NCBI GenBank assembly: GCA_032622095.1
Contig: CP136061.1
Coordinates: 558,001 to 622,000, forward strand
Reading direction: 5' to 3'
From: Siphonodentalium dalli
Taxonomy: Eukaryota > Mollusca > Scaphopoda > Gadilida > Siphonodentaliidae
DNA length: 64,000 nucleotides
Notes under the pieces: generated by a model
Seen by the model: only the letters and a program-made list of their open reading frames with translations
Database searches by the model: none
Told to the model about the DNA's origin: nothing
Part shown: in pieces, positions 1 through 64,000 of the stretch
Numbering within the stretch: the stretch's first letter is position 1
How the letters are laid out: each line of letters opens with the position of its first letter
Position numbers and translations under genes: made by a program

Positions 1-1
1 A

Positions 2-154
2 TCGGAGTTTGACGACCTACCTTCACCGGATTCACCTGTCATGCAGTTTATCAGCACATCGGGTATCGAAAACATCCAAGCCTTGGTGACTACTTCTACT
101 ATGAATACTATTACTAGCCTACCATCAGCACTGACACAAGTTGGAACTTCACGA
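2..154 (+). other. Possible 3' coding remnant ending in TAG
   Basis: From base 2 one frame stays open for 50 codons to a TAG at 152-154, reading SEFDDLPSPDSPVMQF and ending TQVGTSR. It is rich in Ser, Thr and Pro and has no cysteines, so it does not look like the modules downstream. It could be the last exon of a neighbouring gene, the tail of a transposon protein, or chance. No clear poly(A) signal follows. I do not recognise it. Confidence 0.2.
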
Positions 155-433
155 TAGTACAGATAACAATGACCCAATAACTGTGACTGCAGTTAATAGT
201 AGTTTTGGACAGATTTCACAGAATTATGTGGACAAATTTATTAATGATTGCGATGCTCTTGTTCATTCTAGAGTTATTTATTTATTAATGATCAGGAATA
301 TGCAAGAAAAAAAATATAGAAAGTGACATGAGATTGTTCCTGATATTCTGCTCAGAACAGGGGGTGACTGATGTCCCTATAAAGGATGAACCAGGCCGGC
401 TGGATCTTCAGTATGGATATTTTTTGGCGGTTG
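155..433. other. Unassigned sequence
   Basis: AT-rich sequence with only short chance ORFs. Nothing recognisable. Confidence 0.5.
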
Positions 434-698
434 TTAAGAAAGCGAATGGGGATGATTATGAGCGGATACGATTATGGTAAGAAAGCGAATGGGGACGATT
501 ATGAGCCGGGTACGATTAGGGTAAGAAAGCTAAAATAGGGATGATTATGAGCCGGGTACGATGTGGGTAAGAATGTGAATGGGGACGATTATGAGCCGGG
601 CATAATTAGGGTAAGAAAGCGAATGGGGACAATTATGAGCCGGGCCTAATTAGGGTAAGAAAGCGAATCGGGACAATTATGAGCTGAGTACGATTAGG
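434..698. repeat. 44-bp minisatellite, first part (about 6 units)
   Basis: Units of roughly 44 bp built around GTAAGAAAGCGAATGGGGA and GATTATGAGCCGGG, with C/T and TACG/CATA variants. The array continues at 2019 after an intervening transposon. The 7.35-kb segmental duplication begins inside it, at 538. Confidence 0.85.
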
Positions 699-2018
699 CA
701 GGGTTTACGCCAAGGGGAAATTAATGAGTCCGTATTGGGGAAACACATAACGTGACGGGACGACCATGGTTCTTCCTGTCGGGCGAAAATTTTGTTATTT
801 GACACTGAAAAGTAGCCATTTCCTTGCACCTGAGTGTCCCATAAAGCAATCCAAAGCTACGTATATTACGCAAGTCGATCATTTTCCGTGGGTGCATTAA
901 TTATGTTGATGGTATCCAAATAATTAATCATGTAATTACGCACGTAAGACTGCCTTCTGATTGAATACTATATCAAGCTACAAGTTACAGTGTTTAAAAA
1001 TTTATAACTTACAATAAGATTCCGTATAATGAAACTAAACACTAAAAAGCATCTATGCATTGTCCAATACTACCTAGCTGGGAGAATTAAGTATTTCCTA
1101 AAATTTCAAGTAGCTTCCGTGAAAATGAAACTGATATATTCCATGTATTCTGTCAATCGTAAAACTATTTGTGCACTGTGACGTCATATATACTGCAGGG
1201 TTTGTCTGCAGGAGATATTTATAGCGGCGAAATACGAATGGTAGCCAAATCTTTCAAACTCGGAACGCATAGCTTGTCAATAGTCTGTATTAGTCCAACA
1301 ACTGACGACCGCTGCTATAGAGTTTTAGCCAACGTGTTATAAAATATAATTGAGTTTTGGCGGGAAATGGGAACATGTGCGCCGTTGTTTGTGTTTGGGG
1401 ACCCAGGCGGGACAACGAAACTATTATTGACTGTACTTTGACTTGATCTCCATATTGGGGGGGGGGGGCATGGTTTTTGTGTTTATCCTCCATGCATGTA
1501 ATATGGGTCAAATGAATGATTAGGTCACTATGATTTGGGACAGGTTCCGTATTATAACAGTACGATAGCACGGGATCTCTTGGTAGGAGTACCGGGGCCG
1601 CCTGTTGGCGTATGTTGATCCCTACTCTGCCTAACTCAGCAATTCGGCATTCTTTGATCAAATTATGTAATCGTACGATAGCACGGGATCTCCGAGCGTG
1701 AGTAGTTTCAACCACAGAAATCCCGTGCAAAATAATATCCGTACTCAGCAGTCCGACATTCTTTGATGTTACCGCGACATTTATTACGCTGTATATAACG
1801 TCGTTATTTCAATGCACACCAAACATTACGTTGTAGTTTTGGCGCTTTGATTTCAATTGACCCGCTTTTTCACCAGTATTCTGTTTAACCCCCCCAACTC
1901 CCGTTGCAGCTGGATTTTTGATGACATATTGCTACTGACTTTTGGTACATGTATGAATCAAACAGATCATCTGCGAGGGGAATGGGTCCGTGGGACGGAC
2001 CCGCTGGCGGAAACCCTG
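699..2018. mobile_element. 1.32-kb TIR element (hAT-like), copy 1
   Basis: Terminal inverted repeats CAGGGTTTACGCCA (699-712) and TGGCGGAAACCCTG (2005-2018) match at 13 of 14 positions. The flanks are the 7-bp direct repeat GATTAGG at 692-698 and 2019-2025. If the last G is given to the target site, this becomes 8 bp with one mismatch. Removing the element and one flank restores a continuous 44-bp minisatellite, which supports the boundaries. CAGGG termini with 7-8 bp duplications suggest hAT. There is no transposase-like ORF; the 146-codon minus-strand ORF inside is unremarkable. The interior holds two related segments of about 114 bp starting near 1560 and 1674. Confidence 0.8.
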
Positions 2019-2204
2019 GATTAGGGTACGAAATCTAAAATAGGGATGATTATGAGCCGGGTACGATGAGGGTAAGAATGCGAATGGGGATGATTATGAG
2101 CCGGGCATAATTAGGGTATGAAAGCGAATGGGGACAATTATGAGCCGGGCATAATTAGGGTAAGAAAGCGAATCAGGACGATTATGAGCCGGGCATAATT
2201 AGGG
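2019..2204. repeat. 44-bp minisatellite, second part (about 4 units)
   Basis: Continues the array at 434-698 beyond the inserted element. Units contain GATTATGAGCCGGGCATAA. The end decays after AATTAGGGG near 2205. Confidence 0.85.
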
Positions 2205-3340
2205 GACTATCTCAAGCCTTGAAAGATATTTGAGATTCAAAGGATACAAAGACGGTGTGAACCGAATTCCTCTCTTTTGTCATTCAAATAAAGTTGATGC
2301 AGTAAAAATGAAGTAACTAATACATGGTAACAAGCTGCAGGAAAGTGACGAGTTAACGGACAATGATATTCAGGCAACTATTTGATTGTGGTCTACATGG
2401 CACCAGGAATGGTTCCAAAATTTTGGACGGTTTATTCTGATCGCAAACAGTTTCTATTCCAGAATTAACATGAACTGAATTTACTGTTCAGAATTTCTAA
2501 TTATTTTTAATCGATTCATTAAATACATGAAAAAGAAAAATGTTATCAACCATATAACAGTATACCGATTATAATCTGTAAGATTTTCAATACTGTTACT
2601 GTTAACGTCATTTTTTTCTATAATCGGTAAACCTTGAAGACGGCATTATCGTGGTTACAGGTCATATTGGCCTGTTCACACATTGTGGTTTACTTTTATT
2701 GGAATAAAAAGAAACTCTTTGGTTTCTTTACACCACAGTTATCTTTCAGTTTCAAGAAACTGCTCATTCTTCACTTACTGGTATGTCACTTCTTTCCTGA
2801 TGTCATTTGCCAAAAATTTCATTAAATCGCTACCTGGGACAAAATACAGCCCAAAATTATATTGCAAGTTATAATTGCATCATTCTGTGCTATTTTTAAA
2901 CCACTGAATGCGTGGGACAGCTCATTATTTCCCGGGGTGTTATCGAGTGGGAATGATTGATCACATTCCTAAAGGTTGATTCAAATGTACATGATTTATA
3001 ATAATTCTTCCAGGAAGTGAATAATATTTTTATAAGTTAAATACTTTGAAAGCAATACACCTTATTTCCTGGCATATAATAAAAGCATTATGCATCACAC
3101 CTGGCAGAACATTCCAACTTAACAACACATGATCTGCGCGAGTCAGTAGGGGTTGTTTCAAGCTCATGGATGTATCCACTAAATGATGCTTCCATAACTA
3201 TCACAATTATTACCTGCATTTGAGATCATCATACCTTGTTACGAATCCATGCATGATGCATGCAAACAAATGATTCATTGCCACTGTTTGTTAATATATA
3301 ATTGTATAAAATGGAGCATTGGGTGTGTTTCCTTATTTAT
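2205..3340. other. Non-coding, no recognised feature
   Basis: AT-rich sequence with short ORFs of about 60 codons that show no composition or context of genes. The same content recurs in copy 2 at about 9555-10690. Confidence 0.5.
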
Positions 3341-4540
3341 TATACCCCCTTTAAAAAAAAAAGGGTGGTATACTGTTTTGCACCCGTCCGTCCGTCCGTG
3401 CGTCCGCCTGATGTCTGTTCATGTCATAACTTGAACAGTAGTGCTCGGATCTCAATGAAATTAGGTATGGATGTTCACTACCATGAGGACATTAAATAGA
3501 GGTTTCCATCGTTTTGTTCGGATTTTCCATTCTAGAGTTATTCATCTTTGTTTATCTGGAAATAGTGGCTTTTTGGTCTGTCTGGTGTCTGTTCATGTCG
3601 TAACTTCAACAGTTGGGCTGGGATCTCAACCAAATTTGGTGTGGATGTTCACAACTATAAGGACATTAAATAGAGGGTTACATCGTTTTGTTCGGATTTT
3701 CCATTCTAGAGTTATTTATCTTTGTTTATCTTGAAATGTTGGTTTTTCGGTCCGTCCGATGTCTGTTCATGTCATAACTTGAACAGTAGTGCTCGTATCG
3801 CAATGAAATTTGGTACGGATGTTGACTACTATGAGAGTATTCAATAGTGGGTTCCATCGTTTTGTTTTGATTTTCCATTCTAGAGTTATTGATCTTTGTT
3901 TATCTGGAAATGTTGGCTTTTTGGTCTGTCTGGTGTCTGTTCATGTTGTAACTTCAACAATTGTGCTGGGATCTCAATGGAATTTGGTATGGATGTTCAC
4001 TGCTATGAGGACATTCAATAGGGGGTTCTATTGTTTTGCACCGCTCTTTCTTTCTAGAGTTATTCATCTTTGTTTATCTGGAAATGTTGGCTTTTTAGTC
4101 CGTCTGGTGTCTGTTCATGTTGTAACTTCAACAATTGTGCTGGGATCTCAATGGAATTTGTTATGGATATTCACTGCTATGAGAACATTCAATAGGGGGT
4201 TCCATTGTTCTGTTCCGCTTTTCCATTCTAGAGTTATTCATCTTTATTTATCTGGAAATGTTGGTTGTTTGGTCCATCCGATGTCTGTTCAGCTCATAAC
4301 TTGAAAAGTAATGCTCGGAACTCAATTAAATTTTGTATGGATGTTCACCACTATGAGGACATTTAATGGCACACTTAAAAGTTTGTTTTGGTTTTTTTTT
4401 CTATAGTTATCTTTGTTTATATGAAAATGCTGATTTCTGGGGCCATATGTCTGAGTATAGCCGTCATAAGTTATAGATGTGCCCACACTAGGCGGTATGG
4501 CACGAGGGGGTATGCGCCGGACGACAGTTCATCTCTTGTT
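3341..4540. mobile_element. Dispersed element with six 174-bp tandem repeats, copy 1
   Basis: Starts with a near-palindrome (TATACCCCCTTT, A-run, AAAGGGTGGTATA) and a CGTCCG microsatellite, then about six units of 173-174 bp marked by CTGTTCATGTCATAACTTGA-like motifs at 3416, 3590, 3763, 3937, 4111 and 4284. It ends near GGGGGTATGCGCCGGACGAC and CATCTCTTGTT. Microsatellite plus about 160-bp tandem core is the layout of bivalve pearl/Helitron-like non-autonomous elements; that assignment is inference. The open frames of 87 and 164 codons inside are a by-product, because 174 is divisible by 3. Confidence 0.7.
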
Positions 4541-5350
4541 GTAAGCTGTGTAGCTATTTGATTTCCTAAAAAAACAGTCGACTTGTGTACCAAACGATCA
4601 CTACTCAGCGCGGCTTTTAAGAGATTAGATGAAATAATCGGTGTTACGGTATACCATATTTTGGTATGGTTTTAGGATTACCACTGTATTTTTATGCTTG
4701 AATTCCACCCAGAACTATATCTTTGTATTTCTAATTTCTGTACCCCCCCCCCCCCCCACCACCAAATGGCCCAGCAGAAACTCTGCATAATGACCAACAT
4801 CATTTAATTATCTTTATAAAACTCAAAACTAAATAAACTCCTCAAAAGACATTGTATTAAATAGACTTTAAATAAACTTTAAAAAAACATTTTTAGTTCC
4901 AAATTCACAATAAAGTGTTTAGGGTCAGCAGTTCAAAATAGGGTTGGTCGGGTTATCCGAACAAAGATCTCATTTTTTAGGCTTCAACAACTCAGTATCG
5001 ATAAATATAATGATAGATATGGATGTTCTCATAAATTTTCAGTTGTAAACCCCTGTGAAAAATTGCTTTCAAAACACTTTGAAATCAGATCCTTGATATG
5101 GTTGACTAGTCGACCATTAGTCAACTAGGGGCTGTTGACTTGTATGATCTGTTTAATATTAGCGATGGGATGAATGGATACATGCTACATGTTTTGTTCA
5201 GTCATCACAGGAGATTAAGACATCTTTCAAATTAAATCAGAAAATTCAGAAATCTCAGTGTTAAGCGACCCTTGCTGGGTATACTGGGTGCGGTGCACTT
5301 GTTATGAATGTTTTATACCGTAACTCTGGGTATGACAAGGGTATTAGGGA
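4541..5350. other. Non-coding; poly-C tract
   Basis: No gene seen. Contains a C-run near 4743-4757 that is longer in copy 2, and a small palindromic patch of GTTGACTAGTCGACC near 5100. Confidence 0.5.
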
Positions 5351-5354
5351 TTAA

Positions 5355-5640
5355 CTCTTTCAGTGCCAGGGGCCGATCTCATCGGACCTAATTTACGGTC
5401 TGTAAAATCGACCCTAAAAAAATAAAAAATGAGTTTGTTTTTTTTAGATTTTTTTTTTTTGGGGTTGAATTTTTTTGGGGTATGCTTAGCATGCTATAGC
5501 GAATTTAACTGGATAAAACCTTAGGGGCATGTTATAACTCAAAACTATCACCCAGTATTCATAGTATTAATTTTGATGTCCATGAAAAACGTAAGATTCC
5601 ATGGCACTAAACCTACAAAATAAGTCTGGCACTGAAAGAG
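5355..5640. mobile_element. TTAA-flanked MITE (piggyBac-like), M1
   Basis: Flanked by TTAA at 5351-5354 and 5641-5644. With the target site included the ends are a perfect 19-bp inverted repeat, TTAACTCTTTCAGTGCCAG and its complement. TTAA target sites and CYC/GRG-type termini fit piggyBac-class non-autonomous elements. No ORF. Confidence 0.75.
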
Positions 5641-5725
5641 TTAATAAACCATTTAATATTTGAACAGAATAAGCTAACTGGTATTGGTCAATGAGTATAG
5701 CAGAATATGAACTCTATGACTTTAA

Positions 5726-5992
5726 CCCTCTCAGTGCCAGGGGCCGATCTCATCGGCCCTAATTTACGGTCTGTAAAATCAGCCCTAAATTTTTATTATT
5801 TTTTTTAGATTTTAAAAAAATTATTAAAATTGTAAAAAATTGTCAAAAATAATAACAAATGATGAAAAATTGTTAGGACAATGCATTCTCTTATATATGC
5901 GAGGCGACCTACGGTCGACTCGAATATATAAGAGAATGCATTGGCACATGGTATCTGGGTTGATACAAAAATCGGACCTGGCACTCAAAGGG
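5726..5992. mobile_element. TTAA-flanked MITE (piggyBac-like), M2, with internal hairpin
   Basis: TTAA at 5722-5725 and 5993-5996; ends CCCTCTCAGTGCC and GGCACTCAAAGGG. The core holds a strong inverted repeat, GCATTCTCTTATATATGC against its complement, around a GGCGACCTACGGTCG loop (about 5881-5942). It is related to M1 and only 80 bp away from it. Confidence 0.75.
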
Positions 5993-5996
5993 TTAA

Positions 5997-6917
5997 ATCG
6001 TCATTTACATCATTTCGATGGCTTGGTTGTTAGTATATCAGACTAGCAGCAAGTGGCTTTTTTCTTTTGATTTTAACCGATCTACCTTGATAATCAACAT
6101 TCAAAAAGTCTAATAAAGTACTGTGTATGCCACTCTGAGGCCTCAAAAGCAGTCATCATCTCCTGGTCTGTGATCATCTCATGTTCAGTGATTATATTGA
6201 AGTATGTATTGATTGAAAGCATAATTTACTGTAGAACACACACTTAAGCTTGTAGTACATGTATGTACATGTATATAGTGTACCGGTATATAAATGTAAT
6301 ATATGTTGTGGTGGTGTTATTCAAAATTATTTCAAATCTGTGCTTTTATGTAAATATACCTGTAGTTTATTTGTGCATAAAGTGTTAAAATAACAGCATG
6401 AGAGGAAAACCTCTATGCACTTAAACATTTAGTATAAATACACAGTTTACCATTGTGATCAAGATAAACAAGTAACAAGTAACACGTCTGAGTTTGTTCG
6501 ATATCAACCATTACTAGCACATTTATTTTGTATTAGGTATATAATTTTGTCAACTAACATGTCGCAGTTTCATTGCATCACAACTATGTTTTGCATCCGA
6601 AATTTCTATTGAAATTCCCAAACTTTATTCACAATGGTACTATATATAAAACCTGAAATTCCCAAACAACCAAGTTCCCTTTTTGGGAGCCACATGATAT
6701 ATGTTAACTTTAATCACATATTTAGCATCATTTGATTGCGGTTTTGTTGCATGTTTTTGGTAAATTGAAGCCCCATGATGATCAGTTTATGATTCACCCA
6801 CTGACAGAAGGTCACAAAAGTTTCTACAAAAAATTATTGAGGTCACAGTTTCAAAGGTTTTGGAAAGTAAATTTTTGGAAAGTGAAAGTGACTTGCTTGC
6901 ACATGTACATTTTTCAG
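5997..6917 (+). other. Intron upstream of exon 1
   Basis: No gene seen. The last 300 bp (from about 6620) recur before exon 2 and again before exon 14 (from about 55800), showing those three exons share an ancestor together with their upstream intron. Confidence 0.7.
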
Positions 6918-7070
6918 GACAAACTTTTGATGCTGTTTGTTACAAAATCCCAGAGAACTCGTGTGGCATTGACTTGACCTGTACAACTCTCTCTGGAGGT
7001 GGAGGAGATAAATGTAGATGCACAGAGAGCACTAAATACTGGAATTCAGTCAGCGGTTCCTGTGTTAATC
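6918..7070 (+). CDS. Exon 1: long six-Cys module (C-type acceptor)
   Basis: Acceptor TTTTTCAG ends at 6917; donor GTAAGTAAACC starts at 7071. 153 nt, phase 1-1. The module begins QTFDAVCYKIPENS and ends TKYWNSVSGSCVN, with all six cysteines. It differs from the downstream consensus at several residues (DAV for GET, IPEN for TPDE, ESTK for DSNT/K, SVS for SGS), so it is an older branch. It has no minisatellite: the intron continues GTACAAATGATTT. Identical to exon 2. Confidence 0.85.
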
Positions 7071-10000
7071 GTAAGTAAACCGTACAAATGATTTAAACTA
7101 GTCATTCAAATCTCCATTCTAATTGATTCCATTAACTAATAGCAGATAGATGTGTCAGTAGATATCCAAATATTTATGCCATTAATTGACTACTATTGTA
7201 ACTAGAGATTTAACTTTCCACGTGTGGAACTCAGATACATTCATGGGACTCAAGTAATAATCATTGTTTTATAGGTAACCAATAAGTGGTAAGACAGTAA
7301 AAAGTCATAATAAATAATCTATCATGTATTGTTCAAATCTTTCAACAGGGCATTTAACACTCGAACATCCACCACTTCACTAGAACATATTTGGCAAACT
7401 TGAAAAGTGTTTTTTGAAAGAACCACCAGGTCTATTTAGCTCATATTTAATATTGAGGCTCCTTTGATGATGTGTGATTCAGATTTGTTCAATCAGGGTC
7501 ACCAGGTCAAGTAGGTGCAAGGCCAGCTACATTACTCTTTCTCTCTATAGTAGTTCATAATATGTCTTCTATGCAAGAATCAAATGGCCTATTTGGTTAT
7601 ATTTGGTATGAAACTACCTTGGGTTACAGATTTGTGAAAATGGGATCACAAAGTCAAATAAGGGCAGAGCATAACTATTTCACCACATAGTAATTCTTAA
7701 AATATGTTTGAAAGAACTAGTTGGCTTACTTAGCATGGAATTTTCTTGTTTGACTGCAATTCAGATTTTTAAAAATGGGGTCACCTGGTCAAATAGGAGC
7801 CAAACGAAGGACAGTTGTGATCCTTCGCAAGGACCATCAGGTCTGTTTTACGGATATTTAGTATTATTATGAAGTGTTTATTGGGATGATTATGAGCCGG
7901 GTACGATGTGGGTAAGAATGTGAATGGGGACGATTATGAGCCGGGCATAATTAGGGTAAGAAAGCGAATGGGGACAATTATGAGCCGGGCCTAATTAGGG
8001 TAAGAAAGCGAATCGGGACAATTATGAGCTGAGTACGATTAGGCAGGGTTTACGCCAAGGGGAAATTAATGAGTCCGTATTGGGGAAACACATAACGTGA
8101 CGGGACGACCATGGTTCTTCCTGTCGGGCGAAAATTTTGTTATTTGACACTGAAAAGTAGCCATTTCCTTGCACCTGAGTGTCCCATAAAGCAATCCAAA
8201 GCTACGTATATTACGCAAGTCGATCATTTTCCGTGGGTGCATTAATTATGTTGATGGTATCCAAATAATTAATCATGTAATTACGCACGTAAGACTGCCT
8301 TCTGATTGAATACTATATCAAGCTACAAGTTACAGTGTTTAAAAATTTATAACTTACAATAAGATTCCGTATAATGAAACTAAACACTAAAAAGCATCTA
8401 TGCATTGTCCAATACTACCTAGCTGGGAGAATTAAGTATTTCCTAAAATTTCAAGTAGCTTCCGTGAAAATGAAACTGATATATTCCATGTATTCTGTCA
8501 ATCGTAAAACTATTTGTGCACTGTGACATCATATATACTGCAGGGTTTGTCTGCAGGAGATATTTATAGCGGCGAAATACGAATGGTAGCCAAATCTTTC
8601 AAACTCGGAACGCATAGCTTGTCAATAGTCTGTATTAGTCCAACAACTGACGACCGCTGCTATAGAGTTTTAGCCAACGTGTTATAAAATATAATTGAGT
8701 TTTGGCGGGAAATGGGAACATGTGCGCCGTTGTTTGTGTTTGGGGACCCAGGCGGGACAACGAAACTATTATTGACTGTACTTTGACTTGATCTCCATAT
8801 TGGGGGGGGGGGGGGGGGCATGGTTTTTGTGTTTATCCTCCATGCATGTAATATGGGTCAAATGAATGATTAGGTCACTATGATTTGGGACAGGTTCCGT
8901 ATTATAACAGTACGATAGCACGGGATCTCTTGGTAGGAGTACCGGGGCCGCCTGTTGGCGTATGTTGATCCCTACTCTGCCTAACTCAGCAATTCGGCAT
9001 TCTTTGATCAAATTATGTAATCGTACGATAGCACGGGATCTCCGAGCGTGAGTAGTTTCAACCACAGAAATCCCGTGCAAAATAATATCCGTACTCAGCA
9101 GTCCGACATTCTTTGATGTTACCGCGACATTTATTACGCTGTATATAACGTCGTTATTTCAATGCACACCAAACATTACGTTGTAGTTTTGGCGCTTTGA
9201 TTTCAATTGACCCGCTTTTTCACCAGTATTCTGTTTAACCCCCCCAACTCCCGTTGCAGCTGGATTTTTGATGACATATTGCTACTGACTATTGGTACAT
9301 GTATGAATCAAACAGATCATCTGCGAGGGGAATGGGTCCGTGGGACGGACCCGCTGGCGGAAACCCTGGATTAGGGTACGAAATCTAAAATAGGGATGAT
9401 TATGAGCCGGGTACGATGAGGGTAAGAATGCGAATGGGGATGATTATGAGCCGGGCATAATTAGGGTATGAAAGCGAATGGGGACAATTATGAGCCGGGC
9501 ATAATTAGGGTAAGAAAGCGAATCAGGACGATTATGAGCCGGGCATAATTAGGGGACTATCTCAAGCCTTGAAAGATATTTGAGATTCAAAGGATACAAA
9601 GACGGTGTGAACCGAATTCCTCTCTTTTGTCATTCAAATAAAGTTGATGCAGTAAAAATGAAGTAACTAATACATGGTAACAAGCTGCAGGAAAGTGACG
9701 AGTTAACGGACAATGATATTCAGGCAACTATTTGATTGTGGTCTACATGGCACCAGGAATGGTTCCAAAATTTTGGACGGTTTATTCTGATCGCAAACAG
9801 TTTCTATTCCAGAATTAACATGAACTGAATTTACTGTTCAGAATTTCTAATTATTTTTAATCGATTCATTAAATACATGAAAAAGAAAAATGTTATCAAC
9901 CATATAACAGTATACCGATTATAATCTGTAAGATTTTCAATACTGTTACTGTTAACGTCATTTTTTTCTATAATCGGTAAACCTTGAAGACGGCATTATC

Positions 10001-13000
10001 GTGGTTACAGGTCATATTGGCCTGTTCACACATTGTGGTTTACTTTTATTGGAATAAAAAGAAACTCTTTGGTTTCTTTACACCACAGTTATCTTTCAGT
10101 TTCAAGAAACTGCTCATTCTTCACTTACTGGTATGTCACTTCTTTCCTGATGTCATTTGCCAAAAATTTCATTAAATCGCTACCTGGGACAAAATACAGC
10201 CCAAAATTATATTGCAAGTTATAATTGCATCATTCTGTGCTATTTTTAAACCACTGAATGCGTGGGACAGCTCATTATTTCCCGGGGTGTTATCGAGTGG
10301 GAATGATTGATCACATTCCTAAAGGTTGATTCAAATGTACATGATTTATAATAATTCTTCCAGGAAGTGAATAATATTTTTATAAGTTAAATACTTTGAA
10401 AGCAATACACCTTATTTCCTGGCATATAATAAAAGCATTATGCATCACACCTGGCAGAACATTCCAACTTAACAACACATGATCTGCGCGAGTCAGTAGG
10501 GGTTGTTTCAAGCTCTTGGATGTATCCACTAAATGATGCTTCCATAACTATCACAATTATTACCTGCATTTGAGATCATCATACCTTGTTACGAATCCAT
10601 GCATGATGCATGCAAACAAATGATTCATTGCCACTGTTTGTTAATATATAATTGTATAAAATGGAGCATTGGGTGTGTTTCCTTATTTATTATACCCCCT
10701 TTAAAAAAAAAAGGGTGGTATACTGTTTTGCACCCGTCCGTCCGTGCGTCCGCCTGATGTCTGTTCATGTCATAACTTGAACAGTAGTGCTCGGATCTCA
10801 ATGAAATTAGGTATGGATGTTCACTACCATGAGGACATTAAATAGAGGTTTCCATCGTTTTGTTCGGATTTTCCATTCTAGAGTTATTCATCTTTGTTTA
10901 TCTGGAAATAGTGGCTTTTTGGTCTGTCTGGTGTCTGTTCATGTCGTAACTTCAACAGTTGGGCTGGGATCTCAACCAAATTTGGTGTGGATGTTCACAA
11001 CTATAAGGACATTAAATAGAGGGTTACATCGTTTTGTTCGGATTTTCCATTCTAGAGTTATTTATCTTTGTTTATCTTGAAATGTTGGTTTTTCGGTCCG
11101 TCCGATGTCTGTTCATGTCATAACTTGAACAGTAGTGCTCGTATCGCAATGAAATTTGGTACGGATGTTGACTACTATGAGAGTATTCAATAGTGGGTTC
11201 CATCGTTTTGTTTTGATTTTCCATTCTAGAGTTATTGATCTTTGTTTATCTGGAAATGTTGGCTTTTTGGTCTGTCTGGTGTCTGTTCATGTTGTAACTT
11301 CAACAATTGTGCTGGGATCTCAATGGAATTTGGTATGGATGTTCACTGCTATGAGGACATTCAATAGGGGGTTCTATTGTTTTGCACCGCTCTTTCTTTC
11401 TAGAGTTATTCATCTTTGTTTATCTGGAAATGTTGGCTTTTTAGTCCGTCTGGTGTCTGTTCATGTTGTAACTTCAACAATTGTGCTGGGATCTCAATGG
11501 AATTTGTTATGGATATTCACTGCTATGAGAACATTCAATAGGGGGTTCCATTGTTCTGTTCCGCTTTTCCATTCTAGAGTTATTCATCTTTATTTATCTG
11601 GAAATGTTGGTTGTTTGGTCCATCCGATGTCTGTTCAGCTCATAACTTGAAAAGTAATGCTCGGAACTCAATTAAATTTTGTATGGATGTTCACCACTAT
11701 GAGGACATTTAATGGCACACTTAAAAGTTTGTTTTGGTTTTTTTTTCTATAGTTATCTTTGTTTATATGAAAATGCTGATTTCTGGGGCCATATGTCTGA
11801 GTATAGCCGTCATAAGTTATAGATGTGCCCACACTAGGCGGTATGGCACGAGGGGGTATGCGCCGGACGACAGTTCATCTCTTGTTGTAAGCTGTGTAGC
11901 TATTTGATTTCCTAAAAAAACAGTCGACTTGTGTACCAAACGATCACTACTCAGCGCGGCTTTTAAGAGATTAGATGAAATAATCGGTGTTACGGTATAC
12001 CATATTTTGGTATGGTTTTAGGATTACCACTGTATTTTTATGCTTGAATTCCACCCAGAACTATATCTTTGTATTTCTAATTTCTGTACCCCCCCCCCCC
12101 CCCCACCACCAAATGGCCCAGCAGAAACTCTGCATAATGACCAACATCATTTAATTATCTTTATAAAACTCAAAACTAAATAAACTCCTCAAAAGACATT
12201 GTATTAAATAGACTTTAAATAAACTTTAAAAAAACATTTTTAGTTCCAAATTCACAATAAAGTGTTTAGGGTCAGCAGTTCAAAATAGGGTTGGTCGGGT
12301 TATCCGAACAAAGATCTCATTTTTTAGGCTTCAACAACTCAGTATCGATAAATATAATGATAGATATGGATGTTCTCATAAATTTTCAGTTGTAAACCCC
12401 TGTGAAAAATTGCTTTCAAAACACTTTGAAATCAGATCCTTGATATGGTTGACTAGTCGACCATTAGTCAACTAGGGGCTGTTGACTTGTATGATCTGTT
12501 TAATATTAGCGATGGGATGAATGGATACATGCTACATGTTTTGTTCAGTCATCACAGGAGATTAAGACATCTTTCAAATTAAATCAGAAAATTCAGAAAT
12601 CTCAGTGTTAAGCGACCCTTGCTGGGTATACTGGGTGCGGTGCACTTGTTATGAATGTTTTATACCGTAACTCTGGGTATGACAAGGGTATTAGGGATTA
12701 ACTCTTTCAGTGCCAGGGGCCGATCTCATCGGACCTAATTTACGGTCTGTAAAATCGACCCTAAAAAAATAAAAAATGAGTTTGTTTTTTTTAGATTTTT
12801 TTTTTTTGGGGTTGAATTTTTTTGGGGTATGCTTAGCATGCTATAGCGAATTTAACTGGATAAAACCTTAGGGGCATGTTATAACTCAAAACTATCACCC
12901 AGTATTCATAGTATTAATTTTGATGTCCATGAAAAACGTAAGATTCCATGGCACTAAACCTACAAAATAAGTCTGGCACTGAAAGAGTTAATAAACCATT

Positions 13001-16000
13001 TAATATTTGAACAGAATAAGCTAACTGGTATTGGTCAATGAGTATAGCAGAATATGAACTCTATGACTTTAACCCTCTCAGTGCCAGGGGCCGATCTCAT
13101 CGGCCCTAATTTACGGTCTGTAAAATCAGCCCTAAATTTTTATTATTTTTTTTAGATTTTAAAAAAATTATTAAAATTGTAAAAAATTGTCAAAAATAAT
13201 AACAAATGATGAAAAATTGTTAGGACAATGCATTCTCTTATATATGCGAGGCGACCTACGGTCGACTCGAATATATAAGAGAATGCATTGGCACATGGTA
13301 TCTGGGTTGATACAAAAATCGGACCTGGCACTCAAAGGGTTAAATCGTCATTTACATCATTTCGATGGCTTGGTTGTTAGTATATCAGACTAGCAGCAAG
13401 TGGCTTTTTTTCTTTTGATTTTAACCGATCTACCTTGATAATCAACATTCAAAAAGTCTAATAAAGTACTGTGTATGCCACTCTGAGGCCTCAAAAGCAG
13501 TCATCATCTCCTGGTCTGTGATCATCTCATGTTCAGTGATTATATTGAAGTATGTATTGATTGAAAGCATAATTTACTGTAGAACACACACTTAAGCTTG
13601 TAGTACATGTATGTACATGTATATAGTGTACCGGTATATAAATGTAATATATGTTGTGGTGGTGTTATTCAAAATTATTTCAAATCTGTGCTTTTATGTA
13701 AATATACCTGTAGTTTATTTGTGCATAAAGTGTTAAAATAACAGCATGAGAGGAAAACCTCTATGCACTTAAACATTTAGTATAAATACACAGTTTACCA
13801 TTGTGATCAAGATAAACAAGTAACAAGTAACACGTCTGAGTTTGTTCGATATCAACCATTACTAGCACATTTATTTTGTATTAGGTATATAATTTTGTCA
13901 ACTAACATGTCGCAGTTTCATTGCATCACAACTATGTTTTGCATCCGAAATTTCTATTGAAATTCCCAAACTTTATTCACAATGGTACTATATATAAAAC
14001 CTGAAATTCCCAAACAACCAAGTTCCCTTTTTGGGAGCCACATGATATATGTTAACTTTAATCACATATTTAGCATCATTTGATTGCGGTTTTGTTGCAT
14101 GTTTTTGGTAAATTGAAGCCCCATGATGATCAGTTTATGATTCACCCACTGACAGAAGGTCACAAAAGTTTCTACAAAAAATTATTGAGGTCACAGTTTC
14201 AAAGGTTTTGGAAAGTAAATTTTTGGAAAGTGAAAGTGACTTGCTTGCACATGTACATTTTTCAGGACAAACTTTTGATGCTGTTTGTTACAAAATCCCA
14301 GAGAACTCGTGTGGCATTGACTTGACCTGTACAACTCTCTCTGGAGGTGGAGGAGATAAATGTAGATGCACAGAGAGCACTAAATACTGGAATTCAGTCA
14401 GCGGTTCCTGTGTTAATCGTAAGTAAACCGTACAAATGATTTAAACTAGTCATTCAAATCTCCATTCTAATTGATTCCATTAACTAATAGCAGATAGATG
14501 TGTCAGTAGATATCCAAATATTTATGCCATTAATTGACTACTATTGTAACTAGAGATTTAACTTTCCACGTGTGGAACTCAGATACATTCATGGGACTCA
14601 AGTAATAATCATTGTTTTATAGGTAACCAATAAGTGGTAAGACAGTAAAAAGTCATAATAAATAATCTATCATGTATTGTTCAAATCTTTCAACAGGGCA
14701 TTTAACACTCGAACATCCACCACTTCACTAGAACATATTTGGCAAACTTGAAAAGTGTTTTTTGAAAGAACCACCAGGTCTATTTAGCTCATATTTAATA
14801 TTGAGGCTCCTTTGATGATGTGTGATTCAGATTTGTTCAATCAGGGTCACCAGGTCAAGTAGGTGCAAGGCCAGCTACATTACTCTTTCTCTCTATAGTA
14901 GTTCATAATATGTCTTCTATGCAAGAATCAAATGGCCTATTTGGTTATATTTGGTATGAAACTACCTTGGGTTACAGATTTGTGAAAATGGGATCACAAA
15001 GTCAAATAAGGGCAGAGCATAACTATTTCACCACATAGTAATTCTTAAAATATGTTTGAAAGAACTAGTTGGCTTACTTAGCATGGAATTTTCTTGTTTG
15101 ACTGCAATTCAGATTTTTAAAAATGGGGTCACCTGGTCAAATAGGAGCCAAACGAAGGACAGTTGTGATCCTTCGCAAGGACCATCAGGTCTGTTTTACG
15201 GATATTTAGTATTATTATGAAGTGTTTATTGGTGTCTGGGATTCAAATTTATTCAGGTGGGGTCACCAGGTTAAATAGGGTGGGACCAGGGACTTAACTA
15301 TATGTCTCTATAGTAATTCTTAAAATGTCTTCTCAAGAGAGGTTGGACTATTTAGCTTACATATAGTATGGAGGATCCTTTAGTGACTGAGATTCAGATG
15401 GGTACCAGAATCAGTGAGCCTCATATATCCCAGAAACAAATTCAGCATGTGTATGCATCAATTCCTAATCATCCATTCTGATGAAATTTAGGTAATCGTG
15501 CATACTCATTTAAATCAGGTACATCCACATGTATCACATATGAATATAAATAATCATTCATTCTGATTAAAATAGATCACAAAGATTCTATTAATTTGTT
15601 AGCCAAGATATACCAAAATTATGCCAATAGTGAACAATGGGGTTCTTGATTTTCTTATTTAAAGTGATCCAACCATTTTATTTATTCAAATCCTTCAATT
15701 TGGGAGAATAAACTTTGGGAGTTGCATTTCCTATATACAACTGGAATTAATAACAACCATCTCTTAAAGCAGATAGTTTGTATTCTTGTTGTCTAGTCAC
15801 ATTTTTCAAATTCCATCTAGACCCTTTTTAGTAAAGATTTACTCCTCCGATTTAGTATATAAAACGGTTTGAGGATCACTGACACAGTCTCTTATATATG
15901 GCCAATTTTCAGAAGCCTTTGGCCAAATTGGAAAACAAAATATTGGATCATCGTGAAAATCAAAACTAAAACAAAAATATAAAGAGACCCGCATAACCGA

Positions 16001-19000
16001 TAATTTTATAAAAGTTATAATGGATATGTGATAGCCGCAAAAAATGAAATAGGTCAAGCCGGCAACGTATATCTAAATAAACGAGCACTGATATGCCTTG
16101 CTGGCAAAGTATATAAACATAAATGAGCACCGATTCGCCTGAAATTGTTTTAATTCCTGACATGCCACCATAATTATTCTATTACACATCCAAGCCTACA
16201 GAATGCCCTTAATCAAGTTTAATAGTGAAAATGACTCTTGCTTCCACATTTTACAGTACAAACCTTTGGTGAGACTTGTTACAAAACCCCAGATGAATCG
16301 TGTGGCATAGACTTGACCTGTACAACTCTCTCTGGAGGTGGAGGAGATAAATGTAGATGCACAGACAGCAATACATACTGGAATTCAGGCAGCGGTTCCT
16401 GTGTTAACCGTAAGTAAACCGTACATACACCAATAAATACTGGAATTCAGGCAGCGGTTCCTGTGTTAACCGTAAGTAAACCGTACATACACCAATAAAT
16501 ACTGGAATTCAGGCAGCGATTCCTGTGTTAATCGTAAGTAAACCGTACATACACCAATAAATACTGGAATTCAGGCAGCGGTTCCTGTGTTAATCGTAAG
16601 TTAACCGTACATACACCAATAAATACTGGAATTCAGGCAGCGGTTCCTGTGTTAACCGTAAGTAAACCGTACATACACCAATAAATACTGGAATTCAGGC
16701 AGCGGTTCCTGTGTTAATCGTAAGTAAACCGTACATACACCAATAAATACTGGAATTCAGGCAGCGGTTCCTGTGTTAATCGTAAGTAAACCGTACATAC
16801 ACCAATAAATACTGGAATTCAGGCAGCGGTTCCTGTGTTAATCGTAAGTAAACCGTACATACACCAATAAATACTGGAATTCAGGCAGCGGTTCCTGTGT
16901 TAATCGTAAGTAAACCGTACATACACCAATAAATACTGGAATTCAGGCAGCGGTTCCTGTGTTAACCGTAAGTAAACCGTACATACACCAATACATACTG
17001 GAATTCAGGCAGCGGTTCCTGTGTTAATCGTAAGTAAACCGTACATACACCAATAAATACTGGAATTCAGGCAGCGGTTCCTGTGTTAACCGTAAGTAAA
17101 CCGTACATACACAAATAAATACTGGAATTCAGGCAGCGGTTCCTGTGTTAATCGTAAGTAAACCGTACAGACACCAATAAATACTGGAATTCAGGCAGCG
17201 GTTCCTGTGTTAATCGTAAGTAAACTGTACATACACCAATAAATACTGGAATTCAGGCAGCGGTTCCTGTGTTAATCGTAAGTAAACCGTACATACACCA
17301 ATAAATACTGGAATTCAGGCAGCGGTTCCTGTGTTAATCGTAAGTAAACCATACATACACCAATACATACTGGAATTCAGGCAGCGGTTCCTGTGTTAAT
17401 CGTAAGTAAACCGTACAGACACCAATACATACTGGAATTCAGGCAGCGGTTCCTGTGTTAATCGTAAGTAAACCGTACATACACCAATAAATACTGGAAT
17501 TCAGGCAGCGGTTCCTGTGTTAATCGTAAGTAAACCATACATACACCAATACATACTGGAATTCAGGCAGCGGTTCCTGTGTTAATCGTAAGTAAACCAT
17601 ACATACACCAATAAATACTGGAATTCAGGCAGCGGTTCCTGTGTTAATCGTAAGTAAACCATACAAATGATTTGAACTAGTTATTTAAATCTACATTCTA
17701 ATTGATTCCATTAACTAATAGCAGATAGATGTGTCGGTAGATATACAAATATTTATGCCATTAATTGACTACTATTGTAACTAGAGATTTAACTTTCCAT
17801 GTGTGGATGTGGAGCTCAGATACATTCATGGGACTCAAATAAAAATCATTGTTTTATAGGTAACCAATAAGTGGTAAGACAGTAAAAAGTCATCATTATC
17901 ACAATTAAATGCTGGCTAACGACTCAAAAGCTTTTTGATATATTCTTGAGGAAATTATCATAATTTGATAATGTTATTTATCACATGATTAGCACTATTT
18001 TCCTATGTAATATTCGAGCATAATAGACACGTGCAATATCATTGCGTGCAATGACTTCACGCTGCCCTTTGCGCCAAAGTTTGCAGTTCGCTGGCTGCAG
18101 TTAATTATTGTACTTTTTGATAAAAATATAGCGATTATATGATCATGTGATAAAAAGTATCTCAAACTCGTTCTATTTTATACGTAATTTATCAAACTTG
18201 TCCACTAAATTCTATTTGAGCCTCGTTAAACCTCGGCTCAAATCGAATTTAGTGAACTCGGTTGATAAATGCCGTATAAAATTGTAACTCGTTTGAGATC
18301 CTCTATTTATAAATTATAACCTACAATGAAGGTCCGTCCCTTTAAACAATTTCAATAGTGAAAATGACTCTTGCTTCCACATTTTTCAGTACAAACCTTT
18401 GGTGAGACTTGTTACAAAACCCCAGATGAATCGTGTGGCATTGACTTGACCTGTACAACTCTCTCTGGAGGTGGAGGAGATAAATGTAGATGCACAGACA
18501 TCAATACATACTGGAATTCAGGCAGCGGTTCCTGTGTTAACCGTAAGTAAACCGTACAGACAGCAATAAATACTGGAATTCAGGCAGCGGTTCCTGTGTT
18601 AATCGTAAGTAAACCGTACATACACCAATACATACTGGAATTCAGGCAGCGGTTCCTGTGTTAACCGTAAGTAAACCGTACATACACCAATAAATACTGG
18701 AATTCAGGCAGCGGTTCCTGTGTTAACCGTAAGTAAACCGTACATACACCAATAAATACTGGAATTCAGGCAGCGGTTCCTGTGTTAATCGTAAGTAAAC
18801 CGTACAGACATCAATAAATACTGGAATTCAGGCAGCGGTTCCTGTGTTAATCGTAAGTAAACCGTACATACACCAATACATACTGGAATTCAGGCAGCGG
18901 TTCCTGTGTTAATCGTAAGTAAACCGTACATACACCAATACATACTGGAATTCAGGCAGCGGTTCCTGTGTTAACCGTAAGTAAACCGTACATACACCAA

Positions 19001-22000
19001 TAAATACTGGAATTCAGGCAGCGGTTCCTGTGTTAACCGTAAGTAAACCGTACATACACCAATACATACTGGAATTCAGGCAGCGGTTCCTGTGTTAATC
19101 GTAAGTAAACCGTACATACAACAATAAATACTGTAATTCAGGCAGCGGTTAATTCCTGTGTTAATCGTAAGTAAACCGTACAGACAGCAATAAATACTGG
19201 AATTCAGTCAGCGGTTCCTGTGTTAACCGTAAGTAAACCGTACATACACCAATAAATACTGGAATTCAGGCAGCGATTAATTCCTGTGTTAATCGTAAGT
19301 AAACCGTACATACACCAATAAATACTGGAATTCAGGCAGCGGTTCCTGTGTTAATCGTAAGTAAACCGTACATACACCAATAAATACTGGAATTCAGGCA
19401 GCGGTTAATTCCTGTGTTAACCGTAAGTAAACCGTACATACACCAATAAATACTGGAATTCAGGCAGCGGTTAATTCCTGTGTTAACCGTAAGTAAACCG
19501 TACATACACCAATAAATACTGGAATTCAGGCAGCGGTTAATTCCTGTGTTAATCGTAAGTAAACCGTACAGACACCAATAAATACTGGAATTCAGGCAGC
19601 GGTTAATTCCTGTGTTAATCGTAAGTAAACCGTACAAATGATTTGAACTAGTTATTTAAATCTACATTCTAATTGATTCCATTAACTAATAGCAGATAGA
19701 TGTGTTGGTAGATATCCAAATATTTATGCCATTAATTAATTACTATTGTAATTAGAGATTTAAAGTTCCAAGTGTGGAACTTAGATACATTCATGGGACT
19801 CAAGTAATAATCTTTTTCCGATTTTAAACCGTTCTTCTTTTTGTAATCAGTTTGTCCTGAATATTTGTTTCTAAATTTCTAGATGTATTTTTATTTCTTT
19901 TTTGCATGCCATTTAGTAGCACAATCACTAACAAAACATCAACTGAAAACATATACTGTTGACACTCTATGTATTCTTAAACCTAACTGTTTAACACTGT
20001 AATTGTAGGGGTATAACAATATTACACATATATATGACCATAATTATGAGTCTAGAGTTAATCATAACAAACATAGTTCATTGACATCAATACAAATATA
20101 ACAAAATTCTATCCCTAATCATGATTGGAGTCCTAATAAAAATTCTAGCAATAATACTAACTCTAATCATATCAACAACCCATACCATGAATATATCAAC
20201 ACTCATTACCTAAAAATATCACTGTCCATAAGGCCAACAGTTGAATGAAATCATTGAAAAAAAAGTTTGACATGACATAGTCAAAGAAGAGTGATTTTTG
20301 CGTTTTTGTTTGGAGTTTTCTTGTTTATGTATCATATGTAACAATCATTTGGACTATATTGTTGAACCTTGTCCTAATGTCCTATCATTTCTGATGGAGC
20401 TCTGAGAGTGATAACAGCGGAAAGCTGTTGGGCAGATGATAGTGCCGTGGGCCCACCGATGGTTATGAAACAAACCAATCGTAAATAATAATATAAAACT
20501 CGATATCTACATTTCATCAGAAGTAGCGGCTACTAACACAAGCAAAGCAATTATCCATTTACTCCAGAAGACAATGTGTGAGTCTCTCCTGTGTTTTATC
20601 GGTGAAAACTCACGAAGATTGCAATGTTTCAATATTTTGAAATATTTGATTCAATTTCATACATAGATGATATTTTCGCCACAATGGATTTATATCTGGC
20701 ATGATATATAGTTACATGAAAGAGATATGGATAGTTGAAAATGGTTGCTATAGTATGCCTATGGGAATGACCATCATTCGTGTATAAATACACACTGTTT
20801 TTGCCATAAGGGTAGTTGTCAAACAAGATATATCTTTGCTATATTTTACGTAGAAACAGTGCCATATATTCACCATTTCATAAACCAGCTAGCCTATATC
20901 GAACTCACTCCATGACTGATGAAGTATATATAATCTATGAACTTATAGGTATCATTCTATTTGAGTTCATAAGGTCAAAGGTCAGGGACATGTATAGAGG
21001 GTTTCCTTTGGGGTGGGGGCTGTGTTCACTTTGGGAATTCCAACTGCACCCCCCCTCATTGAATTCCTTTCGCATTGCCCCTTGCACTCCAACTGCTCCC
21101 ATACAGGCCTGATAGCTTTTTCTGAATGGCTCTTGTGGTCACTATAGCCAGATGGAAGACAGAACCATGGTTCTTTATACCCGGTATGAGAAAATTTAGA
21201 GATCTGATCCAGAAAATTGCATAATCCTAACAGCTAGTGGTCTAACTCCTGACAAATTAACATGGCCATTGGAGTACGTGAGACAAGGACACACCAGGTC
21301 AACCATGCATGGACCAGCCTAGGCCTGATTTTCAGGGCGAAGTGACTTCTCCCTGTCACAAAATAGGGCGAATTCAGAGATTTCCAGGGCGAAATGCGTT
21401 GGCAAAATTGAAATCCGACCGCACTGTAGTCGCCTATAAAAGGCTATATAAAGAAATTAGGAGATATGTAATATTTAAATTAAAATGGTGAAACAATGGT
21501 TCAAATGTGGAAGCTTTATGTTCAAATCATCACTCTAATAACTATGAATAATGTCCAAATAGAATTGTGAGAGAATGGTTTTGAAAGAACGGCATTTTCA
21601 CAACCGCTTATGAATACAAAAAGAAATAAGAAACGACGCTTGTGAATACAAAAAGAAATAAATATTAGACAATGCTTATGAATACGAAAAAAATGCTAAA
21701 ATACAAAAGAAATCTTGAACATTTTCACTCATTAAAAGTCACTAACATGGGATTTAATTTGTTTTCAAAGCTAATCTGGCCTTTACATAATTTAACAAAG
21801 GGGTGATGATCTGATGTAAGGTGTAGAGTTGTAATCTTCAGGTGTGATAATCTCAAAATCACAAGTCACTGGACACCTGACGATGTATTCACAGCTGTCT
21901 GCAATCAACACTCAGGTGTGAATGTGCTCCCAAATCGGATTAATACAGCTGTTAATAGTAACTATGGTGTTATCTACGACAGTGTCAATGGATAACTGGG

Positions 22001-25000
22001 TTCTATCAATGTTGGCAGTAAATATAGTGGGTGAATATTTTGCCGATTTTCTTAGGTAAACTTCGAAAATTTCAGGGCGACTTAAACTTTGCCGGCTGCA
22101 AAATTAGGGCGAAGTGAGCAAGAATAGGGAGACTACTTTGCCCACGTCGCCCTCTCGGCTGGTCCCTGCAACCATGTATGGTTCAGCCCAGGATGAGAAA
22201 ATTTTGAAACATGAACAAGACAATTACAAAATCCTAGCATCTATAGATTGGCGTCAAACTTTCCTAGTGTTGGAAATTTTAAATGTCATACCCCCCCCTT
22301 ATGTTGGAAATTTTTCAACTGATTACCATTTCCATCCACAATTTTGATCAGATGTAGTAAAATATTATTTTCTGAAACTATTTAGCAGTTTTTAGCTCTA
22401 CTTGTAAAGTTTGAGCTATTGCCATTGTTTGGTATCCGTTGTCCGTGTGTGCATGGAGACGTCCATCAACAATTTCCATCAGCATGGGTTACAAGTCGTA
22501 CCTTTTGTTGGATCATTATCAAATTTGTCGTGGCTGTTGACATTGACATGTAGATGGGAATGAGTCATTTTGGGGTCGTTTGGCAACAAAACATGGCCAC
22601 CAGCAGCCATCTTGGATTTCAAAATTCAATCAATTAGCAAGGGCTGCGACAGGCCTGAGTGTTCCTCTGATCATCTTGAAATTTGTTGTGTATTTTAATA
22701 TGGAAATGTAGATGGGAACGAGTCATTTTGGGGTCATTCAACCATAAAACATGACTGCCTGCAGCCATCTTGGATTTTACTCTTTGCATGACTAAATCCT
22801 TTGGCACGGGCTACAGGTCGTACCTTTGGTCAGATCATCATGAAATTTGTCATGGTGTTAATATAGACATGGAGATGGGAAACAGGTCATTTTGGGTCAT
22901 TCAACCATAAAACATGACCACTGGCAACCATTTTGGATTTTACTCTTTGCATGACTAAATCCTTTGGCATGAGTGAGCTACAGGTCATACTTTTGGTCAG
23001 ATCATTATGAAATTTGTCATAGCTCTTGACATTGACATGTAGATGTGAATGATTAATTTTGGGGTCATTCAGCAAAAAACATGACCAACAGTAGCCATCT
23101 TGGATTTCAAAATTCAAACTATTAGCACAGGCTACAAGCCAGAGTGTTTGTCTTATCATGAAATTTGCCATGGATGTTAATATTGACATGTAGATAGGGT
23201 TCAATAGTAGTTTTACTACATGTGTATATGTTTTCAGAATATATCATCTCCAAAGCAACCTTTACAACTTACACTGGCAATACATGTAATTCACTGCGTG
23301 ATGACATTTCGCTACGTGATTAGTGGCCTATCAAAGCACTCTAGTGATCTATTCAATATCCAGGCCATCAGGATTCACTCTGATCGTAAAATGTTTTGGC
23401 TGTTATTTTAACATTTCTGAATTTTTTTATGGCCAATTTTCAGAAACCTTTGGCCAAATTGAAAAACAAAATATTGGATCATCATGAAAACCGAAACTAA
23501 AACAAAAATATAAAGAGACCCGCATAACCGATAATTTTATAAAAGTTATAATGGATATGTGATAGCCGCAAAAAATGAAATAGGTCTAGCCGGCAACATA
23601 TATCTAAATAAACGAGCACTGATATGCCTTGCTGGCAAAGTATATAAACATAAATGAGCACCGATTCGCCTGAAATTGTTTTAATTCCTGACATGCCACC
23701 ATAATTATTCTATTACACATGCAAGCCTACAGAATGCCCTTAATCAAGTTTAATAGTGAAAATGACTCTTGCTTCCACATTTTACAGTACAAACCTTTGG
23801 TGAGACTTGTTACAAAACCCCAGATGAATCGTGTGGCATTGACTTGACCTGTACAACTCTCTCTGGAGGTGGAGGAGATAAATGTAGATGCTGGCTAACG
23901 ACTCAAAAGCTTTTTTATATATTCTTGAGGAAATTATCATAATATGATAATGTTATTTATCACATGATTAGCACTATTTTCCTATGTAATATTCGAGCGT
24001 AATAGACACGTGCAATATCGTCGCGTGCAATGACGTCACGCTGCCCTTTGCGCCAAAGTTTGCAGTTCGCTGGCTGCAGTTAATTATTACTTTTTGATAA
24101 AAATTTAGCGATTATATGATCATGTTATAAAAAGTATCTCAAACTCGTTCTATTTTATACGTAATTTATCAAACTTGTCCACTAAATTCTATTTGAGCCT
24201 CGTTAAACCTCGGCTCAAATCGAATTTAGTGAACTCGGTTGATAAATGCCGTATAAAATTGTAACTCGTTTGAGATCCTCTATTTCTAAATTATAACCTA
24301 CAATGAAGGTCCGTCCCTTTAAACAATTTCAATAGTGAAAATGACTCTTGCTTCCACATTTTTCAGTACAAACCTTTGGTGAGACTTGTTACAAAACCCC
24401 AGATGAATCGTGTGGCATTGACTTGACCTGTACAACTCTCTCTGGAGGTGGAGGAGATAAATGTAGATGCACAGACAGCAATACATACTGGAATTCAGGC
24501 AGCGGTTCCTGTGTTAACCGTAAGTAAACCGTACAGACAGCAATAAATACTGGAATTCAGGCAGCGGTTAATTCCTGTGTTAATCGTAAGTAAACCGTAC
24601 AGACACCAATAAATACTGGAATTCAGGCAGCGGTTCCTGTGTTAATCGTAAGTAAACCGTACATACATCAATAAATACTGGAATTCAGGCAGCGTTTCCT
24701 GTGTTAACCGTAAGTAAACCGTACATACACCAATAAATACTGGAATTCAGGCAGCGGTTCCTGTGTTAACCGTAAGTAAACCGTACAGACACCAATAAAT
24801 ACTGGAATTCAGGCAGCGGTTAATTCCTGTGTTAATCGTAAGTAAACCGTACAGACACCAATAAATACTGGAATTCAGGCAGCGGTTAATTCCTGTGTTA
24901 ATTGTAAGTAAACCGTACATACACCAATAAATACTGGAATTCAGGCAGCGGTTAATTCCTGTGTTAATCGTAAGTAAACCGTACATACACCAATAAATAC

Positions 25001-28000
25001 TGGAATTCAGGCAGCGGTTCCTGTGTTAATCGTAAGTAAACCGTACAGACACCAATACATACTGGAATTCAGGCAGCGGTTCCTGTGTTAATCGTAAGTA
25101 AACCGTACAAATGATTTGAACTAGTTATTTAAATCTACATTCTAATTGATTCCATTAACTAATAGCAGATAGATGTGTTGGTAGATATCCAAATATTTAT
25201 GCCATTAATTGACTACTATTGTAATTAGAGATTTAAAGTTCCAAGTGTGGAACTTAGATACATTCATGGGACTCAAGTAATAATCTTTTTTTTTTCTAAG
25301 AGTTTCCGATTTTAAACCGTTCTTCTTTTTGTAATCAGTTTGTCCTGAATATTTGTTTCTAAATTTCTAGATGTATTTTTATTTCTTTTTTGCATGCCAT
25401 TTAGTAGCACAATCACTAACAAAACATCAACTGAAAACATATACTGTTGACACTCTATGTATTCTTAAACCTAACTGTTTAACACTGTAATTGTAGGGGT
25501 ATAACAATATTACACATATATATGACCATAATTATGAGTCTAGAGTTAATCATAACAAACATAGTTCATTGACATCAATACAAATATAACAAAATTCTAG
25601 CCCTAATCTTGATTGGAGTCCTAATAAAAATTCTAGCAATAATACTAACTCTAATCATATCAACAACCCATACCATGAATATATCAACACTCATTACCTA
25701 AAAATATCACTGTCCATAAGGCCAACAGTTGAATGAAATCATTGAAAAAAAAGTTTGACATGACATAGTCAAAGAAGAGTGATTTTTGCGTTTTTGTTTG
25801 GAGTTTTCTTGTTTATGTATCATATGTAACAATCATTTGGACTATATTGTTGAACCTTGTCCTAATGTCCTATCATTTCTGATGGAGCTCTGAGAGTGAT
25901 AACAGCGGAAAGCTGTTGGGCAGATGATAGTGCCGTGGGCCCACCGATGGTTATGAAACAAACCAATCGTGAATAATAATATAAAACTCGATATCTACAT
26001 TTCATCAGAAGTAGCGGCTACTAACACAAGCAAAGCAATTATCCATTTACTCCAGAAGACAATGTGTGAGTCTCTCCTGTGTTTTATCGGTGAAAACTCA
26101 CGAAGATTGCAATGTTTCAATATTTTGAAATATTTGATTCAATTTCATACATAGATGATATTTTCGCCACAATGGATTTATATCTGGCATGATATATAGT
26201 TACATGAAAGAGATATGGATAGTTGAAAATGGTTGCTATAGTATGCCTATGGGAATGACCATCATTCGTGTATAAATACACACTGTTTTTGCCATAAGGG
26301 TAGTTGTCAAACAAGATATATCTTTGCTATATTTTACGTAGAAACAGTGCCATATATTCACCATTTCATAAACCAGCTAGCCTATATCGAACTCACTCCA
26401 TGACTGATGAAGTATATAAAATCTATGCACTTATAGGTATCATTCTATTTGAGTTCATAAGGTCAAAGGTCAGGGACATGTATAGAGGGTTTCCTTTGGG
26501 GTGGGGGCTGTGTTCACTTTGGGAATTCCAACTGCACCCCCCCCTCATTGAATTCCTTTCGCATTGCCCCTTGCACTCCAACTGCTCCCATACAGGCCTG
26601 ATAGCTTTTTCTGAATGGCTCTTGTGGTCACTATAGCCAGATGGAAGACAGAACCATGGTTCTTTATACCCGGTATGAGAAAATTTAGAGATCTGAACCA
26701 GAAAATTGCATAATCCTAACAGCTAGTGGTCTAACTCCTGACAAATTAACATGGCCATTGGAGTGAGACAAGGACACACCAGGTCAACCATGCAGGGACC
26801 AGCCTAGGCCTGATTTTCAGGGCGAAGTGACTTCGAATTCTCCCTGTCACAAAATAGGGCGAATTCGGAGATTTCCAGGGCGAAATGCGTTGGCAAAATT
26901 GAAATCCGACCGCACTGTAGTCGCCTATAAAAGGCTATATAAAGAAATTAGGAGATATGTAATATTTAAATTAAAATGGTGAAACAATGGTTCAAATGTG
27001 GAAGCTTTATGTTCAAATCATCACTCTAATAACTATGAATAATGTCCAAATAGAATTGTGAGAGAATGGTTTTGAAAGAACGGCATTTTCACAACCGCTT
27101 ATGAATACAAAAAGAAATAAGAAACGACGCTTGTGAATACAAAAAGAAATAAAAATTAGACAATGCTTATGAATACGAAAAAAATCCTAAAATACGAAAG
27201 AAATCTTGAACATTTTCACTCATTAAAAGTCCCTAACATGGGATTTAATTTGTTTTCAAAGCTAATCTGGCCTTTACATTATTTAACAAAGGGGTGATGA
27301 TCTGATGTAAGGTGTAGAGTTGTAATCTTCAGGTGTGATAATCTCAAAATCACAAGTCACTGGACACCTGACGATGTATTCACAGCTGTCTGCAATCAAC
27401 ACTCAGGTGTGAATGTGCTCCCAAATCGGATTAATACAGCTGTTAATAGTAACTATGGTGTTATCTACGACAGTGTCAATGGATAACTGGGTTCAATCAA
27501 TGTTGGCAGTAAATAGTGGGTGAATATTTTGCCGATTTTCTTAGGTAAACTTCGGAAATTTCAGGGCGACTTAAACTTCGCCGGCTGCAAAATTAGGGCG
27601 AAGTGAGCAAGAATAGGGAGAATACTTTGCCCTCTCGGCTGGTCCCTGCAACCATGTATGGTTCAGCCCAGGATGAGAAAATTTTGAAACATGAACAAGA
27701 CAATTACAAAATCCTAGCATCTATAGATTGGCGTCAAACTTTCCTAGTGTTGGAAATTTTAAATGTCATACCCCCCCCCCCCTTATGTTGGAAATTTTTC
27801 AACTGATTACCATTTCCATCCACAATTTTGATCAGATGTAGTAAAATATTATTTTCTGAAACTATTTAGCAGTTTTTAGCTCTACTTGTAAAGTTTGAGC
27901 TATGTTTGGTATCCGTTGTCCGTGTGTGCATGGAGACGTCCATCAACAATTTCCATCAGCATGGGTTACAAGTCGTACCTTTTGTCGGATCATTATCAAA

Positions 28001-31000
28001 TTTGTCGTGGCTGTTGACATTGACATGTAGATGGGAATGATCGAGTCATTTTGGGGTCGTTTGGCAAAAAAACATGGCCACCAGCAGCCATCTTGGATTT
28101 CAAAATTCAATCAATTAGCAAGGGCTGCGACAGGCCTGAGTGTTCCTCTGATCATCTTGAAATTTGTTGTGTATTTTAATATGGAAATGTAGATGGGAAC
28201 GAGTCATTTTGGGGTCATTCAACCATAAAACATGACTGCCTGCAGCCATCTTGGATTTTACTCTTTGCATGACTAAATCCTTTGGCACGGGCTACAGGTC
28301 GTACCTTTGGTCAGATCATCATGAAATTTGTCATGGTGTTAATATAGACATGGAGATGGGAAACAGGTCATTTTGGGTCATTCAACCATAAAACATGACC
28401 ACTGGCAACCATTTTGGATTTTACTCTTTGCATGACTAAATCCTTTGGCATGAGTGAGCTACAGGTCATACTTTTGGTCAGATCATTATGAAATTTGTCA
28501 TAGCTCTTGACATTGACATGTAGATGTGAATGATTAATTTTGGGGTCATTCAGCAAAAAACATGACCAACAGTAGCCATCTTGGATTTCAAAATTCAAAC
28601 TATTAGCACAGGCTACAAGCCAGAGTGTTTGTCTTATCATGAAATTTGCCATGGATGTTAATATTGACATGTAGATAGGGTTCAATAGTAGTTTTACTAC
28701 ATGTGTATATGTTTTCAGAATATATCATCTCCAAAGCAACCTTTACAACTTACACTGGCAATACATGTAATTCACTGCGTGATGACATTTCGCTACGTGA
28801 TTAGTGGCCTATCAAAGCACTCTAGTGATCTATTCAATATCCAGGCCATCAGGATTCACTCTGATCGGAAAATGTTTTGGCTGTTATTTTAACATTTCTG
28901 AATTTTTTTATGGCCAATTTTCAGAAACCTTTGGCCAAATTGAAAAACAAAATATTGGATCATCATGAAAACCGAAACTAAAACAAAAATATAAAGAGAC
29001 CCGCATAACCGATAATTTTATAAAAGTTATAATGGATATGTGATAGCCGCAAAAAATGAAATAGGTCTAGCCGGCAACATATATCTAAATAAACGAGCAC
29101 TGATATGCCTTGCTGGCAAAGTATATAAACATAAATGAGCACCGATTCGCCTGAAATTGTTTTAATTCCTGACATGCCACCATAATTATTCTATTACACA
29201 TGCAAGCCTACAGAATGCCCTTAATCAAGTTTAATAGTGAAAATGACTCTTGCTTCCACATTTTACAGTACAAACCTTTGGTGAGACTTGTTACAAAACC
29301 CCAGATGAATCGTGTGGCATTGACTTGACCTGTACAACTCTCTCTGGAGGTGGAGGAGATAAATGTAGATGCTGGCTAACGACTCAAAAGCTTTTTTATA
29401 TATTCTTGAGGAAATTATCATAATTTGATAATGTTATTTATCACATGATTAGCACTATTTTCCTATATAATATTCGAGCGTAATAGACACGTGCAATATC
29501 GTCGCGTGCAATGACGTCACGCTGCCCTTTGCGCCAAAGTTTGCAGTTCGCTGGCTGCAGTTAATTATTACTTTTGGATAAAAATTTAGCGATTATATGA
29601 TCATGTTATAAAAAGTATCTCAAACTCGTTCTATTTTATACGTAATTTATCAAACTTGTCCACTAAATTCTATTTGAGCCTCGTTAAACCTCGGCTCAAA
29701 TCGAATTTAGTGAACTCGGTTGATAAATGCCGTATAAAATTGTAACTCGTTTGAGATCCTCTATTTATAAATTATAACCTACAATGAAGGTCCGTCCCTT
29801 TAAACAATTTCAATAGTGAAAATGACTCTTGCTTCCACATTTTTCAGTACAAACCTTTGGTGAGACTTGTTACAAAACCCCAGATGAATCGTGTGGCATT
29901 GACTTGACCTGTACAACTCTCTCTGGAGGTGGAGGAGATAAATGTAGATGCACAGACATCAATACATACTGGAATTCAGGCAGCGGTTCCTGTGTTAACC
30001 GTAAGTAAACCGTACATACACCAATAAATACTGGAATTCAGGCAGCGGTTCCTGTGTTAATCGTAAGTAAACCGTACATACACCAATAAATACTGGAATT
30101 CAGGCAGCGGTTCCTGTGTTAACCATAAGTAAACCGTACAGACACCAATAAATACTGGAATTCAGGCAGCGGTTAATTCCTGTGTTAATCGTAAGTAAAC
30201 CGTACATACACCAATAAATACTGGAATTCAGGCAGCGGTTAATTCCTGTGTTAATCGTAAGTAAACCGTACAGACACCAATAAATACTGGAATTCAGGCA
30301 GCGGTTAATTCCTGTGTTAACCATAAGTAAACCGTACAGACACCAATAAATACTGGAATTCAGGCAGCGGTTAATTCCTGTGTTAATCGTAAGTAAACCG
30401 TACATACACCAATAAATACTGGAATTCAGGCAGCGGTTCCTGTGTTAATCGTAAGTAAACCGTACAGACACCAATACATACTGGAATTCAGGCAGCGGTT
30501 CCTGTGTTAATCGTAAGTAAACCGTACAAATGATTTGAACTAGTTATTTAAATCTACATTCTAATTGATTCCATTAACTAATAGCAGATAGATGTGTTGG
30601 TAGATATCCAAATATTTATGCCATTAATTGACTACTATTGTAATTAGAGATTTAAAGTTCCAAGTGTGGAACTTAGATACATTCATGGGACTCAAGTAAT
30701 AATCATTTTTTTTTCTAAGAGTTTCAGATTTTAAACCGTTCTTCTTTTTGTAATCAGTTTGTCCTGAATATTTGTTTCTAAATTTCTAGATGTATTTTTA
30801 TTTCTTTTTTGCATGCCATTTAGTAGCACAATCACTAACAAAACATCAACTGAAAACATATACTGTTGACACTCTATGTATTCTTAAACCTAACTGTTTA
30901 ACACTGTAATTGTAGGGGTATAACAATATTACACATATATATGACCATAATTATGAGTCTAGAGTTAATCATAACAAACATAGTTCATTGACATCAATAC

Positions 31001-34000
31001 AAATATAACAAAATTCTAGCCCTAATCATGATTGGAGTCCTAATAAAAATTCTAGCAATAATACTAACTCTAATCATATCAACAACCCATACCATGAATA
31101 TATCAACACTCATTACCTAAAAATATCACTGTCCATAAGGCCAACAGTTGAATGAAATCATTGAAAAAAAAGTTTGACATGACATAGTCAAAGAAGAGTG
31201 ATTTTTGTTTGGAGTTTTCTTGTTTATGTATCATATGTAACAATCATTTGGACTATATTGTTGAACCTTGTCCTAATGTCCTATCATTTCTGATGGAGCT
31301 CTGAGAGTGATAACAGCGGAAAGCTGTTGGGCAGATGATAGTGCCGTGGGCCCACCGATGGTTATGAAACAAACCAATCGTAAATAATAATATAAAACTC
31401 GATATCTACATTTCATCAGAAGTAGCGGCTACTAACACAAGCAAAGCAATTATCCATTTACTCCAGAAGACAATGTGTGAGTCTCTCCTGTGTTTTATCG
31501 GTGAAAACTCACGAAGATTGCAATGTTTCAATATTTTGAAATATTTGATTCAATTTCATACATAGATGATATTTTCGCCACAATGGATTTATATCTGGCA
31601 TGATATATAGTTACATGAAAGAGATATGGATAGTTGAAAATGGTTGCTATAGTATGCCTATGGGAATGACCATCATTCGTGTATAAATACACACTGTTTT
31701 TGCCATAAGGGTAGTTGTCAAACAAGATATATCTTTGCTATATTTTACGTAGAAACAGTGCCATATATTCACCATTTCATAAACCAGCTAGCCTATATCG
31801 AACTCACTCCATGACTGATGAAGTATATATAATCTATGCACTTATAGGTATCATTCTATTTGAGTTCATAAGGTCAAAGGTCAGGGACATGTATATAGGG
31901 TTTCCTTTGGGGTGGGGGCTGTGTTCACTTTGGGAATTCCAACTGCACCCCCCCTCATTGAATTCCTTTCGCATTGCCCCTTGCACTCCAACTGCTCCCA
32001 TACAGGCCTGATAGCTTTTTCTGAATGGCTCTTGTGGTCACTATAGCCAGATGGAAGACAGAACCATGGTTCTTTATACCCGGTATGAGAAAATTTAGAG
32101 ATCTGAACCAGAAAATTGCATAATCCTAACAGCTAGTGGTCTAACTCCTGACAAATTAACATGGCCATTGGAGTGAGACAAGGACACACCAGGTCAACCA
32201 TGCAGGGACCAGCCTAGGCCTGATTTTCAGGGCGAAGTGACTTCTCCCTGTCACAAAATAGGGCGAATTCGGAGATTTCCAGGGCGAAATGCGTTGGCAA
32301 AATTGAAATCCGACCGCACTGTAGTCGCCTATAAAAGGCTATATAAAGAAATTAGGAGATATGTAATATTTAAATTAAAATGGTGAAACAATGGTTCAAA
32401 TGTGGAAGCTTTATGTTCAAATCATCACTCTAATAACTATGAATAATGTCCAAATAGAATTGTGAGAGAATGGTTTTGAAAGAACGGCATTTTCACAACC
32501 GCTTATGAATACAAAAAGAAATAAGAAACGACGCTTGTGAATACAAAAAGAAATAAAAATTAGACAATGCTTATGAATACGAAAAAAAAATCCTAAAATA
32601 CGAAAGAAATCTTGAACATTTTCACTCATTAAAAGTCCCTAACATGGGATTTAATTTGTTTTCAAAGCTAATCTGGCCTTTACATTATTTAACAAAGGGG
32701 TGATGATCTGATGTAAGGTGTAGAGTTGTAATCTTCAGGTGTGATAATCTCAAAATCACAAGTCACTGGACACCTGACGATGTATTCACAGCTGTCTGCA
32801 ATCAACACTCAGGTGTGAATGTGCTCCCAAATCGGATTAATACAGCTGTTAATAGTAACTATGGTGTTATCTACGACAGTGTCAATGGATAACTGGGTTC
32901 AATCAATGTTGGCAGTAAATAGTGGGTGAATATTTTGCCGATTTTCTTAGGTAAACTTCGGAAATTTCAGGGCGACTTAAACTTCGCCGGCTGCAAAATT
33001 AGGGCGAAGTGAGCAAGAATAGGGAGAATACTTTGCCCTCTCGGCTGGTCCCTGCAACCATGTATGGTTCAGCCCAGGATGAGAAAATTTTGAAACATGA
33101 ACAAGACAATTACAAAATCCTAGCATCTATAGATTGGCGTCAAACTTTCCTAGTGTTGGAAATTTTAAATGTCATACCCCCCCCTTATGTTGGAAATTTT
33201 TCAACTGATTACCATTTCCATCCACAATTTTGATCAGATGTAGTAAAATATTATTTTCTGAAACTATTTAGCAGTTTTTAGCTCTACTTGTAAAGTTTGA
33301 GCTATGTTTGGTATCCGTTGTCCGTGTGTGCATGGAGACGTCCATCAACAATTTCCATCAGCATGGGTTACAAGTCGTACCTTTTGTCGGATCATTATCA
33401 AATTTGTCGTGGCTGTTGACATTGACATGTAGATGGGAATGAGTCATTTTGGGGTCGTTTGGCAAAAAAACATGGCCACCAGCAGCCATCTTGGATTTCA
33501 AAATTCAATCAATTAGCAAGGGCTGCGACAGGCCTGAGTGTTCCTCTGATCATCTTGAAATTTGTTGTGTATTTTAATATGGAAATGTAGATGGGAACGA
33601 GTCATTTTGGGGTCATTCAACCATAAAACATGACTGCCTGCAGCCATCTTGGATTTTACTCTTTGCATGACTAAATCCTTTGGCACGGGCTACAGGTCGT
33701 ACCTTTGGTCAGATCATCATGAAATTTGTCATGGTGTTAATATAGACATGGAGATGGGAAACAGGTCATTTTGGGTCATTCAACCATAAAACATGACCAC
33801 TGGCAACCATTTTGGATTTTACTCTTTGCATGACTAAATCCTTTGGCATGAGTGAGCTACAGGTCATACTTTTGGTCAGATCATTATGAAATTTGTCATA
33901 GCTCTTGACATTGACATGTAGATGTGAATGATTAATTTTGGGGTCATTCAGCAAAAAACATGACCAACAGTAGCCATCTTGGATTTCAAAATTCAAACTA

Positions 34001-37000
34001 TTAGCACAGGCTACAAGCCAGAGTGTTTGTCTTATCATGAAATTTGCCATGGATGTTAATATTGACATGTAGATAGGGTTCAATAGTAGTTTTACTACAT
34101 GTGTATATGTTTTCAGAATATATCATCTCCAAAGCAACCTTTACAACTTACACTGGCAATACATGTAATTCACTGCGTGATGACATTTCGCTACGTGATT
34201 AGTGGCCTATCAAAGCACTCTAGTGATCTATTCAATATCCAGGCCATCAGGATTCACTCTGATCGGAAAATGTTTTGGCTGTTATTTTAACATTTCTGAA
34301 TTTTTTTATGGCCAATTTTCAGAAACCTTTGGCCAAATTGAAAAACAAAATATTGGATCATCATGAAAACCGAAACTAAAACAAAAATATAAAGAGACCC
34401 GCATAACCGATAATTTTATAAAAGTTATAATGGATATGTGATAGCCGCAAAAAATGAAATAGGTCTAGCCGGCAACATATATCTAAATAAACGAGCACTG
34501 ATATGCCTTGCTGGCAAAGTATATAAACATAAATGAGCACCGATTCGCCTGAAATTGTTTTAATTCCTGACATGCCACCATAATTATTCTATTACACATG
34601 CAAGCCTACAGAATGCCCTTAATCAAGTTTAATAGTGAAAATGACTCTTGCTTCCACATTTTACAGTACAAACCTTTGGTGAGACTTGTTACAAAACCCC
34701 AGATGAATCGTGTGGCATTGACTTGACCTGTACAACTCTCTCTGGAGGTGGAGGAGATAAATGTAGATGCACAGACAGCAATAAATACTGGAATTCAGGC
34801 AGCGGTTCCTGTGTTAACCGTAAGTAAACCGTACATACACCAATAAATACTGGAATTCAGGCAGCGGTTCCTGTGTTAACCGTAAGTAAATCGTACATAC
34901 ACCAATAAATACTGGAATTCAGGCAGCGGTTCCTGTGTTAACCGTAAGTAAACCGTACATACACCAATAAATACTGGAATTCAGGCAGCGGTTCCTGTGT
35001 TAACCGTAAGTAAACCGTACAGACAGCAATAAATACTGGAATTCAGGCAGCGGTTCCTGTGTTAACCGTAAGTAAACCGTACAGACAGCAATAAATACTG
35101 GAATTCAGGCAGCGGTTCCTGTGTTAACCGTAAGTAAACCGTACAGACAGCAATAAATACTGGAATTCAGGCAGCGGTTAATTCCTGTGTTAACCGTAAG
35201 TAAAACGTACATACACCAATAAATACTGGAATTCAGGCAGCGGTTAATTCCTGTGTTAATCGTAAGTAAACCGTACATACACCAATAAATACTGGAATTC
35301 AGGCAGCGGTTAATTCCTGTGTTAATCGTAAGTAAACCGTACATACACCAATAAATACTGGAATTCAGGCAGCGGTTAATTCCTGTGTTAATCGTAAGTA
35401 AACCGTACATACACCAATAAATACTGGAATTCAGGCAGCGGTTAATTCCTGTGTTAATCGTAAGTAAACCGTACATACACCAATAAATACTGGAATTCAG
35501 GCAGCGGTTAATTCCTGTGTTAACCGTAAGTAAACCGTACAGACACCAATAAATACTGGAATTCAGGCAGCGGTTCCTGTGTTAACCGTAAGTAAACCGT
35601 ACAGACAGCAATAAATACTGGAATTCAGGCAGCGGTTCCTGTGTTAACCGTAAGTAAACCGTACAGACAGCAATAAATACTGGAATTCAGGCAGCGGTTA
35701 ATTCCTGTGTTAACCGTAAGTAAACCGTACATACACCAATAAATACTGGAATTCAGGCAGCGGTTAATTCCTGTGTTAATCGTAAGTAAACCGTACATAC
35801 ACCAATAAATACTGGAATTCAGGCAGCGGTTAATTCCTGTGTTAATCGTAAGTAAACCGTACTTACACCAATAAATACTGGAATTCAGGCAGCGGTTAAT
35901 TCCTGTGTTAATCGTAAGTAAACCGTACATACACCAATAAATACTGGAATTCAGGCAGCGGTTAATTCCTGTGTTAATCGTAAGTAAACCGTACATACAC
36001 CAATAAATACTGGAATTCAGGCAGCGGTTAATTCCTGTGTTAATCGTAAGTAAACCGTACATACACCAATAAATACTGGAATTCAGGCAGCGGTTAATTC
36101 CTGTGTTAACCGTAAGTAAACCGTACATACACCAATAAATACTGGAATTGAGGCAGCGGTTCCTGTGTTAATCGTAAGTAAACCGTACAAATGATTTGAA
36201 CTAGTTATTTAAATCTACATTCTAATTGATTCCATTAACTAATAGCAGATAGATGTGTTGGTAGATATCCAAATATTTATGCCATTAATTGACTACTATT
36301 GTAATTAGAGATTTAAAGTTCCAAGTGTGGAACTTAGATACATTCATGGGACTCAAATAAAAATCATTGTTTTATAGGTAACCAATAAGTGGTAAGACAG
36401 TAAAAAGTCATCATAATCACAATTAAATGCTGGCTAACGACTCAAAAGCTTTTTGATATATTCTTGAGGAAATTATCATAATTTGATAATGTTATTTATC
36501 ACATGATTAGCACTATTTTCCTATGTAATATTCGAGCGTAATAGACACGTGCAATATCGTCGCGTGCAATGACGTCACGCTGCCCTTTGCGCCAATGTTT
36601 GCAGTTTGCTGGCTGCAGTTAATTATTGTACTTTTTGATAAAAATTTATCGATTATATGATCATTTGATAAAAAGTATCTCAAACTCGTTCTATTTTATA
36701 CGTAATTTATCAAACTTGTCCACTAAATTCTATTTGAGCCTCGTTAAACCTCGGCTCAAATCGAATTTAGTGAACTCGGTTGATAAATGCCGTATAAAAT
36801 TGTAACTCGTTTGAGATCCTCTATTTATAAATTATAACCTACAATGAAGGTCCGTCCCTTTAAACAATTTCAATAGTGAAAATGACTCTTGCTTCCACAT
36901 TTTTCAGTACAAACCTTTGGTGAGACTTGTTACAAAACCCCAGATGAATCGTGTGGCATTGACTTGACCTGTACAACTCTCTCTGGAGGTGGAGGAGATA

Positions 37001-40000
37001 AATGTAGATGCACAGACATCAATACATACTGGAATTCAGGCAGCGGTTCCTGTGTTAACCGTAAGTAAACCGTACATACACCAATAAATACTGGAATTCA
37101 GGCAGCGGTTCCTGTGTTAATCGTAAGTAAACCGTACATACACCAATAAATACTGGAATTCAGGCAGCGGTTCCTGTGTTAACCATAAGTAAACCGTACA
37201 GACACCAATAAATACTGGAATTCAGGCAGCGGTTAATTCCTGTGTTAATCGTAAGTAAACCGTACAGACACCAATAAATACTGGAATTCAGGCAGCGGTT
37301 AATTCCTGTGTTAATCGTAAGTAAACCGTACAAATGATTTGAACTAGTTATTTAAATCTACATTCTAATTGATTCCATTAACTAATAGCAGATAGATGTG
37401 TCGGTAGATATACAAATATTTATGCCATTAATTGACTACTATTGTAATTAGAGATTTGAAGTTCCAAGCTAAAAGTCAGAGTGTTTGTTTGATCATCATG
37501 AAATTTGCCATGTAGATTGACATGTAAATAGGGTTCAATAGTAGTTTTTCTACATGTGTATATATATCTCCGTCAAATATATCTTGGACACTGAATAAAC
37601 TAATGGTTATATATTTCTTGCTTGCAAGATCTAGAAGATGCAGTTTTAAAAATCGGTACGAAGTACCTACAGTATGTCGCGCACTGTCAAACCTAAACAA
37701 CTTTACCTCTGGACCAATCGTATGAGTCCTTTCGCTATAGAAGCGAGTGACAAGTAAGTTTACGATCCTTTTTATTTCTTCTAGTCCCAAGATAAGTCGC
37801 ATCTTTCATCTGTTCATTTTTAATGAACGTTCTCTTTACGATATTGCGAATGACACCGCGCAGTTTCCTAATTTCGTGCACTAAGCACGTGTTTTCCAAT
37901 TTTCGGAATTCCGTTTCACAATTGTTCAACAATCTTTTATTCTACAATACTGTCTTATTAATGACTGCGGTCCGTGGGTGGATAATTTCATTAACAAATA
38001 TTTCAAGTTTGTTTTGTTTACGAGAATCACTTAAAACAAATATAGTTTTTTGCATAAAACAACCGATGCTCTTTCGAGTCATTCGGGTTCTCGTCAGGAT
38101 TTTTTAACACTGCACCAGGTGCAATATGGTGTTGGCATCTACACTAAGCTCCAGTTTGGACCCTGACAAAATCCTATCCAAACATATTGGAATTAATAAT
38201 TTACAATATTTTACATTACAATATTTTACAATAATTTTCCTCACGGAATGCTAGATAAAATAGCCACAGTGTGGCTTACCTCTTCCCTCTACATTGAACA
38301 TTAGTCTCAATGCTTTTCCGATGAAAACTTTGTAATGTTTTTTCCCTTTGACAGGTAGGGGTGCCACGATTAATCGTATATTCGAACCGTTGATACAGCC
38401 GATATTCAATTACCATCTGAGTTCTTTATTTCGGATGTCGGAAAGTACCGGACATATTTGGATACCCTGTTTGACAGTTTAATCTCCAATGGACAGGTTA
38501 ACGATCGTTGATCGTGCAAAGATATTTGTAACGCATTGTGCTCATTACTGATTACTGACATTTCTTCCCATGAGACAGGAGCGATTGCTCTCGCACCCGT
38601 ATGCACTCGCAATTTTCTATTCACGGGTGCTAAACATTTGCACTCGTCCACCTTGTCACAATGTTGGTGGTCACTGTAATTGTTGGATCAATATTGAAAT
38701 ATTTGAAGATATATTTAGAACATTTCCCATCTCAGTTAATTTATGGGCATGTGAAAGTGTCACTGGTATATCCCACATTGACCTTTGATTTGAGATAACC
38801 CCAACTTACAATTATATTACCGGTGCAATTACACCCGTCTTCTGCATTGCGAGAGAAATTAGTGCTTGCACGGTATTTTTGTCATGGGAAGGACTGTCGT
38901 GGTTGTTTCTGATACAAATTATTCACATGCAAATATTATGCACTACTTCCACTGTCCTTGCTATTAGATACGCTTCATCGATTCTAATCTCTTATTGACT
39001 ATCGATTATCAAGATCAATAATCGTGGTACCTCTACTGACGTGGCACCTTCTCTTACTTCCTCCATTAACTTGGACCCTCCGCTGGAGTCCGTTGCTGGA
39101 CATGCCTCCTCCCTCTGGGTCGCAGCCTCCTGAGCCTCAGCAGAGAAGGGCAGTGATGGTCGTCCAAGCCCAGCTACCACTGGTCCTGCCTCTGGTGCGT
39201 ACGGGTTCATTCCATCGTTGCACAAGCCGGCCACTTGCCGTAGCTACAACAAAATCGGTGGTCTGTAAAAGCTCGCAAGCCCCAGTGCTTTCGACACATT
39301 GCCTGCCTAGCAATTCAATGTGTCACCTGCCACTGCTTCCACTCCAGGGGATTTTACCGCACAGGTTCCGACCTGTCCTCCAATCGTCAAGTCTTTTCCG
39401 ACATCCGTCCCTCCCGGTTTGGGGTGGGCATGTATCCCTATTATTCACTTGTGTTCTTTCCTCCACCAGTGTGGCCTTGCTTTGTACGGTTTCTGGCCTC
39501 TTTTGGGCTCCTAGGCCAGAACTTAGACTTAGTTTCCTTTCTGAGGCTCCGGAACTTTTGCCTCGTCAAACCAGATGACCTGGTCGGGATACTTGCCCCT
39601 TTCCTCCCATCTCCTGGACGGACGGTGCTGTTCGGAGACGAGGACATGCTGTCACAACATCCCCTGCATTTGGCAGCTTTTGATGCGTGTCCGAGTTCGC
39701 CATGCCCATCCGAGAGTGCCTTCCATGAGGGTTATTTCGGATGGGTCAGTCCTTCGGTCTTAGGATAACAATTGCGCACAATTTTGCATACATTACCAGC
39801 ACAATACCAACAGCACAGAAAAAGGAAGAGAAAACGTGGCCCTTCTCCTGCTTCCTCCATATAAAAGGAGTTGAGTTGGTTGCTGGACATGCCTCCTCCT
39901 TATTGGTCACGGCCTCCTGAGCCATCTACAGAGAAGTACGCCTGTTTTCCACAAACGAAGGACTGGATGGGGCCCACATATCAAGAACAAACACCAACAA

Positions 40001-43000
40001 CCAGGCTCAGAGTCTGTTGGTGGTCATGCCTCCTCTAATTGTAGTCGCGGCTTCACCAACCTTCGCAGAGACAGGCAACAATGGATTTTGCTCTGCCACC
40101 TCGGTACAGTCTGTGCTGCAGGCTCAGAGTCTGTTGGTGGTCATGCCTCCTCTATTTGTAGTCGCGGCTTCCACAACCTTCGCAGAGACGAGCAGCAATG
40201 GATGTTCTGCAGCAGCTACCACTGGTCCTGCCTCAGTCCATCTAGGTTCATGCTGTCACGGCACATACCAGTTTTTCAGAACCCTTTCTTGCCTTGGTTT
40301 CCTCATTGTTCCTTGTCGCCGACAAGTGGCAATCATTCGACTGAGTGTTCTGTACAATATTACCTCCGTTCTTTGTACTTTGAGGTTTCCTCTGTCAGTC
40401 TGTTTGTCGGCCATATCCCATTGCTCTGGCCATGTGCCATAATCTGGAACTGCTCCTGAATAAGTTTATTTCGCCTCCATTCTCACCTCCCTTCTTATCC
40501 CGTCGGGGTATTCCAGGTGTTGTTGAGACCAGTCTTTATAGTTTCGGGCCTTCAAATCTGTTCGATTTTTATTCAACGATTAGGCCGCTTTTATGAGACA
40601 AACCTAGACATATTATGGACTTGATCGTGTGTGTGAACCTGATAAGTTAGTATGCGGGTGCTATATCTCACAGGGGACTTTAGCGTTCTACTCACTTAGC
40701 CGAACATATCATGAATATCGACCGTTCTGCTCCATAGACACTATCATCTGAACTACGCTCATTTTCAATTTTTACTTCTAGATTCGGGACGCATCTTTCA
40801 GTGACCACCTAACACAATAGGATTTCATCATAAAGCGTCTCTGCATTTCGTTGGTGGCTATGCGTCCTGTATGTAGTCCATTTTGTTATAGTATTTGTCA
40901 CAGTACCGACTTTGATCACGATTATTTTCCAATTCTATGTTATCACTCTGATCGAGTGTTTCACATCACTTGACAGGCGTGATTCTAATTTGATTTAGCG
41001 ATCACCGATTCTCACTTTATTTGCGACATTTAACAATTATTGCTGCATGCCCATCGGTGCTTGATAATACCAGTTGTCGTGTTATCACAGTTTGTGTAAC
41101 TTTTCTGCTAACCTACGGTATGGGTTCCCTATACACCCACCTGAAGAACAATAACTAAGTTCCACATCATTTTGAAACCATGCAGGCCTGTTCATTGCAT
41201 CACAGATTGGCCGTATGATCAGACAGTGTTCCATTAGCTGTATCAGTTCCTCTCCTTGGTTGACCGTACACTTCAATTTCCAGTTACTTGGCTTTGTGTA
41301 CCGGAGGCAGGCACTCTTTCAGTCTTGGTCCTATTCCGTCTGTATGCTTTTTCTTTCCATGGACATTATTCCCAGTGCTCTGGCCATAATTAGCTCAACT
41401 CCATGAACAAATGAGTTATCTCCCTTACCGATGACCAATATTTATCCTGGACACCTTCACCCTGTGATCATTAGGGCACATGAAGTACGTGTTGTTTCCT
41501 TTTAGGAGGCTTAGTTGTTTTTGGGTTTATCTGAGCTACTGCATATGGGACACAATGATCTATTTTTTGGCACATGTCTACCAAGAAATCTTTTTGGTAC
41601 AGGATGCAGGTCTTTTCTGCTTCAGCAGGTGGGTTTCATGGACATAGTCGGATTATCTGCCTCGTGGCCTCCTCTTCAAGAATTTTAATTATAACCATTA
41701 GTTCATTCAGTGTCCAAGATATATTTGACGGAGATATAATATTTTTTTACCCAAAATATGTAACAGTCAATTTCGCTTTATTGCATAGCGTCGGTGCATG
41801 GCTTTTGTTATGCAGTTAACCGAATATGCATAAAGCCGAAATCACGATAAAAAGAAGCATAAGCCGTTTTTCTATCACCAGCATCAGTCTAGAAATACAG
41901 TGAATTGTTTATGTTTCGTTCATTCAATTTCATCATCAATTTAGTTTAATTTTATGTTATTCCATATTATATTATCATCTATGATTGTAAAATGTTCAAG
42001 AATAAAACGATGTTCTTGTCAGGAACGGCAACCCCCATTGATAATAAACTCACTATATACATGTTTATATTTAGAATATATCCAATCAATCAGTTAGAAA
42101 TGCATTACACACATGTAATATTAAACAAATAATCATTAACTACCCACCAAATATCAGTTAATAGCCACCAAGAACTGGTAAGAAAAACGCCAACGTTTCC
42201 CGATAAAATTATAAAAATACTATTTTTGTTTGTTTCACGTTATGAGAAGGGGGATAAAATTCTATGTACGGTAGTTGCCGTTTATTTTCGGTAATTTTGT
42301 TTGTTTCAAAATAAATAGGTATATGAAGAACCATCTATCCATGTAGCCAACTGGAAAAACTAACAAAAATCAAATTGATTTCCCAATATATCATGCATAT
42401 TTGTGAGCGCAATTTACGAAACTATATTGAACTATGGGAAGAGGCATAACTCTATTCATTAAATGAAACATTAATTTTTGGGAAACAAAGTGTCTTCAAA
42501 AATTAAATAAAATCTGATCTGATAATTAATCAGTGCACATCACACCAAAACAATTGAGTAGCCACTGTCAAACGTAAATGTTTGCTGAATTGAGCCCCAA
42601 TATAGTTTTAATTAAACACTGAAGCCCAACAGTGTATGACACCTTCTTTAATTGGTACGCTCACAAATGACTCCAAGCAACATGACAGTTCAACAAAGGT
42701 TATTGTTTTGATAGCACGTGCTCCTAGCATTTCTTTAGTGACCTCATTGACATTGCTATGATTTCATTTTGTGCTGCGGCTGCAGTTAATGGAATTAGGT
42801 CAAATTCACACCTCAATGCATGCATATTTGCAGCGACTTGATTAATCTTTTGTTATTGCCACAGAAGCTGTTTTGTTTCCCAGAAGCCGGCGATTTCTAA
42901 GAAGTTGGAGCATGAATAAATATTGAAGACCTGTTAAATACAGGTTATTTAAATTTGTGTTGCGAAGACAATAATTTGATGATTTATTTCTGAACTATTT

Positions 43001-46000
43001 TCCGTAACATCGCGTAATTAGAGCTACCCATGTCATTCGCGGAAAATCTTAGTTTCACTTTCGGTTTCAACACAAACTGACCGGGAAACTGGAATAATTG
43101 CGCAGGTGTTTACAAACTTGCATTTTCTGAAGCTGACACAATTCAACAGATTCTGTTAATCTGATAGAATTCCAGTGAGAATTCCTGGAAATATTATTTG
43201 ATCTTTCAATAGGATTATCTGAATCTGACATAAATTCCAGGAATCAATTGCGCCGGTGATAACAAATGCCATGTGTTTAGTCGGCGTCTTGATACTTCAT
43301 TGATGGAATTCCCGGAAACTTCCTTCCTTTCACTTATCGGCATTGCAACTGGAACTGCATGTGTTTACATACGTTTTTTAAAGGAAATAAGGAAGCATAC
43401 AGGAAATGTTTGTGAACAGAAGCATGTTAGAAGAAATAGAAAGCACTTTCGGTTTAGTTGGCTTCCTTGTTGGGGAATTCCCGGAAATCTTCCTTTCACA
43501 TTGAATTCTCAGAATTGCAACTGGAACTTCAGGTGTTTACAAACGTTTACAAACTCAACAAACAACCAAATAAATATACAAATTTTAATAAATCATGCAA
43601 TTCACAAATAAATATGGAAACATACAGGAAATGTGTGTCAACAGAAGCATGTTACTGAGAAGAGATAGAAAACCACGTGTGTTATGAAATTGAAAATTGC
43701 CATCTTCGCTCTCGCGATGGTCATCTTCAACAACTTTGTATTAAGTTTTCCCATAAAATACGTTTTTCAAGGTAAATATTTTTACAAATTGCTATAATTT
43801 CGACATCATGAGGTGACTTTTTACCCCTTCTCATCAACATTTTTGGCGATTTTCGTATGCATAAAAACGGAATAGAGTCCGACCCTTATGCAAATAAACG
43901 ATTAGAAAATAGTCTTTTTATGAGAAAATGGTTTGGTGCATGCATATTTTATGCAAATGACCGAAATATGCATTTAAACGATATGCAATTAACTGAAATT
44001 GACTGTATCTCCTATAATAAATATCTTGGACACTGAACACAGTAAGGGCCCTCCCAGTTGGGATCAACATTCCCGCCCCGTGCACTCGGTCAAACGCATC
44101 AAACACACAGGAGGAAGAAATTAAAAGGATCGTAAACTTACATCAGTGTCCAAGATATTTATTATAGGAGATACATATTTTGGGTAAAAAAATATTATTT
44201 TTCAGAATATAGCATCTCCAAAGCATCCTTTACAACTTACTCTGGCAATACATGTAATTCACTGCGTGATGACATTTCGCTACGTGATTAGTGGCCTATC
44301 AAAGTGCTCTAGTGATCTATTCAATATCCTGGTCATCAGGATTCATGCTGATCGGAAAATGTTTTGACCGTTATTTTAACATTTCTGAAATTTTTTATGG
44401 CTAATTTTCAGAAACCTTTGGCCAAATTGAAAAACAAAATATTGGATCATCATGAAAACCGAAACTAAAACAAAAATAAAAAGAGACCCGCATAACCGAT
44501 AATTTTATAAAAAGTGATAATGGATATGTGATAGCCGCAAAAAATGAAATAGGTCAAGCCGGCAACGTATATCTAAATAAACGAGCACTGATATGCCTTG
44601 CTGGCAAAGTATATAAACATAAATGAGCACCGATTCGCCTGAAATTGTTTTAGTTCCTGACATGCCACCATAATTATTCTATTACACATCCAAGCCTACA
44701 GAATGCCCTTAATCAAGTTTAATAGTGAAAATGACTCTTGCTTCCACATTTTACAGTACAAACCTTTGGTGAGATTTGTTACAAAACCCCAGATGAATCG
44801 TGTGGCATTGACTTGACCTGTACAACTCTCTCTGGAGGTGGAGGAGATAAATGTAGATGCACAGACAGCAATAAATACTGGAATTCAGGCAGCGGTTCCT
44901 GTGTTAACCGTAAGTAAACCGTACAGACACCAATAAATACTGGAATTCAGGCAGCGGTTCCTGTGTTAACTGTAAGTAAATCGTACATACACCAATAAAT
45001 ACTGGAATTGAGGCAGCGGTTCCTGTGTTAACCGTAAGTAAACCGTACAAATGATTTAAACTAGTTATTTAAATCTCCATTCTAATTGATTCCATTAACT
45101 AATAGCAGATAGATGTGTCGGTAGATATACATAGAGGATCTCAAACGAGTTACTATTTTATACAGAATTTATCAACCGAGTTCACTAAATTCAAATAGAA
45201 TTTAGTGGACAAGGTTGATAAATTACGTATAAAATAGAACGAGTTTGAGATACTTTTTATCACATTATCATATAATCGCTAAATTTTTATCGAAAATAAC
45301 AATAATTAACTGCAGCCATCGAACTGCAAACTTTGGCCCAAAGGGCAGCGTGACGTCATTGCACGCAACGATATTACACATGTCTATTACGCTCGAATAT
45401 TACATAGGAAAATAGTGCTAATCATGTGATAAAAATATTTATGCCATTAATTGACTAGAATTGTAACTAGAGATTTAACGTTCCAAATGTAGAACTTAGA
45501 TACATTCATGGGACTCAAGTAATAATCATTGTTTTATAGGTAACCAATAAGTGGTAAGACAGTAAAAAATCATAATCATTATGAAATGCTGGCTAACGAC
45601 TCAAAAGCTTTTTGATATATTCTTGAGGAAATTATCATAATTTGATAATGTTGTTCTAAATTATAACCTATAATGAAGGCTGCACGTCTCTTTAATCAAT
45701 TTCAATAGTGAAAATGACTCTTGCTTCCACATTTTTCAGTACAAACCTTTGGTGAGACTTGTTACAAAACCCCAGATGAATCATGTGGCATTGACTTGAC
45801 CTGCACAACTCTCTCTGGAGGTGGAGGAGATAAATGTAGATGCTCAGACAGCAATACATACTGGAATTCAGGCAGCGGTTCCTGTGTTAATTGTAAGTAA
45901 ACCGTACAAATGATTTAAACTAGTTATTTAAATCTACATTCTAATTGATTCCATTAACTAATAGCAGATAGATGTGTCGGTAGATATACAAATATTTTCA

Positions 46001-49000
46001 TCATTGGGGTGGCCCCTAGTTGGGCAAGAATCATTTTGTGGTAATTCAGCCAAAAAAAACATGGCCGCTGGTGGCCATCTTGGATTTCAAATTTGAATCT
46101 ATTGCCGCAGGCTACAGGCCATACTGTTTGTCTGATCATCATAAAATTTCTCAAGAATGTTGACATTTACATGTAGATGGGAAACCAGTCATTTTAGGAT
46201 TAATCGGCCAAAAAACATGGCCGTTGGCGGCCAACTTCAAATTTTACTCTTTGCATCACTAAATCCTTTGACACAGACCACATCCCTGATCAGATCATCA
46301 CCAAACTTCATATGGATCATCGGGGTGGCCTCTTGATGGGTATGAGTCATTTTGGGGTCATTCAGCAAAAATATATGGCCACCAATGGCCATTTGGGATT
46401 TTACTCTTTGTATGACTGAATTTTTCTACAAATTCCATTAGCATGGGTTATAGACTGATCTGTTTGTTTGATCTTCATGAAATTTGTCACGGATGTTGAC
46501 ATTGACATGTAGATGTAGTCATTTTGGGGTCATTCGACAAAAAAACATGGCTGCCGGTGGCCATTTTAAAATGTATTATTTGCATCACTAAATCTTTTGG
46601 CACCCCCTACAGACCACATCCCTGATCCGATTATTATGAAACTTGTCAACCATTAAATTATTCCCCACCTAAGTTGAGCTACAGTGTCATTGACACTTTC
46701 ATTTTGTGATATATACAGGTACAATGTGCAAGTATCAGTGTATCGCACGGAGCGGTCGTGTGGTTGTGTTTCCCAATGTATGGAGTAAAACACTATGCAT
46801 GAATATATTGCCATATTAAATGTCCTCTACAGAACCGTTGGAGAGTGAATATATGTACATGTCATTGCAAACGGAACGAAGAATACATCTAATAGGCTTA
46901 GTGGCAGTAAATAAGCCACAACTAACTAACTTTCTGGTTTCGTAGTTGACAAAACCAGAATAACTTTGTCAACTATAATAGATTTAAAATGCGCAGTATA
47001 AGCATGATGTCTGTCGTTTCTCTGCATCAGTATGTCAGTCTCCATTCAGGATGTGAATCTGACCAATTAGATCAATTTTTAAATATGGCCGGAGTTACAA
47101 AATAATTATCTGGTGGTGGTGTGTGTTTTTTTAGTGGGACATTGAATAATCGTATTTATTTTGTCGGGCATCGGCGTTTGAAATCAAATGGGTACGCCAT
47201 TATGTGTAGACTTGTGTTTGATTTGAATTGTTGCTATTTTACAATGTACTTGTCAGCAGAAATGATAATGAATTTCTGAGAATATTGTAAATGTGCGAAA
47301 GGTATAATACACAGGGGTCTGGGAACTTTTTATTTTATTATATTATTTTTTAAATTAATATCATAAAATGATTTTAAAAAATGTTCCCGGACCCCTGTGT
47401 AAAAGATATCATTGCATGTTTATCTTGATGTGGTTATTATGCACAACGTGTGACGTTTAATTCCTACTGTAACTATCATACCATAAACTAAAGGTTTCTA
47501 TAATTGACATATATGAGGTTTTGATGACCAGATATCGGCTTTCAAGAGAATATGTTTAACTCATTGGTTGTCAGTCTTGCAAAAATTCCAATTATCGCAT
47601 CTAATAAAGAGCGTCCATACTTCCACCGAAACGTGGTAGGTAATAAAGAGCGTTTTAATTATGATAGATTGTACTCGTTTTCAATGTAAAACCATCAACG
47701 TATGTAAATATAAATCGATGGTAAAACGGGTGGAAACTTTTCTGTGTTTACGTGATGTCTGTGACATAATAATTGATGGTGACTATTTAACGTTTATTTT
47801 TAACCACGGAATGCTAGAAAAATACAATTTTGTCTAATTTAGTATCGACTTTATGTACCGCGCTTGGATCTTCAAATTTATGTTTTGTTTTTAAATTTGA
47901 TGAGGACAAATAAATAATTGATTTGCAGTGATTTAATTATGGTAAGAAAATCAGAAGTTAACTGAATTATTAAACTTATATATACTACGGTAAAAAGTAT
48001 GTTAATATTTATCATATGCTTGTCTATACAATAGCGGACAATAACTGAAACGTATCTCTTCAAAGACACGTTGAGTAAGATTATTTCATCATCATGAAAG
48101 TAACACAACCTCATTGAGTGAACATTGCGGTGCACGCTGTCCACTATCCAATCAAAAATGACGAAGTTATGACGCACATGTTCAATCGAGAATTCTGTGT
48201 TTGAATCACAGCGTATCAATTTCAACTTTGGGCTCAGGTTAATTCTTTTTTTGTAAATACTGACACGTGGATTCTTTTATTAAGTAGAATAAACATTTAT
48301 TTAATTAAGAGTTAACTTGATAACTTTGAGTATAAATAAGGCACATATGATAACAAAGATTTATTGCAACAAACATATTAGCATCACCGCCCTATTAATT
48401 AAATATCTGGCCACTATCAAAGGAAGACACACCCATGCAATGTTTGGAAAAAAATTCGGAATGTCAATCTACTTGAGAAACGCCCACGTGTGACAATAAA
48501 CTTATATTCTTGTGCGGTTACGTACATTTATGTGTTTCATATGGCGAAAACACTAATCTGAGACACCTGCAGCTCTGTTAATCGATTTGTGTATTCTACC
48601 CCCATCGCCCCCAGAATGTTAGTTATATACATGAAGACGAAGGTAGCTTGATGTGCACTATTTTAATTGACGTGTATTTTTGCGTGGGTGAAAACTATTG
48701 ACAATTTTCGATTTCTACAAGAATATTTCCTTTCTGAATATTTCATGCAGCCTTTGACTCCGTGATAATGATCTCATGCTTGTCGCTTGATCATATACAA
48801 GTGCCGGGGGCTCTCGATGGGATGTTTCTTGAAACACGTACAATACAGAAGAACAACGTTGTCAGGATATAAGTAGGGAACATTATGTTTTTTATGTTAC
48901 ATATACATGCACTAGTTTAATCACAGATAATATAACATAAGATAAGGCAAATTAAATAACATGTGTTTCCGATTTGTTGACCTAAAAACTCCAGGTAGAT

Positions 49001-52000
49001 AAGTACATGTACACATATTCGGCTACATGCCATCATCTCAGCCTTTCCATCATTGTTGAGTTAATTCTTTCATGATAAACATTCATTGCATTTTGGAAGC
49101 TTCAATATTCACCGATAACATGCCCCATATTGTTTTTGAGTTCATTGGCACCACTGTCAATCATTCGCAGCAGGCTTTTGATCTGCAGTCTGTCAGTAAA
49201 TGTGACGAATCATTGGATACCACGTCGATTACACATGTACATGTATGTGTTATCATATCTTCATGAAGATTTCAAATGACAGCGGACCATTTGGCGTACA
49301 GGGGGATACAGGTAATCAACCTTTAATCAGATATGATGCTGAATATTTAATATTAAATATTCAAAGAACCCATGTACATTGCGATGTGACCTCAAAGTTT
49401 TTTGTCTCAATTAATTACATCTCCATTAATTTGTGCAGTGCGATCAACGTGATCTACATTTATTTATTAGTTTTTTTTCCGGAACCAATCATGCATTACT
49501 GTGCCTCCCACATTGCATTATGTTGGCAACGTTCCATTTTGTTGACTGTTATCTCGACTGCGTTTGTTGTGTTGACAGTTACCTCGACCCCGTTATTCCG
49601 ACCGCGTTATTTTGCATTGATGGTTACATCGATTGCATCGGAGTAACGTTACAACCGCGTTGGAGTAACGTTATGACCACGTTGCATTAACGTGAGAACT
49701 GTGTTGATGGTAAATTCTCAATGCAGTCTCAACTAAGTTCAAACACGGTCAAGAGGGACATTAATTTTGAGAGGATCTGTAAGTGGTAAGACAGTAAAAA
49801 GTCATAATCACAATGAAATGCTGGCTAACGACTCAAAAGCTTTTTGATATATTCTTGATGAAATTATCATAATTTGATAATGTTATTTCTGAATTATAAC
49901 CTACAATGAAGGTCTGTCCCTTTAATCAATTTCAATAATGAAAATGACTGTTGCTTACACATCAATAAATACTGGAATTCAGGCAGCGGTTCCTGTGTTA
50001 ATCGTAAGTAAACCATACAAATGATTTGAAGTAGTTATTTAAATCTCCATTCTAATTTGTTCCATTAACTAATTGCAGATAGATATGGTGGTAGATATAC
50101 AAATATTTATGCCATTAATTGACTGCTATTGTAATTAGAGATTTAAAGTTCCAAGTGTTGAACTTAGATACATTCATGGGACTCAAATAAAAATCATTGT
50201 TTTATAGGTAACCAATAAGGGGTAAGACAGTAAAAAGTCATAATCACAATAAAATGCTGGCTAACGACTGAAAAGCTTTTTGATATATTCTTGATGAAAT
50301 TATCATAATCTGATAATGTTATTTCTAAATTATAACCTACAATGAAGGTCCGTTCCTTTAATCAATTTCAATAGTGAAAATGACTCTTGCTTCCACATTT
50401 TTCAGTACAAACCTTTGGTGAGACTTGTTACAAAACCCCAGATGAATCGTGTGGCATTGACTTGACCTGTACAACTCTCTCTGGAGGTGGAGGAGATAAA
50501 TGTAGATGCACAGACAGCAATAAATACTGGAATTCAGGCAGCGGCTCCTGTGTTAACCGTAAGTAAACCGTACAGACACCAATAAATACTGGAATTCAGG
50601 CAGCGGTTCCTGTGTTAATTGTAAGTAAACCGTACAAATGATTTGAACTAGTTATTTAAATCTCCATTCTAATTGATTCCATTAACTAATTAATAAATAG
50701 AGCATGGCTTGGAGTGAAATACGCCGATATAGTGCATAGTGAGGTTGTGTAGTTCACGACGCGAAGCGGAGTGAACTACACAACCGCACTATGCACTATA
50801 TCGGCGTATTTCACGACAAGTCATGCTCTAATTATTATATTGTATCGAACAAATGCAGAAACTAGAATGCACTCAGAGAGATGCCAACGTGCGCAAAAAT
50901 GTAATAAACAATAATTTAAAAAATAATTTCACTGTATTTTACTTAATTTATTTAATTTAATTTAATGTTAGCAAAAAAAGACAATTACCATTTCTCATTT
51001 CATCACAGATAAAAGGCAAATTACTATATTAATCATTTAAGTAATTAAAACCAATTCCATGTTGCCGAAAAGATGAGACTTTAATATCGATTACATTTTT
51101 TTCAGCGGCATATTTTCATTTTCATTTTCCGATAGTCAAAGTTGACCAAAGGAGCAATTATAAGAAATAATTAGTACTATTTTTGTAAATATTGATAGCA
51201 GTCAATATGCAACAATACATATCAATAATTAATCAATAACGATCATTGTATGTAATAATAAACTCTTAAAACGGTGTTTGTGTTAACAAATGAGTTTTGT
51301 TTTGTGTTACGTCATTCGTCGTATTTGACCCGGAACTCTGCTGAAGGTTAGGCTATTCAGCATATTGCGTCGAATTACAAAATCGCGTTTTGAATGTCTC
51401 TCTTTTCCCGCACGATAAAAAGAGGTCTTCGCACGAACCAAAAATGATAAAACTTCCCAATTATAAGTGAAAATACCCAAATGAAGGAGTCTATGTAGGT
51501 CCCGAAGGAGTCTATAGACTCTTTGATGTATATTTCTGATGGAGAAAATGTAGGTCGATCTATTTTTGTCATAACTCTGACGAATTTTGACCTGGGAGAA
51601 AAAATCGAAATCGAGGCCAACTACGAGCATGCCAGTTTTAAATATAGAAACAGGGAATCCTGACAAATGGCGATATCGGAGACAAACAAATAAACGAAAA
51701 CAACACATAAAATAAACATAGCAAAAACGCGGCACAGTAAAAATGTCAGAACGCCACGAGGTTTTACGTCGTTTTTGGTGACGTCATGGAGTGTGACACC
51801 AAGCTACCAAGCTACCAAGCTACGAATCTGTCTGATCGCCATACTGTTGCGCGAGCGCACGTAATTAAAGGCAAACCAGTGGGCAAACACCATTTTTTTT
51901 AAAAGAAAAAAAAATAATATGTAAAAAAAAAAAAAAAAATTAAAAATTTCTCTTTGTTCAGGTTTGTTTGTTTGTTTTTGTTTAATTAATTCTTTGTAAT

Positions 52001-55000
52001 TTTTTTTTTTTTCAATGTTTGTTTTCCTGTTTTAAAAAAAACTTTGGCTGCCTGTTTGTTGTTTTTTTTAATTTTTTTTTTTTATTATTTTTATTTGTTG
52101 TAAATGTTTATTTATTGTTTGTTTATTTTTCATGTTTGTTTTCCTGTTTTAAAAAAAACTTGTTTTTTTTAAATTCCCCTTTGTTCAGGTTTGTTTGTTT
52201 TTTTAAATTAATTTTTTTATTGTAATTTTTTTCTTTTTTCAATTTTTTTTTTAAACTTTGCCTGCCTGTTTGTTGTTTTTTTTATTGTAAATTTGTTATT
52301 TAAAATTTTTTTTTTTTTTTAAATTCCCCTTTGTTCAGGTTTGTTTGTTTGTTTTTGTTAAACTTTTTCACCTGTTTGTTTGTTTGTTTTTAGTTATGCC
52401 TGTGTTTTTTTTTCATTGTTTTTTTTCCTGTTGAACTTTGTTGTTTTTTTTGTTGTAAATCTTTATCTATTTTGTTTATTTTTCATGTTTGTTTTCCTGT
52501 TTTAAAAAAAACTGTTTTTGTAAAAAACTGTGTCAAGAATTGCCCGACCTGTGCCTGTGGTGACCAGTGACCAAAGTCAAGAACATTTAGACCAATGTCA
52601 ACACATTTCAACCACTTACCCACTCTTAATTGGTGCCCGGACGAACGAAGAATGTTTTAAATTTGGTCATTTATTAGTATAAGTCGCTCTTGTACACGGA
52701 ACTATCAGAATAATTGAGCCGCGAAATTATTGATTATTTTCGAACCGAGCGGTCACGTGACTCTGATCGGAAGCAAAGAATTTACGGCTACAAAAAAAAG
52801 TGTACCCAACTCCGGAAACATGAACGTATGATTGGTGTTATTGGGCCATGAAAATCTGCAGTAGCGTGTTTTTTCAACGCTTAGTATACAGCATAGGGGT
52901 ATTATTTATTTACAAGAGACAGCTAAAACAAGCTGTAATCGGCAAATTGTATTCTCGGTTCATTTTATTAGTTGTTCGGGTACGGCAACCGATCACACGT
53001 TTTAGTGTTACCGGTATAGGAATGGGGTATCGCGAACTTAGGAAACGCAACGGGACTCCAGAGAAAACCTTTGTAATTTTGATTTAGCAGTAGGAAACTA
53101 CTATTTTCAACTTTGACTAAGTTCAGACAATTGATGTTCGCCTTACTGAAGCTTTAATTTGGATCAGCGGCGAAATAACAAGTAGTTTCAGAACAAAGTT
53201 TGATGAAGTGTTCGTTACTATTTTTAGTAGTCAAAACTACATATGCATAGTGCACGATGGGAGAGACTTGAAGGCGTAGTATACAACTACGACTAATAGA
53301 GTCGAGTAGCCAACCAATCGGAAAGCTTGATTTCAATAACAAAGTCACGTGAGATACAATATTAGCAGATAGATGTGTTGGTAGATATACAAATATTTAT
53401 GCCATTAATTGACTACTATTGTAATTAGAGATTTAAAGTTCCAAGTGTGGAACTTAGATACATTCATGGGACTCAAATAAATATCATTGTTTTATAGGTA
53501 ACCAATAAGTGGTAAGACAGTAAAAAGTCATAATCACAATGAAATGCTGGCTAACGACTCAAAAGCTTTTTATGTGTACCCATAAACACGGCTGTTGACA
53601 TGTAAATGAGAATGAGTCATTTTGGGATCGTTCGGCCAAAAAACATGGTCGCCAGCAGCCATCTTGGATTTTACTCTTTGCATGACTAAATCCTTTGGCA
53701 CGGGCTGCAGGTCATACCTTTTGTCAGATCATTATGAGATTTGTCATGGCTGTTGACATTGACATGTAGCTAGGAACGAGTCATTATGGGGTCATTCGAC
53801 CAAAAAACATGGTCGCTGGCGGCCATCTTGGATTTCAAAATTAAATCCATTGGCGCGGGCTACAGGTCATAGTGTTCGTCTGATCATCATGAAATTTGTC
53901 ATGGATGTTCATATTGACATGTAGATTGGAACGAGTGATTTTGGGGTCGTTCGGCCAAAAAACATGGCCGCCAGCAGCCATCTTGGATTTTACTCTTTGC
54001 ATGACTAAATCCTTTGGCATGGGCTACAGGTCATAGCTTTTGTAAGATTTTCATGAAATTTGTCATGGATGTTAACAGTGACAAGCAGATGGGAACGAGT
54101 CGTTTTGGGGTCATTCGGCCAAAAAACATGGCCGCCAGCAGCCATCTTGGATTTTACTCTTTGCATGTCTAAATCCTTTGGCATAGGCTACAGGTCAGAT
54201 CATTATGAGATTTGTCATGGCTGTTGACAATGACATGTAGATGGGAACGAGTGATTTTGGGGTCGTTCAGCCAAAAAAACATGGCCTCCAGTAGCCATCT
54301 TGGATTTTAAAATTCAATCCATTAGCATGGGCTACAGGTCGTATCTTTTGTCGGATCATCATTAAATTTGTCATGGATGTTAATATTGACATGTAGATGG
54401 GAACGAGTAGTTTTGGGGTAATTCAGCCAAAAAACATGGCCAGCAGCCATCTTGGATTTTACTCTTTGCATGACTAAATCCTTTGGCATGGGCTACAGGT
54501 CGTAGCTTTGGTCTGATCATCATGAAATTTGTCACGGATGTTAATATTGACATGTAGATGGGAACAAGTCATTTTGGGGTCGTTCGGTCAAAAAAATATG
54601 TCCGCCAGCAGCCATCTTTGATTTTACTCTTTGCATGACTAAATCCTTTAGCACGGGCTACAGGTCGTAGCTATGGTCTGATCATCATGAAATTTATTAT
54701 GGATGTTAATATTGACATGTAGATGGGAATGAGTCATTTTGGGGTCGTTCGGCCAAAAGACATATCTGCCAGCAGCCATCTTGGATTTTACTCTTTGCAT
54801 GACTAAATCTTTGGCACGGGCTACAAGTCGTATCTTTGGTCTGATCATCATGAGATTTGTCATGGATGTTAACAATGACTTGTAGATGGGAAACGAGTCA
54901 TTTTTTGAGGACATTCGGCCAAAAAACATGGCCACCCGCAGCCATCTTGTATTTTACTCTTTACATCACTAAATCCTTTGACACAGGCTACAGGTCGTAT

Positions 55001-58000
55001 CTTTTGTCGGATCATCATGAAATTTGTGATGGATGTTAACAATGACATGTAAATGGGAACAAGTCTTTTTTTGGTCATTTGGCAAAAAAACATGGCTGCC
55101 AGCGACCATCTTGGATTTTACTCTTTGCATAACTAGACCTTTCAACTTTCCACATTCATAATCACTCCATTGACTGTAAGACATGAAATTATTCCCTTTC
55201 CAAGTTGAGCTACAGTGTCATTGACACTTTCAATTCAGAAAACTTTGGCCAAATTGAAAAACAAAATATTGGATCATCGTGAAAACCAAAACTAAAACAT
55301 AAATATAAAGAGACACACAACCAATCAATTTTAACAAAAGTGATCATGGATATGTGCACATATGATAACTACAAAAAAATTAAATAAGTCTAGCCGGCAA
55401 CATTTATCTACATAAATGAGCACTGATTCATCTACATTGTCTAACCACAAAGCAGTAACGTATTATCAGTTGATTAAGAAAGTACACCTTTCTAGCAGCT
55501 AATCACAATAGTTTTGACAAGTAGCAAGTGGGACTTTTGATAAATTGTTATTCATAAACAGGCAAGCAAATACTGATTACCTATTAAGGATTGAAGGGTT
55601 TCATGAAGATCTGATAAGGATTTGAGAGGTCATTGCTGACTATAGCCTTGATCAAAATGTTTGAAGAAATGTAATTTTTTATGGCCATTTTCAAAAAAAA
55701 TGGCTACTGACAGCATGAACACTGTTAGTCATAAAACAATATTGGCAATATATTTATTACATTTATTTTAATTTAATTAGTTTTCAATTGAAAACTAATT
55801 ACTTTATTCACAATGGTACTATATATAAAACCTGAAATTCCCAAACAACCAAGTTCCCTTTTTGGGAGCCACATGATATATGTTAACTTTAATCACAATA
55901 GCATCATGTGATTGTGGTTTTGTTGCACAATATATGTTTTTGGTAAATTGAAGCCCCATGATGATCAGTTTATGATTCACCCACTGACAGAAGGTCACAA
56001 CATTTTCTACAAAAATTTATTGAGGTTACGGTTTCAAAGGGTTTGGAAAGTAAATTTTTGGAAAGTGAAAGTGACTTGCTTCCACATGTACATTTTTCAG
56101 TACAAACCTTTGATGAGACTTGTTACAAAACCCCAGATGAATCGTGTGGCATTGACTTGATCTGCACAACTCTCTCTGGAGGTGGAGGAGATAAATGTAG
56201 ATGCACAGACAGCAATAAATACTGGAATTCAGGCAGCGGTTCCTGTGTTGACCGTAAGTTGACCGTATATCATCAGATGTCAACAACAACAACATTTTTT
56301 GAAATGCTGCTTCAGTTATTAGAATCGAGAAATTGCCCAAAAATAATGCTAACGACAGTCAACTATAGTATAAAATTGCCCAAAACCTGTTATTTATCAA
56401 CATTTTGTTCAAAGAAATTTTGCCGGTTTGTCAAATATCTGACACAAAAAAGCCAATTGAATTGAGAGTTATCCTTCTTCATACGCAATTTGGCTCGAGA
56501 CCGACTTCTCGTCGACTCTTTACTGGGCCACTTAAAATTATGAGTGGTTAAAAATAATATATTTCAAACATTGATATCTGATCACTCTGAGCTTTGACTC
56601 GAATATAACATTTTTGTTTTTACCTCCGAAGCCAAGGAAATAATAATTTGCGAGCCATAATTCGGATTATGCATCTTTAATTAACTTGTTAACGCCCTAT
56701 TGTATTCTTTTGATGACGCCAGAATGGCCGCTGCCATCAGTCATGCACGGACGGTGAACTCGGTGACCTGAACTGATCTCAAGCGCACTTGTAGGCCAGG
56801 TTTCTTTTATGTGACGTAATTGATCAGTGACAACTTGTATTTATTTATTTTATTGGAAAAACAGTGTAATACTAGAATAGTCTTACAATAAAATGGCTCC
56901 AAGAATATAGAAGTGCTGTTCCCATCAGGAAACGATCAAAGTTTGATCTGAAGTAAGTTCTCGTAGAACAAATATTTTGTAAAAATGGTTTACATACCTT
57001 GCACTTCCATTTTTTATATCAATTTATTATGGTGCCGTTCACCAGCATGTGTACCTATAAATCACTATTGTGGAGATACCTTAATAGGATCATTTGATGG
57101 TATGTTGATGATAGACCCTGGGACAAATATTGACATGTAGTTTAAGCAAATTACCACAGACAATCTCGGCATTTGAACATTCTAAAACGGAAGTTGGATA
57201 CTAAAAAGTTCAAAAACTACAATACACATGGGTTTAGAAACGAGAAATTTCGGAAGGCATCTGAATAATCGACTAGAATTTGATTACCTCTGTTGACTGG
57301 TCCTCCCTAACTGTTTCACTATGATCAAATTGAGTCACTGTCCTGTGACTTCTACTTAGATTATGCCCTCTATAGGCATTATACCTCATGGGGGTATGCA
57401 CCAGGCGACAGCACTGATCTTGTTTGTGTTGGGCAGAACATGGCTATAATAAAACTTGAATATTTATACACAAATTCAACTTTGTTTTTTATCATGGAGC
57501 AAATGCATCTCTTACGGGAGGCCTATCTATCCGGGGCAAACAGAACTTGAAAGCTGCCAATGCTTGACTGCACACCCCATGACTGGCATGAGCAAACTGT
57601 TCATCAGTAGTATCCAGAATAATTTTCTATTAACATTTGAAGTGATAGACATGATCTTATGTTAAAAACTAACTCTTGTTTTGGAAATTTTGCAGTGAAA
57701 ACATCCAGTGTTCAACATATATTTCTATAAAATTGATACATTCATTCCAATAAACAATTATGCATTGGGAACAAACACCTGTCAATCATGCTTACAAATG
57801 AAGAGAAACATAAATTTTAATAATTTTCAGTCAGTCAATAATACTGGCATTGGGCCGAACTGTCCAGTGTGCACCTGTGCTTTATGGAGGATTGACTGAT
57901 GTTGATTAATATTATCAAGAAATAACCTTAATCACTGATTAAGTGACAACCAATTGTTTTACAGTATTTTGTGAATTGACGGCTTAACTATTATTAAATT

Positions 58001-61000
58001 AGTTTTACATTCTTTTGTGATTAAAGTGATTTTGTTAAGACGGCCTATTTAGGCCTGTATATATTTACTAATTACTCTGAACAGGATTAACATTCAATGA
58101 TACATGTGAGGCTGCAACAGACGGCATGTGCGGAACTGAGTTTAGTTGCCAGAATGGAACATGCAGATGTTCCAATGAATCAGATTACTGGAACGGAACT
58201 AATTGTAGCATGCGTATGTAAATGGTTTTCATGACACAGTATGTTGTTCCTCCTCTTTGCAGTCCTCTCCTCTCTGAACACTCAAGCCACATGCTAGTGA
58301 CTTTGTCTCTCTATCCTTCTTGTGCACTCACACGTATATGTGTATATTATATATCAACGTTTTTACGTCAAAATATAAATTGTATCCCCAGGAGACCGAA
58401 CATGTTATTCCACTCCCAAGGTGTTCTCCTACTCTCAGCACTACGTCTTACATGTATATTTGCGTAATTCGGTATCATTGCAGACTATTTAGCCCTTTCA
58501 GTGCCAAGTCCGATTTTTGTATCAACCCATATTTCTTTGATCATTTTTCAAATTTGTTATTATAATAATCTCAATTCAAACTTAGAGCATAGAGCTCTTT
58601 CCATCAATGTATCACATTATTATAATCAATAAATTTGAAAAATGATCAAAGAAATATGGGTTGAAGCAAAAATCGGACTTGGCACTGAAAGAGTTAAACA
58701 AAAAAGCTGGTGGTGTTGTAGCTTTAAGAACATGTTAGGTCTATATACCCATGTGTTTCATTGTGGTCTGGGTCATAACAAACTGGTGTTGAAAATATAA
58801 TAAACAGAATAGTTAACAGCATCAATTAAAATGTCAAAATCCAGATGTTTTCATGGAATCAGTCTCCACTCCTTCATAAATGATTAACCCTAGCACTCAA
58901 ACGGAATGATTTCAATGTTTTCTCATAAATCCGGTGGAGACCGATAACTTTGATTGAGCGGTTTATTATAATACAGTGTGGAGATATTCTGCTAGTCAAA
59001 TCTGGATATAGTGTGTCTGACATTTGCAGATACTTTGTTTCTCCAAAAATGTTCTCCATTCTTCACGCGCTCTCACATGTACTGTACAATGTTAAGCGCT
59101 GGACCGAAAAATTTATAGCAGTTTACAATTAGTTTCCAAAAAGGTAATGCATTTAAATAAGGTAATTACATTAGGTTGGAATTAACATTAAATGCAGGAG
59201 TTTCGTCACTGAAACACTGAACATGCTGTACATACAATACAGTGTGCATTGTTCATAAAGGGTAGGAGTTTTGAACGTATTCATCGACTAGCTGGTGTCA
59301 AAATGAATTTCAAATATATACGAGTCCAGACCTTTCGTACCGTTGATATGGAGAATAGACTTCACACACAAATGAAGCACATTCCCAGTAGGCTAGCATC
59401 ACCAAATTCACCCCCTTGGGACCTCATTCTGCTTAGGCCTCATCTTCTGGGAAGTATCTATAGTATCAAATTAACATTGTTTTTTAATTACTTTTTCCCT
59501 TCTGGGAAGTTTCTACATCCCCTAATTAGCAGAAGATAAAATACATAATCGAGGTGACTATATAATTGGTGAACATCACCGACTTCAACTAGGGAGCTTC
59601 AATCTTATCCTAGGTATCCCATAGATGATGAGGTATCAGCAGAATGAGGATACCAGAGGGTGAATTTTAAATTTTAAAACATCGGAGCACGTGCTTGTCA
59701 AAAAGTTGGATATGCTTCATCGGAAACATCGAAGCGCTAGCATCAGTTGGCTACGTACATTGTGAGATTGCTATGTCGCGCGCATGCGACTGGCACAATG
59801 ACCTCCTTTCAAGTTGGTGCAGCTTGCTCTATCAACTGTAACCGGTTGCTTGGAGACGGATTACGATGTCAGATTTTATATTGACCACACCAGCTGAAAT
59901 TATCATTGTGAGATTGGTATGTCGCGCGCATGCGACTGGCACAATGACCTCCTTTCAAGTTGGTGCAGCTTGCTCCATCAACTGTAACCGGTTGCTTGGA
60001 GATGGTTTACGATGTCAGATTTTATATTGACCACACTAGCTGATGATCATGTCAATGAGTGTAAATTGCGAGTAAAATCATTTTGTGGACATGTGCTGTG
60101 GCATCATGGCATTGCTATTGCTTCAACGAACATCAAATTCACAAACTAATTGAACATGTCTATATTTATTTTCCTTGGCCAAAAAAATGTCGACACAAAT
60201 TCATTTCACGTCGGCTTTTGCCTCGGCACTGCCCATTGTCAACGCTAATTCCCAGGGCTGCCGTATATGTACATTGAAGTCTCACGGTGTTACCAACTAC
60301 CAATTACCACTAATAAATAGTCTCACAAACAACCAATTCCTCACGAATAAATCAAATGGAAATTTGAAACCGAATGCGGTGCTTAATGTGTGGTGTTGAG
60401 CGCTATGGTCGAAGGGATATAACTCTAAAAATTTAAAATGCAAGTGAGCCTTGTTATATGATTATATCCCTTTGTTTCAAAGTTATTGTTTTCTCCGTCA
60501 GCAAACTGTCAATTGTTGCAGATGAGTGGTTATTATGTATACTGTGATGTTACTGATAATTGTTCAATACACATTTACTCGACCTCGCATGACCCACAAA
60601 TCGTAAATAAAACGTAGGGATGTATTGTGCAAACTTTATTCATGAAACATTGCATATATTATACATTGTACTTACCAATTGTTATATACCAAAATAATAT
60701 CGCGATAATATCGTGTATCGCGATATTGTCACCATAATATTGCGATATTATTTGGGGCCAATATCGCCCAGCCCTAAATTTGATTGAGCGATCAGTAGTT
60801 TATTACAATACAGTGTGGTGATATTCTTCTATGAACTAGTCAAGTCTGAATATAGTGTGTCTGACGTTTGCAGAATGATGTCCCCAGAGGGTGAATTTAG
60901 TGACGCTATCCCACACAGCAGGCTAGCATCACCACTTTCCGGGGACCTTGTTCTGCAATTTTGCCATAAATTTATTGACAAGAAGGAGCAGATTTTTATA

Positions 61001-61941
61001 TATATTTTTTTTATAGATCAGAAATCATATCTGGGCATTAACCCTTCCATGATGGGAGTTTCATGAAATTTGCGAAAACTCTGTGCCACTGCATTCTCTT
61101 ACATACGTGAGTCTCCCATGGGAGCCTCGCATACATTAGTGTATAGATTGGCTTAACAATTTTTAAGCCATTGCATTCTCTTATATATGCAAGGCTCCCT
61201 ATGGGTGACTTGCATATATAAGAGAATGCACTGGCACAGGATATTTAGTGCTGCCCCAGCACAGCTCCTGTCATGAAAGGGTTAAATATAACACTCCTGT
61301 ATGGAGCCTCACATGGACCCGAGCAGATGACAGTCACCAGTGCATTGTTCTCTCTGTCTGGGGCTCCATAAAGGTTTAAATATCTGAATGGTGGTTATGT
61401 GATGGTGCTACCGATTGTAGTCTCTTGTTAAAGTATAATGATCTGAAGTTGATGATCATATGAACCGTTCACGCCATTTGGGTTAGTTATCTTCTCATTA
61501 ATAATTTTAGTACAGTTTGGTGTTACACGGTATACTGATTTAAACACGTTGATATTTATAGATTGTTCATTTCCACATTGATAAGCATTTTATAATACAT
61601 TTTTTATTCTCTGGCTTTTATGTGAATGAAAAGGACATTCTGCATCTTTGATCTCTATGCATGCTATTACAATATCATCTATATATAGAAAACATGCAAC
61701 GTTACTTGTTCTGCTCTTGTATCGTCTATGCATCTATATTTGAAGCATATTTTGCTGGAGCATGTTACACGCTCTCTCTATCTTTCTCTCGCTTTCTGTC
61801 AATCGCTTCCAGTGTTATCATTCAATGGGGACTGTTCCAGCACTGGAGCGAACTCGTGTGCTACACGCCTGAGCTGTCAGAATGGCCTATGTAAATGTGG
61901 TAATGGCTACCAATACTGGGACGGTGCCAGCTGTACAGCTA
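6918..61941 (+). CDS. Multi-exon gene of six-cysteine EB-like modules (partial, spans most of window)
   Basis: Seen: 14 intact exons, all bounded by AG acceptors and GTAAGT or GTATGT donors, all starting with two bases of a split codon and ending with one base, so every exon is phase 1-1 and can be added, lost or skipped without breaking frame. Twelve are 153 nt (51 codons) and two are 129 nt (43 codons). Each encodes one module with six cysteines and a conserved YW-N/D pair before the last cysteine. Known: one-module-per-exon, phase 1-1 architecture is typical of extracellular module proteins that grow by exon shuffling and duplication, and the spacing recalls EB modules. Inferred: a secreted or membrane-anchored adhesion or recognition protein. 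No start codon, signal peptide, transmembrane segment or stop exon is visible, so both gene ends lie outside. EGF-like or another disulfide module is possible. Confidence is high for a repeat gene, lower for the family. Confidence 0.8.
7071..7882 (+). repeat. Intron head shared by all exons, then degenerate ~140-bp repeats
   Basis: The first 230-260 bp (GATTCCATTAACTAATAGC, GGTAACCAATAAGTGGTAAG and so on) recur after almost every long-module exon. From about 7420 there are degenerate repeats of roughly 135-145 bp marked by GGGGTCACCAGGTCAAATAGG-like phrases (near 7498, 7642 and 7779). No gene. Confidence 0.65.
8044..9368. mobile_element. 1.32-kb TIR element (hAT-like), copy 2
   Basis: Duplicate of the 699-2018 element with the same ends and the same GATTAGG flanks (8037-8043, 9369-9375). 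Its G-run near 8802 is longer than in copy 1. Confidence 0.8.
10691..11886. mobile_element. Element with six 174-bp tandem repeats, copy 2
   Basis: Duplicate of 3341-4540, with one CGTC fewer in the microsatellite. Confidence 0.7.
12702..12987. mobile_element. TTAA-flanked MITE M1, copy 2
   Basis: Duplicate of 5355-5640; TTAA at 12698-12701 and 12988-12991. Confidence 0.75.
13073..13339. mobile_element. TTAA-flanked MITE M2, copy 2
   Basis: Duplicate of 5726-5992, with the same internal hairpin. Confidence 0.75.
14266..14418 (+). CDS. Exon 2: long six-Cys module, identical to exon 1
   Basis: Acceptor TTTTTCAG ends at 14265; donor GTAAGTAAACC starts at 14419. The 153 nt are base-for-base the same as exon 1, including the unusual SVS. 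Because the exon is phase 1-1 the duplication adds one module in frame. No minisatellite follows. Confidence 0.85.
14419..16256 (+). other. Intron 2-3: repeats, then A-type unit start
   Basis: Shared intron head, about four degenerate ~140-bp repeats (to about 15420), then unassigned sequence to about 15895. From ATGGCCAATTTTCAG at 15896 onward it matches the left edge of the duplicated exon units (also at 23430, 28911, 34309 and 44397). No gene. Confidence 0.6.
16257..16409 (+). CDS. Exon 3: long six-Cys module (A type)
   Basis: Acceptor TTTTACAG ends at 16256; first donor GTAAGT at 16410. 153 nt, phase 1-1. Begins QTFGETCYKTPDES, ends NTYWNSGSGSCVN, all six cysteines present. A silent ATT to ATA change marks the Ile of CGID. 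It is followed by the first large donor array. Intact counterparts are exons 9 and 11; exons 5 and 7 are deleted versions. Confidence 0.85.
16410..17649 (+). repeat. Donor-array minisatellite of exon 3: 20 extra 62-bp units
   Basis: Exactly 20 x 62 bp, with no length variants. Each unit equals the last 49 nt of the exon (from ACAGACAGCAATA) plus 13 nt of intron (GTAAGTAAACCGT). Sequence variants are AAC/AAT before the donor, ACATACACC/ACAGACACC, ATAAATAC/ATACATAC and CCGTAC/CCATAC. Every unit keeps GTAAGT. After the last unit the normal intron resumes at ACAAATGATTTGAAC. Confidence 0.95.
17980..18303 (+). mobile_element. Foldback element F, copy 1
   Basis: About 324 bp from ATCACATGATTAGC to GAGATCCTC. 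Its right half is a long imperfect inverted repeat: ATCTCAAACTCGTTCTATTT pairs with AACTCGTTTGAGAT, around TTGAGCCTCGTTAAACC. Related introns before exons 12 and 13 lack it (GTTNTTTCTAAATTATAACC), giving empty sites. TATTT on both sides may be the target duplication. Confidence 0.75.
18390..18542 (+). CDS. Exon 4: long six-Cys module (B type)
   Basis: Acceptor ATTTTTCAG ends at 18389; first donor at 18543. 153 nt, phase 1-1. The module matches exon 3 except TDINTYW (Ile for Ser). B-type exons are preceded by the GCTGGCTAACGACTC intron and element F. Confidence 0.85.
18543..19620 (+). repeat. Donor-array minisatellite of exon 4: 17 extra units (11 x 62, 6 x 66 bp)
   Basis: 1078 bp = 11 x 62 + 6 x 66. 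The 66-bp form has four extra bases (GCGGTTAATTCC instead of GCGGTTCC), and these lie in the 3' half. The minus strand of the 66-bp run is open for about 100 codons because 66 is divisible by 3; I do not treat that as a gene. Confidence 0.95.
19621..21299 (+). other. Intron, unassigned
   Basis: Shared intron head, then sequence that recurs only in the 5.4-kb duplicate units. Short ORFs on both strands are conserved between units simply because the units are nearly identical. No gene recognised. Confidence 0.55.
21308..22168. mobile_element. hAT-like non-autonomous element, unit 1 copy
   Basis: Ends CATGGACCAGCC (mutated from CAGGGACCAGCC) and GGCTGGTCCCTG, flanked by the 8-bp direct repeat CAACCATG at 21300-21307 and 22169-22176. 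8-bp target duplication and CAGGG termini are the hAT signature. Internal short repeats of CGCTTATGAATACAAAAAG occur near 21607-21710. No transposase. Confidence 0.85.
22391..23212. mobile_element. Dispersed repeat with ~160-bp tandem units (CATGGCC family), unit 1 copy
   Basis: Begins TTTAGCTCTACTTGTAAAG and continues with four to five degenerate units of about 160 bp, each with GACATGTAGATGGGAA, GAGTCATTTTGGGGTC, ACATGGCCACCAG and CATCTTGGATTT. The same family is at 27875, 33277, 45998 and 53571. Minus-strand ORFs in it (105 codons) are by-products. Confidence 0.7.
23788..23891 (+). pseudogene. Exon 5: truncated A-type exon, last 49 nt and donor lost
   Basis: Acceptor TTTTACAG is intact, but after 104 nt (GATAAATGTAGATGC) the exon runs straight into intron sequence (TGGCTAACGACTC) that normally lies several hundred bases past the array. 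The missing 49 nt are exactly the exonic part of the minisatellite monomer; ATGC is microhomology at the join. The last cysteine and the donor are gone, and reading on meets a TAA after about 60 nt. Skipping it would keep frame. Confidence 0.85.
23959..24280 (+). mobile_element. Foldback element F, copy 2
   Basis: Same element as at 17980, between GTTATTT and TATTTCTAAATTATAACC, here with the flank unchanged from the empty-site sequence. Confidence 0.75.
24367..24519 (+). CDS. Exon 6: long six-Cys module (B type)
   Basis: Acceptor TTTTTCAG ends at 24366; first donor at 24520. 153 nt, phase 1-1. Protein identical to exon 3 (TDSNTYW). Confidence 0.85.
24520..25093 (+). repeat. Donor-array minisatellite of exon 6: 9 extra units (5 x 62, 4 x 66 bp)
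   Basis: 574 bp = 5 x 62 + 4 x 66. All donors are GTAAGT. One unit has GCGTTTCC for GCGGTTCC. Confidence 0.95.
26793..27648. mobile_element. hAT-like non-autonomous element, unit 2 copy
   Basis: Perfect 12-bp inverted termini CAGGGACCAGCC and GGCTGGTCCCTG, with perfect 8-bp CAACCATG at 26785-26792 and 27649-27656. It sits at the same place as in units 1 and 3, so insertion predates the duplications. Confidence 0.9.
27875..28693. mobile_element. CATGGCC-family tandem repeat, unit 2 copy
   Basis: Duplicate of 22391-23212. Confidence 0.7.
29269..29372 (+). pseudogene. Exon 7: truncated A-type exon, same deletion as exon 5
   Basis: 104 nt retained after an intact TTTTACAG acceptor, then GATGC|TGGCTAACG as in exon 5. 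No donor. The identical junction shows the deletion happened once, before unit 2 and unit 3 separated. Confidence 0.85.
29440..29761 (+). mobile_element. Foldback element F, copy 3
   Basis: Same site and structure as copies 1 and 2. Confidence 0.75.
29848..30000 (+). CDS. Exon 8: long six-Cys module (B type)
   Basis: Acceptor TTTTTCAG ends at 29847; first donor at 30001. 153 nt, phase 1-1. TDINTYW as in exons 4 and 10. Confidence 0.85.
30001..30512 (+). repeat. Donor-array minisatellite of exon 8: 8 extra units (4 x 62, 4 x 66 bp), two with dead donors
   Basis: 512 bp = 4 x 62 + 4 x 66. Two units read AACCATAAGT instead of AACCGTAAGT (30125-30126 and 30323-30324), destroying the GT. This is a CpG-type change (CG to CA). 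The first of these variants recurs in the exon 10 array. Confidence 0.95.
30513..32194 (+). other. Intron of unit 3, unassigned
   Basis: Duplicate of the 19621-21299 and 25094-26784 introns with small indels. No gene. Confidence 0.55.
32203..33054. mobile_element. hAT-like non-autonomous element, unit 3 copy
   Basis: CAGGGACCAGCC and GGCTGGTCCCTG ends, CAACCATG at 32195-32202 and 33055-33062. Confidence 0.9.
33277..34091. mobile_element. CATGGCC-family tandem repeat, unit 3 copy
   Basis: Duplicate of 22391-23212. Confidence 0.7.
34667..34819 (+). CDS. Exon 9: long six-Cys module (A type, intact)
   Basis: Acceptor TTTTACAG ends at 34666; first donor at 34820. 153 nt, phase 1-1. TDSNKYW (Lys from ATAAATAC, the form that dominates the array units). 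Unlike exons 5 and 7 it keeps its 3' part and carries the longest array of the window. Confidence 0.85.
34820..36173 (+). repeat. Donor-array minisatellite of exon 9: 21 extra units (8 x 62, 13 x 66 bp)
   Basis: 1354 bp = 8 x 62 + 13 x 66. Shows higher-order order: two successive blocks, each opening with ACAGACAGC-type units and followed by a run of 66-bp ACATACACC units (about 35017-35540 and 35600-36120). The runs leave the minus strand open for 123 and 167 codons of a 22-residue period, which I regard as accidental. Confidence 0.95.
36498..36821 (+). mobile_element. Foldback element F, copy 4
   Basis: Same site as copies 1-3. Confidence 0.75.
36908..37060 (+). CDS. Exon 10: long six-Cys module (B type)
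   Basis: Acceptor TTTTTCAG ends at 36907; first donor at 37061. 153 nt, phase 1-1; TDINTYW. Its flanks and first array units match exon 8. Confidence 0.85.
37061..37316 (+). repeat. Donor-array minisatellite of exon 10: 4 extra units (2 x 62, 2 x 66 bp)
   Basis: 256 bp. The second extra unit ends in CCATAAGT (37185-37186), the same dead donor as in the exon 8 array, so the two arrays are copies that later changed length. Confidence 0.95.
38356..39035. mobile_element. Possible hAT-like MITE nested in E1
   Basis: TAGGGGTGCCACGATTAATC at the left faces AATCGTGGTACCTCTA at the right as diverged inverted repeats. Flanks TTGACAGG and CTGACGTG share only part of an 8-bp site, so the call is tentative. 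Confidence 0.4.
39024..40460 (+). pseudogene. Degenerate Pro/Ala/Ser-rich coding-like region inside E1
   Basis: Overlapping open frames on the + strand (up to 184 codons) repeat related phrases: LLDMPPPSGSQPPEP near 39093, LLDMPPPYWSRPPEP near 39884, then LVVMPPLIVVAAS near 40016 and LVVMPPLFVVAAS near 40136, and TTGPAS twice. The phrases switch frame relative to each other and stops interrupt, as expected of an eroded transposon ORF. The encoded family is not recognised, and the minus strand cannot be excluded. Confidence 0.3.
41736..44198. mobile_element. MITE E2 split by a nested element
   Basis: Joining 41736-41762 to 44008-44198 gives a short element of about 220 bp with inverted termini of about 57 bp (ATAATATTTTTTTACCC outward, CTTGGACACTGA inward). 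The inner motif ATATCTTGGACACTGA is shared with E1, so E1 and E2 are one family. E2 abuts E1 directly. Confidence 0.65.
41763..44005. mobile_element. 2.24-kb TIR element E3 nested in E2 (TA target site)
   Basis: Ends ACAGTCAATTTC and GAAATTGACTG, with further matching ATTGCATA and CCGAAATATGCAT-like subterminal motifs. Flanked by TA (41761-41762, 44006-44007). Removing E3 and one TA restores exactly the E2 terminus as read from its other end, which proves both boundaries. A TA site suggests the Tc1/mariner-pogo group. The interior has a direct repeat with GGAATTCCCGGAAA (43307, 43475) and GGAAATGTNTGTNAACAGAA. No transposase seen. Confidence 0.75.
44757..44909 (+). CDS. Exon 11: long six-Cys module (A type)
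   Basis: Acceptor TTTTACAG ends at 44756; first donor at 44910. 153 nt, phase 1-1. GEICYKT (Ile for Thr) and TDSNKYW. Six cysteines. Confidence 0.85.
44910..45033 (+). repeat. Donor-array minisatellite of exon 11: 2 extra 62-bp units
   Basis: 124 bp. Units carry ACTGTAAGT and ACCGTAAGT donors and one GAATTGAGG variant (also in the last exon 9 unit). Confidence 0.95.
45134..45430 (-). mobile_element. Foldback element F, inverted copy at a new site
   Basis: Reverse complement of the F copies (GAGGATCTCAAACGAG to CATGTGAT), inserted between GTAGATATACATA and AAAAATATTTATGCC. Every other exon's intron reads uninterrupted here. This independent insertion confirms F is mobile. The target duplication is not clean. 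Confidence 0.75.
45740..45892 (+). CDS. Exon 12: long six-Cys module (B type), no array
   Basis: Acceptor ATTTTTCAG ends at 45739; single donor GTAAGT at 45893. 153 nt, phase 1-1. TGCTCAGACAGC gives SDSNTYW. The split codon starts with T rather than C. The intron after it has ACAAATGATTT at once, the unexpanded state; element F is absent upstream. Confidence 0.85.
45998..46709. mobile_element. CATGGCC-family tandem repeat
   Basis: Four or so degenerate units with ACATGGCCGCTGG and GATCATCATNAAATT motifs, ending at AAGTTGAGCTACAGTGTC, as the copy at 53571 does. Confidence 0.65.
46710..49782. other. Large insertion in intron 12-13, mostly unassigned
   Basis: Replaces the expected intron between ...AAATATTT and GTAAGTGGTAAGACAG. 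Includes a 92-bp MITE and, at about 49540-49710, degenerate 22-bp repeats of the form GAGTAACGTTACAACCGCGTT. The 115-codon minus-strand ORF at 47878-48225 has no recognisable features. Confidence 0.5.
47309..47400. mobile_element. 92-bp MITE with ACACAGGGGTC termini
   Basis: ACACAGGGGTCTGGGAAC faces GTTCCCGGACCCCTGTGT, an 18-bp inverted repeat with one mismatch, around an AT-only centre that extends the hairpin. No clear target duplication. Confidence 0.65.
49961..50003 (+). pseudogene. 3' fragment of a B-type exon (acceptor lost, donor kept)
   Basis: The usual B-type intron leads to TTGCTTACAC and then directly into ATCAATAAATACTGG...GTTAATC followed by GTAAGT. The acceptor and about the first 110 nt are missing. 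This is almost the mirror of the exon 5/7 deletion: those keep the 5' 104 nt, this keeps the last 43. ACA microhomology is at the join. Confidence 0.8.
50406..50558 (+). CDS. Exon 13: long six-Cys module (B type)
   Basis: Acceptor ATTTTTCAG ends at 50405; first donor at 50559. 153 nt, phase 1-1; TDSNKYW, GGCTCC variant of GGTTCC. Element F is absent upstream. Confidence 0.85.
50559..50620 (+). repeat. Donor-array minisatellite of exon 13: one extra 62-bp unit
   Basis: A single duplication, ending AATTGTAAGT. The smallest expansion in the window and the likely first step of array growth. Confidence 0.95.
50698..50830. mobile_element. 133-bp hairpin element
   Basis: TAGAGCATGGCTTG faces CAAGTCATGCTCTA. 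The arms continue through GTGAAATACGCCGATATAG and GTTGTGTAGTTCAC to a GACGCGAAGCGGA loop. About 58-bp arms with few mismatches, so it could form a nearly complete stem-loop. Confidence 0.8.
51890..52530. repeat. T-rich low-complexity block with degenerate repeats
   Basis: Long T runs with recurring phrases CCCCTTTGTTCAGGTTTG (three times) and TGTTTTCCTGTTTTAAAAAA (three or four times), spaced about 120-170 bp. No gene. Confidence 0.8.
53571..55238. mobile_element. CATGGCC-family tandem repeat, longest copy (about ten units)
   Basis: About ten units of roughly 165 bp with GACATGTAGATGGGAACGAG, GGCCAAAAAACATGGCC, CAGCAGCCATCTTGGATT and TTTGCATGACTAAATCC, ending in AAGTTGAGCTACAGTGTCAT. Minus-strand ORFs inside are by-products of the repeat. 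Confidence 0.75.
55239..56100 (+). other. Intron before exon 14: two ancestral pieces
   Basis: 55239-55420 is a diverged copy of the A-type unit edge (TTTGGCCAAATTGAAAAAC). From about 55800 the sequence matches the intron before exons 1 and 2 (CCCAAACAACCAAGTTCCC). No gene. Confidence 0.65.
56101..56253 (+). CDS. Exon 14: long six-Cys module (C-type acceptor)
   Basis: Acceptor CATTTTTCAG ends at 56100; donor GTAAGTTGACC at 56254. 153 nt, phase 1-1. DETCYKTPDES, DLICTT, TDSNKYW, ends CVD. Its upstream intron is that of exons 1/2 but its coding sequence is closer to exons 3-13, so it may be a bridge between the groups. No array, and its downstream intron is unrelated. Confidence 0.85.
56254..58084 (+). 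other. Intron 14-15
   Basis: Unassigned. Near 57370-57430 is an end fragment like that of the 174-bp repeat element (CATGGGGGTATGCACCAGGCG, CTTGTTTGTGTTGG). ORFs are short. Confidence 0.55.
58085..58213 (+). CDS. Exon 15: short six-Cys module
   Basis: Acceptor CTGAACAG ends at 58084; donor GTATGTAAATG at 58214. 129 nt = 43 codons, phase 1-1. Reads LTFNDTCEAATDGMC, GTEFSCQNGTCRC, then SDYWNGTNC. Spacing C-x7-C-x5-C-x4-C-x-C-x11-C: the GGGGDK insertion of the long modules is absent. Four N-x-S/T sequons (NDT, NGT, NES, NGT) point to an extracellular glycoprotein. Strongly diverged from exons 1-14 in both coding and intron sequence, so it belongs to the older part of the gene. Confidence 0.8.
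58493..58693. mobile_element. TTAA-type MITE M3, almost a perfect palindrome
   Basis: CCCTTTCAGTGCC at the left (flank TTAG, one change from TTAA) and GGCACTGAAAGAG with TTAA (58694-58697) at the right. The arms stay complementary for most of the element (AAATTTGAAAAATGATCAAA and so on), so a hairpin of about 80-bp arms is predicted. Confidence 0.75.
58698..59757 (+). other. Intron 15-16, first part
   Basis: No gene. Segments at 58947-59045 (TTGATTGAGCGG, ATACAGTGTGG, ATAGTGTGTCTGAC) and 59391-59440 (GGCTAGCATCACCA) recur at about 60780-60960, marking a diverged direct duplication. Confidence 0.5.
59758..60049. repeat. Two tandem copies of a 146-bp unit
   Basis: CATTGTGAGATTG...CACAC/TAGCTGA occurs at 59758 and again at 59904 with few changes. 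It contains TATGTCGCGCGCATGCGAC, an unusually CpG-dense, alternating purine-pyrimidine stretch. Confidence 0.8.
60050..61037 (+). other. Intron 15-16, second part
   Basis: No gene. Near 60700-60775, ATATCGCGAT palindromes lead to CAATATCGCCCAGCCCTAA, which resembles one end of widespread hAT-type elements (AGGGCTGGGCGATAT). The opposite end was not found. Confidence 0.45.
61042..61281. mobile_element. TTAA-flanked MITE M4 with hairpin core
   Basis: TTAA at 61038-61041 and 61282-61285; ends CCCTTCCATGA and TCATGAAAGGG. The core repeats GCATTCTCTTATATATGC and its complement, the same hairpin motif as in M2, though the termini differ from the CAGTGCC type. Confidence 0.75.
61286..61812 (+). other. 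Intron 15-16, last part
   Basis: No gene or repeat recognised. It ends in a good pyrimidine tract (CTCTCTCTATCTTTCTCTCG) before the exon 16 acceptor. Confidence 0.55.
61813..61941 (+). CDS. Exon 16: short six-Cys module
   Basis: Acceptor GCTTCCAG ends at 61812; donor GTAAGTATC at 61942. 129 nt = 43 codons, phase 1-1. Reads LSFNGDCSSTGANSC, ATRLSCQNGLCKC, GNGYQYWDGASC. Spacing is the same as exon 15 (C-x7-C-x5-C-x4-C-x-C-x11-C) and QNG before the fourth cysteine is shared. YWDG before the last cysteine is the feature most like EB modules. The donor shows that the gene continues to the right. Confidence 0.8.
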
Positions 61942-61980
61942 GTAAGTATCTCGGACCAGACTTTGAAAGTTGTTTTTGTC

Positions 61981-63074
61981 CCCTGAATTTTTTTTTTCGG
62001 GGAACTATTAAAATAGCCGGTGTCCGTCCGTCCGTGCGTGCGTGCGTCCGGAAATGGTTTCCGGATGATAACTTTAGTTTCGGTTATTAGATCAAAAGCA
62101 AATTTCATAGGTGAGTTTATCAGACCAAAATAAAGGTCAAGTTCGAATATGGGTTTGCTCCACCCATTTTTGCGAGAGTTATGGCCCTTTTTTAACTTGG
62201 GGAAAACCCCTGAAAGTTGGTTTCCGGATGATAACTGTAGTAGAGTTAATCGGATTCAAACCAAATTTTGTATATTACTTTCTACCAGCAAAACACAGGT
62301 CACGTTCGAACTTGGGTTCTGCCCGACCATTTTTGGCAGAGTTATGCCCCTTTTTCGACATAGAAAATTCAATTTTCTTCTTTTTTTTGGTTTCCGGATG
62401 ATAACTTGATTTTGGATTGTTTATATGCAAAACCTGTTTTTTTGTGGATTACTTATATCAAAATACAGCTCAAGTTCGAATTTCGGTTTAATCCGATAAT
62501 TTTTGCGAGAGTTATGGCCCTTTTTTGTCCGCCGACCGGACATATAAAACCCCAAAAGTTGGTGTCCGGATGATAACTTTAGTAGAGTTAATCAGATTTA
62601 AATCAAATATGGTATGTCTCTTTCTCCCAGCAAAACACAGGTCAAGTTCGAATTCGGGTTCCGCCTGCCAATTTTCACCAGAGTTATGTCCCTTTTTGAC
62701 TTAGAATTTTTGCTAATTTGAGGTTTCCGGATGAAAACTTTAGTAAATGTGTACTGAATGAAATTAAATTTGGTATATGTAGGTTTACTAGCACAAAAGA
62801 CAGATCAAGTTCGACGAATTTGAGTTTGAACCGATGATTTTGCTCAGAGTTATGGGCTTTTCGACTTAGAAAATTCAATTTTTCTTGTAATTTTCTTCAT
62901 TTTGTGCCAATTTGAGGTTATATTTTGACTTTAAGAGTTTTTTTAAGATTTGGTTATTTGTATGCATGACAGTAATGAGACAATGCACAAGTGTCTTATC
63001 CATATAGTATACTTCTACAAAGCCTCCGCTCCAAATGAAGCCACCGGTTCGGGGGACACTGTGGCCGAGCGGCC
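61981..63074. mobile_element. Dispersed repeat with ~170-bp tandem units (TTTCCGGATGATAAC family)
   Basis: A CGTCCG/CGTGCG microsatellite (about 62023-62050) followed by about five units marked by TTCCGGATGATAACTTTAG (62059, 62220, 62392, 62566 and a weaker one near 62727), ending at GGGGGACACTGTGGCCGAGC. Its layout parallels the 174-bp element at 3341 with different sequence. ORFs inside are by-products. Confidence 0.65.
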
Positions 63075-63078
63075 TTTT

Positions 63079-63692
63079 ATTATTTGTGAGTTTTTGGGTA
63101 ACGTCTGCTCATGTATTTAATTATTTGTCTGTTTTTGGCTAACGTCTGCTCATGTATTAACCCTTTGTATGTTTTTGGGTAACGTCTGCTCATGTATTAA
63201 CCCTTTGTGTGTTTTTGGGTAACGTCTGCTCATGTATTAACCCTTTGTGTGTTTTTGGGTAATGTCTGCTCATGTATTAACCCTTTATGTGTATTTGGGT
63301 AACGTCTGCTCATGTATTAACCCTTTGTGTGTTTTTGGGTAACGTCTGCTCATGTATTTAATTATTTGTGAGTTTTTGGGTATTGTCTGCTCATGTATTA
63401 ACCCTTTGTGTGTTTTTGGGTAACGTCTGCTCATGTATTAACCCTTTGTGTGTTTTTGGGTAACGTCTGCTCATGTATTAACCCTTTGTGTGTTTTTGGG
63501 TAACGTCTGCTCATGTATTAACCCTTTGTGTGTTTTTGGGTAACGTCTGCTCATGTATTTAATTATTTGTGAGTTTTTGGGTAACGTCTGCTCATGTATT
63601 TAATTATTTGTGAGTTTTTGGGTAACGTCTGCTCATGTATTTAATTATTTGTGAGTTTTTGGGTAACGTCTGCTCATGTATTAACACTTTGT
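63079..63692. repeat. 40/41-bp satellite array (15 units)
   Basis: Units share TTTTTGGGTAACGTCTGCTC. A 40-bp form continues ATGTATTAACCCTTTGTGTG and a 41-bp form continues ATGTATTTAATTATTTGTGA. The two forms occur in runs, which suggests block amplification. Confidence 0.9.
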
Positions 63693-64000
63693 TTACTAAA
63701 TGGATTCTCTCCCGCTCGGTTATAAAAGTATACTTTGGAATGGTCTATTATCATATTGATCAGGAGGGGTGTTCAGGAAATTAAAGCAGACGACAGATAA
63801 CACAGATAAAGTGCAGAAGGATTTCTATTCATTGGTGGGAAATACTCAGATAATAAGTTCAAGGCCTTGACGTTTGTGTTGAACTTATTATCTGAACATT
63901 TTCAATGAGAATTACATGTCAATAGTATTTAGTAAAGAATGGGTTAATTTATTATCTGCACATTTCCAAAGAGAACTACATGCTGGTCAATGTATATGGT
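63693..64000. other. Unassigned; perfect 17-bp inverted repeat
   Basis: TCAGATAATAAGTTCAA (63846-63862) is exactly complementary to 63879-63895 across a 16-bp spacer. A diverged direct copy of the following segment (TTATTATCTGNACATTT) begins near 63949. No gene. Confidence 0.6.

Follow-up and report, generated by a model that had tools for sequence, protein, structure and literature searches.

Minisatellite arrays that repeat the 5' splice site of a duplicated exon in the scaphopod Siphonodentalium dalli: a large example of mirage-type repeats

A minisatellite in the human IFI6 (6-16) gene, with a unit of about 12 bp, reportedly supplies multiple splice donors, as Turri et al. are said to have found in 1995. 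A later paper that cites this work states that two downstream repeat units are used as donors, with three mRNAs as the outcome (PMC4526556). The closest described systems are the "mirages" of amphioxus, tandem repeats that span exon-intron borders and that are reported, in the excerpted parts of two papers, to leave splicing undisturbed (PMC3087553, PMC3902484). The same excerpts place mirages in Adh3, in the globins BflGb6 and BflGb9, and in troponin C, with imperfect ones in PGBD5; the units measure 10 to 72 bp in Adh3 and about 150 to 160 bp in the globins, and array length is unstable, the BflGb6 mirage having 6 and 3 units in two haplotypes (PMC3087553, PMC3902484). Finally, internal tandem repeats at exon-intron boundaries have been described in human segmental-duplication genes, where the excerpted text counts 27 intron modifications, mostly accompanied by alternative transcripts in which the exon retains the repeat (PMC2812944).

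The window analyzed here is the whole 64,000-nucleotide stretch from positions 558,001 to 622,000 (forward strand) of CP136061.1 in the S. dalli assembly GCA_032622095.1, and all features are given in window coordinates on the forward (+) strand. The repeated exon was called from its reading frame, its borders, and homology inside the genome, with transcripts forming no part of the basis. No Pfam family scored above its cut-off for the modules of the window; EB scored below. There were 14 exon heads, comprising 12 complete copies of 153 nt and two copies truncated before the donor (23788 to 23891, joined to the intron at ATGC, and 29269 to 29372), and 95 exon-end units were listed. Four complete copies have a single donor and no array: 6918 to 7070 (donor 7071, from the exon-end census), 14266 to 14418 (donor 14419, the duplicate of the preceding copy in a 7.35-kb tandem duplication), 45740 to 45892 (donor 45893), and 56101 to 56253 (donor 56254). 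A headless exon end with a donor at 50004 is a remnant (49960 to 50003, start approximate), and two downstream exons with borders placed by eye, 58084 to 58213 and 61813 to 61941, encode related Cys-rich modules and have single donors.

The other eight complete copies are each followed by an array. Those delimited by TRF and by unit listing follow the exons at 16257 to 16409 (first donor 16410; 20 extra units at 16423 to 17662), 18390 to 18542 (18543; 17 extra units, 62 and 66 nt mixed, at 18556 to 19633), 24367 to 24519 (24520; nine at 24533 to 25106), 29848 to 30000 (30001; eight, two of them without GT, at 30014 to 30525), 34667 to 34819 (34820; 21 at 34833 to 36186), and 36908 to 37060 (37061; four, one of them without GT, at 37074 to 37329). 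Those delimited by TRF and the exon-end census follow the exons at 44757 to 44909 (44910; two at 44923 to 45046) and 50406 to 50558 (50559; one at 50572 to 50633). The arrays thus hold 21, 18, 10, 9, 22, 5, 3, and 2 units, and the 82 extra units that had been counted in the sequence-only reading were all recovered, with GT kept in 79 and lost at donor positions 30125, 30323, and 37185. TRF recovered the arrays independently, in six rows with 93 to 97% match and one 78% row in which the first two arrays were merged; the arrays are not due to chance. The unit crosses the exon-intron border in all 90 units of the eight arrays. The proposed monomer of 49 nt of exon end plus 13 nt of intron start was correct as to structure, but its length is not exactly 62 nt throughout, since a TTAA insertion lengthens 29 of the 82 extra units to 66 nt (53 plus 13). 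Each monomer was also said to bring a complete consensus donor, and the donors to be equal, and the predicted U1 pairing supported this at -7.3 kcal/mol for 8/8 array-first donors and for 75/82 extras. As a side observation, the predicted openness of donors on folding was 0.044 in 66-nt units versus 0.096, in a calculation whose 66-nt set was one unit larger than the 29.

As in the excerpted descriptions of amphioxus mirages, the units of the window span the exon-intron border and carry splice signals. The arrays here are longer, however: the longest in the window gene has 22 units, and an ANTH-domain exon elsewhere in the genome has 42 donors, compared to 6 and 3 units in BflGb6. They also affect eight exons of one gene by way of cassette duplication, and they are described here from sequence, whereas splicing was checked in amphioxus. 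Minisatellite units provide donors in IFI6 as well, but at one locus, while the window has 62- to 66-nt units at eight exons and a stop is met past the first donor. The human segmental-duplication cases share minisatellite expansion at exon-intron borders of recently duplicated genes, although there introns were changed and the excerpt describes no arrays of equal donors. In the sequence-only reading, no donor arrays on this scale repeated along one gene were known. The belief that nothing similar exists in the literature is not supported, since the amphioxus mirages and the IFI6 minisatellite are of the same kind; the literature searched contained no report of donor arrays on such a scale in one gene.

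The segments that carry the arrays are 97.5 to 98.9% identical over 4.8 to 6.1 kb in three pairs, and because the arrays ride on these segmental duplications, the eight are not independent. The near-identical cassettes and the 99.8% identity of the 7.35-kb tandem duplication are also signs of risk that the arrays, or their unit numbers, are artefacts of assembly. This is very unlikely, in that the 90 units comprise 38 distinct types in differing orders, diverged dimers occur at three other loci, and arrays of different sequence occur at other genes. A search for the monomer across the 2.23-Gb genome gave 58 matches; the window gene accounts for 49 of them, and the other nine fall in paralogous loci of C1 and C3. 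The genome is larger than those of amphioxus, a COX1 copy in it reads with the invertebrate code, and a search for molluscan haemocyanin was empty but uninformative, as its control gave no match either. Dimers with a similar junction are present at three paralogous loci, L005 (62 nt), L006 (62 nt), and L008 (61 nt), and one old dimer therefore seems to be the source from which the arrays of the window descend. At unit position 4, T is found in the second units of all three and in the window's consensus extra unit, and G is found in five aligned exon-end units; the shared T is not universal, as 25 of the 82 extra units have G. A paralogue's tandem exon array (C1:85.145-85.174 Mb, part of it in L013) served as a control: each of the two exon copies read there has one donor, and duplicating an exon is thus not in itself enough to create arrays; the exon copies in L007, L009, and L014 also lack them.

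Products of the eight array-first donors contain no in-frame stop, whereas every later-donor product in the window does, for all 20, 17, 9, 8, 21, 4, 2, and 1 positions, including the three where GT has been lost. In the coding frame, the TTAA insertion would introduce a stop; it was present in 29/82 extra units versus 0/8 array-first units (P = 0.0505) and versus 0/13 when the single-donor units and the headless remnant are added to the first units (P = 0.008), in tests whose first units are related by descent and are not independent events. Because later donors keep an in-frame stop and TTAA is confined to the extras, these observations argue that the first donor would make the coding product. 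Against this, some vertebrate work favors the intron-proximal site when two donors are equal, a position that the last donor would hold here. Moreover, later donors are not always fatal: of 10 other exons, three (LEM, EGF-like, and L033) have a later donor ahead of the first stop. We consider it unlikely that the extra donors are used appreciably, producing leaky exon ends with early stops such that array length would tune output via nonsense-mediated decay. The equal predicted pairing of the 75 extras, the stop added by every later donor of the window, and the two downstream donors in the excerpted IFI6 report are consistent with such use, but an ANTH exon with 41 extra donors would then cost its gene much output, and we presume this gene to be widely needed. 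Likewise, the mirages of amphioxus Adh, troponin C, and globin genes are reported in the excerpts to occur without aberrant mRNA or splicing disturbance.

With regard to the features of the Rogers model (duplicated AG/GT, new intron), the units hold the donor and, by eye, a weak AG that would imply a 41-nt intron without a clear pyrimidine tract. Were the AG of AATTCAG to serve as an acceptor, each 62-nt unit would yield a micro-exon, since 21 nt separate this AG from the following donor and phase is kept (by eye). Internal splicing of this kind is extremely improbable, because the 41-nt introns would have to function and the 29 longer units, at 66 nt, would yield 25 nt and shift the frame.

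Rather, we consider it likely that the arrays are mirage-type minisatellites, that the first donor is used, that the extra units are intronic passengers, and that the same process acts at many other exon borders of the genome. A 62-nt tandem duplication over the 3' border of the exon (49 nt of exon end and 13 nt of intron start) would have created a dimer, and in the window gene the dimer would have expanded and contracted by unequal exchange or slippage. The paralogous arrays in the 97.5 to 98.9% identical segments have 18, 10, and 9 units, in a comparison between paralogues within one assembly. Arrays would then have been copied along the gene as exon cassettes of several kilobases were duplicated. 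Splicing would take the first donor, closing the full coding exon and leaving all later units intronic, and the extra donors would persist through little harm rather than need.

Among 23 other donor-bearing arrays, four are on exons above Pfam cut-offs (USP47, LEM, plexin PSI, and ANTH) and eight are on plausible exons, with 10 extra donors at the USP47_C exon, 6 at LEM, 41 at ANTH, and 3 at plexin PSI. The array of the USP47_C exon sits between consecutive exons of the single USP47_C locus found; the USP47_C peptide had no match in PDB, and the L039 peptide had only chance-level matches there. Acceptor borders of the same genome also bear arrays, and DOCK passes its Pfam cut-off, with Neur_chan_LBD 0.3 bits under. 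Both border types are thus affected at other loci (four donor exons and one acceptor exon, DOCK, over the cut-off), as in the excerpted accounts of amphioxus mirages. Other acceptor-array exons resemble, in our own estimation, LRR, PRMT, AOAH-like, and phosphatase sequences, likenesses for which Pfam gave no confirmation. In a pattern census, three CGTAAGTA in tandem gave 253 matches versus 1959 for the backward pattern, AGGTAAGT gave 2410 versus 2622, and CAGGTAAGT gave 1467 versus 439; no enrichment is drawn from these counts because long satellites supply many of the matches. Arrays of AGGTAAGT were counted as sitting on real donors in 11/17 cases (P = 0.00008) and on exons over a Pfam cut-off in 4/17 (P = 0.45), both against a chance level of about 20% that is our own rough estimate, and for this reason no enrichment is claimed from them either.

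Variability within arrays was scored identically in the exon set and in a non-exon set found by the same patterns, with anchors placed outside the motif and with the window represented by the five longest of its eight arrays. Arrays with fewer than four usable units were dropped (5/10 exon arrays, including LEM and plexin, and 3/12 non-exon arrays), L041 was excluded because it had no usable repeat call, L026 was counted as an exon-border array, and the non-exon set includes the related arrays L020 and L022. In exon-border arrays, the repeated-donor columns were less variable than other columns (3/66 versus 68/413; P = 0.0085, weakening to 0.077 with the window counted once), whereas in non-exon arrays the donor motif was not less variable (10/42 versus 37/171). 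The lower variability of repeated donors is a weak hint that pure neutrality does not predict. It would suit the idea that selection maintains the repeated donors as a U1 snRNP platform, for example for exon definition or for suppressing premature intronic polyadenylation, and the direct contrast of donor columns between exon-border and non-exon arrays agrees (3/66 versus 10/42; P = 0.0047). We regard such selection as decidedly unlikely, however. When the window is counted once, the contrast fades to P = 0.067, and leaving out L024 as well, an array that was not followed back to its start, gives 0.10; the donor columns of the window alone are unremarkable (1/6 versus 15/56; P = 1); and CpG at CGTAAGT may inflate the non-exon values. 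Furthermore, arrays are missing from 4 of the 12 complete copies in the window and from those of L007, L009, and L014, and a U1 platform leaves the arrays at acceptor borders unexplained. The combined proposition, that exon-border minisatellites form a genome-wide class at many unrelated genes and that their repeated 5' splice sites are selected as U1 platforms, is correspondingly improbable.

The kind of array seen here is already known from the amphioxus mirages, of which the window is a large example; what is new is the scale in one gene, the likely source in one old dimer, and the recurrence across this genome. Work on how the spliceosome chooses among equal donors has often relied on engineering two or three of them. 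Natural genes of S. dalli present runs of 2 to 42 near-identical donors, with the acceptor arrays as the mirror case, and exon definition and intron-proximal site preference become testable on these natural arrays with ordinary RNA-seq. Together, these results suggest that border repeats can travel along a gene via exon duplication and can recur across a genome.

Fourteen heads of one exon were found on the + strand of the window (C1:558001-622000): eight belong to complete copies followed by arrays, four to copies with a single donor, and two to copies cut short of the donor. Complete copies are 153 nt long, with phase 1 at entry and exit. They code for a Cys-rich module of 51 residues (...TCYKTPDESCGIDLTCTTLSGGGGDKCRCTDSN.YWNSGSGSCVN) for which Pfam gave only a sub-threshold likeness to the EB-module. 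Since related module exons lie downstream of the copies on the + strand (58084-58213 and 61813-61941), and since further modules lie on either side of the window, we take the exon copies to be parts of a long modular + strand gene. Positions 535-7884 and 7880-15232 form a 7.35-kb tandem duplication (99.8% identity) with one exon copy in each half, which arose very recently if it is not an assembly duplicate. At 37560-41740, inverted ends that by eye have GTGTCCAAGATATAT in common flank a 4-kb insert with raised G+C; this resembles a mobile element that went into the gene, and similar ends occur at about 44000-44170 (44.0-44.2 kb).

The window contains 95 exon-end units, and a listing of these showed that the sequence-only reading had counted exactly: the eight arrays comprise 21, 18, 10, 9, 22, 5, 3, and 2 units, or 82 extra units beyond the first of each. 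All but three extra donors had also been said to keep GT, and three were indeed found in which CATAAG replaces CGTAAG. The proposed monomer, made of the last 49 nt of the exon and the first 13 nt of the intron, was right in make-up but is not of a single length, since 29 of the 82 extra units carry a TTAA insertion and measure 66 nt. The 90 arrayed units represent 38 unit types. Two other minisatellites were observed in the window, one of 44 nt that is donor-like and has GGGTAAGAAAG in its unit (435-698, 2039-2204, 7889-8029, and 9389-9554), and one of 40 nt (63083-63692; 15 copies) with a higher-order period of 201 nt.

Splicing from any later position of the eight arrays would place an in-frame stop in the product, whereas first-donor products have none. 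The TTAA insertion, which creates a stop in the coding frame if translated, was absent from the eight array-first units (29/82 versus 0/8; P = 0.0505) and from all 13 first or only units (29/82 versus 0/13; P = 0.008), although first units are related by descent in these comparisons. First and later donors were not separated by predicted U1 pairing. Together, these results suggest that the first donor is likely the coding one, as judged from the reading frames and not from donor strength.

Three segment pairs in the window (19.0-25.0/24.5-30.5 kb, 19.1-23.9/30.0-34.8 kb, and 24.5-29.4/30.0-34.8 kb) are 97.5 to 98.9% identical, and the arrays found at 18.5, 24.5, and 30.0 kb comprise 18, 10, and 9 units, respectively, in an order that agrees only in parts. 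This suggests that cassettes were duplicated together with their arrays and that array lengths changed afterwards. Eight paralogous exons were read outside the window (two each in L005 and L007, and one each in L006, L008, L009, and L014), and in seven of these a single donor adjoins the exon. The second exon of L005 bears a dimer, and L006 and L008 each have a headless dimer deeper in the intron, with donor spacings of 62, 62, and 61 nt, respectively; the later donor of the L005 dimer is GTAAGAG, and the earlier donor of the L008 dimer has lost its GT. At unit position 4, all three second units have T, as does the window's consensus extra unit, and five aligned exon-end units have G. We therefore read the dimers and the window arrays as descending from one old dimer that, as far as the matches show, was strongly expanded in the window gene only. 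However, 25 of the 82 extra units in the window also have G at this position, which could reflect exchange with the first unit, and the L008 exon, which was outside the alignment, has A. Another paralogous gene (C1:85145385-85174218, including L013) has ten related-module matches, mostly about 2.07 to 2.08 kb apart; the two copies read have single donors. Positions 463-1011 of L010 hold tandem repeats of ...SDTNSSVLFNTLFQWREC... in an open frame.

The genome (2.23 Gb, nine contigs) was searched with patterns of three tandem donors, giving 253 and 2410 matches, and 23 distinguishable arrays outside the window (6 + 17) were read among the matches listed, about the first 100 for each pattern. Peptides from ten of these were scanned against Pfam, with L029 standing also for L031. 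Four exceeded the cut-off: LEM (L025; 6.8e-9), plexin A/B PSI (L040; 6.2e-8), USP47_C (L035; 1.6e-12), and ANTH (L038; 5.9e-6), the last also matching solved AP180-type proteins at 2e-12. At eight further loci, an open frame precedes the first donor and units copy the exon end, most with an acceptor-like site before the frame by eye. These are an EGF-like exon (L023; E = 0.0018, under the cut-off), copies of one zinc-finger-like exon (L029 and L031; E = 0.075, under the cut-off), a plausible 57-residue exon with no Pfam match (L026), an 11-residue exon outside the scan (L033), and plausible exons with no credible Pfam match (L034, L037, and L039). Thus, 12 of the 23 loci, or 11 with the L029/L031 pair taken once, have an exon over the Pfam cut-off or a plausible exon beside the array. 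The stretches read at L024 and L041 stop short of the array start, no exon was seen at the array start of L019, and no trusted exon evidence was obtained for the remaining eight (L020-L022, L027, L028, L030, L032, and L036).

USP47_C matches at one place only in the genome, where five matches lie collinearly on the minus strand. An 11-unit array adjoins the exon ending at model position 52, and the following exon (model 46-94) lies about 2.5 kb onward. Two of the five matches contain an internal stop, one of them under the cut-off; the locus may be a decayed gene, and we think that the stop-bearing matches run beyond exon ends. Ten donor-array loci were read at greater length for read-through beyond the first donor, and a stop was met within 53 nt at nine and at 239 nt at one. 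A later donor lies ahead of that stop at three (LEM, EGF-like, and L033); its use would shift the frame at the LEM exon and could add residues at the other two. The ANTH exon, in C1:115565900-115571000 (L044), is followed by 42 GTRAGT donors in 66- to 72-nt steps, more than in any window array, and 17 AGGTAAGT sites in 46- to 99-nt steps lie behind the L026 exon (C1:14498000-14500800; L070). A mitochondrial COX1 copy, open with the invertebrate mitochondrial code, was also seen on the nuclear contig (C1:108127492-108128832; L018).

Column variability was scored by one method in both groups, with L026 placed among exon-border arrays. Donor columns were less often variable than other columns in exon-border arrays (3/66 versus 68/413; P = 0.0085) but not in non-exon arrays (10/42 versus 37/171; P = 0.84), and the groups differed in donor variability (P = 0.0047). 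With the window taken once, the exon-border values were 3/42 versus 47/241 (P = 0.077), and the contrast between groups gave P = 0.067, or 0.10 without L024. With L026 counted as non-exon, the values were 2/60 versus 60/385 for exon-border arrays and 11/48 versus 45/199 for non-exon arrays. No difference was seen in the window alone (1/6 versus 15/56; P = 1), and the CpG at CGTAAGT may enlarge the contrast between groups. The lower donor-column variability is a hint of selection.

On the acceptor side, a composition-matched pattern of three successive TTTTCAGG copies gave 307 matches in the genome versus 191 for its backward form. Sixteen acceptor arrays were read among the matches listed; eight places that resembled members of a single dispersed family were omitted, as were places nearly duplicating two others. 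Of the peptides scanned from ten of the sixteen, one exceeded the Pfam cut-off (DOCK TPR; 1.3e-6), Neur_chan_LBD fell 0.3 bits short, COR-B and FAAP20-type matches were far under it, and six had no match. These outcomes indicate that border repeats are present at both donor and acceptor sides, and on either side the splice site predicted to be required adjoins the exon body.

The sequence-only reading had regarded such arrays as novel, but amphioxus mirages (minisatellites spanning exon-intron borders) and a human IFI6 minisatellite are earlier examples. Mirages occur also in amphioxus troponin C and, imperfectly, in PGBD5 (PMC3902484), human 6-16/IFI6 is reported to have a minisatellite with multiple donors (Turri et al. 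1995), and human segmental duplications are reported to contain minisatellites at exon-intron boundaries (PMC2812944). Donor arrays of such scale were not found in a literature search whose coverage excluded most subscription papers. The window arrays are a real feature, a large and well-preserved case of a known kind, and their value lies in their scale, in their recurrence at unrelated genes in one genome, and in the easy test of donor choice that they offer.
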